43,107 bases of DNA, from positions 1-43,107 of the forward strand of contig JAGQIK010000074.1 in the NCBI GenBank assembly GCA_020431405.1, read 5' to 3'. How positions within the stretch are numbered: the stretch's first letter is position 1; each line of letters opens with the position of its first letter. The notes beneath the pieces are model-generated. The model was not told the origin of the DNA and made no database searches. It saw only the letters and a list, made by a program, of their open reading frames with translations. Below, piece by piece: positions 1 through 43,107 of the stretch. The DNA is from Myxococcales bacterium (GTDB taxonomy: Bacteria > Myxococcota_A > Polyangia > GCA-2747355). The position numbers and the translations under genes were made by a program.

Positions 1-1632
1 CACGAACTTGTCGACGAACTTGCCGTGGCCCTTCTTGCGGATCAGGGCCAGGTACTCGACGTCCTGCAGGCCGCGGCGCCAGTTCTTGAGTCGGATGCTC
101 GCGATCGGCATCGCGATGCCCTGATCGGACTTGGGGAAGATCACGTCGCGGCCGGGATAGATCAGCAGGCCGTCGCCGTTGAGCTTGTCGCCGCTGGCGT
201 TGGTGAAGTTGTTGGCCTCGGTGTAGATGTCGATGTTCTTGCGGCCGCCCTGCACGTCTTTGTAGTAGGTCGACTCCCAGTAGAACCAGCGCGGGATTTT
301 GTACTTGTACTGGATCCACGGGATGACGCGCGGCGAGATGGCGGTGTCATCGACCATGAAGGTGCCCGAGTAGGGGCGCACGCCGTTGTAGCACCACACG
401 ATCTTGCCCGCCTTCTTGGCTTTGTCGGCGAGCTTGACGGAGTACTCGTTGGCCAACGTGGTGAACATGTCGACCTCGAGCGAGGGTGCGTACTTGGCGG
501 TGGTGAAGGCGGGCGCGGGGCGGCCGGCGGCGGCGAGCTTGCTGACCTTGTCGTGGTCCTTGGGCGTCGGCTCGTCCATCGTGTAGTAGAAGTACGTCAC
601 CTTGGGCGCGTTCTTCTTGAACCAGTCGACCCACATGTTGGCGCTCTTGTGGTCGAGCTTGGCGCTGCCGAAGGCGTGGATCGGGTAGACGTCTTGCGGC
701 AGGCCGACACCGGGGCCGTCATAGCCCGCTTCGGCGCTGAACGTCTGGCCCGTCAGGCGCTTGAGCAGCGCGTCGTGCGGCTTCTTGTCGTGGCTGATGA
801 ACATCGTGAGGCGATGGCGGCGGCCAAACTTGAAGTGGCGCTCGCGCAGCTTCTCGACGTCCTCGTCCGAGGCCTTCCAGGGGTCTTTCCAGTAGCGCGA
901 GGCCATCTGGTCGCGATCGTCATCCGAGCCCGAGAAGTAGAGCATCGTCGCGAGCGTCGGCTTGTCGGGCAGCGTCTGCGGCAGCACGTCGAGCTCGACC
1001 TTGAGCAAGCACGCTGGGATCTTGCAGCCGCCGTCGGTGGAGCGCACGAGCACCTTGCCCTTGTGCAGACCGGGCTCGGTGCTCTTGGGGATATAGACGT
1101 CGATCCAGACGCCCTGGTTGCGCTTGGAGGGCAGGTCGAAGGTCTTGTTGTCGATGGGCACCAGCGCGTCGGGCACGAGCTTGTTCATGAACCCTTTGGG
1201 CTGAGCCTCGGTCCATGGCTTCCAGACGATCGAGCGCGAGCGCAGCTTGATCTGCAGGTAGAGCTCTTTGAAGACCTCGATGCGGCGCCCGATGTAGTAG
1301 CGATCGAGATCGGCCTTGGCCGAGAGTCGCGCGTCGGTGTCGTTGCGGATCGAGCCGATGGAGTCGAGCACGACGCTGACACCTTTGGTCGGCTTGTCGC
1401 CACCCTGGACGATCACCTGGAAGGCGATGATCTCGTTGCGCGCGCCGAAGAGCTTGATCGTGCGCGTCTTGGCGTCGAAGACACCGTTCTTCGCCTTGAG
1501 CACGTGATCGAGCGTGCCAGCGAAAACTTTGGTGCCGTCATCGAGCGCCCACACGGCACCGACCTCGGCCGCGGCGTCGCCCGCATCCAGCGCGAGCAAC
1601 AGCAGGAGCGCAGGGAGAATTCGCTTCAGCAC
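1..1632 (-). CDS. DUF4091/GH123-like secreted protein, 3' end outside window
   Basis: A secreted glycoside-hydrolase-like protein of which 544 codons are present; it runs off the left edge without a stop. The GTG at 1630-1632 is chosen because an in-frame TAG lies four codons upstream and the next residues form a signal peptide (MLKRILPALLLLLALDAG). An N-terminal beta-rich domain (about residues 30-200) is followed by a barrel with the YTMDEP motif, the DEP signature of GH123/DUF4091 proteins, and by the C-terminal family motif SIRLKNWRRGLQDVEYL. It is closely similar along its length to the protein at 30059-32032 and more distantly to that at 17476-19254. Reaction and substrate are unknown; an extracellular glycan is the natural guess from GH123. 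Its C-terminal anchor, if any, cannot be seen. Confidence 0.85.
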   Translation of the reverse strand, partial: MLKRILPALLLLLALDAGDAAAEVGAVWALDDGTKVFAGTLDHVLKAKNGVFDAKTRTIKLFGARNEIIAFQVIVQGGDKPTKGVSVVLDSIGSIRNDTDARLSAKADLDRYYIGRRIEVFKELYLQIKLRSRSIVWKPWTEAQPKGFMNKLVPDALVPIDNKTFDLPSKRNQGVWIDVYIPKSTEPGLHKGKVLVRSTDGGCKIPACLLKVELDVLPQTLPDKPTLATMLYFSGSDDDRDQMASRYWKDPWKASDEDVEKLRERHFKFGRRHRLTMFISHDKKPHDALLKRLTGQTFSAEAGYDGPGVGLPQDVYPIHAFGSAKLDHKSANMWVDWFKKNAPKVTYFYYTMDEPTPKDHDKVSKLAAAGRPAPAFTTAKYAPSLEVDMFTTLANEYSVKLADKAKKAGKIVWCYNGVRPYSGTFMVDDTAISPRVIPWIQYKYKIPRWFYWESTYYKDVQGGRKNIDIYTEANNFTNASGDKLNGDGLLIYPGRDVIFPKSDQGIAMPIASIRLKNWRRGLQDVEYLALIRKKGHGKFVDKFV

Positions 1633-1687
1633 GGTAGTTTGCTAGTCCTACAGGAGAGCGCTGCGCATGGCAATGCCGCTTGTTTGG

Positions 1688-1717
1688 TTGTTGCGCTCGC
1701 GAGCGATGAGCTAAACT
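1688..1717 (+). promoter_or_regulatory. Putative sigma70-type promoter of the Cys-rich lipoprotein gene
   Basis: TTGTTG (1688-1693) and TAAACT (1712-1717) are 18 bp apart and precede a short leader that carries a GAGGA Shine-Dalgarno just before the ATG at 1757. Assigned by eye only. Confidence 0.35.
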
Positions 1718-1756
1718 GAGCCAATCCCAAACCCAGCCTTAAGCGACGAGGAATAA

Positions 1757-2854
1757 ATGCTTTGGAAGGAAGCTGTTTTCGTGGTCGCGGTCACCGCGGC
1801 CGCTTGTGTCTACGCCGGTTGTCCGGGCTCTCCGACCTGTACTGACCTGGCCCAGAACGCGCTCGAGACCGATGTCGATTGCGGCGGCGGCGTGTGCCCC
1901 GACTGCGCTGCTGGCAAGAAGTGCCTCAACAACGACGACTGCGCCACGGGCGCGTGCGTCAATCTCGTCTGCTCCGATCGCAGCGACGGCAGCACCTGCA
2001 CCGACAACGCGGGCTGCACGTCGGCTGTCTGCCGCGACGGCTCGGGCAACGAGTGCGCCGCCGGCGCGACATGCACCTGCCAGGCTGCCGCGTGCAACGA
2101 CAACACGCGCAACGGCGACGAGACGGACACCGACTGCGGCGGGCCGACGTGCAGCAAGTGCGCTGACGGCCAGGTCTGCAAGGCGGCGACGGACTGCGCC
2201 AGCGGGCAGTGCGCGACGACGGGACGCTGCGAGACGGCGACCTGCACCGACACGATCAAGAATGGCCAGGAGACGGATGTCGACTGCGGCGGCGGCGGCT
2301 GCCCGACATGCGCCGATGGCAAGACCTGCGCGGTCAACGGCGACTGCGCGAGCGACTTCTGCGGCTCGGACAAGAAGTGCGCGCCCTCGACCTGCAACGA
2401 CAGCGCGATCAACGGCTCCGAGACGGATGTCGACTGCGGCGGCCCGCTGTGTCCCAAGTGCGCCTTCGGCAAGATCTGCGCGGGCAACGATGACTGCGCC
2501 AGCAACAACTGTCAGCAGCTCAAGTGCGCGCTCGGTCCGTGCGAGAACACGGTCATGGATGGCCAGGAGACGGACGTCGACTGCGGCGGCGGCACCTGCC
2601 CCGACTGCGCGGTGGGCAAGAAGTGCACGGTGCCGAGCGACTGCGTCAGCAACAACTGTACGAACCTCGTCTGCGCCACGGCGAGCTGCACCAACGGCGT
2701 GCAGGACGGCGACGAGACCGACCGCGACTGCGGCGGCTCGTGCCCCAACGGCTGCGCCAAGGGCTTCCAGTGCATCATCAACAGCGACTGCGCTAGTGGC
2801 CTGACCTGCAAGAGCCAAGTCTGCTGCCTCAACAACGACTGCCAGCAGAATTGA
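1757..2854 (+). CDS. Cys-rich repeat lipoprotein
   Basis: A 365-residue surface lipoprotein. The start has a GAGGA Shine-Dalgarno and opens a signal peptide ending in VYAGC, a plausible lipobox with Cys22. The mature part consists of six imperfect repeats of about 45 residues built around NGxETDVDCGGxxCPxCAxG, each adding two or three further Cys pairs; the gap between repeats 1 and 2 carries extra Cys-rich sequence. The regular cysteines suggest many disulfides, and the acidic ETDxDCGG core could bind calcium (inference). Such repeats are common in secreted proteins of Myxococcota, but no function is known to me. It is followed by three strong hairpins, so it is probably transcribed alone. 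Confidence 0.85.
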   Translation: MLWKEAVFVVAVTAAACVYAGCPGSPTCTDLAQNALETDVDCGGGVCPDCAAGKKCLNNDDCATGACVNLVCSDRSDGSTCTDNAGCTSAVCRDGSGNECAAGATCTCQAAACNDNTRNGDETDTDCGGPTCSKCADGQVCKAATDCASGQCATTGRCETATCTDTIKNGQETDVDCGGGGCPTCADGKTCAVNGDCASDFCGSDKKCAPSTCNDSAINGSETDVDCGGPLCPKCAFGKICAGNDDCASNNCQQLKCALGPCENTVMDGQETDVDCGGGTCPDCAVGKKCTVPSDCVSNNCTNLVCATASCTNGVQDGDETDRDCGGSCPNGCAKGFQCIINSDCASGLTCKSQVCCLNNDCQQN

Positions 2855-2860
2855 CCTGAT

Positions 2861-2886
2861 AGAAGCGCGCGCCTGCGCGCGCTTCT
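2861..2886 (+). terminator. Perfect 12-bp stem hairpin after the Cys-rich gene
   Basis: Arms 2861-2872 and 2875-2886 are exact reverse complements (agaagcgcgcgc and its partner) with only CT between them. It starts 7 nt after the stop codon. No T-tract follows, so it may block or pause transcription rather than act as a classical intrinsic terminator. Confidence 0.6.
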
Positions 2887-2904
2887 AGCGGTCAGAGTCC
2901 TTCA

Positions 2905-2925
2905 GGGGGGCTCTTCGAGCCCCCC
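2905..2925 (+). terminator. Second perfect hairpin, G6 stem
   Basis: GGGGGGCTC (2905-2913) pairs exactly with GAGCCCCCC (2917-2925) around the loop TTC. It is 18 nt after the preceding hairpin. A single T follows the stem. Confidence 0.55.
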
Positions 2926-2927
2926 TC

Positions 2928-2952
2928 GCCGCGCGGAGTGAATCCGCGCGGC
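2928..2952 (+). repeat. Third perfect hairpin in the same intergenic stretch
   Basis: gccgcgcgga (2928-2937) and tccgcgcggc (2943-2952) are exact reverse complements around the loop GTGAA. It is 2 nt after the second hairpin. The gene-free stretch 2855-3195 holds these three hairpins and, at its right end, the -10-like box of the next gene; I see nothing else between 2953 and 3180. Confidence 0.5.
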
Positions 2953-3180
2953 TCACCCCCGAGACGCCTCGCTTCGCTCGCGTCGCTCGTTGGAGCGGTG
3001 GGGGCCTTTCGTGGCGGGCGCACTCGCCGTTGTGTTGCCGGGCCCAACTGACGAACCTGATCCCGCTTCGCCACGTTCGTGGTTGCGGCGACGGAATTCG
3101 GAATTCGCGTTCCTTGTTCCGTCGTTCACGTATTCAAGCTCGTCGTTCCCCACTCCCGGCGTTCCCCAATCCCACCGTGT

Positions 3181-3186
3181 TATCGT
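3181..3186 (+). promoter_or_regulatory. -10-like TATCGT, 9 nt before the ATG at 3196
   Basis: TATCGT lies 9 nt upstream of the start codon and the short intervening sequence has no Shine-Dalgarno. It would give a leader of only a few nucleotides. Confidence 0.35.
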
Positions 3187-3195
3187 CCCCCCGCC

Positions 3196-4575
3196 ATGAG
3201 CGATCCCTTCACGCCCATCGAAGCCAAGATGCGCGCCGCCGCTTTGCCGGATGCGCTGATCTCCGTCTTCCGCCGCCACTACGAGGCCTATCGGGCTGGC
3301 GAGAGCGGGCGTATCCCGTGGGGCGAGCTCGATCCGCCCGAGGCCGCGGACATCATCGACGCCGGCGAGACGGAGCGCTTTCGCGAGGCGGGCACGAAGC
3401 TTCTCGACAAGCTGGTGGTGATCAAGCTCAACGGCGGGCTCGGCACGACGATGAAGCTCGACGGGCCCAAGTCGTTGATCCCGGTGCGCGAGGGGCGCTG
3501 TTTCCTCGAGCTGGTGGCCGAGCAGATCCGGCGCCTGCGCGAGCGGCACGGGGCGCGCACGCCGCTGTTGCTGATGGACTCGTTCAACACGCAGCAAGAG
3601 AGCCTGGCGCTGCTCGAGCGCATCGGTTTTTCGCAGCAGCCCGAGGACCTGCCGCTCGACTTTCTGCAGCACCGCGTACCGCGCATCGTGCGCGAGAGCG
3701 GAGCGCCGCTTTCGCTGGGCGGCGAGGCCGACTGGGCGCCGCCCGGCCATGGCGATATCTATCTGGCGCTGTGGGCCTCTGGGCTGCTCGACCGGCTCCT
3801 CGACGAGGGCTACGAGTGGGCCTTTGTCTCCAACGTCGATAACCTCGGCGCGACGGTCGATACCGGGCTGCTCGGCTATCTCGACGCGAGCGAGATCGAG
3901 TTCGCGATGGAGGTCACCGACAAGACGGCGGCCGACAAGAAGGGCGGCACGCTGGCGCGCCGCGCGGGGCGGCTGATGCTGCTCGAGCGCGCGCAGGTGG
4001 AACCCGAGCGCATCGCCGACTTCGAGGACATCGAGGTGCTCTCGGTGTTCAACACCAACAGCCTGTGGTGGCGCCTCGACGCGCTGCGCTCGCGCCTCGC
4101 GCAGGGCACGCTCGAGCTGCCGCTGATCGTCAACCCCAAGAAGGTTCGCGGCGTGGAGGTGGTGCAGCTCGAGACGGCGATGGGCGCCGCGGTGGGCTCG
4201 TTCGACAACGCCGCGGGCATCCGCGTGCCGCGCACGCGCTTCGCACCGGTCAAGAGCACGTCGGATCTGCTCGCCGTCTCGTCGGACGCCTACATCGTCG
4301 ATGACGCCGGCGGCGTTCGCCCCAACCCTGCGCGCGACGCGGCGCTGGGGCCGCCGCTGATCGAGCTCGACGCGGCCTTCTACAAGGGCGCCGGCGAGCT
4401 CGCCGAGCGTTTCCCCTCGCCGCCGAGCCTGGTGCGTTGCCGCAGCTTGCGCGTGCACGGCGACGTGACCTTCGGCCGCGACGTCACCATCGTCGGCGAT
4501 GTCGAGATCCGCGCCGATGCGCCCGCCAGGCTCGAAGACGGACGCCGCCTCGACAACGAGACAGTCACTCTCTAG
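3196..4575 (+). CDS. UTP--glucose-1-phosphate uridylyltransferase, UDPGP family
   Basis: A 459-residue cytoplasmic enzyme expected to make UDP-glucose from UTP and glucose-1-phosphate, supplying a donor for the two glycosyltransferases of the locus. The family signature lies at residues 78-98 (LNGGLGTTMKLDGPKSLIPV and following), which is the nucleotide-binding loop of the UDPGP family best known from eukaryotic UGP2, not the GalU type usual in bacteria. Further family features are FVSNVDNLG (about residue 213), FNTNSLWW and a C-terminal left-handed beta-helix. Length fits UGP2-like enzymes. The ATG at 3196 is preferred over an in-frame upstream start at 3079 because the extra residues are not family-like. 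UDP-GlcNAc or another UDP-sugar product cannot be excluded. Confidence 0.88.
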   Translation: MSDPFTPIEAKMRAAALPDALISVFRRHYEAYRAGESGRIPWGELDPPEAADIIDAGETERFREAGTKLLDKLVVIKLNGGLGTTMKLDGPKSLIPVREGRCFLELVAEQIRRLRERHGARTPLLLMDSFNTQQESLALLERIGFSQQPEDLPLDFLQHRVPRIVRESGAPLSLGGEADWAPPGHGDIYLALWASGLLDRLLDEGYEWAFVSNVDNLGATVDTGLLGYLDASEIEFAMEVTDKTAADKKGGTLARRAGRLMLLERAQVEPERIADFEDIEVLSVFNTNSLWWRLDALRSRLAQGTLELPLIVNPKKVRGVEVVQLETAMGAAVGSFDNAAGIRVPRTRFAPVKSTSDLLAVSSDAYIVDDAGGVRPNPARDAALGPPLIELDAAFYKGAGELAERFPSPPSLVRCRSLRVHGDVTFGRDVTIVGDVEIRADAPARLEDGRRLDNETVTL

Positions 4576-4629
4576 CTGCGCGATCAAGCCGCTTGCCTAA
4601 AGCCGCGCTCCTTTGTTACCAGTGGGCCC

Positions 4630-5775
4630 ATGGCGAGCGACAACTCCGGCAAGATCTGCGTTTTCGCACCCGTTCACCCCTACTGGGACATCCGCGTGTT
4701 CCAGAAGGAGGCCAAGTCGCTGGCGGCGGCAGGCTTTGACGTCACGCTGCTGGCGCAGGCCGAGTCCGACCGCGAAGACAGCGGCGTGCACGTCAAGGCG
4801 CTGCAGAAGCCGAAGAATCGCCTGCATCGGTTCGCGCTGCAGCCGGTCTACGCCGCGGAGGTGCTGCGAACGGGCGCGAAGGTGGTGCACATGCACAACC
4901 CCGACACGCTGCTCGTCGGGCTGGTGCTCAAGGCCTTCGGACGCAAGGTCGTCTACGACACGCACGAGGACTTCGCCAAGCTGATCCTCACCAAGACGTG
5001 GCTGCCCAAGCCGGCGCGCTCGACGGTGGCCAAGCTCGTCGACGCCATGGAGCGCGGCATCGGCACCATCCTCGACGCGGTGGTCGTCACGCAGCGCGGC
5101 CAGACGGACATCGGCCGCCGCAACGTGCTCATCGAGAACCCGCCCATCGCCAGCGGCCCGCTCATCGACGAGGCGCTCTCGCGCGCCGCCAAGCACGAGC
5201 AGGAGCGCGAGCCGGGTGTGTTGCGTGTCGTCTTCGTCGGTCGCATCAGCGAGGATCGCGGCCTGCTCGAGATGCTCGGCGCGCTGGCGAAGGTCAACGA
5301 GAAGAAGCCGGCGCGCATGTGGCTCATCGGCGCGCCGTCCAAGGGCGACGAGGCCGCGCTCGAGCGCTGGAAGCAGCACCCGGGCTGGCAGTACGTCGAT
5401 TTCTTCGGCCAGCTCCCGCAGGCCGAGGCCTTCTCGTACATCGGCGCCGCGGACGTCGGCATGATCACGTTCCTCGACCGCGCCGACTACAAGACCATCA
5501 ACCCGAACAAGCTCTTCGAGTACATGCGCTTCGGTACGCCGTTCATCGCCAGCGATTTCCCCACCTGGCGCTCGTACCTCACCGAGGCCGACAACGTGGG
5601 CCACTTCGTCGATCCGTCCAACGTCGACGCCATCGCCAAGGCGATGCTGTGGTTCGCCGAAAAACCCGAAGACGCGCGCGCCATGGGCGAGCGGGCGCAG
5701 AAGTTCATCCTCGAGCGCTACAACTGGGAGCTCGAGAGCGAGAAGCTGATCTCGCTGCACGCCAGCCTCAGCTAG
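4630..5775 (+). CDS. Glycosyltransferase family 4
   Basis: A 381-residue GT-B fold glycosyltransferase, probably adding a sugar from a nucleotide donor to the lipid-linked repeat unit on the cytoplasmic face. Its N-terminal half carries VHMHNPDTLLVGLVLKAFG followed by YDTHED, typical of bacterial GT4 enzymes. The C-terminal half has FVGRISEDRGLLEML at about residue 199, the start of the GT4 donor domain, and NPNKLFEYMRFGTPFIASD at about residue 293, containing the EX7E-like donor-binding region. It follows the UDP-glucose pyrophosphorylase by 54 bp in the same orientation, so the two may be cotranscribed. Donor and acceptor are unknown. No predicted membrane segments. Confidence 0.85.
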   Translation: MASDNSGKICVFAPVHPYWDIRVFQKEAKSLAAAGFDVTLLAQAESDREDSGVHVKALQKPKNRLHRFALQPVYAAEVLRTGAKVVHMHNPDTLLVGLVLKAFGRKVVYDTHEDFAKLILTKTWLPKPARSTVAKLVDAMERGIGTILDAVVVTQRGQTDIGRRNVLIENPPIASGPLIDEALSRAAKHEQEREPGVLRVVFVGRISEDRGLLEMLGALAKVNEKKPARMWLIGAPSKGDEAALERWKQHPGWQYVDFFGQLPQAEAFSYIGAADVGMITFLDRADYKTINPNKLFEYMRFGTPFIASDFPTWRSYLTEADNVGHFVDPSNVDAIAKAMLWFAEKPEDARAMGERAQKFILERYNWELESEKLISLHASLS

Positions 5776-5804
5776 CGGCGCGGCGGCGGCGGCGGCGGCG
5801 GCGG
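5776..5804. repeat. CGG trinucleotide run between convergent genes
   Basis: Nearly uninterrupted CGG/GCG repeats occupy the 33-bp gap between the glycosyltransferase stop and the stop of the minus-strand BY-kinase-like gene. Prone to slippage; no hairpin with a T-tract is present. Confidence 0.6.
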
Positions 5805-5808
5805 TGGG

Positions 5809-6420
5809 CTAGGGCTCGCCGGCTTCGAGGCTGCGGCCGCCGACCAGCACCACGCCGAGGTTGCGGTCTTCGGGCAGCTGAAACTGCACCCGCAACAGCT
5901 CGGTCTCTCGGGTCTTGCCGGCGAGGCCGACGATCACCGTGCCGTCGAGCAGGTCGACCGCGTTGAGCTGGTCGCCGATCTCGTCGAAGCCCGTCAGGTC
6001 GACGAGCATGTAGCGGAAGCGCTCGCGGTTGGAGGCGATCATCGCCTTGAGCTGGGGCACGCCAGCGCCCACCTCGCCGACCCACTTGGGGATCACGAGC
6101 GCCAGGTGGTCGTGGATGTACTTGATGTCGAAGATCGATCCCGACGCGTCATCGGCGCCGCCCGTCACCGGCAGCGCGGGCATGAAGACGTTGGCGTCGA
6201 TGAAGGCGACCTTGGCGCGCACCAGCTGGCTGAGGGCCATGGCGAGCTGGATCGCCAGCGGCGGCACGGCGACGTTTGCGGCGGCCGGCCAGAAACCGAT
6301 GGTCTTCGCGCCGCTGTCGCGCAGCGCGCGCGCGATGCGGATGCACTCGGCGTAGAGCGAAGGGTTGGCGTCGCCGTCGATGAGGTCGAAGTCGAGCCCC
6401 TGCGTTCCGCCGCTGCTCAT
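5809..6420 (-). CDS. BY-kinase/CpsD-like protein lacking a Walker A motif
   Basis: A 203-residue protein with the layout of the cytoplasmic P-loop domain of bacterial tyrosine kinases (CpsD/Wzc type). The strand before the P-loop (KTIGF), the helix after it (LAIQLAMALSQL), the Walker A' strand (KVAFIDANVFMPALP) and the later strand RYMLVDLTGFDEIGDQL are recognisable. The P-loop itself reads WPAAANVAVPP: there is no GxxxxGK[ST], so ATP binding in the normal way seems lost. The ATG at 6420 is chosen because of the -10-like box before it. It is divergent from the beta-barrel gene. Probably a regulatory or structural partner of the co-polymerase or the active kinase at 8985-10010; this role is inferred. 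Confidence 0.7.
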   Translation of the reverse strand: MSSGGTQGLDFDLIDGDANPSLYAECIRIARALRDSGAKTIGFWPAAANVAVPPLAIQLAMALSQLVRAKVAFIDANVFMPALPVTGGADDASGSIFDIKYIHDHLALVIPKWVGEVGAGVPQLKAMIASNRERFRYMLVDLTGFDEIGDQLNAVDLLDGTVIVGLAGKTRETELLRVQFQLPEDRNLGVVLVGGRSLEAGEP

Positions 6421-6428
6421 AGCCACGC

Positions 6429-6434
6429 AGCATA
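6429..6434 (-). promoter_or_regulatory. -10-like TATGCT, 8 nt before the ATG at 6420
   Basis: On the minus strand TATGCT is followed by 8 nt and the ATG, without a Shine-Dalgarno. It faces the similar box of the divergent beta-barrel gene within 58 bp. Confidence 0.35.
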
Positions 6435-6462
6435 TCACGATCACTCGGCGCGACGTTTGGGC

Positions 6463-6468
6463 TATAGT
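6463..6468 (+). promoter_or_regulatory. -10-like TATAGT, 10 nt before the ATG at 6479
   Basis: GGCTATAGT is followed by 10 nt and the start codon. The GGCTA context recurs at the SGNH-like genes. No Shine-Dalgarno is seen. Confidence 0.4.
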
Positions 6469-6478
6469 CGGGCCCATC

Positions 6479-8062
6479 ATGTGCCGAACCCGATGCGCCC
6501 CGATCGCGCGGGCGCCGCTGTTTCTCCTCACGTTCACCTTGTTGCTCGCGCTGCCCTCGCGCGTTGGCGCGCAGGTGTCTCTGCAAGCCACCGGGCAGGC
6601 CACCACGGGCTACACCAGCGATCCGACCCCGGGACAGGATCCCGCGCAGAGCGGAACGCTGACGCCCGATGGCTTCACCGAGCTGCGCCCCGAGCTGCAG
6701 CTGATGTATCGCAGCGCGCGCGTGATCCACCAGCTGCGTTACACGTTCAACGCGACGCTCTACTACCGCAACTCGAGCGCCACGTCGTACGCCAACATCG
6801 CAGACTACATCCTGCTCTCGCTCACCGGGCGGCGCAGCCGCTTCGCGCTCAACGCCAACTTCCAGCAAGGCCGGCAGAACGCCTTTCCGCAGGTCCCGCA
6901 GCCTGGACAGCTCAACCAGGCCGCCAACGTGACGTTTATCTCGGCGCGTCTCGCCGAGAGCCTGCAGATCGGCGTCGGCTCGATGCACACGATCAACCAG
7001 ACGTTGTCTGCAGACCTCTTTCACCCGATCGACTTCGGCAACCAGCCGCAGACGTCCAACATGCAGATCGAGCCGCGCATCGGCTACTCGTACCGCATCA
7101 ACCGCACGATGAGCTTCAGCATCGATCTGCAGGGGCGCTACTTCACCAACTTCGAGCTCTACGACGCCACCCAGCAGGCGACGTCGCCGCTGTGCACCGT
7201 CGATCCGCAAGGCCGCCCGGGCTGCTTCATCCAACAGCAGCACCTGCAGACGTCGAGCTTGCTGGCGAGCTACAGCTTCGACATCGGCCGCTACCTCGCC
7301 GGGTCGGTCGGCGCCGGCATCCTCGAGGCCTCCACCAGCTTCGCCTGGGGTGAAATCTATCTGCAGCCGGTGGGGCGCGCCTCGCTGACCTTCGAGCGTC
7401 GCCGCATCCGTATCATCGCCGGCGAGAACTTCACCCTGCAGCCCAACCTGCAGCTGGGCCAGACCTTCCGCGTGGCCGAGTCATCGCTGCAGGCGAGCAT
7501 TCCGCTGGGCAAGATCTTCCGCGAGCGCTGGTTTCTCACCCTGCGCGGCCTGTACAGCTTCGTAACGGCGCTCGACCTGCAGGACACCACCTCGGGCTTC
7601 GTCGGCAACGCACACGTCTACTTCGCCGAGGCGGGCCTGACCTGGCAGGTCAACCAGAACTTCGACGTCAACCTGCGCTACCAGTTCAACGGCCAGACCG
7701 ACCTGCTCGGCTTCCAGTGCGTGCCCACCACCGGCGACAACGCCTGTATCGAGGAATCGCCTGGCGTCGGCCGACAGCTCATCACGCGCGGCTTCAATCG
7801 CCACACCACGCTGCTCGGCATCACCGTCCGCATCCCCGGCCAGCGCGTGCGCACCACGCGCCCGCTGCCGCGCCAGATCGGCCAGCGCGGCGGCACGCGG
7901 CTCGACAGCACGCGCTGGCAGCAGCTGTTCGATCCCACGCCCGGTCGCAGCAGCGGTCAGCGCCAGGGCGGCGGTGGAAGCAACGGCGGTGCTGGCGGTG
8001 CGGGTGGTGCTGGCGGTGCTGGCGGCGCTGGCGGCGGCGGCGCGGCCGGTGGCGGAAGCTAG
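6479..8062 (+). CDS. Predicted outer-membrane beta-barrel protein, possible polysaccharide export barrel
   Basis: A 527-residue exported protein. Residues 1-35 are a Sec signal peptide ending near RVGAQ. Residues 40-480 alternate polar and hydrophobic/aromatic residues in many short strands (for example LRYTFNATLYYR, IGYSYRINRTMSFSIDLQGRYF, FDVNLRYQFNG), as in outer-membrane barrels. The last 35 residues are a Gly/Ala-rich tail. In Myxococcus xanthus, short Wza-like OPX proteins that lack a membrane-spanning part work with separate beta-barrel Wzp proteins; a short OPX is encoded at 21060, so this protein is a candidate Wzp-type partner. That link is inferred from context and architecture, not from recognised homology. 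A generic porin-like role is the alternative. Confidence 0.65.
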   Translation: MCRTRCAPIARAPLFLLTFTLLLALPSRVGAQVSLQATGQATTGYTSDPTPGQDPAQSGTLTPDGFTELRPELQLMYRSARVIHQLRYTFNATLYYRNSSATSYANIADYILLSLTGRRSRFALNANFQQGRQNAFPQVPQPGQLNQAANVTFISARLAESLQIGVGSMHTINQTLSADLFHPIDFGNQPQTSNMQIEPRIGYSYRINRTMSFSIDLQGRYFTNFELYDATQQATSPLCTVDPQGRPGCFIQQQHLQTSSLLASYSFDIGRYLAGSVGAGILEASTSFAWGEIYLQPVGRASLTFERRRIRIIAGENFTLQPNLQLGQTFRVAESSLQASIPLGKIFRERWFLTLRGLYSFVTALDLQDTTSGFVGNAHVYFAEAGLTWQVNQNFDVNLRYQFNGQTDLLGFQCVPTTGDNACIEESPGVGRQLITRGFNRHTTLLGITVRIPGQRVRTTRPLPRQIGQRGGTRLDSTRWQQLFDPTPGRSSGQRQGGGGSNGGAGGAGGAGGAGGAGGGGAAGGGS

Positions 8063-8063
8063 G

Positions 8064-8477
8064 GTGCGGCCGCGCGCGGCGCTGCTCGCGCTGCTGCTGA
8101 TCACGGCCAGCGCGACAGAGGTGCGCGCGGACGGCGGCCTGCAGCCTTGCGAATGCGACCGCGAGTGTTGGGGCGGGCAAGGCTGCGTCGTCTCGCCCAA
8201 CGGCTGCTTTACCGAGTGCCGCCCCTTCTCCAGGCCCTCGCTGCCCTGCGCCGACGACGGCGGCTTCACGCGCGCCTTCGACCTCGGCTGCAGCAAGCCC
8301 GACACACTGCCGATCCCAGACTTCGGCGTGACCAGAGACGCCGCGGCGGACGCTAGCAGCGGCAGCAGCAGCAGCAGCGGCTGCAACGTCGCCGGCGATG
8401 TCGCGGGTCGCACGATGCTGCTGCCGCTAGGACTGTGGTTGCTCTTCATCTTCGCGCTGCGTCGCCGCCGCGCGTAG
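8064..8477 (+). CDS. Small Cys-rich protein with MYXO-CTERM-like tail
   Basis: A 137-residue secreted protein. The GTG at 8064 lies 1 nt after the stop of the barrel gene, implying translational coupling, and opens a signal peptide (RPRAALLALLLITASATEVRA). The mature part has about ten cysteines in the first 60 residues (PCECDRECWGGQGC and following), a Ser-rich linker, then GCNVAG, a hydrophobic helix and RRRRA at the very end. That tail fits the MYXO-CTERM sorting signal: a cysteine, a transmembrane helix and a basic cluster. It is likely cut and lipid-anchored at the surface. Coupling to the barrel suggests an accessory role at the same site; the function is unknown. Confidence 0.75.
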   Translation: MRPRAALLALLLITASATEVRADGGLQPCECDRECWGGQGCVVSPNGCFTECRPFSRPSLPCADDGGFTRAFDLGCSKPDTLPIPDFGVTRDAAADASSGSSSSSGCNVAGDVAGRTMLLPLGLWLLFIFALRRRRA

Positions 8478-8490
8478 CAGGCCAGAGCGC

Positions 8491-8982
8491 CTACTCGCTG
8501 CAGCAGTTGAACAGCGTCGTGCACTCGAGCGCGGCGCAGTCGAGCAGGGCGTAGCCGTTCTGGGCGCAGCCGACCTTGGGCAGGCACTTGGTGCGCACGC
8601 ACTCGAGCAGCGCGCGGTAGGCGGGCTCGTAGGGGCCGGCGCGTGGTGCGTGGTTGTTGGTGCAGCTAGTGAAGTCGGCGGCAGGCCCGCAAGCGCATCC
8701 GACGAGCACGGCCTTGAATGGCGCATAGCACAGGCCGGTGCCCTTGGGTGGGCAGCTCGGCAGCGTGTCGGGCACACTAACGTCAGGGCGGCGCATGTCT
8801 GCGGGCAGCACGTCGAGCTCGGGGCGCTTGCTGTCGCGCGAGCGATCGAGCGACGCGTCGCGTGGCACCTTCGGGCTGGGGCCGTCGCTGCCGGGGTCGA
8901 TCGCGCGCGGCGAGCAGGCGCTGGCCGCGGGCATCACGAGCAGCAGCAGGAGCCGGGCGCAGGTCAGCGAGCGCGTGCGCAT
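8491..8982 (-). CDS. Small Cys-rich lipoprotein
   Basis: A 163-residue lipoprotein of unknown function. The signal peptide (MRTRSLTCARLLLLLVMPAA) ends in ASAC, giving Cys23 as the lipidated residue. An acidic, Pro-containing linker follows, and the C-terminal half has a regular Cys pattern (CVRTKCLPKVGC, LLDCAALEC, NCC). Its ATG is 2 nt after the TGA of the BY-kinase gene, so it is the last gene of the minus-strand export operon. It is convergent with the small MYXO-CTERM gene. Position suggests a periplasmic or outer-membrane accessory to export. Confidence 0.75.
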   Translation of the reverse strand: MRTRSLTCARLLLLLVMPAASACSPRAIDPGSDGPSPKVPRDASLDRSRDSKRPELDVLPADMRRPDVSVPDTLPSCPPKGTGLCYAPFKAVLVGCACGPAADFTSCTNNHAPRAGPYEPAYRALLECVRTKCLPKVGCAQNGYALLDCAALECTTLFNCCSE

Positions 8983-8984
8983 CC

Positions 8985-10010
8985 TCAGACCTCGAGGATC
9001 GCGACGCCCTTGAGCTTGTCCTGCTGCAGCTGGCGCATGGCGCGCCGCAGCGGCTTGATGCGCGACGTCGTGGCCCACATGGCGAAGAGCACGCCGTCGG
9101 CCGTGTCCTGCAGGACGTTGGCGTCGGCGTGGCCGAGCACGGCGGGGCCGTCGAGCACGATGTAGTCGTAGCCGACTTGCTTGAGCTGCGCGATGCCGCC
9201 TTCGAGCGCCGGCGTGTCGAGCACCTTGCGGCGCTTGAACGTGCGCGGGTCGGCGGCCAGCACGTGCAGCCACGGCGAGATGGCCGTGACCTTCCACGGC
9301 TTGTCGGGCGTGACCTTGTGCTCGTCGAGCTGCTCGAGCACGCAGTGGTCGGGCAAAAAGCCGAGCACCGCCGCGAGCCGCGGGCGTCGCAAGTTCGCGT
9401 CGACGAGCAGCACGCGTGCGCGCCCGCACTCGGCCATCGCCAGCGCGAGGTTGGCGGCGCAGGTCGTCTTGCCGTCTCGCGGCTCGGCGCTCGTGATCGC
9501 CACCGTGCGGGGATGGCCGCGCTCGACGAGCTTGTAGCGCAGCATGCGAAACGCCGCCGCGCGCGCGGACTTGGGCGCCAGGTGCATCACCAGCCGGTCG
9601 TCCTTGAGCTCGGCGGCGACGTTCTTGACCTCGATGGGGACGCGCCGAGGCGCCACGGCCGGCGCGACCTGCTGCGCGACCTTGTGCGCCTCACTCGACG
9701 CGGGCTTTCTGCGCGGCGCTGCCGACGCGATCAGCGTGCGGACAGCGAAGTCTTCGGGGAGCTCGTCTAGGTTGGGGACATCGTCGAGCTGCAGGTGCTC
9801 GGGCGCCATCGCCTCCGGCGCGTGCATGCGCACGTCGTCGTAGACGGCCTGCGCTTGCGCGGTGAAGACGCCCTCGGCGATGTCGGCCGAGAAGACCTCG
9901 CTGCCGTACGGATCGCTGGCGTCGGCGGCGTCAAGCTCGCCGCCGAGCGTGCCAGCCGCGGTCTTGCGCGGCTCCTGCTCGCCGCCGCCGCCTTTGTTGC
10001 CACCAGCCAC
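8985..10010 (-). CDS. BY-kinase (CpsD/Wzc kinase-domain type)
   Basis: A 341-residue cytoplasmic tyrosine autokinase that should pair with the co-polymerase encoded 12 bp upstream and control chain polymerisation. Residues 1-140 are a poorly conserved, acidic linker. The catalytic domain carries Walker A SAEPRDGKTT at about residue 174, Walker A' VLLVDANLRRP at about residue 200 and Walker B YIVLDGP at about residue 284. It stops directly after the last strand (GVAILEV), so the C-terminal tyrosine cluster that is normally autophosphorylated is missing. The GTG at 10010 is the first start after the upstream stop and is preceded by a purine-rich GGGGCGGAAG. Confidence 0.88.
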   Translation of the reverse strand: MAGGNKGGGGEQEPRKTAAGTLGGELDAADASDPYGSEVFSADIAEGVFTAQAQAVYDDVRMHAPEAMAPEHLQLDDVPNLDELPEDFAVRTLIASAAPRRKPASSEAHKVAQQVAPAVAPRRVPIEVKNVAAELKDDRLVMHLAPKSARAAAFRMLRYKLVERGHPRTVAITSAEPRDGKTTCAANLALAMAECGRARVLLVDANLRRPRLAAVLGFLPDHCVLEQLDEHKVTPDKPWKVTAISPWLHVLAADPRTFKRRKVLDTPALEGGIAQLKQVGYDYIVLDGPAVLGHADANVLQDTADGVLFAMWATTSRIKPLRRAMRQLQQDKLKGVAILEV

Positions 10011-10022
10011 GCTTCCGCCCCG

Positions 10023-11552
10023 CTACCCCTTGGGTGCGGGCTTGGCTTTGACCCGCGCCTTGACCGCCTTTTGCACCTGACGGCGCTCCTTGCGCGAGGC
10101 CTTGGGCACCTCGATCAATACGTCGACCATCTTGAGGCGCTCCAGATCGAGCCGGTCGTAGACGCGGTCGTCGACGAAGCCGAGGGCCAGCATCAACAGG
10201 CCGCCGATGACGATCGCAACGCCGACGCCGCCGATGACGATCACGCCGCGGCCCGCGCCCGATGGCCGGGTCGGCAGATAGGCCGGGTCGATGATCGACA
10301 GCTGCGTGCCCTTCTGCGCGCTGCCGCTCGACGTCTTGAGGATCGCCTTGAACTCGCGCTGCTCGAGCTTGATCGCGCGCTCGCGCGAGTCTTTGACCTC
10401 GCGATTGAGTCGCTGCCACTTGGTCTCGAGCGCGACGATGCGGCTGGCGCTGCTGAGCTTGGGCTGCTTCTTCTTGTTGCGCTTGTACTCGGCGATCTGC
10501 TTGATCAGGCTCGCCAGCTCGGTGCGCATACGCGCCTTGTCGCCCGAGGCGACCTTGACCGGCGCTCGCGCACGCTGCTTGGCGCGCACGTCGCGCATCA
10601 CGCGCGCCAGACGCGCCCTGGCCAGCCCGTAGCGCGCCTTGGCGGCCACGAGGTCGGGGTGGGCGCCGGTGAACTCGCGCCGCTTGGCGTCGTAGTTGGC
10701 GCGCGCCTCGCGAAGCTCGGTCTCGGCAGACTCCTTCTCACGCGCCAGCCGCGGATCGAGCGGCGTGCGCACGGGGACCGGCTTGTTCGCCAGCAGCGCG
10801 CGATAGCGCTGCGCCTGGCGCTCGAGCGCGCGCAGCGTGGGGTCGCCCTTCTTCTCGAGCATCTGCGTCGCGCGGATGGCGATACCGGCCGCCTTGGCGT
10901 CGACCTGCGCGAACGTCGGGTTCTGGCGGATGAACTCGGCCAGCTCCTTTTCCTTCTTGCTCAGTTGGTCCTGCACGCGCTTGCGCTCGGCGGCGATGAA
11001 GTCGAGCGTGGCCTGGCTCTGTTCGCGCCTGAGCGCCGCGTCCTGCGAGATCAGCGACGCCGCAAGATCCTTGGTCACCGCGTAGGCGAGGTCAGCCGTC
11101 GAGGCCTTGAAGTCGATGTGGTAGGTGTCGCCGCGGCCGATGCGGAAGCCGATCTTCTTGCGCATCTGATCGACCGCCTGCACCCACTGCTTCTTCGAGG
11201 TCATCTTGGGATAGAGCTTGTGCTTCTTGATGATCTCGCGCAGCTGCGGGCGCGCCAGCAGGAGCTCCTGCAAGCGCGCGCCGATCTCCTTGGCGCTGGT
11301 CTTGTTGGTGCCAGCGGCCACGTTGGTGACGACGGATTCGTCGATGGCTTGGCGGTAGAGGATCGTGACCTCGGACTTGAATATCCTCGGTCGGGTCAGC
11401 GCCAGCGCTACCGACAGACCACCGCCGACGATCACGATCAGCATCGCCTTGCCGAAGTGGCGAAAGGATCGACGGATCAGGGAAAGCACTCGGTGGAGCT
11501 GATCTCCACCGGTGAGCATCTCGGGGGCTTGTTGTGGATTGTTGGGCGTCAT
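10023..11552 (-). CDS. Polysaccharide co-polymerase, Wzz/GumC type
   Basis: A 509-residue inner-membrane protein of the polysaccharide co-polymerase family that sets chain length and forms the periplasmic bridge to the OPX protein. It has one membrane segment at about residues 36-55 (AMLIVIVGGGLSVALAL), a periplasmic Wzz domain, a long helical region rich in Arg, Lys, Glu and Ala (about 150-420) and a second membrane segment at about 434-459. The tail after it is basic and short, so the kinase is a separate protein (at 8985-10010). The ATG at 11552 is chosen over a GTG 45 nt upstream because a TATCAT box lies 10 nt before it. Third from last in the operon. Confidence 0.88.
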   Translation of the reverse strand: MTPNNPQQAPEMLTGGDQLHRVLSLIRRSFRHFGKAMLIVIVGGGLSVALALTRPRIFKSEVTILYRQAIDESVVTNVAAGTNKTSAKEIGARLQELLLARPQLREIIKKHKLYPKMTSKKQWVQAVDQMRKKIGFRIGRGDTYHIDFKASTADLAYAVTKDLAASLISQDAALRREQSQATLDFIAAERKRVQDQLSKKEKELAEFIRQNPTFAQVDAKAAGIAIRATQMLEKKGDPTLRALERQAQRYRALLANKPVPVRTPLDPRLAREKESAETELREARANYDAKRREFTGAHPDLVAAKARYGLARARLARVMRDVRAKQRARAPVKVASGDKARMRTELASLIKQIAEYKRNKKKQPKLSSASRIVALETKWQRLNREVKDSRERAIKLEQREFKAILKTSSGSAQKGTQLSIIDPAYLPTRPSGAGRGVIVIGGVGVAIVIGGLLMLALGFVDDRVYDRLDLERLKMVDVLIEVPKASRKERRQVQKAVKARVKAKPAPKG

Positions 11553-11562
11553 GGTGCCGCTG

Positions 11563-11568
11563 ATGATA
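11563..11568 (-). promoter_or_regulatory. -10-like TATCAT, 10 nt before the ATG at 11552
   Basis: On the minus strand GCTATCAT is followed by 10 nt and the ATG. It could be an internal promoter for co-polymerase, kinase and lipoprotein. No Shine-Dalgarno is seen. Confidence 0.4.
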
Positions 11569-11622
11569 GCAGCATCCGAGGGTCGCAGCCCAGCCACTGA
11601 AAGCGGCCGAAGCGCAGGAAAC

Positions 11623-12765
<1,143 letters not shown>

Positions 12766-12801
12766 AGCCCGATCCTCTCGTCAGAGTTGATGGCGATAGG
12801 G

Positions 12802-12815
12802 GGCGCGAAGGCGCC
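12802..12815 (-). other. Small GC-rich hairpin between decarboxylase and deacetylase-like genes
   Basis: GGCGC (12802-12806) pairs with GCGCC (12811-12815) around a four-base loop in the 62-bp gap. Too weak to call a terminator. Confidence 0.25.
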
Positions 12816-12827
12816 TAGCTAAAAGGC

Positions 12828-14066
12828 TTACGTGAAGAACGTGCCGGGCCGGCGCGGTCGCGCGATCTGCCGCTCGCCCTTGTAGTGCACCACCTCGGGC
12901 GGCGTGTCGTGGCCGAGGAACAACAGCGGGCTGGCGCTGTAGCTGTAGGCGCCGCAGTTGTTGAAGCAGATCAGGTCGCCGATCTCGGCGGCGGGCATCT
13001 CGATGTTGCGCGCCATGGAGTCGAGCGGCGTGCAGAGCGGCCCCACGACCTCGCACTTGCTCGCCGCGGCGTCGCTGTGGCTGAGGTTGAGCACCGGGTA
13101 GTTCTTCTTGACCAGCTGGCCGAAGTTGCCGGTGGCGGCGAAGCAGTGGTTCATGCCGCCGTCCATGATCACGAAGCGTTTGCCGCGTGTCTCCTTGATG
13201 TCGAGCACGCGCGTGACGTAGACGCCGAAGAAACCGATCATGTAGCGGCCGAGCTCGAAGAAGAACTGCGTGTCCTTGCAGCGCGGCTCATCGGCGACAA
13301 ATGCCTCGATGGTGGCGCCCGCCTCTTTGGACAGCGAGTCGACGTCCATCGCCTCCTGGCCGGGGAAGTAGGGCACGCCGAAGCCGCCGCCGAGGTTGAT
13401 GATCTCGGGCTTGATATCGTGCTCGCGGGCGATGCGCGCGCTGATGCTCAGCGTCTGCTTGAGGTTCTCGATGATCGAGGGCTGGTCGAGGCACTGCGTG
13501 CCCGAGAACACGTGGATGCCCTTGAGCTCGATCTCAGCGGCGTTCTTGGCGAGCTCCACCGTCGGATCGACATCTTCCTCGGGTACGCCGAACTGCGACG
13601 GGCGACCACCCATCTTCATGTTGAAGGCGTTGGGGATCGACAGCGGGTTGATGCGGATCGTGACGTTGATCCGCTTGCCCATCTCTTTGCAGATCGCGAT
13701 CAGCCGCGTGAGCTCGTTGTGCGACTCGATGCTGAGCAGGTGGATGTCGTTTTCCACCGCGCGGCGAAGCTCGTTGTCGGACTTGCCCGGGCCCGCGAAG
13801 CTCATCTGCTGCGGCGTGTAGCCCACGGCCGTCGCCAGATCGAGCTCGCCGATCGACGAGATATCGATGCCCGGCACGTGGTCTTTGAAGATCGACATCA
13901 CGCGCGGGTTGTTGTTGGCCTTGATGCAGTAATAGACGCCGACCTGCGAGGGCAGGTGCTTGGTGATCGCGTTGTAGTGCGCGACCGCCTGATCCATGTC
14001 GTAGAGATAAAACGGCGTGCCGTATTCGGCGGCCAGCTTGTCGAAATCAAACTTGGAGGTGTCCAT
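12828..14066 (-). CDS. PLP-dependent fold-III decarboxylase (ornithine/DAP decarboxylase family)
   Basis: A 412-residue cytoplasmic enzyme predicted to decarboxylate a basic or diamino acid with pyridoxal phosphate. Visible features are the Schiff-base lysine in YYCIKANNNP (K49), HVFSGTQ, the phosphate-binding GGGFGVPYF, ELGRYMIG, DGGMNHCFAATG and the active-site cysteine in VVGPLCTPLD. Fold-III decarboxylases also occur in exosortase-A-associated EPS loci together with an AMP-forming ligase and an ACP, both of which are encoded at 21.7-23.6 kb here; the substrate is not known there either. The ATG at 14066 has a TACGCT box 6 nt upstream and a hairpin behind it, so this gene probably has its own start of transcription. 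Confidence 0.88.
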   Translation of the reverse strand: MDTSKFDFDKLAAEYGTPFYLYDMDQAVAHYNAITKHLPSQVGVYYCIKANNNPRVMSIFKDHVPGIDISSIGELDLATAVGYTPQQMSFAGPGKSDNELRRAVENDIHLLSIESHNELTRLIAICKEMGKRINVTIRINPLSIPNAFNMKMGGRPSQFGVPEEDVDPTVELAKNAAEIELKGIHVFSGTQCLDQPSIIENLKQTLSISARIAREHDIKPEIINLGGGFGVPYFPGQEAMDVDSLSKEAGATIEAFVADEPRCKDTQFFFELGRYMIGFFGVYVTRVLDIKETRGKRFVIMDGGMNHCFAATGNFGQLVKKNYPVLNLSHSDAAASKCEVVGPLCTPLDSMARNIEMPAAEIGDLICFNNCGAYSYSASPLLFLGHDTPPEVVHYKGERQIARPRRPGTFFT

Positions 14067-14072
14067 CGGGCT

Positions 14073-14078
14073 AGCGTA
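14073..14078 (-). promoter_or_regulatory. -10-like TACGCT, 6 nt before the ATG at 14066
   Basis: On the minus strand TACGCT is followed by exactly 6 nt and the ATG, the same geometry as at both SGNH-like genes. A transcript would start at or next to the A of the ATG. Confidence 0.4.
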
Positions 14079-14088
14079 GCACGATGGC

Positions 14089-14107
14089 GGGCGGGTGTGA
14101 CCCGCCC
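14089..14107 (-). terminator. Perfect hairpin between glycosyltransferase and decarboxylase genes
   Basis: gggcgggt (14089-14096) and acccgccc (14100-14107) pair fully around GTG. It sits just after the glycosyltransferase stop and just before the TACGCT box, so it may separate two transcripts. No T-tract. Confidence 0.45.
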
Positions 14108-14119
14108 ACAGCTGCGCGC

Positions 14120-15118
14120 CTAGTACCCCTGCAGGTACTCTACGGTGGCTTTGGCGATGTTGTGGCGCAGCTGGTCGGTGCCGCCGAGCGACATGGCGTA
14201 TTGATAGCCATTTTCGGCGATGCGGTTGCGATACTCGTCGTCGGTCCAGGCGCGCGTGATCGCGTTCTTGAGCGCATCGACGTCGCCTGGCGGCACGATG
14301 ATGGCGTGCTTGTCGTTCTCGAGGATGCCGTCGACGGCCGGACAGTTGCTGATGATCACGCACTTCTTGAGCGCCATCGCCACCAGGTAGGCGCTGACGC
14401 CGGCCGGCGAGACGACGCCCTTCTTGACCGGCATGACGACCATCTTGGCGTCGGCGATGGTGCGGTTCCACGACTCGTTGGTGCCGTCGTCGTGGATCAG
14501 CTGCACGTGCGGCGGCAGCGTGTGGCCCGCGAAGTCGCTGCCGTGCTGGCGCTGCTCGTCAAGCTTGGGCGCGGTGATGCGCGTCGGGAAGCCCGCCGCC
14601 GAGACAGCGCGCGTGAACGTGTCGTAGTCACGGTGCGAGCGGCCGCCGGCCCAGATGTAGTCGCCGTCGATCTTGGCCATCGCCGAGAGCTTGTCGAAGT
14701 CGTTGACCTTGAACGGGATGTAGCGGCACTTCTCGGGCGGGATGCCGTAGTAGCGCTTGATGCCCGAGGTGTCCTTCATGAACAGCAGCAGCAGATCGGC
14801 CTGCTTGAGCAGCTGGCGATAGAGCTGCGCCTTGGCCTTCTGCATGAAGGTGTGCGGCGGCGGCAGGATCAAGTCCACCAGCACCAGCTTGGCCTTGTTG
14901 AAGGGCATCACCGCGCGCAGCGCACACAGCGTGCGCAGCTGCGAGTAGGGCGGCATGTCGAGCACGACCGCGTCGTACTTGTACGACGACAGCTGCAGCT
15001 GGACGCCGAGCGTCGGCGGGCTGGCCGGCAACGCCGAGAACGTGTGCTCGATGTGGGCGCCGTTGCCGAGGTCTGCCGGCAGCGTTTCGATATTGGAGAT
15101 GATGCGGTAGGTCGTCAC
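14120..15118 (-). CDS. Glycosyltransferase, GT-B fold (GT4-like)
   Basis: A 332-residue cytoplasmic glycosyltransferase, the second of only two in the window. The N-terminal half is diverged. The C-terminal donor domain shows IWAGGRSHRDYDTFTRAV near residue 176, MVVMPVKKGVVSPAGVSAYL near 247, with the Glu of the usual EX7E replaced, and VPPGDVDALKNAI near 294, which is typical of GT4 C-termini. The start is GTG at 15118 (GTGACG), 29 nt after the acyltransferase stop with a purine-rich GTGGAG close by. It is part of the minus-strand operon headed by the flippase. Donor and acceptor cannot be told. Confidence 0.8.
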   Translation of the reverse strand: MTTYRIISNIETLPADLGNGAHIEHTFSALPASPPTLGVQLQLSSYKYDAVVLDMPPYSQLRTLCALRAVMPFNKAKLVLVDLILPPPHTFMQKAKAQLYRQLLKQADLLLLFMKDTSGIKRYYGIPPEKCRYIPFKVNDFDKLSAMAKIDGDYIWAGGRSHRDYDTFTRAVSAAGFPTRITAPKLDEQRQHGSDFAGHTLPPHVQLIHDDGTNESWNRTIADAKMVVMPVKKGVVSPAGVSAYLVAMALKKCVIISNCPAVDGILENDKHAIIVPPGDVDALKNAITRAWTDDEYRNRIAENGYQYAMSLGGTDQLRHNIAKATVEYLQGY

Positions 15119-15147
15119 GGCTCCACGCCTCTCGTCGTCTCGTCGCC

Positions 15148-15882
15148 TTACTTCGCGGCTTCGGCCTTGGCGGCAGGGGCTGGCTCTTCGTCGCGCTTCA
15201 TGCGTTTTACGACGCGCGCTGGGTTGCCCATCACCACCGAGTCAGGTGGGATGTTGGAGCGAACCACCGAGCCGGCGCCGATCACCGAGCGCGCGCCGAT
15301 GCGCACGCCCTTGAGGATCACGCAGCTCTGCGCGATCTGCACCTGATCTTCGATGATCACCGGCGCGATGTCGTCCTCGCTGGCGGGCACCTCCCAGATC
15401 GGGCGATCGGGATCGTAGTTGCTGTGACCTTCGGTGTCGGTGATGAAGGTCGGGCCGCCGATGGCGACCAGGTTGCCGATCTCGACGCGCTGGCCGAGGC
15501 CGATCGCGATCTCGTGGCCGAAGAACACGCCGTTGCCGATCTTGAGCGTCGGCGGCGTGCCGTGCCCCGAGGGCATCACCACGAACGTGCCGCCAAAGCG
15601 GATGTCGTTGCCCAGCTCGATGTTGCAGGGGCCGGTGATGTACGGCAGCCGCTCGGCGACGATGTTGGTGCCGTGCGACGCGCACTGCGAGAGGAACATC
15701 GGCGTGGCGAACAGCGAGCGGCGACCCCACTCGAAGAACTCGCGCGCGAACCAGTTGAACTGGTAGAGGCTCGAGAAGAGCCAGCGGTTGCTCGCCGTCG
15801 GCTCGATGGTGTTGAAGACGAAGCGCTTGGCCAGCGGCCGCGCCACCTTGTACAGGCTATTGAACAGCTTTCCTTCGGCCAT
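15148..15882 (-). CDS. Hexapeptide-repeat acyltransferase (WbbJ/maltose acetyltransferase type)
   Basis: A 244-residue left-handed beta-helix acyltransferase likely to O-acetylate a sugar of the repeat unit with acetyl-CoA. The hexapeptide rungs run from about residue 75 to 215 (ELGNDIRFGG, LKIGNGVFFGHEIAIG, VIIEDQVQIAQSCVILKGV, ARSVIGAGSVV). The C-terminal end of the domain, VVMGNPARVVKRM, is the standard closing motif of this family. An unusual Ala/Glu/Pro tail follows. AGGA lies 5-8 nt before the ATG. It is 42 bp after the beta-helix gene in the same operon. Transfer of another acyl group, for instance from the ACP at 21686, is possible but there is no direct evidence. Confidence 0.85.
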   Translation of the reverse strand: MAEGKLFNSLYKVARPLAKRFVFNTIEPTASNRWLFSSLYQFNWFAREFFEWGRRSLFATPMFLSQCASHGTNIVAERLPYITGPCNIELGNDIRFGGTFVVMPSGHGTPPTLKIGNGVFFGHEIAIGLGQRVEIGNLVAIGGPTFITDTEGHSNYDPDRPIWEVPASEDDIAPVIIEDQVQIAQSCVILKGVRIGARSVIGAGSVVRSNIPPDSVVMGNPARVVKRMKRDEEPAPAAKAEAAK

Positions 15883-15924
15883 GTGTCCTCGTGTATCGGT
15901 GTGAGCTCACCGTGTCAATCGCCG

Positions 15925-17472
15925 TCACTTCGAGCGGCTCGCTTGTGCTGTACCGCCGTACACACCCATGTTGATGCGGTCGCCGTTGGGCGCGGTCTCC
16001 TCGGCGACGGGCGCCTTGGGATCGCCGCTGTCGATCGCGGGGCTGTGCTGCGCGTCTTTGACCCAGCTCTTGGCCTTGCCGTCCCAGCGTCCGCCCGTCG
16101 ACTTGAGGTGAAAGTCGCCGCCCGCCGCGTTGGCGAACATCGGGTCGACGAACAGCACACCCTCGCCGTAGTAGCGCTTCTGTTTGCCCTTGAGCTGCTC
16201 TTTGACGATGCTGTGCGTGACCTTGATCTTCGACGTCTTGTCGACCTCGAAGTCATCGCCGTCGTTGCCCCAGATGATGCTGCTCTTGATGACGGCTTCG
16301 GACTTGTGCTCGACGTAGACCGCCGCCTTGAAGCCCGTCTTGCAGGGGTGGTTGACGATGGTGCTGTTCATCACGAGCACCGTGGAGCCGGTGCCGTCGT
16401 CGGCGCCGTCGACGTAGAGCCCGCTGCCGCCGTCGCGCGCGCACTTGTTGGCGTAGATCAGCTCGTTGGCCATCGTCACGCGCGCGCCGTCGTCGATGAA
16501 CGTGCCCGAGCCGGCGCCGGTGGCGTGGTTGGCGGTGATGATGTTGCCGCGCATCGACGCCACGGTGCCCTTGTTGTAGACGAGGATGCCGCCGCCCCAG
16601 GCGCCTTCTTTCCACTGCACCTGGTTGCGCGCGATGTAGTTGCCGACGATCTCGATCGCCGGGCCCTCGACGTAGATGCCGCCGCCGTGATCGCCCACCG
16701 CGACGTTGCCGGTGACGACGTTGGCCTCGATGCGCACTTTGCCGCCGCTGGCCGCCAGCGCGCCGCGCCCTGACTTGTTGTCGCGCACGATGTTGAGCTT
16801 CACCGTCGCCTGGCACTTGTCGACGTAGATGCCGCCGCCAGCGCTCTCCTTGTTGTTGTGACCGGTGAAGATGTCGTTCTTCTCGACGACGTTGTGGCTG
16901 ATGGTGATCGTCGTCTGGCGCGCGTAGATGCCGCCGCCGAGGATGTAGTACTTCTTGTTGAGCTCGTTGCCGGTGCCCTTGGTGATCACGAAGCCGTCGA
17001 CGGCGCTGGTCTTGGCCTCGAGGAACGCCAGCGCAGCCTCGCCGCGCACGCCTTCGATGCGCGTGACGTTGGCTGCGGCGTCGCGGCTCTTGAAGTCATC
17101 CGAGAAGCCGCCGCGCAGCACGACGCCCTTCTCTTTGACGACGACGTTCTCTTTGTAGGTGCCGCCGGCGACCTGGATCGTCGCGCCGTCGGCGGCCGCG
17201 GCGACGGCAGCGCCGATGGTCTTGTGCTTGGCGCCGCCGCCGACGCACAGCACGCTGCCGCCGCAGGGCGCGACGGCGGTGTCGGCGCTCTTGAGGCCGG
17301 CGTTGGCGCCCGGCGACGACGGCGGCACCCAACCCTCGGCGCGCGGGGGCGTGGTCTTGTTGCGGACGGGCCGCTTCTGGTTCTTGGGCGGCTTCTTGAC
17401 CGTCTCGTTGCACGCGGTGCAGGCGAGCAGCGGGAGGACGAGCAGCAGCGTTGCGTGTCGGATGTTGAACAT
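15925..17472 (-). CDS. Right-handed parallel beta-helix lipoprotein
   Basis: A 515-residue secreted lipoprotein. The signal peptide MFNIRHATLLLVLPLLACTAC ends in a lipobox with Cys21; a Pro/Lys linker follows. PCGGSVLCVGGG and DGATIQVAGGTYKENVVV mark the start of a right-handed beta-helix of the kind found in polysaccharide lyases and pectinases, with repeated G-N-x-V/I rungs to about residue 440. It ends with an IDSGDPKAP / NMGVYGGTAQASRS block shared with the proteins at 35810 and 37423. No catalytic residues can be assigned; binding or cleaving the secreted polymer is plausible. It begins 3 nt after the DUF4091 gene stop inside the export operon. Confidence 0.85.
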   Translation of the reverse strand: MFNIRHATLLLVLPLLACTACNETVKKPPKNQKRPVRNKTTPPRAEGWVPPSSPGANAGLKSADTAVAPCGGSVLCVGGGAKHKTIGAAVAAAADGATIQVAGGTYKENVVVKEKGVVLRGGFSDDFKSRDAAANVTRIEGVRGEAALAFLEAKTSAVDGFVITKGTGNELNKKYYILGGGIYARQTTITISHNVVEKNDIFTGHNNKESAGGGIYVDKCQATVKLNIVRDNKSGRGALAASGGKVRIEANVVTGNVAVGDHGGGIYVEGPAIEIVGNYIARNQVQWKEGAWGGGILVYNKGTVASMRGNIITANHATGAGSGTFIDDGARVTMANELIYANKCARDGGSGLYVDGADDGTGSTVLVMNSTIVNHPCKTGFKAAVYVEHKSEAVIKSSIIWGNDGDDFEVDKTSKIKVTHSIVKEQLKGKQKRYYGEGVLFVDPMFANAAGGDFHLKSTGGRWDGKAKSWVKDAQHSPAIDSGDPKAPVAEETAPNGDRINMGVYGGTAQASRSK

Positions 17473-17475
17473 TCG

Positions 17476-19254
17476 TTACTTGTCGAGCAGGGCGAAGAGT
17501 TTGTCGCGCGCCGCCTCGAGCTTGGCGGGCGGCTGGTCACATTCGTAGGCGTGCGGGAACAGCTCGCGCGCGATGGCGAGCGCCTTGGCGCGGTCCTTCT
17601 TGGCGGCGAGCACGAGGTACTCGTAGTCCTCCATGCCCTCGCGCGTGAGCTTGATGCGGATCGAGCTTACCGGGATGTGTGACTTGCCGCCGATGATCTC
17701 GGGCTTGCCCGGGTAGTACATCGTGCCGTCGCCGGAGCCGCTGAACTTGCACTGGCCGTTGGGGTTCCAGGCGGTGCTGAGCTGCTCGGCGACCTCGAAG
17801 TAGAGCTCGGCTTTGATGTCGTTGAGGAAGGCGACCCACGGGAAGGCGCGGTTCTGCACGGCCTTGCTGTCGATGACGCGGTTGGGCCAGCCGTGGTCGC
17901 TCTTGTTGGTCGAGGGCTGACCGCACGCGCCGCAGCCGTGCGACATGCAGGACTGATAGCCCCACAGCGCGCGGTTAGACTTTTTTGCCATCCACTTCTT
18001 GTAGAGCGGCAGGCGGTTCTTGGGGCCGCCCTTCTCGTCGGAGGGGTGCGGCTCGACCTCGTTGATCACCGGCACGAAGACGTCGATGACCCCCGCGACG
18101 CCGTGCTTTTCGGAGTCGCCGATGGAGGCCGTCATCAAGACGCGCGCCTTGGGGTCGATCTTGTGCAGGCGCTCGGCGGCGGCCTTGAACTTGTCCCACT
18201 CGTGCTGCTCGCCCGGCTCGTCGACCGGGTAGTAGATCAGGCGGTCGTAGAAGTTGTAGCGCTTGGCGAAGGCGAGCCACTGCGCCAGCTTGTTGTTGCC
18301 GTCGAGGCGCACCGTGGTGACCTTGGCGCCCTTGAGCCGCGTCTTGCCCGTGCCGTCGAGAAAGCCACCCATGTGCTCGAGGAAGATCTTCTGACTGGCG
18401 CCGAACGGCGGCTGGAAGGCGAGGGTGAAGATCGTGAAGCGGTGGTCGAGCGCGCTGCGAACGTACAGCTCGCGCATGCGATAGGCGGCCTTCTCGCTCC
18501 AGTTCTTGTCGCAGCTGTCGGTGCCCGTGTGCGCCTTGCAGGGCTGCGCGTAGTCCATGTTGAACGCCGAGGCCAGCGACGCCGTGGAGGGCAGCGTGAA
18601 GTTGCCGACGTGGAGCGCGATGGGGATGCTGCCGGCCTTGCGCGTGCCGGCGAGCACGACGAGCTCGCCGCGGTAGTCGCCCGGCTTGGCGTTCATCGGC
18701 ACCAGCACGTCGACCCACACCATGCGCGACTGTTTTTCGCGCGCGATGATCGGAAAGGCGCGTCGCTTCTCGCCATAGAAGACGTCGACGTCGGGGATCA
18801 GCGGATCCGGCCACGGCCCAGCGCCGCCCTCGTTGTTGGAGGCGACCTTGACCGTGTAGTAGGTCTCGCGAAAGAGCGTGACGTTGGCCGGCGGGATGGT
18901 GGCGCCGCCAGGGCCGGTGAGCGGCTTGGAGAGCGCCAGCGAGAGGCCCGGGATGTTGCCCGACTTGGCGCTCAGCAGCACCTGGAAGGACTCGAACTCG
19001 TTGCGGCCGGCCTTGATGCGCGCACCCGGCGCCACCGCGACGACCTGGCTCGGCCGCACCTTAATATTAGGGCCCACCACGCCGTAGATCAGGCGCGAGC
19101 GCAGGGCCGCGTCGGCGAGCGGGAACGTCTTGCCGATCACGCTCGACGAGCCGCCACCGCCACCGCCGCCCGGACCGTTCGTTTTGGAAGGACAGGCGCA
19201 CGCCAGCGTGGCGAGCAGCGCGAGCGCCAGGGCGCTTCTCGGGTGAAGAGGCAT
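17476..19254 (-). CDS. DUF4091/GH123-like lipoprotein
   Basis: A 592-residue lipoprotein. The signal peptide MPLHPRSALALALLATLACAC gives a lipobox LACAC; a Gly/Ser linker follows. An N-terminal beta-sandwich (about 45-230) precedes a barrel with YYPVDEPGEQHEW near residue 340 (the DEP motif of GH123/DUF4091) and the closing motif SIRIKLTREGMEDYEYL near 546. A Cys-rich stretch (SCMSHGCGACGQPS) in the barrel is not shared with the two paralogues. The ATG overlaps the flippase stop by one base (TGATG), so they are translationally coupled. It is likely anchored in the outer membrane or periplasm and acts on the polysaccharide made by this operon; substrate unknown. Confidence 0.85.
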   Translation of the reverse strand: MPLHPRSALALALLATLACACPSKTNGPGGGGGGGSSSVIGKTFPLADAALRSRLIYGVVGPNIKVRPSQVVAVAPGARIKAGRNEFESFQVLLSAKSGNIPGLSLALSKPLTGPGGATIPPANVTLFRETYYTVKVASNNEGGAGPWPDPLIPDVDVFYGEKRRAFPIIAREKQSRMVWVDVLVPMNAKPGDYRGELVVLAGTRKAGSIPIALHVGNFTLPSTASLASAFNMDYAQPCKAHTGTDSCDKNWSEKAAYRMRELYVRSALDHRFTIFTLAFQPPFGASQKIFLEHMGGFLDGTGKTRLKGAKVTTVRLDGNNKLAQWLAFAKRYNFYDRLIYYPVDEPGEQHEWDKFKAAAERLHKIDPKARVLMTASIGDSEKHGVAGVIDVFVPVINEVEPHPSDEKGGPKNRLPLYKKWMAKKSNRALWGYQSCMSHGCGACGQPSTNKSDHGWPNRVIDSKAVQNRAFPWVAFLNDIKAELYFEVAEQLSTAWNPNGQCKFSGSGDGTMYYPGKPEIIGGKSHIPVSSIRIKLTREGMEDYEYLVLAAKKDRAKALAIARELFPHAYECDQPPAKLEAARDKLFALLDK

Positions 19255-20906
19255 CAGCTCTTGTCGGGTTCCTTCTTGTCGTCGTCGTCGTCGGCCTTCG
19301 GCGCGTCGTCGTCGGCTTTCGGCTCGTCGGTCTCGGCTTCGGCCTTCGGCGCGTCGCCTTCGCCCTCGGCGCGCTCGCCTTCGCCCTCTTCGCCCTCTTC
19401 GCCCTCTTCCTCGTCCTCGCCACCACCGCCGCGACGCAGGATCGCCGTCTTGACCAGGCGCAGGAACTCGCGGCTGACCGTCGGCGCCAGCACCAGCGCC
19501 GAAGGCACGAACACGATGGCGCCGATGCCGACCTCGGCGATGAGCACCACCACGCGCAGGAACTTGCTCGGGCCGCCAGCCCAGCCGATCTGCATGAACA
19601 GGTAGTGCGAGCCGATCACCGCCGCCGCCATCGGAACGCAGGCAAACAGCGGCGGGATCATGCCCCACGTCAGCTTGCGCATGGAGATGTTGGCCGCCGA
19701 GCGCGCCATCCACAAAGACAGGATCGCGTTGGCGCCGAAGGCGATGCCCGGCGCGGCGCAGGTCCACAGCGGCCCGAAGCGCTGCAGCACCACGATGCTC
19801 AGCAGCAGCATGCCGATCTTGGTGATCTCGAGCATCATCACCGTGCGCGGCCGATTGAGCACCTGCAGGAACGAGTTGACCGTCCAGCCGATGGGGCGCA
19901 CCACCGACAGCGTCGAGAGCACCGCGACCATCGGCCACATCGAAGCCCACTCCTCGTTGAAGATCGCGGTGGTCAGCGCGTTGGCGACCGATCCGAGGCC
20001 GACGGCGAGCGGAAACATCACCAGCGCCAGCAGCGCGCTGGCGCGGATCAGCGCCTGACCGCGCTCCTCGTCGTCCATGCGCGCGAACGACGGCAGCAGC
20101 ACGTCGCCGATGTGCTCGCCGACGGTGGTCGCCGGGATGTCAGCGAGGTTGTAGGCGAGCGCGTACTGGCCGGCGGTCGCCGAGCCGAAGTAGCGCGCCA
20201 TCAACAGGTTGTCCCAGGTGCGCGCGAACGAGCCCGCCGCGTGGCCGACGGCGAGCGGCACGCCGAAGGCGAAGATCTTCTTCGTCAGATCCATCGAGAG
20301 CTTGTGCGGCTTGAGCCACTCGCTCCACTTCACGGCGAGCGCCATCCAGATGAACGACACGCCCCACTGCCCGATGTTGCCCCACACGATGGCGTAGCCG
20401 CCGAAGTTCTGCATGGCGAGCACGACGCCGAGGGCGGCGTACAGAAACTGCGCCGCGCTGCTCGAAGCGGCGATGGTGCGAAAGCGCAGGTCGCGCGCGA
20501 GGATGCGTTCAGGACCGGTGGCGATGCGTTCGATGGCGAGCACCGCTGCCATGCCGGGGATGTACTTGACGGCGCCCTTGGAACCGAAGAACGGCACGAT
20601 CTGGCGCCGGAAGACGACCACCGCGGCGAGCGCCGGCAAGCCGATGCCGAGGTGATAGACCGTGCAGTGCCACGCCGCGATGGCACCAGAGGCGGGCTTG
20701 GCGACGATGTAATTGAAGATGCCGAATCGCGTCAGCTCGTCCACCGTGATGACGATGGCGCTGGCGACGGCCGACACGTCACCGTAGTCGGCCTTGGCGA
20801 TATAGCGAGTGAGCACCAGTGTGGCGACCACGCCGATGACGCGGCCGCCGACACTGCTCAAGATCGTCCAGGCGGCTCCGCGAACCGCCTTGTGTCCGAT
20901 CGACAT
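19254..20906 (-). CDS. wzx: Polysaccharide flippase (Wzx type) with acidic C-terminal tail
   Basis: A 550-residue inner-membrane protein of the MOP/Wzx family that should flip undecaprenyl-linked repeat units to the periplasm. It has 12 or more hydrophobic helices, starting with AAWTILSSVGGRVIGVVATL, and the family stretch GGYAIVWGNIGQWGVSFIW. After the last helix (about residue 490) it carries about 58 residues that are almost entirely Glu, Asp, Gly, Lys, Ala and Pro (GEDEEEGEEGEEGEGE, then repeated PKADDD), which is not normal for Wzx. The ATG has GAGGAA 9 nt upstream. It is the first gene of the long minus-strand operon and divergent from the OPX gene. Confidence 0.88.
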   Translation of the reverse strand: MSIGHKAVRGAAWTILSSVGGRVIGVVATLVLTRYIAKADYGDVSAVASAIVITVDELTRFGIFNYIVAKPASGAIAAWHCTVYHLGIGLPALAAVVVFRRQIVPFFGSKGAVKYIPGMAAVLAIERIATGPERILARDLRFRTIAASSSAAQFLYAALGVVLAMQNFGGYAIVWGNIGQWGVSFIWMALAVKWSEWLKPHKLSMDLTKKIFAFGVPLAVGHAAGSFARTWDNLLMARYFGSATAGQYALAYNLADIPATTVGEHIGDVLLPSFARMDDEERGQALIRASALLALVMFPLAVGLGSVANALTTAIFNEEWASMWPMVAVLSTLSVVRPIGWTVNSFLQVLNRPRTVMMLEITKIGMLLLSIVVLQRFGPLWTCAAPGIAFGANAILSLWMARSAANISMRKLTWGMIPPLFACVPMAAAVIGSHYLFMQIGWAGGPSKFLRVVVLIAEVGIGAIVFVPSALVLAPTVSREFLRLVKTAILRRGGGGEDEEEGEEGEEGEGERAEGEGDAPKAEAETDEPKADDDAPKADDDDDKKEPDKS

Positions 20907-21059
20907 GCGTATTGATTCCTCGGGTTGCTCGCAGGACAGCGAAGGAGCGAAAACGGTATCACAAACGCGCGATTTTGGACTAGCGGGGTCGTGCGTCCTT
21001 CGTTAGCCTACGACCCTTCATTGAATGTAGTTTCACGCCCAAAGCAGGATTTCGATCTG
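20907..21059. promoter_or_regulatory. Divergent control region between flippase and OPX genes
   Basis: These 153 bp must hold the promoters of both export operons. A dyad gggtcgt (20986-20992) / acgaccc (21010-21016) with 17 bp between the arms, and a wider pair cgaagga (20940-20946) / tccttcg (20996-21002), are candidate operators. No -10/-35 pair is convincing by eye. Confidence 0.35.
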
Positions 21060-21665
21060 ATGAGCAAGCTACGCCTCTCTGCGGTTCTCATCGCCGCGCT
21101 GCTGTTGCTGTCTGCCTGCCCCGCGCCGGTCTGCAACTACAACTACAAGCGCGAACCGGATCCGCGTAAGCCTGGCGCCGAATACCAGATCGGCATCGGC
21201 GACAGCTTGCGCATCAACGTCTGGAAGAACCAGGACCTCTCGACACCGGCGATCGTGCGCCCCGACGGCACGATCACCATGGCGCTGATCGGCGACATCA
21301 AGGCGGCCGGGCGCCATCCGTCGCAGCTCAAGGCCGAGATCTCGATGCGCCTGAAGAAGTTCCTCGCCACCGTGCCCCCGGTGACCATCGCGGTCGATCA
21401 GGTGCGCAGCTACCGCTTCACCGTCAGCGGTCAGGTGGCGCGCGGCGGACAGTTCTCGCCCAACAAGTACGTCACCGTCAGCGAGGCCATCGCGCTGGCG
21501 CAGGGCATGACGCGCTTTGCCGACGCCGACAACACGGTGCTGATCCGCGTGCGCGCCAACGGCAAGATCACGCGCATCCCCATCTGTTGGAAACAGATCG
21601 AGCTCGGCAAGCGCCCAGACATGGACATCGTGATGCTCGCCGGCGACCGTTTGCACGTTCCCTAA
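21060..21665 (+). CDS. Short Wza-like polysaccharide export (OPX) lipoprotein
   Basis: A 201-residue periplasmic export protein. The ATG at 21060 gives a signal peptide with lipobox LLSAC (Cys20). Residues 42-113 form the Poly_export (PES) domain (YQIGIGDSLRINVWKN, IVRPDGTITM, VPPVTIAV) and 119-199 an SLBB domain closing with LAGDRLHVP. It ends there: there is no further SLBB domain and no C-terminal amphipathic helix, which forms the outer-membrane pore in E. coli Wza. Composite translocons made of such a short OPX plus a separate beta-barrel are known from Myxococcus xanthus; the barrel at 6479 is the candidate partner. It heads an operon with the ACP (20 bp later) and ligase genes. Confidence 0.88.
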   Translation: MSKLRLSAVLIAALLLLSACPAPVCNYNYKREPDPRKPGAEYQIGIGDSLRINVWKNQDLSTPAIVRPDGTITMALIGDIKAAGRHPSQLKAEISMRLKKFLATVPPVTIAVDQVRSYRFTVSGQVARGGQFSPNKYVTVSEAIALAQGMTRFADADNTVLIRVRANGKITRIPICWKQIELGKRPDMDIVMLAGDRLHVP

Positions 21666-21685
21666 GCCGCGAAAGGCCCACACAC

Positions 21686-21937
21686 ATGTCTGACGACACC
21701 CGTACACAGGTCCGCGAATTCATCCTGATGAACTTCCTCGACGGCGGCGATGACTCGCAGCTGAAGGACGACGTGTCGCTCGAGCGCGCTCACATCGTCG
21801 ACTCGGCGCGCGCCCTCGAGATGATCCTCTTCATCGAGGACACCTTTGGTTTCGAGGTCGACAACGAAGACGCGACGCCGGAGAACTTCGACTCCGTCAA
21901 CGCCATCGTCGCCTACGTCGAGCGCAAGAAGGGCTAA
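21686..21937 (+). CDS. Acyl carrier protein
   Basis: An 83-residue acyl/aminoacyl carrier protein. Ser40 in AHIVDSARALEMILFIEDTF is at the phosphopantetheine attachment site (DS[LA] followed by a helix rich in hydrophobic residues and an EDxFG-like end); the rest is the usual four-helix pattern. It lies 20 bp after the OPX gene and 22 bp before the AMP-forming ligase gene. It should be activated by a phosphopantetheinyl transferase such as that at 27722 and loaded by the ligase. The close coupling with an export gene argues for a role in modifying the polysaccharide rather than in fatty-acid synthesis. Confidence 0.88.
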   Translation: MSDDTRTQVREFILMNFLDGGDDSQLKDDVSLERAHIVDSARALEMILFIEDTFGFEVDNEDATPENFDSVNAIVAYVERKKG

Positions 21938-21959
21938 GGCCCGAGCGGGAGCCACGCAC

Positions 21960-23564
21960 ATGCGAGTCAGCCACGTCACGCTGCTTCACGAGTACCTCGA
22001 GCGCAACGCGCAACGTCACCCCGACAAAGAGGCGCTGATCGTCAAGAAGCGGCGCTTGACGTGGGGCGACGTGGATCGCATGGCGAGCAAGCTCGCCAAC
22101 AGCCTGCGTGACCTCGGCGTGCAGCGCGGCGACCGCGTCTGCACCTATCTCGACAACTCGGTCGAGACCTGCATCGCGATCTTCGGCATCCTGCGCGCCG
22201 ACGCCGTCTTCTCGGTGATCAACGCGCAGACCAAGGTCGACAAGCTGACGTACATGCTCAACGACTGTCGCGCCAAGGCGGTGATCACCGACGGTCTGCT
22301 CGAGCGTGTCTTCCAGGACGTCTTCCCGCACACGCCGCACGTGCAGCACGCGCTGCTGGTGATGGAGAGCGAGACCGAGGATCCGCCGCGCTCGAGCATC
22401 GCCAAGGTGAAGCTGCACAGCTTCGAGAAGCTGCTCGCCGCCGCGTCGGACAAGCTGCCCGTCACGCGCAACATCCCCGTCGATCTGGCGAGCATCATCT
22501 ACACCTCGGGCACCACCGGTGATCCCAAGGGCGTGATGCTGACGCACCACAACATGGTCTCGGCGGCCGAGTCGATCACGACCTACCTGCGCAACACGCC
22601 CGACGACAAGATCTGCAGCGTGCTGCCGATGTCGTTCGACTACGGCATGTACCAGTGGCTGATGACCAACCAGTTTGGCGGCACGCTGGTGCTCGAACGC
22701 TCGTTCAACTACCCGTCGCCGGTGTTGAAGCTGATCGAAAAAGAGCAGTGCACGGGCTTTCCGATCGTGCCGACCATCGTCTCGATCCTCAAAGCCTTCG
22801 TCGCCAAGGGGCTCAAGCTCGAGACCGTCAAGTACATGACCAACACGGCGGCGGCGCTGTCGAGCTCGCATATCGAGACGATGCAAGCGATCTGCCCCAA
22901 CGCGAACATCTTCTCGATGTACGGGCTGACCGAGTGCAAGCGCGTCGCCTATCTCGATCCCGAGCTGATCAACACGAAGTGGCAATCGGTCGGCAAGGCG
23001 ATGCCCAACATGGAGACCTTCATCGTCGACGCCGACGGTAAGCGCGTCCCGCCCAACACCGTGGGCGAGCTCGTGATCCGCGGCCCGCACGTGATGAAGG
23101 GCTACTGGGAGAAGCCCGAGGCGACGGCCGAGCGGCTCAAGCCCGGCGACCTGCCCAACGAGATGCACCTCTACAGCGGTGACCTCTTCAAGATGGACGA
23201 AGAGGGCTTCCTCTACTTCGTCTCGCGGCGCGACGACATCATCAAGAGCCGCGGCGAGAAGGTCTCGCCCAAAGAGGTGGAAAACTGCCTCTACAACATG
23301 GGCGGCGTGAGCGAGGCGGCCGTCGTCGGCGTCGATGACGAGGTCCTCGGCCAGGCGATCAAGGCCTACCTCGTGCTGACCGGCGAAAAAGAGTACAAGC
23401 CGCGCGACGTCGTGGCGTGGTGCACGCAGCGCCTCGAGCCCTTCATGGTGCCCAAGTACGTCACGTTCCTCTCCTCGCTGCCCAAGACCACGTCGAACAA
23501 GATCACCAAGAAGAACATCGCCGACTGGGCCAAGCGCACCTACGTCTCCGGCGACCCCGCCTGA
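21960..23564 (+). CDS. AMP-forming acyl/aminoacyl ligase (ANL family)
   Basis: A 534-residue adenylating enzyme expected to activate a carboxylate with ATP and pass it to the phosphopantetheine arm of the ACP. Core motifs: IIYTSGTTGDPKGVMLTHHN at about residue 179 (A3), MYGLTE at about 320 (A5), YSGDLFKMDEEGFLYFVSRR at about 405 (A7/A8), GEKVSPKEVEN, and TTSNKITKKN near 511 (A10 with the catalytic Lys). GGGAG lies before the ATG at 21960. ACP plus ligase plus a fold-III PLP decarboxylase is a set also found in exosortase-A-associated EPS loci. The substrate is unknown: an amino acid or a decarboxylation product would fit the neighbourhood, a short fatty acid is the alternative. Confidence 0.88.
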   Translation: MRVSHVTLLHEYLERNAQRHPDKEALIVKKRRLTWGDVDRMASKLANSLRDLGVQRGDRVCTYLDNSVETCIAIFGILRADAVFSVINAQTKVDKLTYMLNDCRAKAVITDGLLERVFQDVFPHTPHVQHALLVMESETEDPPRSSIAKVKLHSFEKLLAAASDKLPVTRNIPVDLASIIYTSGTTGDPKGVMLTHHNMVSAAESITTYLRNTPDDKICSVLPMSFDYGMYQWLMTNQFGGTLVLERSFNYPSPVLKLIEKEQCTGFPIVPTIVSILKAFVAKGLKLETVKYMTNTAAALSSSHIETMQAICPNANIFSMYGLTECKRVAYLDPELINTKWQSVGKAMPNMETFIVDADGKRVPPNTVGELVIRGPHVMKGYWEKPEATAERLKPGDLPNEMHLYSGDLFKMDEEGFLYFVSRRDDIIKSRGEKVSPKEVENCLYNMGGVSEAAVVGVDDEVLGQAIKAYLVLTGEKEYKPRDVVAWCTQRLEPFMVPKYVTFLSSLPKTTSNKITKKNIADWAKRTYVSGDPA

Positions 23565-23565
23565 T

Positions 23566-23719
23566 CGGGGTCACTCTCCGATCTCCAACCTCCCGATTTC
23601 CAACGGCGCATAGACCACAATGACATTTCCGCTTACCGGAAATGTCCGGTATGCGGAAATGTCAATGCGGTCTATACGCGCCGCAGTTTCCACGCGTTGC
23701 GAGTTGGAGAGTGACCCCG
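23566..23719. repeat. 154-bp symmetric palindromic element (MITE-like)
   Basis: Two 75-nt arms (23566-23640 and 23645-23719) flank AATG. The outer 14 bp (cggggtcactctcc and its complement) match exactly, the inner 31 bp of each arm match with three differences, and the 30 bp between are diverged but equally long. The centre holds three copies of CGGAAATGTC or its complement. It starts 1 nt after the ligase stop and ends 6 nt before the TACAAT box of the SGNH-like gene. No transposase, no clear target-site duplication and no second copy in this window. Could be a miniature transposable element, a REP-like repeat or a very large bidirectional terminator. Confidence 0.7.
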
Positions 23720-23725
23720 TTGGGC

Positions 23726-23731
23726 TACAAT
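23726..23731 (+). promoter_or_regulatory. -10-like TACAAT, 6 nt before the ATG at 23738
   Basis: GGCTACAATGT precedes the start codon with exactly 6 nt between hexamer and ATG, identical in geometry and sequence context to the paralogue at 28446. A TTGGAG at 23704-23709, inside the palindromic element, could be the -35 (16 bp spacing). Confidence 0.5.
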
Positions 23732-23737
23732 GTGTGC

Positions 23738-25441
23738 ATGCGGCTTATTCGGTGTGCCGTGTGCACCGCGCTGCTGCTCGGGTTGAGCGGTGGGGCGGCG
23801 CACGCGCAGTTTGTTGATTTTCTGAAGTCTTCCGGCGAGACGCTCGAGTCACACACGGGCCTTTGGTTCGGCACGTGGATGACGAGCAACACGCCCAAGC
23901 TGCCCATCGAGACGCTCACGCGTGCCACCAAGGAAGCCGTTACCGGCGGCGTGGCGCTCAAGGTCATCGCGCGGCCAGGCTCCATCGGGCGCATCTCGTA
24001 CGAGCACGAGCGCGGCGCGACGTTCTCGCCGGCGATCCTGACGTTCTACGCCAAGGCCTCGCGCAACGTGTCGCTGCGCGTGTTCCGCTCGACCATCCCG
24101 GCGACGACCGTGGTGCAGCTGACGACCCAGTGGCAGAAGTTCAACATCGACACCACCGGCAAAGCCATCGACTGGCTCCTGACGTTCGAGCTGGCGCAGG
24201 CCGCCTCGCAAGAGACGTCGTACATCATCGATCGTGTCGGCCTCGAATCGACAGCCTCGCCGCAGAACCTCGGCGGCGCCACCACGGGCCCCGATCAGGA
24301 CCTCTCCACGTCGGCGCTGGTGCTCGGTGCGAGCAACGTCTCGGCCATCGCACAGAAGCTCAACAACAAGCAGCCCTTCAAGATCGTCTCGCTCGGCGAC
24401 GGTGTGATGGAAGGGCTGCAGATGGATCTCGGCAACGGCTACTCGTGGACGCGCGCGATCAAAGACAACTACGTCTACCCGGCTGTGCTCGGGCAGATGC
24501 TTCGCGCCGACTACGGCTACCCCAACGTCACGGTCAACAACTTCGGCGGCTACGTCTACACGGCCGCCGACGCGATCTCGCAAAACTCCGTGCAGACCTT
24601 GCTCGCGCCGCAGCTGTCCGCCGGCGACCTCGTGATCCTCGAGCTCGGCCGCAACGACCTCGTCGACGGCGCCAGCATCGCGACCTTCAAGTCGCGCGTG
24701 AAGACGCTCATCGGCCAGATCAAGGCGCTCGGCGTGACCAACATCATCTACGCCGGTCTGACCATGACGCAGGGGCTCGCCTCGCAGAGCGCCGCGATCC
24801 GCCAGACGCTGCAGCAGCTGGTCACCGAAGAGAACATCGCGGTGCTCGATCTGACGCAGTACGCGCTGTTTCGCGGGGTGGCGTTTTCGTGGGCCGACTC
24901 GGCCAACCAGTCACACCCCGACGCCTCGGGGCACATGTTCATCGCCAAGATGCTGACCACGATCTTCAGCGGTCAGCATTTCAACGTCGTCAACGTGCCG
25001 CCCGTCACCACCAATCCGCAGCCAGACAGCGGCCCCGGCCCCAGCGACGGCGGCGTCAACCCCGGCAGCGACGGCGGCGTCAATCCGGGCAGCGACGGCG
25101 GCAGCAATCCCGGCAGTGACGGCGGCACCAATTCGGGCAGCGACGGCGGCACCAATCCCGGCAGCGATGGTGGCGTCAATCCCGGCAGTGACGGCGGCGT
25201 CAATCCGGGCAGCGATGGCGGCGTCAATCCGGGCAGCGACGGCGGCGTCAACCCCGTCGGCGACGGCGGCGGCAACGGCAGCTTCGACGTTGGCTTCAAC
25301 CCCAACCCGCCCAACGCCGACGGCGAGTCGGGCGGCGGCTGCTGCGCCATCGGCGCGACCTCGCCGACGGCAACTCCGATCCTCGTCCTGCTGGCGCTGG
25401 CGCTGCTGCTGGGCAGCGCGCGCCGCCGCCGCCGGCGCTGA
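23738..25441 (+). CDS. SGNH-like surface protein, copy 1, with MYXO-CTERM-like tail
   Basis: A 567-residue secreted protein. Residues 1-24 are a signal peptide (ending AHAQ). About 35-170 is a beta-sandwich resembling a carbohydrate-binding module. About 195-410 is an SGNH/GDSL-like hydrolase domain: block I reads SLGDGVMEG with Gly222 where the nucleophilic Ser belongs, block III ELGRND is intact, and the histidine block is DSANQSHPDASGH. A linker of nine GSDGGVNP-type repeats follows, then FDVGFNPNPPNADG, a Cys pair (GGGCCAIG), a hydrophobic helix and six Arg. An in-frame earlier ATG inside the palindromic element is rejected. Probably a surface-anchored glycan-binding or non-classical esterase-like protein. 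Confidence 0.85.
   Translation: MRLIRCAVCTALLLGLSGGAAHAQFVDFLKSSGETLESHTGLWFGTWMTSNTPKLPIETLTRATKEAVTGGVALKVIARPGSIGRISYEHERGATFSPAILTFYAKASRNVSLRVFRSTIPATTVVQLTTQWQKFNIDTTGKAIDWLLTFELAQAASQETSYIIDRVGLESTASPQNLGGATTGPDQDLSTSALVLGASNVSAIAQKLNNKQPFKIVSLGDGVMEGLQMDLGNGYSWTRAIKDNYVYPAVLGQMLRADYGYPNVTVNNFGGYVYTAADAISQNSVQTLLAPQLSAGDLVILELGRNDLVDGASIATFKSRVKTLIGQIKALGVTNIIYAGLTMTQGLASQSAAIRQTLQQLVTEENIAVLDLTQYALFRGVAFSWADSANQSHPDASGHMFIAKMLTTIFSGQHFNVVNVPPVTTNPQPDSGPGPSDGGVNPGSDGGVNPGSDGGSNPGSDGGTNSGSDGGTNPGSDGGVNPGSDGGVNPGSDGGVNPGSDGGVNPVGDGGGNGSFDVGFNPNPPNADGESGGGCCAIGATSPTATPILVLLALALLLGSARRRRRR
25041..25256 (+). repeat. 24-bp tandem repeats encoding GSDGGVNP linkers
   Basis: Nine 24-bp units encode GSDGG[VST]NP between the SGNH domain and the sorting tail. 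Near-identical units are open to slippage, which would only change linker length. Confidence 0.8.
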
Positions 25442-25495
25442 TCGTCAGCGCGCGAGCACGCCAAGAAAACGCGCGCACCGCGAGTAGTACAGGCA

Positions 25496-26665
25496 ATGCA
25501 CCCGCGCTGTCTCGTGCTCGCCACCCTGTGTTGCTCGCTCTGCGCGGCGTGTAGCAACTCGCGGCTTGGCGAGCAGTCGGCGACAAAGTCTGCTGCGAGC
25601 CGCCACGAGCCGCGCCTGATCTGGCGCCGCGGCCTCACGCGCGGCGGCCCGTTCGACGTGCCGCCGGCAAAGGAGCGCGAGATCGACCGCCAATGGCGCC
25701 ACGGGCGCTGCGGCGATCCCCCCAAGACGCCGTACTCGCCGGCGTGGCTGGCCCTCGAGAAGCGCTTTCGCTGGACCCATCGGCTCGATCGCTACGGCGC
25801 GCGCTATCACCACATCGCGCGTTCGTCCGACGGACGTGCGCTCTACGCCACCGGCGTGTCCGAGCTGGTCGGCGTCATCACCCGCCTCGACGACAAGGGG
25901 CGCGTGCTGTGGCGCCATCGCTTCGGCGAGGCAAAGCCCAAAGGCCCAGACCCCGCTGCGACCTCCTGGGCGCGCGGCAAGCACGTCGCCGTCTCGCCCG
26001 ATGGCAAGACCGTCGCGCTGGCAGGCTCCTTCTGGGAGCGCGCCGATATCGCGCCCGGGCCGGCCATAGCCATAGCGCAGGCCGCCGGACGCGCAGACCT
26101 CTTCGTCGCCGCCATGCGCAGCGACGGCAAGTTCCTCTGGGCACGCGCTTACAGCGGCACCGAAGAGAACGCACAGATCCGCGTGGCCATCGGCGCCGAC
26201 GGCAACGTGGTGGTCGCCGCGACGTTCGCCGGCGCGATCCGCCTCTGTGGCCGGCGCACCGTGCGGCCGACGCGTCGCTCGGATGTCTTCGTCACGAAGT
26301 TGCGCGCACGCGACGGCCGCTGCCTGTGGGCCAAGACGTGGGCGCCGAAAGAGCCCGCGACTGTCGACAACGTGTTCGTCGACAAAAGCGGCGCCGTGGT
26401 CGCGATGGTCGACGTGCCGCCCGAGCGCGTAGCGCTGCGATACCTCGCCGACGGCAGCGTTGACGCGCGCAGGCACGCGTCGCCTCCCCGACGCGCGCAC
26501 GCGGCCCCGTCCGAGCGCTTGCCCGCCAGCGAAGGCGGTCTCGAGGTCAAGGACGCGCTCGTGCTCGGTGCAGGGGTCGTTGTCGCTGGCGCGTTCAAGT
26601 GCTTGGTGGTCGGGCAGCACTTTCCGCGCGAAGATCCGCGCGGTCTTATCGGGCTGCTGAGGTGA
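25496..26665 (+). CDS. Beta-propeller-like lipoprotein
   Basis: A 389-residue lipoprotein of unknown function. The signal peptide MHPRCLVLATLCCSLCAAC ends in a lipobox with Cys19. The mature protein has repeated blocks of the type VAVSPDGKTVALAGSF, VAAMRSDGKFLWARAYSG, VAIGADGNVVVAATFAG and FVDKSGAVVAMVDV, as in WD/SBBP-like propellers of secreted proteins, with about six blades. It ends with little downstream of the last blade. Only 54 bp separate it from the SGNH-like gene in the same orientation. A long reading frame on the opposite strand (25445-26806) is a GC-bias shadow, since this strand has the signal peptide and the blade motifs. Confidence 0.75.
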   Translation: MHPRCLVLATLCCSLCAACSNSRLGEQSATKSAASRHEPRLIWRRGLTRGGPFDVPPAKEREIDRQWRHGRCGDPPKTPYSPAWLALEKRFRWTHRLDRYGARYHHIARSSDGRALYATGVSELVGVITRLDDKGRVLWRHRFGEAKPKGPDPAATSWARGKHVAVSPDGKTVALAGSFWERADIAPGPAIAIAQAAGRADLFVAAMRSDGKFLWARAYSGTEENAQIRVAIGADGNVVVAATFAGAIRLCGRRTVRPTRRSDVFVTKLRARDGRCLWAKTWAPKEPATVDNVFVDKSGAVVAMVDVPPERVALRYLADGSVDARRHASPPRRAHAAPSERLPASEGGLEVKDALVLGAGVVVAGAFKCLVVGQHFPREDPRGLIGLLR

Positions 26666-26716
26666 GCGGCTAGCCGAGCGGTGGGGGGATTGTTGCGCCG
26701 CCCGCGTGCCGTCGCG

Positions 26717-26722
26717 TATCGT
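26717..26722 (+). promoter_or_regulatory. -10-like TATCGT, 10 nt before the ATG at 26733
   Basis: TATCGT is followed by 10 nt without Shine-Dalgarno and the ATG, as at 3181. Confidence 0.35.
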
Positions 26723-26732
26723 GCCTCGCAGC

Positions 26733-27710
26733 ATGTCCAGCAAAACTCGCGGTCGCACGCTCGCCATCCTGATCGTAGGGATGATCCTCGGTGCCGGCGC
26801 CGGCATCGTCTTCTACAAGCGCGGAATGCCGTTTGTCGGCGTGACGGGCCAGTGGGGCGTCGGCATCTACGTCGGCACGGGGCCTGACAAGCCTTTCACG
26901 CCGGGCAACATCAAAAACCCCGTCCTGACGATCAAAGACGTCACCGACATGGACGCCGACTTTGTCGCCGACCCCTTCATGGTCAAGGAAGGCGACACCT
27001 GGTACCTGTTCGTCGAGGTCCTCAACAACGCCGACGGCAAGGGCGATCTGTCGGTGGCGACGAGCAAGGACGGCATCCACTTCAAGTACCAAAAGAAGGT
27101 GCTCGACGAGAAGTTCCACCTCTCCTATCCGCACGTCATGAAGTGGAAGGGGCAGTGGTGGATGGTGCCCGAGTCCTACGAGGACAAGTCCATTCGCCTC
27201 TACAGAGCGACCAAGTTCCCCTTCGAGTGGAAGCTGCACAAGAAGCTCGTCACCGGCGCGCCGTTTGTCGACTCGTCGCTGATCGAGCACGACGGCAAGT
27301 GGTGGATGTGGTCGTCGATCACCGGCAACAACGTGCTGGTGCTCTACTACGCCGACGCGCTCGACGGGACGTGGCACAAACATCCGCAGAACCCGCTGCG
27401 CCTCGGCGATCCCGAGTACGCGCGCCCCGGCGGCCCGATCGTCAAGTACAACGGCCGGCTGATCCGCTACGCGCAGGACTGTTTCCCGCGTTACGGCATG
27501 GCGATCCGCGCCTTCGAGGTGACGAAGCTGACGACCACCGAGTACGCCGAGAAGCTGCTCAACGACGGCAAGCCGCTGATCGGCGCCACCGGCAGCGGCT
27601 GGAACGCGCTCGGCATGCACCAGCTCGACCCGCATCAGATCGCGCCTGGCAAGTGGATCGCCGCCGTCGACGGCATCTACAACGCGCGCCGCTACGGGCT
27701 CGCGTACTAG
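26733..27710 (+). CDS. Membrane-anchored five-bladed propeller, GINT1-N-like
   Basis: A 325-residue protein with an N-terminal membrane anchor at about residues 7-28 (TLAILIVGMILGAGAGIVFY) and a five-bladed beta-propeller of the GH43/GH32 superfold. The pattern FVADPFMVKEGDTWYLFVEV, LSYPHVMKWKGQWWMVPES, PFVDSSLIEHDGKWWMW, ARPGGPIVKYNGRLIRYAQD and RYGMAIRAFEV resembles the N-terminal domain of glucosamine inositolphosphorylceramide transferase-like proteins, which in bacteria also occurs in polysaccharide clusters. Activity is not established for that domain; binding or trimming a glycan in the periplasm is likely. The ATG is chosen by the adjacent TATCGT box and the anchor. It is followed by the PPTase gene after 11 bp. 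Confidence 0.7.
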   Translation: MSSKTRGRTLAILIVGMILGAGAGIVFYKRGMPFVGVTGQWGVGIYVGTGPDKPFTPGNIKNPVLTIKDVTDMDADFVADPFMVKEGDTWYLFVEVLNNADGKGDLSVATSKDGIHFKYQKKVLDEKFHLSYPHVMKWKGQWWMVPESYEDKSIRLYRATKFPFEWKLHKKLVTGAPFVDSSLIEHDGKWWMWSSITGNNVLVLYYADALDGTWHKHPQNPLRLGDPEYARPGGPIVKYNGRLIRYAQDCFPRYGMAIRAFEVTKLTTTEYAEKLLNDGKPLIGATGSGWNALGMHQLDPHQIAPGKWIAAVDGIYNARRYGLAY

Positions 27711-27721
27711 CGAACGGGCGC

Positions 27722-28390
27722 TTGGCCGACCGCGCGCAGCTCGAAGCGCTCTTTCCTGCCGCGGCTGTGCTCGTCGTCGCCGACGCGTGGATGTGGGAAG
27801 GCTTCGACCAGCTCTTTGACGAAGAGCGCGCGCTCGGCGAACGCGCCGTACAGAAGCGCCGCCGCGAGCTCGCCGCCGGCCGACACGCGGCGCGCGCCGC
27901 GCTCGAGCAGCTCGGCTACGCGCCCGCGCCGATCGCGCGCGGCACGCACGGCATGCCGCAGTGGCCCGCCGGCGCCTGCGGCAGCATCACGCACTGCAAG
28001 GGCTTCGCCGGCGCCGTCGTCGCGCACGCGCGCGAGGTGCGCTCGCTCGGCTTCGACGCCGAGCAAGCCGAGCCGCTCAAGCCGCAGCTCATCGATCTGA
28101 TCCTCTCTGCCAGCGAGCGCGCCGCGCTCGGCCCGCAGCCGCGCCGCACCGACTGGGGCAAGGTCGCCTTCAGCTGCAAAGAGGCGTTCTACAAGGCCTA
28201 CTACCCGCACGCGCGCCAGGTGATCGATTTTCTGCAGGTGCACATCGAGCTCACCTCCGGCGCCGATGCTGGCGAGTTTCGCATCGAGCTCGTCGACGAC
28301 GCCGTGCCGAGCGCCGCGGGCCTGCGCCGCTTCGAGGGCCGCTGGCTGTGTGACGGAGATCGCGTTTATTCGGCCTGCGCGGTGCTGTAG
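27722..28390 (+). CDS. 4'-phosphopantetheinyl transferase (Sfp/EntD type)
   Basis: A 222-residue enzyme that should transfer phosphopantetheine from CoA to a carrier-protein serine, most simply Ser40 of the ACP at 21686. Family motifs are GSITHCKGFAGAVVA near residue 88, SLGFDAEQAEPL near 108 (metal-binding Asp112 and Glu114) and KVAFSCKEAFYKAYYP near 147 (Lys153, Glu154, Lys158). The length matches EntD-like enzymes. No ATG is available near the proper N-terminus; TTG at 27722 is the best start, 11 bp after the preceding gene, and the exact start is uncertain. It is cotranscribed with the GINT1-N-like gene. Confidence 0.85.
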   Translation: MADRAQLEALFPAAAVLVVADAWMWEGFDQLFDEERALGERAVQKRRRELAAGRHAARAALEQLGYAPAPIARGTHGMPQWPAGACGSITHCKGFAGAVVAHAREVRSLGFDAEQAEPLKPQLIDLILSASERAALGPQPRRTDWGKVAFSCKEAFYKAYYPHARQVIDFLQVHIELTSGADAGEFRIELVDDAVPSAAGLRRFEGRWLCDGDRVYSACAVL

Positions 28391-28445
28391 CGCGCCTTTG
28401 ACGTGCTTTCCGCGCGCCAGCCCTGTTGCAGCGCGAATCTGCGGC

Positions 28446-28451
28446 TACAAT
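28446..28451 (+). promoter_or_regulatory. -10-like TACAAT, 6 nt before the ATG at 28458
   Basis: GCGGCTACAATGT sits in the same position as at the first SGNH-like gene. The rest of the upstream sequences differ, so the box seems selectively kept. Confidence 0.5.
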
Positions 28452-28457
28452 GTAGGG

Positions 28458-30058
28458 ATGCACCTTAGATGTGGTCTGCTCGCAGGGCTGCTCGCGGCCC
28501 TGACGGCGAGCACCCCAGCGCACGCCCAGTTCAAACCCTTCGGAAAAACTTCGGGAGAGACGACAGAGTCGCATACCGGGCTGTGGTTCGGCACGTTCAT
28601 GACGAGCAACACGCCGAAGCTGCCCATCGAGACGCTGACCCGCGCCACCAAAGAATCCGTCGATGGCGGCTCCGCGCTGCGCGTCATCGCGCGCCCTGGC
28701 TCCATCGGGCGCATCGCCTACGAGCACGAGATGTCGGGCGCCTTCACGCCCTCGATCCTGACCTTCTACGCCAAGGCGACGCAGCCTCTGGCGCTGCGCG
28801 TGTTTCGCCAGGGCATCGCCGCTTCAACCGTCGTGCAGCTCACCACCCAGTGGCAGAAGTTCAATATCGACACCTCGGGCAAGGCCATCGACTGGCTCTT
28901 GACCTTCGAGCTCGATCAGCCGGCGCCCAAGCAGCTGTCGTACATCATCGACCGCGTGGGCCTCGACTCGTCGAGCACCCCCGCCGATCTAAGCAACGTC
29001 ACGACGGGTCCCGATCAGGACCTCTCCACCTCGGACTTGGTGCTCGGCGCCAGCAACGTCTCGGCTATCGCGCAGAAGCTCAAGAACAAGCAGGCGTTCA
29101 AGATCGTCTCGCTCGGCGACGGCGTGATGGAAGGCCTGCAGATGGACCTCGGCAACGGCTACAGCTGGACGCGTCAGATCAAAGACGACTACGTCTATCC
29201 CGCCGTGCTGGGGCAGATGCTGCGCGACGAGTACGGCTACAGCACCGTCACGGTGAACAACTTCGGCGGCTACATCTACACCGCCGACGAAGCGATCCAG
29301 CAGAGCTCGGTCTCGACGCTGCTCGCGCCCGTGCTGTCGTCGGGCGACCTGGTGATCCTCGAGCTCGGACGCAACGACCTCATCGACGGCGCGACCATCG
29401 CGCAGTGGAAGGCGCGCGTCAAAACGCTCATCGGTCAGATCAAGGCCACCGGCGTGACCAACATTATCTTCGCCGGGCTCACCGTGACGCAGGCGTTGAC
29501 CTCGCAGGCCGCCGCCATCCGCCAGACGCTGCAAGAGCTCGTCAACGAAGAGAACATCGCGGCGCTCGATCTGACGCGCTACGCTCTGTTTCGCGGGGTC
29601 GACTTCTCGTGGGCTGACTCGGCCAACCCGTCGCATCCGCACGCCGCCGGTCACATGTTCATCGCCAAGATGCTGACGACGATCTTCAACGGGCAGCACT
29701 TCAACATCGTCGACATCCCGCAGGTCACCGCGCCGCCGACGCCAGACGGTGGCCCAGGTGGCGATGGCCCAGGTGGCGGCGGTGACGGTCCGGGCGGTGG
29801 CGGTGATGGCCCCGGCGGCGGCGGTGACAGTCCCGGCGGCGGCGGCGATGGCGCGGGCAGCAGCGGCGGCGATGGCGGCCCCATCGGCGGCAGCGACGCC
29901 GCTTCGTTCGACGTCGGGTTCAACCCCAACCCGCCCAACGCCGATGGTGACGGCGGAGGCTGCTGCGCCATCGGCGCCACGTCACCCGCGGCGACCTCGC
30001 TGCTCGTGCTGCTCGCGCTGTTGGCGCTTCTCGGCCGCGCGCGTCGTCGTCGTCGGCG

Positions 30059-30062
<4 letters not shown>
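28458..30062 (+). CDS. SGNH-like surface protein, copy 2, with MYXO-CTERM-like tail
   Basis: A 534-residue paralogue of the protein at 23738, colinear from the signal peptide (ending AHAQ, residue 24) through the carbohydrate-binding-like sandwich and the SGNH domain. It has the same Ser-to-Gly change (SLGDGVMEG, Gly222), ELGRND and DSANPSHPHAAGH. The linker differs: Gly-rich GGDGPGGG units replace GSDGGVNP, while FDVGFNPNPPNADG, the CC pair (GGGCCAIG), the helix and the Arg6 end are kept. Its stop codon overlaps that of the convergent DUF4091 gene by 4 bp. Two independent copies keeping the missing nucleophile argue for a real, non-classical function. Confidence 0.85.
29745..29872 (+). repeat. 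24-bp Gly-rich tandem repeats in the linker of copy 2
   Basis: About five imperfect 24-bp units encode GGDGPGGG. The repeat length equals that of copy 1 but the sequence is different, pointing to independent expansion or replacement of the linker. Confidence 0.65.
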
Positions 30063-32032
<1,970 letters not shown>

Positions 32033-32116
32033 CGCGAGTCTCCTACAGCGGTCGGTATAGCAGACGCGTGAGCTTGCGTGCGTGGCTGCACCGTGTCTAT
32101 TCTCGGAGAGCACCTC

Positions 32117-33160
32117 GTGGCTCAAGTGTATCCACCGCTTCGAAACCTGGCAGCTCGCTCGCTGTACCTCAGCGGCACCCTCGACCTTTGGCGTTCCGCC
32201 GCCACGCGCCTCGACGCCGTGATCAAACGCGGCCGCGTCGCGCGACGGCTCCAGCGCGGCACGCTGGTCTTCATGTTCCACCGGCTTGTCGAGGAGCCGA
32301 ACCCGTTTCGTCCAGGTTACCCCGTCGATCAGTTCGAGTTCTTCTGCCGCCACCTCGCCGAGCACTACGAGGTGCTGCCGCTGTGCGAGCTCGAGCGACG
32401 CCGCGTAGCACACACGCCTTCGGGCGCGGTGGGCATCTCGTTTGACGACGGCTACGCCGACAACTACGAGCTGGCCTTCCCGATCCTGCGCAAATACAAC
32501 CTGCCCGCCACCGTCTTCATCACCACCGGATGTATGGAAGGCAAGCGGCTGCTCTGGACATCGCGTCTGAGCTGGGTCGTCGAGCACGCGCGCGCGCCGG
32601 AAGGACGCACCGTGCCCGTGCTCGGCCTCGAGCTCGACCTGTCGTCGCGCGACGCGAGGGCGCGCTCCAACGCGCTGCTCACCGAGCGCATGAAGGACAT
32701 CACGCACGTCGAGCGCGAGCAGATCATCGACCACCTAGCGCTCGAGCTCGGCGTCGAGGACTTCAGCGAGCTGCATCGCACGGAGATGCTGACCTGGGAG
32801 CAGCTGCGCGAGATGGACCGCAATGGCTTTCAGGCGGGCGGCCACACCGTGCACCACACCATCCTGAGCAGAATCTCGCCGGGGCTGTTGCTGCGCGAGG
32901 TCGCGGAGTGCAAAGAGGAGCTCGAGGGCTACCTCGACCGGCGCATCGAAACCTTCGCCTACCCCAACGGCGACCCCAACGACTTCACCGACGAGGTGGT
33001 CGAGACCGTGCGCCGCACCGGCTACAGGGCGGCCTACACGACGGTCTTCGGCGCCAACGGCGCGCGGCAGCACCCGCATCAGCTGCGCCGCGTGACGGTC
33101 TATGGGGCGGACCAGGCAGAGATCGCGCTGCAGATCGAGCGCTTCTTTTACATGGTCTAG
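32117..33160 (+). CDS. Polysaccharide deacetylase, NodB family
   Basis: A 347-residue carbohydrate esterase 4 protein expected to remove N- or O-acetyl groups from the polymer or its repeat unit. The NodB core has GISFDDGYADNYELAFP (motif 1, with the metal-binding Asp pair) near residue 108, ATVFITTGCMEG, GFQAGGHTVHHTILS (motif 2, HxxxH) near 238 and FAYPNGDPNDF (motif 3) near 278. The N-terminus (VYPPLRNLAARSLYLSG) is not a clear signal peptide, so a cytoplasmic or membrane-associated site is likely. The GTG at 32117 is chosen because GGAGAG lies 6 nt upstream; in-frame GTGs at 32078 and 32093 lack this. Only 84 bp separate it from the divergent DUF4091 gene. Confidence 0.85.
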   Translation: MAQVYPPLRNLAARSLYLSGTLDLWRSAATRLDAVIKRGRVARRLQRGTLVFMFHRLVEEPNPFRPGYPVDQFEFFCRHLAEHYEVLPLCELERRRVAHTPSGAVGISFDDGYADNYELAFPILRKYNLPATVFITTGCMEGKRLLWTSRLSWVVEHARAPEGRTVPVLGLELDLSSRDARARSNALLTERMKDITHVEREQIIDHLALELGVEDFSELHRTEMLTWEQLREMDRNGFQAGGHTVHHTILSRISPGLLLREVAECKEELEGYLDRRIETFAYPNGDPNDFTDEVVETVRRTGYRAAYTTVFGANGARQHPHQLRRVTVYGADQAEIALQIERFFYMV

Positions 33161-33224
33161 CAGCGCGAGTCAGCGTGCCTCTCCAGATCCGCGATAACCG
33201 TGGCAAGACGAGTCGCCGATCGGG

Positions 33225-33230
33225 TACAAT
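33225..33230 (+). promoter_or_regulatory. -10-like TACAAT upstream of the pseudokinase gene
   Basis: GGGTACAAT lies about 90 nt before the chosen ATG at 33321, so this gene would have a real leader. An in-frame TTG at 33264 is the alternative start. Confidence 0.35.
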
Positions 33231-33320
33231 GATCCCAGCCTGTAAGACAGAAAACGCTTTCGGTTGGGATTAGAGGGCAGGTCCACCCCTGGCATCGAGA
33301 TTGCTACACCTCGCGGCGCT

Positions 33321-35741
33321 ATGAGCCGCCGTACGCCGAGCACTGTGACCAGCAAGCCAACCAAACAAAGCCCGCGTCCCACGGGGCTGTCTGTCGTCCG
33401 AACGCCGGCGGGGATTGGTCCCGACCTCGTCGGCTCCGTGGTGCAGCGGCACCGCATCGAAAAGCTGCTCGGCGAGGACGCGCTGGGCGTGATGTATCGC
33501 GCCCGCCACGAGATCCTCGGCAGCGCCGTGGCGCTCAAGGTGCTGCACGCCCATCACACCGAAAACCGCGAGCTGATCGCGGCGTTTCAGTACGAGGCGG
33601 CGTCGTCGGCCTACCTGACCGTGCGCCACGCGGTGCCGGTGAGCGACATCGGCTACACCGAAGACGGCCGCATGTTCTACTCGCGCGCGCTCGTGCAGGG
33701 CCAGCGCCTCAGCCAGCGGCTGCAGGAGGGCGGCGCGATGCCGCTCGGCAAGGCGCTGACGGTGGCGCGCCAGGTCGGCGAGACGCTGGTCGAGATGCAC
33801 CTCAGGGGCCTGGTGCATCGCGCGCTCGAGCCTTACCGCGTCTACGTCATCGAGGCGGGCGGACGCATCGACACGCGCCTGATCGACGTTGGCTGTGGTC
33901 GGCTGGCGGCGCTGTTCGAGGGCGAGAGCAGCCCCTATCGTCCGCCGGAGCAGATCCCGACGGCGCCATCCAAGCCCGCGTTCGATGTCTACGCGTTGGC
34001 TGCGCTGACCTACGAGATGCTCACGGGTGTGCCCCCGACGCCCGAGGAGCGCGACCCGCGCGCATACCAGCCGCGCATTCCGATCGGCGTGGCATACACG
34101 ATCGCGGCGGCACTCGATCCGGCCCCCGAGGAGCGGCCGCCGACGGTCATCGCGTTGCTCGAAGGGCTGGTGGCCGACGCGCTCGACGCCGAGTTCGACG
34201 CCCTCGATGGCTACGGCGACGCTTCGTCGCTGCGCCCGCGCGTCGCGCCGCGCTCGCTGTACCAGGCCGACATGCTGCCCACGCAGCAGCACCGCAGCGT
34301 CGAGCGGCAGGCGGTCGTGCACGTCCACGACGTCAAGCCCGAGCTGATCTCGTCGCCCGTGCTCGAGCCGCAGCAGGGCCGCGGCCGCCACACGCCGGTG
34401 CCTGTTCCCGTGCCGGTGCCTGTCCCGGTGCCCGTGCCCGTGCCGCAAGCCGAGGCCGAGATGGAGCCGGTGCCCGAGCCGGTGCCGGCGCCCGAGCCCG
34501 AGGCGCCGCGTGCGCGTGGGCCCGTGCCCAAGAAGGTCGAGGCCAAGGCCCTGCCCGTGGCCAAGACCGAGCCGCCGGCTGACGACGACGAGATCGCTGA
34601 CGACGACGGCAGCGAGCCAACGCAGCCGTCGGCCGAGCAGCTGAAGGCCGAGAAGGCTGCCGCCGAGAAGGCCGAGAAGGCCGAGAAGGCGAAAGCCGAG
34701 GCCGAGAAAGCCGAGAAGGCGAAGGCCGAGGAGGCCGAGAAGGCCGAGAAGGCGAAGGCTGAGGAGAAGGCCAAAGCCGAAGAGAAGGCCAAAGCCGAAG
34801 CCGAAGAGAAGGCCAAGGCCGAAGAGAAGGCCAAGGCCGAAGAGAAGGCCAAGGCCGACGAGAAGGCCAAGGCCGACGAGAAGGCCAAGGCCGACGAGAA
34901 GGCCAAGGCCGAAGAGAAGGCCAAAGCCGAGGAGAAGGCCAAGGCCGAGGAGAAGGCCAAAGCCGAGGAGAAGGCCAAGGCCGAAGAGAAGGCCAAGGCC
35001 GCCGCGGCCGAGGACGCTGCCGTCGTCGACGAGCCGCTCGACCTCGACCTCAAGATCAAATCGGGTCTCAGCCCCGCCAAGATCGTCGCCGCGTCGATCG
35101 CGTGCGCGGTGGTGGTGATGCTCGCGGCGTGGGCCCTCAAGTCCGGCGACAACAAGAAGCCGACCACGCCCACCGCGCCGACGACCCGCAAGCAGCAGCC
35201 TGCGACCCCGAGCAAGACCACCAACGTGGTGACGCCGCCGTCCGTCACACCGTCCAAGGGCACCGAAGAGCCCCCGGCGCACGTCGACACGCCCGCGCCC
35301 AAAGTCGCGCCGCGCCACGCGCGCAAGCCGCTTGCCAAGCCCACGCGCCGGCCGAGGAAGCCCGTTGCTCGTCCCGCGAAGCCGCACAGGCCGCGCGTAG
35401 CCAAGCCCCAGCCGCCCGTGACCAAGCCGGCCAAGCCAGCCGTCGCGGCCAAGCCGGCCAAGCCGGCTATCGCGACCAAGCCGGCAGTCGCCAAGCCGGC
35501 CAAGCCCACGCGCGTCGACGAGCCGCCTCCGACCAAGCCCGACGCGCCCGCCGTCGCCAAGAAGCCAGCGCCGATCAAGCCGGCCGCGCCCGCCGCCAAG
35601 AAGCCGGCGGCCAAGAAGCCGGGCCTGCGCACGCCGAGCTGGGCCACCGACAGCAAGAAGCCGGCGAAGCCGGCCAAGCCGGCCAAGAAGCCTGCGCCCA
35701 AGAAGCAGCCCGGCATCAAAAAGCCCGGCTGGGCCGACTAG
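33321..35741 (+). CDS. Transmembrane serine/threonine pseudokinase with long charged helix
   Basis: An 806-residue protein. Residues 38-310 are a eukaryotic-like Ser/Thr kinase fold: Gly-rich loop GEDALG, Lys73 in VALKVL, Glu92 in the C-helix. The catalytic loop reads HRALEP (166-171) instead of HRDLKP, and the metal loop is DVG, so the catalytic base Asp and following Lys are gone. Next come a Pro-Val repeat (about 360-375), an acidic/Pro region and about 120 residues of AEEKAK repeats that should form a single charged helix. A membrane helix (AKIVAASIACAVVVMLAAWA, about 586-605) leads to a periplasmic tail rich in Lys, Pro and Ala. It may sense or tether rather than phosphorylate. Confidence 0.85.
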   Translation: MSRRTPSTVTSKPTKQSPRPTGLSVVRTPAGIGPDLVGSVVQRHRIEKLLGEDALGVMYRARHEILGSAVALKVLHAHHTENRELIAAFQYEAASSAYLTVRHAVPVSDIGYTEDGRMFYSRALVQGQRLSQRLQEGGAMPLGKALTVARQVGETLVEMHLRGLVHRALEPYRVYVIEAGGRIDTRLIDVGCGRLAALFEGESSPYRPPEQIPTAPSKPAFDVYALAALTYEMLTGVPPTPEERDPRAYQPRIPIGVAYTIAAALDPAPEERPPTVIALLEGLVADALDAEFDALDGYGDASSLRPRVAPRSLYQADMLPTQQHRSVERQAVVHVHDVKPELISSPVLEPQQGRGRHTPVPVPVPVPVPVPVPVPQAEAEMEPVPEPVPAPEPEAPRARGPVPKKVEAKALPVAKTEPPADDDEIADDDGSEPTQPSAEQLKAEKAAAEKAEKAEKAKAEAEKAEKAKAEEAEKAEKAKAEEKAKAEEKAKAEAEEKAKAEEKAKAEEKAKADEKAKADEKAKADEKAKAEEKAKAEEKAKAEEKAKAEEKAKAEEKAKAAAAEDAAVVDEPLDLDLKIKSGLSPAKIVAASIACAVVVMLAAWALKSGDNKKPTTPTAPTTRKQQPATPSKTTNVVTPPSVTPSKGTEEPPAHVDTPAPKVAPRHARKPLAKPTRRPRKPVARPAKPHRPRVAKPQPPVTKPAKPAVAAKPAKPAIATKPAVAKPAKPTRVDEPPPTKPDAPAVAKKPAPIKPAAPAAKKPAAKKPGLRTPSWATDSKKPAKPAKPAKKPAPKKQPGIKKPGWAD
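34396..34446 (+). repeat. Pro-Val dipeptide-coding repeat
   Basis: About eight tandem CCNGTG hexamers encode PVPVPV in the cytoplasmic linker of the pseudokinase, giving a stiff extended segment. Confidence 0.6.
34650..35004 (+). repeat. 18-bp repeats encoding AEEKAK helix
   Basis: Many near-identical 18-bp units (gccgaagagaaggccaag type) encode AEEKAK or ADEKAK. The alternating charges suit a stable isolated alpha-helix between kinase fold and membrane. Unit number may vary between strains. Confidence 0.8.
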
Positions 35742-35792
35742 CCACACCGCTGTAGTCGCGCGCCGCCTCTAGTACCGTCCAGGGCCGCGAGC

Positions 35793-35798
35793 TAGACT
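35793..35798 (+). promoter_or_regulatory. -10-like TAGACT, 11 nt before the ATG at 35810
   Basis: GCTAGACT with 11 nt to the ATG and no Shine-Dalgarno, resembling the other short-leader starts. Confidence 0.3.
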
Positions 35799-35809
35799 CT
35801 CTCTAGCTT

Positions 35810-37351
35810 ATGACTAAATATCGCGCGCTCGCGCTGGTCCTGCTCATCGCGCTCGCCGGCTGCTCCTCGGACAGCTCCTCCTCCGACAGTCGCGTCTCCC
35901 CGGATATCCTGCTGCCGGACGGCAGCCCCCCGCCGCCGCCGAGCGGCGCGGATCCCGCCGGGCTGAGCAGCGACTCGCTCTCCGTCCAGCCTTGCGGCGG
36001 CGCCGTGCTGTGCGTGCGCGCGGGTGCCAGCGGTGGCGACGGCTCGGCAGCGTCGCCCTTCGGCACCATCGGCGCGGCCATCGCCGCCGCCAGCGACGGC
36101 GACACGCTGCAGATCGCCGGCGGCACCTACCGCGAAAACGCCGTCGTCAGCAGCAAGGCGCTCGCGCTGCTGGGCGGCTTCAGCGACGACTTCTCGAGCC
36201 GCGTGCCAGCCACCAACGTCACCACCGTCGAGGGTGTCGGCGGCGAGGCCGCTGTCGCGCTGATCGACGCCGGCAAGAGCACGGTGGAGGGCCTGCGCAT
36301 CACCAAGGGCACGGGCAACGAGCTCGAGAAGCAGTACTTCATCCTCGGCGGCGGCCTCTTCGCGCGCGGCGGCGAGCCGCAGGTGATGCACAACCTCATC
36401 GAGGGCAACGACATCATCAGCAGCCACAACAACCCCGAGAACCAAGGCGGCGGCGTCTTCTTCGATGGCTGCGACAGCGTGCGCTTCGTCGGCAACGTCG
36501 TGCGCAACAACCTCAGCGGACGCGGCGCGCTCGGCGCGAGCAACGGCAACGTGCACATCGAGGGCAACGTCGTCATCGACAACACGGCAGAAGGTGATCA
36601 CGGCGGGGGTATCTACGTCGCCGCGGCGAGCGTCAACGTGGTCAACAACCTCGTCGAGCGCAACAAGGTGCTCTCCAAAGACAGCCCGGGCGGCGGCTGG
36701 GGTGCGGGCGTCCTGATCTACAACGAAGGCACCGTGGCCACGCTTAGCGGAAACGTCGTGCGTGACAACTACGCGGCGGCCGCCGGCTCGGGCGTGTTCA
36801 TCGACGACGGCGCCGTGGCGACGCTCAGCAACGAGCTCTACGCCAACAACCAGTGCGCCCAGGACGGCGGCACCGGCCTCTACGTCGACGGCGCCGACGG
36901 CGGCATCGGCACGACGGTGCGCGCTTTCAACGTCACGATCGTCAACCACCGCTGCAACACTGGCCTCAAGGGCGCGATCTACGTCGAGCACGACTCCAGC
37001 CTCACACTGGCGAACGCCATCGTCTGGGGCAACGGCGGAAACGACTTCATCGTCGACAGCACCTCGAAGCTCGAGGTCCGCTACTCGATCGTCGAGCAGG
37101 CGTCGATCCAAGGCGACGGCGTGATCAAGCAAGACCCTCTGTTCGCCGAAGGGGCGAGCGACTTTCACCTGCGCTCGCGCGCCGGCCGCTGGGACGAGCA
37201 GAAGGGCGACTGGGCCACCGACAGCGAAGACAGCCCCGCCATCGACAGCGGCGATCCGGCAGATCCCGTCAAAGACGAGTCGGCACCCAATGGCGGTCGC
37301 ATCAATATGGGCGCCTACGGCGGCACCGCCCGGGCGAGCCGCTCGCAGTAA
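35810..37351 (+). CDS. Right-handed parallel beta-helix lipoprotein
   Basis: A 513-residue paralogue of the protein at 15925. The signal peptide MTKYRALALVLLIALAGC gives Cys18 as lipid site; a Ser/Asp/Pro linker follows. PCGGAVLCV, GDTLQIAGGTYRENAVV and LRITKGTGNELEKQYFILGG mark the beginning of the beta-helix, with many G-N-V-V rungs to about residue 430, then IDSGDPADP and INMGAYGGTARASRS at the end. It is followed 71 bp downstream by a further copy in the same orientation. Resembles polysaccharide-lyase folds, but no catalytic set can be assigned; likely a surface protein acting on or binding glycan. Confidence 0.85.
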   Translation: MTKYRALALVLLIALAGCSSDSSSSDSRVSPDILLPDGSPPPPPSGADPAGLSSDSLSVQPCGGAVLCVRAGASGGDGSAASPFGTIGAAIAAASDGDTLQIAGGTYRENAVVSSKALALLGGFSDDFSSRVPATNVTTVEGVGGEAAVALIDAGKSTVEGLRITKGTGNELEKQYFILGGGLFARGGEPQVMHNLIEGNDIISSHNNPENQGGGVFFDGCDSVRFVGNVVRNNLSGRGALGASNGNVHIEGNVVIDNTAEGDHGGGIYVAAASVNVVNNLVERNKVLSKDSPGGGWGAGVLIYNEGTVATLSGNVVRDNYAAAAGSGVFIDDGAVATLSNELYANNQCAQDGGTGLYVDGADGGIGTTVRAFNVTIVNHRCNTGLKGAIYVEHDSSLTLANAIVWGNGGNDFIVDSTSKLEVRYSIVEQASIQGDGVIKQDPLFAEGASDFHLRSRAGRWDEQKGDWATDSEDSPAIDSGDPADPVKDESAPNGGRINMGAYGGTARASRSQ

Positions 37352-37422
37352 GCACCGATGATCGTGGCTCCGCTGCCCGTAGCTTCGCTGCCCGCTTTCA
37401 CTCGCCGCCCCCGTCTGTCACC

Positions 37423-39060
<1,638 letters not shown>

Positions 39061-39074
39061 CAGGTAGCAGCGCG

Positions 39075-40358
39075 CTAGCCGTCGCTCCACGTCTCGAGCT
39101 TGACGTCGTCGTAGTAGACGGTGCCCTCGTAGAAGTTGTTGTGCGGGTCGCCGAACATGAAGTAGTCCGGATAGGCGCTGCCCTGCGGCCAGTGCGGCCG
39201 TCCTGGCAGCTCCGAGAAGGTGTCGGTGTTGACGCAGCGCTGGTCTTGCGCCGCGGCGCTCTGGTTGTAGTGGTAGACGCAACGAGCAGCGGCGTCGATG
39301 GTGCCGCCGTAGCGCTGTTGGCCGCCGTGCTGAAAGTCGCCGCTGACCGTCACGGTGAACACCGCGTCCTTGCGCTCGATGGTCACTTCGTACCAGCGGT
39401 CTGGCTTGTAGCGGTCGGCGGCGCGCACCTCGCCGCTGGGCTGCCACCCGCCGTCGGCCCAGGCGATGAAGTCGTGACCGGTCCACGCGTAGGGATCGGA
39501 GAGGCCGTCGAGCGCGAAGATCATCACCGGGTGCTCGCCCGAGACCTCGAAGCTCTGGCCGTTGAAGATCGACATCCACGAGGGCGGGTAGTGGTTGTCG
39601 GTGTCGACGACGACCTTGCGGTGGTGGTGGATCCAGACGTTGTTGTGCGGGCGCGGCGGCGCGTCGAGGATCGCGAGCCAGTAGTAGCCGTTGTCGCTGG
39701 TGGCGGGCTTGTCGTGCCACGGCTCGGCGCGTTCACCGCCGTCGTAGCCGTTGTTGCCGGCCTTGCCGTCGCCGAAGTCGGCGTAGCCCACGCGCAGCGA
39801 GATGCGGTAGCGCGTGGGCAGCGCCGTCGAAGGCCGCACGACGATGCCGTCCTGGTGTGCCGCCGTGGAGAGCTTCAGCACGCGGTTTGTCGACGCCGCG
39901 GGATCGGGGTCGGCGCTGATCGAGAGCATCTGCGCCAGGTCGGTGCTGTTGCTTCGCGAGTAGGCCTCGACGGTCAGCCAGCCATCCTTGCCGAACGTCG
40001 CCGTGGCGCGATAGGCCGCCGGCGCGTTGATGTTCTGGTCGGTGAAGAACTTGCCGTTGTCCGAGAACGGTCCGTCGTCGGGGATCTCGTCGGTGCGCCA
40101 GGAGAGGTTGGGCAGCGCGGGGTTATTGTCGAAGGTCTCGTGGTAGGCCACGCGCCAGCCAGGACCGCTCGGCGGCGCGTCGGCCGGCGGCGCGTCGCGA
40201 GCAGGTCCGTCCGACGCGGGTGCGTCGATCGCGCTGTCGCGCGGCGCGCCCGTATCCGGGTTCTGGCGGCTGGAAGACTCGCTGCAGCCCGTCGTCGCGG
40301 CGACGAGCAGCAGCGCGAGCAGTGAAGCGCCCACACGGGGCGCGACACGTCCTATCAA
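39075..40358 (-). CDS. Concanavalin-A-like (jelly-roll) lipoprotein
   Basis: A 427-residue lipoprotein. The signal peptide ends in ATTGC. A linker of DAPASDGPARDAPPADAP type precedes a beta-jelly-roll domain: HETFDNNPALPNLSW, LSTAAHQDGIVVRPS, RYRISLRVGYADFGDG, YYWLAILDAPPRPHNNVWIH, WYEVTIERKDAVFTVTVSG and VYYDDVKLETWSDG at the end. This is the pattern of concanavalin-like lectin/glucanase domains such as GH16-related or 3-keto-disaccharide hydrolase-like ones; no GH16 ExDxxE site is seen, so binding is more likely than cleavage. The TTG at 40358 is preferred (overlapping the preceding TGA) since it adds the positive charges the signal peptide needs; GTG at 40334 is the alternative. Confidence 0.75.
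   Translation of the reverse strand: MIGRVAPRVGASLLALLLVAATTGCSESSSRQNPDTGAPRDSAIDAPASDGPARDAPPADAPPSGPGWRVAYHETFDNNPALPNLSWRTDEIPDDGPFSDNGKFFTDQNINAPAAYRATATFGKDGWLTVEAYSRSNSTDLAQMLSISADPDPAASTNRVLKLSTAAHQDGIVVRPSTALPTRYRISLRVGYADFGDGKAGNNGYDGGERAEPWHDKPATSDNGYYWLAILDAPPRPHNNVWIHHHRKVVVDTDNHYPPSWMSIFNGQSFEVSGEHPVMIFALDGLSDPYAWTGHDFIAWADGGWQPSGEVRAADRYKPDRWYEVTIERKDAVFTVTVSGDFQHGGQQRYGGTIDAAARCVYHYNQSAAAQDQRCVNTDTFSELPGRPHWPQGSAYPDYFMFGDPHNNFYEGTVYYDDVKLETWSDG
40327..40343 (-). other. Junction hairpin 1 of the lipoprotein array
   Basis: gcgccc (40327-40332) pairs with gggcgc (40338-40343). It follows the stop of the 40355-41047 gene by 11 nt, in the same place as the hairpins at the next three junctions, and overlaps the first codons of the lectin-like gene. 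Confidence 0.5.
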
Positions 40359-41047
40359 ACGAAGCCCGAGCCGGTGGTGGCGATCTCGAGCACGTAGGTG
40401 TTGCCCGGCGTGACCGGCCACTCGTAGCTCGCCAGCGACGGCGTGAAGCTGGAGGTGGTGGGCGTGATCGCGGCGTCGAACTTGCCGTTGACCACGCTGT
40501 GCAGGTGCGCGCCCTTGAGCGACGTCGCGGGCGGTGGCGGGGGGATGTTGGCGTTGAGGTTGAGCTTGAACGAGGTCAGGCCAGCGCCAGCTTCGAAGAC
40601 AAAGAACGCGATGCCGCGCGTGCCGGTGATGACCTGGACATAGGGGTCGTTGGTCGAAGGCGTCACGACACCCACCGGCCAAGCCGTGGCGAGCGTCTCG
40701 TTGTGACCGTCTTGTTGGTTGTTGGCAGCGTCCCATGGATCGCTCGGGTTTTTGGCCGGCGTCGGCGAAGGTACATTCTGCCCCATCAAGCCGTCGACGA
40801 AAGGCGTGATGTCGCTGCCGCCCTGATCGCCCGCGGGCGGACCGTCGGCCGGTCCGTCGGCGGCGGGGCCGTCACCTGCCGGGCCGTCAGGTGCCGGGCC
40901 GTCGGGCTTGGGGCCGTCGGTGGAGGTCTCTTTGACGCCCTGGTCTGCGGGTTTGCTGCCGCCACTGTCGCTGCAGCCCGGAGCGAGCAACAGCAGCGCG
41001 GCGGCCAGAGCAGCGCATGTGCTAACGGAACGGTTCGAACGGCGCAT
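40355..41047 (-). CDS. Tandem-family lipoprotein, copy 4 (last of array)
   Basis: A 230-residue lipoprotein of a family I do not recognise. Lipobox APGC after MRRSNRSVSTCAALAAALLLL; a DGP/GDG-rich linker; then a C-terminal domain of about 140 residues from VPSPTPAKNPSDPWDAANNQ to VLEIATTGSGFV. The domain is all-beta in appearance, with GIAFFVFEAGAGLTSF and WPVTPGNTYVLE, resembling a small jelly-roll or PKD-like binding domain. AGGAGGA lies 10 nt before the ATG. It is the most diverged member of four adjacent copies on this strand. Confidence 0.8.
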   Translation of the reverse strand: MRRSNRSVSTCAALAAALLLLAPGCSDSGGSKPADQGVKETSTDGPKPDGPAPDGPAGDGPAADGPADGPPAGDQGGSDITPFVDGLMGQNVPSPTPAKNPSDPWDAANNQQDGHNETLATAWPVGVVTPSTNDPYVQVITGTRGIAFFVFEAGAGLTSFKLNLNANIPPPPPATSLKGAHLHSVVNGKFDAAITPTTSSFTPSLASYEWPVTPGNTYVLEIATTGSGFV

Positions 41048-41064
41048 CGAAGCTGTTTCCTCCT

Positions 41065-41081
41065 GCGCCCCCACGGGGCGC
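41065..41081 (-). other. Junction hairpin 2 of the lipoprotein array
   Basis: gcgcccc (41065-41071) and ggggcgc (41075-41081) pair exactly around CAC. It lies between the stop of copy 3 and the strong Shine-Dalgarno of copy 4. Confidence 0.55.
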
Positions 41082-41092
41082 TCGCGTGACTA

Positions 41093-41866
41093 TCAGACGA
41101 AGCCCGAGCCGGTGGTGGCGAGCTCGAGCACGTAGGTGTTGCCTGGCGTCACCGGCCACGCCGCGGTGATCAGCTGCGACGTGACGGTGTAGGTCGTCGG
41201 CGCGACGGGCGAGCCGAACTGGTTGTTGGTGACGTTGTGCAGGTGCGCCCACTTGAGCGTGGCCCACTGCGGCGGCGCGGTGAGGCTGTGGTTGAGGCCG
41301 ACGTTGAACGTGGTGAGCCCTGCACCGGCCTGGAACACGAAGAAGGCCACGCCTCGGCTATCGAGCACGATCTGCACGTAGGGGTTGTTGGTCGACGGCG
41401 TGACGACGCCCGTGGGCCAGGCCGTGGCGAGCGTCGCGTTGTGGCCATCTTGCTGATTGGACGACGCGTCCCAAGGGTCGGACGGGTTGGCCGCGGGCGT
41501 GGGCGAAGGCACGGTCTGGCCGAGCAAGCCGTCGGGGCCGTTGAGGTCGATGGTCGAGCCGCCTTGATCGCGCGTCGTGTCGGCGGCGGGGCCGTCGCGC
41601 GTGGTGTCGCCGGCGGGGCCGTCGCGCGTGGTGTCGCCTGCGGGGCCGTCGCGCGTTGTGTCGCCTGCGGGGCCGTCGCCGGAGCCATCACCTTTGGGGC
41701 CGTCTCGCGAGGTGTCGCCGCGCGGCCCGTCGACGGCGCCGTCGCGGGCGCGCTCGACGCCGCGGTCCTTCGGCGTGGCGCCCCCGTCATCGCTGCAGCC
41801 CGCTGCGAGCATCCACATCGCAGCGGCGGCGGTACAGAACCAAAGAGCGCGGGAGACAGGGCGCAT
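41093..41866 (-). CDS. Tandem-family lipoprotein, copy 3
   Basis: A 257-residue lipoprotein: MRPVSRALWFCTAAAAMWML signal region, lipobox AAGC, an acidic linker containing RDGPAGDTT repeats, then the shared C-terminal domain from GPDGLLGQTVPSPTPAANPS to VLELATTGSGFV. The domain is nearly the same as in copy 2 (VVTPSTNNPYVQIVLDSRG, WPVTPGNTYVLE). Copy-specific parts are the linker and the strands around the APPQWATLKWAHLHNVTN segment. The ATG at 41866 follows the junction hairpin by 17 nt. Function unknown; presumably a surface adhesin-like or glycan-binding lipoprotein. Confidence 0.8.
   Translation of the reverse strand: MRPVSRALWFCTAAAAMWMLAAGCSDDGGATPKDRGVERARDGAVDGPRGDTSRDGPKGDGSGDGPAGDTTRDGPAGDTTRDGPAGDTTRDGPAADTTRDQGGSTIDLNGPDGLLGQTVPSPTPAANPSDPWDASSNQQDGHNATLATAWPTGVVTPSTNNPYVQIVLDSRGVAFFVFQAGAGLTTFNVGLNHSLTAPPQWATLKWAHLHNVTNNQFGSPVAPTTYTVTSQLITAAWPVTPGNTYVLELATTGSGFV
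41570..41677 (-). repeat. Four 27-bp repeats encoding RDGPAGDTT
   Basis: Four head-to-tail 27-bp units with one to four differences between them encode nine-residue linker repeats of copy 3. Confidence 0.8.
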
Positions 41867-41882
41867 CGACTCACTACTTTCT

Positions 41883-41907
41883 GCACCCGCACGGGGTGCG
41901 CGGGTGC
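41883..41907 (-). other. Junction hairpin 3 of the lipoprotein array
   Basis: gcacccgc (41883-41890) pairs with gcgggtgc (41900-41907) around nine bases, in the 44-bp gap between copy 2 and copy 3. Confidence 0.5.
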
Positions 41908-41910
41908 TTA

Positions 41911-42861
41911 TCAGACGAATCCCGAGCCGGTGGCCACCAGCTCGAGCACGTAGGTGTTTCCGGCGGTCACTGGCCACGCCGCGGTGATCAGCTGCGACGT
42001 GTAGGTGTAGGTCGTCGGCGCGATCGGGGCGCCGAACTGGCTGTTGGTAACGCCATGAAGGTGCGCCCACGAAAGCGTCGCCCACTGCGGCGGTGCCGTC
42101 AGACTGTGGTTGAGGCTGACATTGAAAGACGTCAGGCCTGCGCCCGCCTGGAACACGAAGAACGCCACGCCGCGGCTGTCGAGCACGATCTGGATGTACG
42201 GGTTGTTCGTCGACGGCGTGACGACGCCCGTTGGCCAGGCCGTCGCCAGCGTCGCGTTGTGACCGTCGGGCTGGTTGGTCGAGGCGTCCCAGGGATCGCT
42301 GGGGTTGGCGGCGGGCGTGGGCGACGGCACGGTCTGGCCGAGCAGGCCGTCGGGCCCGTTGAGATCGAAGCTGCTGCCGCCTTGGTCGACGGTCGCGTCG
42401 GGGGAGAGCGAGTCGACGGTCGTGTCGGGGGAGATCGAGTCGACGGTCGTGTCGGAGGAGATCGAGTCGACGGTGGCGTCGGCTATCAGCGCGTCGACGG
42501 TGACGTCGGGCGCAGGGCCATCGATGGTGCTGTCCCCGGCTGGCCCGTCGGTGGTGCTGTCGGCGCTAGGTCCGTCGCGGATGGCCTCCGCGGTGGCATC
42601 GCGCATCTGCACGTCGTGGCTGCCGTCGAGGGCAGGGCCGTCGCGGGTGCTGTCGAGCGCGAGCGCGTCGCCGGCGCTGTCGCTCGCGAGGTCGTCGCCA
42701 CCGGTGTCGTCCCCAGCGCCGTCGGCGCTGGCGTCGATGGCTGCATCCGCATCGGGCGTCAGCGCGGGACCATCCGCCGAGCCGTCGCTGTCGCCGCAGG
42801 CCGCCAGCGCGAGCGCCAGCGCGGCAGCGAGCAGCGCTGCGATGAGGTGCTTGCTAGTCAT
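41911..42861 (-). CDS. Tandem-family lipoprotein, copy 2
   Basis: A 316-residue lipoprotein: signal peptide MTSKHLIAALLAAALALALA with lipobox ALAAC (Cys22), a long Asp/Ser/Thr linker (about residues 24-160) with repeats of the type DTTVDSISP, then the shared C-terminal domain ending VLELVATGSGFV. Linker length is much greater than in copies 3 and 4, while the C-terminal domain is almost constant, so the domain seems to be displayed at varying distance from the membrane. A TATTAT lies too close (2 nt) to the ATG to be its -10; GCTATCAT about 31 nt upstream is a better candidate. Function unknown. Confidence 0.8.
   Translation of the reverse strand: MTSKHLIAALLAAALALALAACGDSDGSADGPALTPDADAAIDASADGAGDDTGGDDLASDSAGDALALDSTRDGPALDGSHDVQMRDATAEAIRDGPSADSTTDGPAGDSTIDGPAPDVTVDALIADATVDSISSDTTVDSISPDTTVDSLSPDATVDQGGSSFDLNGPDGLLGQTVPSPTPAANPSDPWDASTNQPDGHNATLATAWPTGVVTPSTNNPYIQIVLDSRGVAFFVFQAGAGLTSFNVSLNHSLTAPPQWATLSWAHLHGVTNSQFGAPIAPTTYTYTSQLITAAWPVTAGNTYVLELVATGSGFV
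42385..42519 (-). repeat. Five 27-bp repeats encoding the Asp/Ser/Thr linker
   Basis: Five consecutive 27-bp units, each beginning gtcgacggt on the plus strand, encode nine-residue DTTVDSISP-type repeats of copy 2. Same period as in copy 3 but another sequence. Confidence 0.8.
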
Positions 42862-42892
42862 CGATAATAGGCGATCGTTAAGTCGTATTTCG

Positions 42893-42898
42893 ATGATA
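42893..42898 (-). promoter_or_regulatory. -10-like TATCAT upstream of copy 2
   Basis: On the minus strand GCTATCAT precedes the ATG at 42861 by 31 nt. It lies just after the junction hairpin at 42906-42923, so transcription could restart here. Confidence 0.3.
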
Positions 42899-42905
42899 GC
42901 GCATT

Positions 42906-42923
42906 GCTGCCCGACCGGGCAGC
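42906..42923 (-). other. Junction hairpin 4 of the lipoprotein array
   Basis: gctgcccg (42906-42913) pairs exactly with cgggcagc (42916-42923). It follows the stop of the partial copy 1 by 10 nt. Confidence 0.55.
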
Positions 42924-42933
42924 CCGAGCGCTA

Positions 42934-43107
42934 TCAGACGAAGCCCGAGCCGGTGGTGACGATCTCGAGCACGTAGGTCGAGCCAGGCGTGACGGGCCAG
43001 GCCAGCGCCGCCTTCGACGAGGTGAAGTCGTAGGTCGAGGGCGTGACCATCGTGCCGAACTTGCCGCCGTCACCGTTGTGTAGATGCACCGACTTGAGCG
43101 ACGTCGC
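42934..43107 (-). CDS. Tandem-family lipoprotein, copy 1, 5' part outside window
   Basis: Only the last 57 codons and the stop lie in the window. They read ATSLKSVHLHNGDGGKFG and end in WPVTPGSTYVLEIVTTGSGF plus Val, the constant end of the family. ATSLK...HLH matches copy 4 (ATSLKGAHLHS) better than copies 2 and 3, so the array probably has at least two subtypes in alternating order. The array continues beyond the right edge. Confidence 0.75.
   Translation of the reverse strand, partial: ATSLKSVHLHNGDGGKFGTMVTPSTYDFTSSKAALAWPVTPGSTYVLEIVTTGSGFV

Follow-up and report, generated by a model that had tools for sequence, protein, structure and literature searches.

Gene layout of the EPS export locus

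The window analyzed here, a stretch of 43,107 nucleotides, makes up the entire contig C388 of an 11.2-Mb genome assembly that is 95.7% complete and that was treated as Myxococcota in our phylum-level searches. Its polysaccharide export genes share two divergent operons with genes for a predicted amino acid activation on a carrier protein (Table 1). On the plus strand, the genes for OPX, a carrier protein (ACP) and an AMP-forming ligase are separated by gaps of 20 bp (OPX/ACP) and 22 bp (ACP/ligase). The minus-strand order is Wzx, a GH123-like protein, a beta-helix lipoprotein, acyltransferase, glycosyltransferase, decarboxylase, the protein encoded at 11623-12765, Wzz and BY-kinase-like ATPase. 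The ligase and decarboxylase genes lie in different operons, which counts against the pathway proposed below. The two gap lengths agree with those of an earlier note on this DNA, which had described the OPX-ACP-ligase operon (including Ser40 of the ACP) and had placed a PLP decarboxylase in the divergent export operon. The latter placement was confirmed, and the same cluster also holds the Wzx, Wzz, glycosyltransferase, acyltransferase and kinase-like ATPase genes.

Table 1. Features of the export locus, with the evidence for each assignment
Feature	Coordinates	Strand	Evidence
BY-kinase-like ATPase (CpsD type)	8985..10010	-	PF13614
Wzz/PCP chain-length protein	10023..11597	-	TIGR03007, 125.8 bits, below cut-off
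Unannotated conserved EPS-locus protein	11623..12765	-	57% identical homologue beside the trio in L024
Fold-III PLP decarboxylase, BtrK/VinO kind (predicted aminoacyl-ACP decarboxylase)	12828..14066	-	Best solved relative BtrK; GPLCTPxD; TIGR03099, 409.6 bits (cut-off 478.45)
Glycosyltransferase (GT4-like), between the acyltransferase and decarboxylase genes	14120..15118	-	PF00534
Hexapeptide-repeat acyltransferase (predicted aminoacyl transferase)	15148..15882	-	PF00132, WbbJ-like
Wzx-type flippase, divergent from OPX	19254..20906	-	PF13440, NF007773
OPX-type outer-membrane lipoprotein for polysaccharide export, heading the ACP-ligase operon	21060..21665	+	PF02563, SLBB; TIGR03027, 112.9 bits (cut-off 180)
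Stand-alone acyl/aminoacyl carrier protein (ACP), 83 aa, Ser40	21686..21937	+	D-S-A motif; sub-cut-off matches to several carrier-protein families and to solved PCP/ACP structures
AMP-forming ligase, VinN clade, 534 aa (predicted acidic-amino-acid:ACP ligase)	21960..23564	+	VinN core match, D227/T296/R328, core tree
Sfp-type 4'-phosphopantetheinyl transferase (PPTase)	27704..28390	+	PF17837, PF01648

The named genes were confirmed as coding by codon-position GC and GC3 and by family scans (NCBIfam, Pfam). The E-values of the family matches for the decarboxylase (1e-122) and the ligase (1e-139) are far beyond chance. The trio of decarboxylase, ACP and ligase genes also recurs as neighbors in other genomes, and the four genes highlighted in the earlier note (the trio and the PPTase gene) are considered real. 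Two gene boundaries differ from those of the raw open reading frames: the ligase starts at 21960, since the TTG start at 21846 is too long, and the decarboxylase gene reaches only to 14066, since the frame reaching 14471 is over-long.

The protein encoded at 11623-12765 has no match in NCBIfam or Pfam, and homologues were found in 33 of 379 Myxococcota genomes. Its AF2 model, made without an alignment, has a pLDDT of 33. Proteins neighboring these genes carry MYXO-CTERM-like C-termini.

The ligase falls in the VinN clade

The ligase as a whole matches many adenylate-forming enzymes. When only its core (residues 189-413) was compared with all PDB sequences, VinN (3wv4/3wvn) scored 132 bits and the next match, 4-coumarate:CoA ligase, scored 78 bits, with DltA at about 50-59 bits in the same search. 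A tree built on the core places VinN within the clade of the window ligase, with support of 0.70 for its grouping with the window group and of 0.90 one node deeper.

In VinN, which activates 3-methylaspartate at its side-chain carboxylate, Asp230 reads the alpha-amino group and Ser299/Arg331 the alpha-carboxylate (PMC7756342; PMC11284099). Residues D227, T296 and R328 of the window ligase align with these positions, with Thr in place of Ser, and a structural alignment of its AF2 model gave the same correspondence (227/296/328 = 230/299/331) through an offset of about +3 residues where the aligned range ends. This D-[ST]-R triad is present in 78 of the 83 complete ligases encoded near a related decarboxylase. 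L055 is a 79th case, which was first scored on a second ligase and whose trio ligase has the triad. That leaves four exceptions (L027, L030, L032 and L082), and it is these loci, and no others, that have decarboxylases grouping with BtrK in the tree. Among ten other adenylate-forming enzymes of the window's own genome, none carries the triad.

Searches with the ligase model gave mixed results: Foldseek ranked CoA ligases first, with VinN absent from the top 50, and VIA-align placed VinN near the top, tied with FACL13. Fold alone thus does not decide the identity of the ligase, and the residue triad and the core sequence do. The best reading of this evidence is a predicted VinN-type ligase for an acidic amino acid activated via its side-chain carboxyl. 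An enzyme that reads both the alpha-amino and the alpha-carboxyl groups suits a pathway in which this carboxyl is taken off by the following enzyme.

Paralogous ligases (LIG2) were found in 20 of 379 Myxococcota genomes, one of them the genome studied here. They were rejected as part of the trio: their neighbors are a different ACP and an AsnB-type enzyme, a decarboxylase is mostly lacking, and they form a separate set.

The decarboxylase resembles BtrK

Among solved proteins, BtrK is the best match to the decarboxylase (286 bits, compared to 189 bits for the next PDB group), and its active-site motif, GPLCTPLDS, is of the BtrK type (GPLCTPxD) rather than the DapDC type (GPICESxD). Both BtrK and VinO decarboxylate carrier-bound amino acids (PMC11284099, PMC7756342), and the window enzyme is likewise predicted from its sequence to act on an ACP-bound amino acid.

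The enzyme could instead use a free amino acid (diaminopimelate, lysine or ornithine) to make a diamine, apart from the ACP-ligase pair. It does share the DapDC/ODC superfamily, and the lysA model TIGR01048 scores 250.7 bits, but this falls below the cut-off of 297.9 and the CESxD motif is missing, and on these grounds we rejected an identity as LysA/diaminopimelate decarboxylase. The same genome also encodes a more DapDC-like protein (L130) that carries GPICESGD. Given also the conserved adjacency to the ligase and ACP genes, we regard action on a free amino acid as very unlikely.

A second alternative keeps the same machinery and changes the substrate to L-glutamate, activated at its gamma-carboxyl to yield GABA-ACP as in butirosin. 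The closest solved decarboxylase is named in the PDB as the L-glutamyl-[BtrI ACP] decarboxylase, and the ligase triad does not tell Asp from Glu. However, the ligase belongs to the clade of VinN, which was solved with L-aspartate and 3-methylaspartate, and the ligases of the BtrK-clade loci lack the triad. Glutamate therefore seems to us a rather unlikely substrate.

The carrier protein and its priming

Known families match the ACP only below cut-off, and a whole-genome PF00550 search did not list it, so Pfam misses this protein. ACPs that are 55-70% identical adjoin the decarboxylase in relatives. One sub-cut-off match is to an ornithine-lipid ACP model (54 of 130 bits), which together with the superfamily resemblance of the ligase might suggest a role for both proteins in fatty-acid or lipid metabolism. 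Such a role is hardly credible given the amino-acid recognition triad and the clear lead of VinN over CoA ligases in the core.

The earlier note had included the Sfp-type PPTase in the set. The gene is real and lies 4.1 kb beyond the ligase gene, but it was rejected as a member because its linkage is not conserved, with no PPTase match near the trio in the loci of relatives examined, and because the genome has a second Sfp-size PPTase among its three PPTase matches. In principle, the enzyme would be able to prime the ACP.

The trio is conserved across several phyla

To describe the distribution of the trio, we used 80 decarboxylase loci from named genomes, which are the best matches of a larger match list, chosen by decarboxylase similarity, and whose counts are not independent of phylogeny. 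They come from beta-, alpha- and gammaproteobacteria, Actinobacteria, Rubrobacter, Paenibacillus, Myxococcota and others. A ligase gene lies within 6 kb of the decarboxylase gene in 78 of these 80 best-match loci, and an ACP was also recognized in 56. At least one OPX, Wzz, kinase or Wzx gene is present in the stretch in 31 of the 80, and at least two of OPX, Wzz and kinase in 18, mostly from sphingomonads. The trio is therefore conserved across several phyla, often beside OPX, Wzz or kinase genes.

Within Myxococcota, the decarboxylase was found at E<=1e-90 in 12 of 379 genomes. Among the nearest relatives, L050 has a Wzz gene divergent from a decarboxylase-ACP-ligase run, and in L025 decarboxylase-ACP is accompanied by a Wzz fragment and by Wzx and OPX. 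L024/L172 combines an acyltransferase-decarboxylase-ACP-ligase run with a homologue of the 11623-12765 protein, with Wzx about 10 kb away. Linkage to OPX and flippase genes was thus looked for in relatives and found, and together with the sphingomonad loci it supports the earlier note's view that a carrier-protein branch for amino acid activation is built into an EPS export locus.

This linkage also bears on whether the aminoacyl-ACP feeds a small molecule by supplying a PKS/NRPS-like starter unit, in which case the EPS genes would be mere neighbors. In the VinN/VinL/VinO precedent, the product serves as a polyketide starter (PMC11284099), and NRPS/PKS-type carrier domains are present elsewhere in the genome. 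Nevertheless, the ACP and ligase genes sit inside the OPX operon with the short gaps given above, no PKS/NRPS gene is among the window proteins examined, and the trio lies beside Wzz, Wzx and OPX genes in relatives. We consider such a starter-unit role quite unlikely.

A further alternative is that the trio belongs to an exosortase-A (PEP-CTERM) system and makes a group that is joined to surface proteins sorted by it. XrtA-associated names are the best NCBIfam names for these genes, and MYXO-CTERM-like C-termini occur on neighbors. However, both enzymes fall under their cut-offs, with the ligase scoring 466.6 bits against the 592.35 set for TIGR03098, whereas L073, a true XrtA-type member, scores 809 (TIGR03098) and 630 (TIGR03099). 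Moreover, the exosortase family PF09721 has no match in the 95.7% complete genome, and a true XrtA-type trio on Sinorhizobium meliloti pSymB lies in a stretch of glycosyltransferase genes that has no annotated exosortase. Membership in the exosortase-A trio was accordingly rejected on the sub-cut-off scores and missing exosortase; the two trios are related but not identical. The earlier note's idea of a small molecule attached to surface proteins was not supported, and an exosortase-A role appears extremely improbable.

A candidate transferase

The hexapeptide-repeat acyltransferase, which had not been singled out in the earlier note, has orthologues (52-57% identity) in 5 of 379 Myxococcota genomes, four of which have a close decarboxylase. 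The hypergeometric p for co-occurrence, uncorrected for kinship, is about 3e-6 against the 12 decarboxylase genomes and about 3e-8 against the five close ones. An orthologue abuts decarboxylase-ACP in L023, L024 and L026; in the window, one glycosyltransferase gene separates the two. Strict coupling is countered by G231, which has the acyltransferase and no decarboxylase match. The gene does not accompany the trio in L050 (a short contig) or L025 (where the contig starts), and a plasmid search for it found nothing. G045 and G148 hold an acyltransferase-decarboxylase-ACP set outside an EPS locus, and the only ligase found there is paralogous.

Acetyl-CoA is the usual donor for hexapeptide transferases, and LpxA and LpxD are known examples that take acyl groups from ACP. 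The window acyltransferase is the best candidate for moving an aminoacyl group to a sugar.

Proposed pathway and its implications

Building on the observed genes, residue matches, ligase clade and conserved linkage, we infer the following pathway. The ligase would activate an acidic amino acid, most likely L-aspartate, at its side-chain carboxylate and load it onto the phosphopantetheine at Ser40 of the ACP. While the amino acid is on the carrier, the PLP decarboxylase would take off its free alpha-carboxylate, which would leave beta-alanyl-S-ACP or a similar omega-aminoacyl group. A transferase, most likely the hexapeptide acyltransferase, would pass this amine-bearing group to a sugar in the EPS repeat unit ahead of flipping by Wzx and export by OPX, which would give the polysaccharide positive charge. 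A glutamate mutase E subunit was not found in the genome, which makes 3-methylaspartate an unlikely substrate and the route from L-aspartate to beta-alanyl-ACP the simplest choice. Taken as a whole, we give this proposal an even chance of being right.

The trio has for years been annotated as exosortase-associated genes of unexplained task, and among open-licence literature we found no paper assigning that task. The predicted functions would represent a variant of known enzymology in a place not yet explained. The shared recognition triad and BtrK motif yield a specific and cheaply testable prediction for the trio. More tentatively, the trio of EPS loci at large, including those with exosortase-A, might be devoted to producing carrier thioesters of omega-aminoacyl (beta-alanyl-type) groups that add amines to exported polysaccharides, which would be a widespread chemistry of decoration; we judge this generalization possible yet somewhat doubtful. 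If true, many environmental bacteria would use the enzymology of macrolactam antibiotics to put amines on matrix polysaccharides, with changes in charge, in adhesion and in the formation of flocs or biofilms.

Comparison with known systems

In DltA/DltC D-alanylation and AlmE/AlmF/AlmG glycylation, an adenylation enzyme, a carrier and a transferase decorate an envelope polymer. The earlier note drew its analogy to DltA/DltC. The likeness holds only at the level of how such systems work; they have no decarboxylation step, and DltA is a distant core match. The logic of VinN-VinL-VinO and BtrI-BtrK, in which a decarboxylase works on a carrier-bound amino acid, is closest. In the butirosin system, the decarboxylase shares CTPxD with the window enzyme and is its closest solved relative, and Glu is loaded by a different type of ligase, the ATP-grasp enzyme BtrJ.

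VinN-VinL-VinO shares the ligase clade, the recognition triad, a stand-alone ACP and a fold-III PLP decarboxylase whose expected substrate is an ACP-bound acidic amino acid (PMC11284099). Unlike that system, the window set lies in an EPS export locus with a candidate acyltransferase, no VinM/VinK equivalents or PKS were noticed nearby, and the genome has no glutamate mutase match. The exosortase-A trio (TIGR03098/TIGR03099/ACP) has the same three genes in sister clades and the same D-[ST]-R triad, but its members carry TEAFR/TNSGG in the ligase core, whereas the window ligase carries TECKR/TNTAAAL.

A conserved protein beside the trio

The decarboxylase, ACP and ligase trio adjoins a conserved protein in the window and its homologue at locus L024. 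This protein, which is found in 33 of the 379 Myxococcota genomes and had no match in Pfam and NCBIfam searches at 0.001, may be a polysaccharide-modifying enzyme that has not been described before. The window also encodes three beta-helix lipoprotein-like proteins that are paralogues of one another. The 25-28 kb region is flanked by near-duplicate SGNH-hydrolase-like proteins, and the GINT1_N domain encoded there is the glucosamine inositolphosphorylceramide transferase N-terminal domain.

Related gene sets elsewhere

At loci L023 and L026, the acyltransferase-decarboxylase-ACP set is not inside an EPS locus, and after it come two genes for a LolD/LolE-like ABC transporter. A ligase paralogue in the window's own genome is missing the Arg of the VinN triad, and an ACP-containing protein is encoded nearby. 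A second VinN-triad set, mostly without the decarboxylase, combines a ligase, an ACP and an AsnB-type amidotransferase, often joined by a NadE-like protein. It occurs in 20/379 Myxococcota genomes (a count that takes in the window's own ligase and that of genome G350) and on rhizobial plasmids.

Locations of the features discussed
Feature	Location	Strand	Remarks
Conserved protein	window 11623-12765	-	HLHHD motif
Beta-helix lipoprotein-like	window 15925-17472		
Beta-helix lipoprotein-like	window 35810-37351		
Beta-helix lipoprotein-like	window 36853-39060		
SGNH-hydrolase-like	window 23642-25441		MYXO-CTERM-like C-terminus
SGNH-hydrolase-like	window 28266-30062		MYXO-CTERM-like C-terminus
GINT1_N-domain protein	window 26706-27710		overlaps PPTase gene start
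Ligase paralogue	G000:C300:8611-10170 (L033, L046)		32% identity
Second VinN-triad set	L043 6215-8770		
Second VinN-triad set	L166, L167, L170, L204		
Second VinN-triad set	L203		Sinorhizobium meliloti pSymB

Follow-up and report, generated by a model that had tools for sequence, protein, structure and literature searches.

Dead kinases are increasingly recognised as scaffolds in the envelope pathways of bacteria. By the definition given in PMC12599244, a pseudokinase lacks at least one of the beta3 Lys, the HRD Asp and the DFG Asp. The same source describes the MviN pseudokinase domain, a substrate of PknB that recruits FhaA and forms a back-to-back dimer as in some bacterial kinases; MviN belongs there to the class ActPs3, defined by complete degradation of all three canonical motifs. 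EssB/YukC is described in the same pages as a transmembrane pseudokinase that serves as a scaffold of type VII secretion (PMC12599244). In M. xanthus, pseudokinases account for 11 of 99 STPKs according to PMC6791715, and EcpK is presented in PMC12004946 as a BY pseudokinase and EPS scaffold, for which binding to its PCP is the proposed mode of action.

In this study, we analysed a window of 43,107 nucleotides, one contig of the 11.2-Mb genome of a Myxococcales bacterium (JAGQIK010000074.1). We found that an exopolysaccharide locus in this window holds a gene for a membrane-anchored Hanks-type kinase domain that has lost catalytic residues, and that no kinase match occurs in the related loci of other genomes.

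Results

A Hanks-type kinase domain that lacks several catalytic residues

The gene at 33321-35741 (Table 1) has alternative starts at TTG 33264 and GTG 33438, a high coding score and a GC3 of 0.9. The Pkinase match of its product (1e-15) lies beyond chance, with 58.3 bits over a cut-off of 31.7. The closest solved structures by sequence in the PDB are chains of PknA and StkP (5e-18 to 1e-17), and the protein thus belongs to the Hanks-type (eukaryotic-like) protein kinase fold. The confidence of an AlphaFold model from the single sequence was too low for use (mean pLDDT 42.6).

The motif columns were fixed by alignment with 63 other kinase domains. As the earlier note had read from the letters, the column of the HRD Asp holds Ala168 (GCG, 33822-33824); the change of Lys to Glu170, the replacement of DFG by DVG (189-191) and the retention of the ATP-anchoring Lys73, which sits in VALK in the beta3-Lys column, are likewise borne out by the sequence and the alignment. 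Further losses came to light. The catalytic-loop Asn, a metal ligand in kinases, has become Arg173. The Gly-loop reads G51-E-D-A-L-G56, its middle Gly gone, and the activation segment from D189 to E210 is shortened to 22 residues, as compared with 24-62 residues (median 31) in other kinases of the genome, where a simple motif pattern located the segment in 72 of 74. A further gap follows the TGxPP motif. The fold residues Lys73, Glu92, APE Glu210 and the alpha-F Asp are retained. An assembly or frame error behind the lost motifs was rejected, given that several separate motifs are altered and the frame is open, and sequencing error is unlikely because the changes are several and independent. 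With these catalytic residues lost, the product is unlikely to transfer phosphate.

Table 1. Features of the pseudokinase, its neighbourhood and its nearest paralogue
Feature	Position	Strand	Basis or remark
Hanks-type pseudokinase CDS	33321..35741	+	806 aa, no internal stop, ATG start assumed
Hanks-type kinase domain, residues 46-283	33456..34169	+	Pfam PF00069 (Pkinase)
Degenerate Gly-rich loop LGEDALG, residues 50-56	33468..33488	+	motif reading, alignment
Lys73, beta3 Lys, kept (in VALK)	33537..33539	+	motif reading, alignment
Glu92, alpha-C Glu, kept	33594..33596	+	alignment
HRALEPYRV replacing HRDxKPxNx, residues 166-174	33816..33842	+	alignment
DVG (189-191) and shortened activation segment, residues 189-210	33885..33950	+	alignment, motif count
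Pro/Val-repeat linker	34394..34502	+	tandem repeats
Charged A/E/K helix (predicted), residues 443-559	34647..34997	+	composition; 18-bp tandem array (AEEKAK)
Single transmembrane segment, residues 588-606	35082..35138	+	hydropathy 2.56
Basic Lys/Pro/Ala tail, residues 607-806	35139..35738	+	200 aa, net +39
Polysaccharide deacetylase, upstream neighbour	32126..33160	+	PF01522; 160-bp gap to 33321-35741
Right-handed beta-helix protein, downstream neighbour	35810..37351	+	PF13229; 68-bp gap
Second right-handed beta-helix protein	37423..39060	+	PF13229; 58% to 35915-37345
Wza-like export protein	20925..21665	+	PF02563
Wzx-like flippase	19254..20906	-	PF13440
PCP/chain-length determinant	10023..11489	-	NCBIfam: XrtA-system type, weakly EpsV; below curated cut-offs
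BY-kinase-like ATPase, Walker-like motifs, without C-terminal Tyr cluster	8985..10010	-	motifs, NCBIfam
BY-kinase-fold protein, 203 aa, without Walker A	5809..6420	-	hhalign
Second pseudokinase C336	G000:C336:1254-2048 (L058)		gene runs off contig

Predicted charged helix, membrane span and basic tail

The charged segment, for which the earlier note had given 120 residues, counts 117 (A42 K37 E35 D3), so that its figure was about right. A DNA pattern coding for KAKAEEKAKA was matched 9 times genome-wide, always in this gene (reversed-pattern control, 0). Favourable i/i+4 charge pairs number 37 against 12 unfavourable ones, and this pairing is beyond chance, since 2000 shuffles gave a mean of 23.2 and a maximum of 36. 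Residues 480-559 consist of 13 array units together with an insert of two residues. The units depart from their consensus at 12 places, every one a third codon position (pS 0.277, pN 0.026); they were chosen by a pattern that permits only Glu/Asp variation at one place, and only the insert lay outside it. The confinement of the changes to third positions suggests that the protein has been maintained. The AEEKAK segment would plausibly form a stiff single helix of about 175 Å. We rejected a coiled-coil reading, as the 6-residue repeat appears to offer no heptad, and likewise discounted the hits of the helix in NCBIfam (TolA, EntC and others), which are low-complexity and far under their cut-offs. 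A literature search on charged single helices in bacterial kinases yielded no usable precedent.

Basic tails behind a membrane span are ordinary among the kinases of this genome. Among 34 own-genome membrane kinases with a TM segment and a tail of at least 60 aa, the tail is net positive in 33 and reaches at least +0.10 per residue in 17. The tail of the pseudokinase is the densest, with +0.20 per residue, a value that none of these 34 attains. By analogy with other kinases the tail is presumably periplasmic or otherwise extracytoplasmic; the positive-inside rule argues against a periplasmic placement of so basic a segment. The tail closes with two similar motifs, KKPGLRTPSWATD and KQPGIKKPGWAD (35590-35738, plus strand).

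The surrounding exopolysaccharide locus

As judged from their sequences, the surrounding genes form a Wzx/Wza-type exopolysaccharide locus. It comprises Wza, Wzx, PCP and BY-kinase-like genes, glycosyltransferases, two GH123 and three beta-helix proteins, together with two GDSL proteins, a polysaccharide deacetylase, an AMP-ligase and a PPTase. The BY-kinase-like ATPase has no Tyr in its last 50 residues, and its relative in genome G002 is built alike. The product of 5809-6420 aligned to the profile of the neighbouring BY kinase in hhalign (prob 93.8, E 1.8e-7) and has a 38% relative in G002; it may be a BY pseudokinase of the EcpK type, a likeness of kind drawn from the description of EcpK.

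The pseudokinase gene runs in the same direction as the deacetylase and beta-helix genes beside it. These genes may form an operon, but one terminator-like match on the plus strand lies at the 3' end of the deacetylase gene (33125-33142), in a scan that gave 9 matches in all against 5.3 expected.

Several other features of the locus are worth recording. A third GH123-like gene, cut by the contig end, probably occupies the minus strand at 1-1719, because the plus-strand ORF there (25-1719) matches its relatives only antisense, to GH123. The GH123-like protein of 30059-32032 (minus strand) carries a C-terminal MYXO-CTERM sorting signal (28.1 bits, cut-off 20) and is on this account probably a surface-displayed enzyme. 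The product of 26706-27710 (plus strand) matches the N-terminal domain of glucosamine inositolphosphorylceramide transferase 1 at 5e-59, which is unexpected in a bacterial polysaccharide locus. In addition, 21686-28390 (plus strand) places the AMP-ligase, the phosphopantetheinyl transferase and the two GDSL proteins among polysaccharide genes, and a small possible carrier protein, its name a guess, is encoded at 21686-21937. This set might serve acyl decoration of the polymer.

Related loci and the search for an orthologue

Related loci were found in G002 (GH123 51%, PCP-like 38%, BY-kinase-like 44%, deacetylase 45%, Wza 52%) and in G001 (GH123 53%, deacetylase 45-46%). Of the neighbouring genes used to trace synteny, the deacetylase gave the informative relatives; for the beta-helix neighbour a single clear relative appeared in other genomes, at 37% in G001. 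No kinase match was found in G002, over a 38-kb contig from base 2000, nor in the G001 fragments, where absence is weak evidence because the pieces measure only 3.7 and 7.7 kb. Four G002 ORFs flagged by a crude motif scan gained no support in tblastn with the pseudokinase. Hence, the pseudokinase gene does not belong to the core of this system.

No orthologue was found among 317 genomes of the class, the best other match listed being 40% identical. A search of 59 genomes, its own included, returned kinase matches in all of them, and none listed besides the gene itself exceeded 39% identity. A pattern search for kinase-domain relatives in named genomes gave 118 matches, none of them confirmed. 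In its own genome, the HRALEP pattern matched 7 times including this gene, the other 6 not being kinases (reversed-pattern control, 12). The returned matches included no other genome of the same genus.

A second pseudokinase and the frequency of dead kinases

Within the genome, the closest relative is C336 (36% identical), itself a pseudokinase: HRD reads HGS (HGSVRP), DFG reads GVG, and the activation segment is equally short. A universal-stress-like protein, named by a guess from its sequence, is encoded upstream of C336. In a 64-row tree the two pseudokinases pair at 96/91, both being long branches that drew a program warning. A branch with 99/95 support sets the two and seven HRDLRP-type kinases apart from the other 55 rows. 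In separate trees, C336 falls inside the HRDLRP group at 100/100. The window gene, in the tree without C336, falls outside; constraining it inside lowers lnL by 6.05 and is not rejected (p-AU 0.306). Its branch is very long (3.12 and 4.66 changes per column in two trees).

The HRDLRP kinases carry an N-terminal zinc ribbon and mostly a WFAEG-like motif before the TM segment, and their tails are basic, Ser/Gly-rich or TPR. An own-genome member, C695 (HGDIRP), lies near a TatA gene, and a G003 member (HSDLRP, DLG) near a TatC gene. Residues 1-45 of the window pseudokinase contain no Cys and thus no CxxC...CPxCG ribbon.

The genome has at least 154 Pkinase matches (150 of 278 candidates scored). 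The HRD Asp is missing in one of the 63 best-matching kinase domains, namely C336, and in 4 of 74 other own-genome kinases (C336, C18, C568 and C86), a set that is not a random sample. It was drawn from the strongest Pfam hits, the best pseudokinase-profile matches, 20 further profile hits and 40 from the Pfam list, and four of the initial 78 rows were removed because they duplicated a protein already present. Taken with the 11 of 99 STPKs reported for M. xanthus in PMC6791715, these counts indicate that a kinase of this dead sort is unremarkable here.

Discussion

The earlier note had proposed a membrane pseudokinase that reports on the envelope to a cytoplasmic partner without phosphorylation. 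It had also suggested that the helix would hold the kinase fold at a fixed distance from the membrane and that the basic tail could bind peptidoglycan or an acidic exopolymer. The interpretation holds in part: a membrane pseudokinase for which phosphotransfer is unlikely, and a plausible stiff charged helix; envelope sensing and tail binding are conjectural. Our own proposal, tentative and a little short of an even call, is that the protein is a lineage-specific membrane pseudokinase acting as a phosphotransfer-free docking platform or switch for the export machine or for an active kinase. The presumably inactive domain would lie in the cytoplasm, joined by the Pro/Val linker and the long stiff helix to one membrane span, with the basic Lys/Pro-rich tail putatively extracytoplasmic. 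The gene would have arisen in, or moved into, the exopolysaccharide export locus, and the membrane-bound platform may bind an export component, such as the PCP, the BY-kinase-like ATPase or the flippase, or an active kinase.

Several observations favour this platform or switch. Catalytic residues are lost while fold residues remain, and C336, its closest relative in the genome, has likewise become a pseudokinase and shares the short loop. Moreover, the locus holds Wza, Wzx, PCP, BY-kinase-like, glycosyltransferase, deacetylase and beta-helix genes, and the adjacent genes are co-directional across gaps of 160 and 68 bp. Precedents exist in EcpK (PMC12004946) and in MviN and EssB (PMC12599244). 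On the other side, Lys73 and Asp189 of the DVG remain, so that nucleotide binding or unusual catalysis is possible; no orthologue was found, and the related loci of G002 and G001 have no kinase match. Location alone is no proof of a role in polysaccharide export.

The large kinase complement of this genome would also suit a pseudokinase that modulates one of the active Ser/Thr kinases, as a pair or as a phosphorylated docking platform like MviN, with no specific tie to export. The back-to-back dimer of the MviN domain and its phosphorylation by PknB, described in PMC12599244, fit such a role. However, the gene lies inside a polysaccharide locus, between deacetylase and beta-helix genes, and we hold this alternative to be unlikely, if deserving of serious weight. 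Non-canonical use of ATP, whether as a weak kinase or through AMPylation or glutamylation like that of SelO and SidJ, appears improbable. Lys73, Glu92 and Asp189 are kept, and some pseudokinases are reported to have gained new chemistry (PMC12599244), but a metal ligand is lost with the change of Asn to Arg173, and a degraded Gly-loop and a shortened activation segment likewise speak against it. A decaying gene without function, intact through recency and the scarcity of stop codons in GC-rich DNA, would account for the very long branch and the missing orthologue, and an 825-aa antisense ORF makes the open frame weak evidence in this DNA, yet the high coding score and GC3, repeat units that differ only at third positions and the retention of fold residues alongside the loss of catalytic ones render it most improbable.

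Returning to the platform or switch, a bolder version, which we regard as a long shot, is that the locus runs by binding alone. Each of its three kinase-like proteins (8985-10010, 5809-6420 and 33321-35741) lacks part of the phosphotransfer apparatus, and the Hanks-type protein could be a lineage-specific ruler or tether between a cytoplasmic complex and the cell wall, with the 175 Å helix as spacer.

Among known systems, the Zn-ribbon/HRDLRP membrane kinases (own-genome C695, G003 L020, G052 L010 and others) appear to be, with C336, the closest kinase-domain group. They share the kinase-linker-TM-tail layout, and KSGD directly follows the TM segment in both G003 L020 and the window protein, which is suggestive only. 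Unlike the latter, they have the CxxC ribbon, mostly a WFAEG/WYAEG-like motif, an intact HxD and often TPR tails. In the literature covered, including PMC8141879, a Hanks-type pseudokinase has not been reported from an exopolysaccharide locus, a weak negative since subscription papers lay mostly outside the search. Dead kinases as such are already known from this bacterial group: the M. xanthus pseudokinase STPKs, as PMC6791715 describes them, are likewise myxobacterial kinase homologues without a catalytic residue.

With Ala168 in place of the HRD Asp and with Lys73 and Asp189 kept, the window protein is a pseudokinase by the definition given above. It differs from the GLW pseudokinases, which have GLW for HRD and Leu or Trp for the beta3 Lys, in its HRA and its Lys73. 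Like MviN/MurJ, as described in PMC12599244, it is a membrane protein with a Hanks-type pseudokinase domain that may serve an envelope glycan pathway, and it shows the activation-loop deletion (22 residues) and the C-terminal TM segment (588-606) often seen in ActPs3. However, MviN has lost all three motifs and carries its domain in a large transmembrane protein, whereas Lys73 and the DVG Asp are kept here and there is one TM span. EssB/YukC resembles it, by the description in the same pages, as a TM pseudokinase with a short activation loop and a degraded Gly-loop, but is a Firmicutes protein with all three motifs degraded (PMC12599244). EcpK, according to PMC12004946, is likewise a dead kinase encoded with a polysaccharide export system; it has a BY-kinase fold without Walker motifs, for which the candidate in this window is the 5809-6420 product, and is a stand-alone PCP partner, whereas the pseudokinase is Hanks-type and membrane-anchored. 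The window protein is a clean candidate with which to ask whether polysaccharide export has recruited Ser/Thr-kinase folds as non-catalytic parts, as it has the BY-kinase fold of EcpK.
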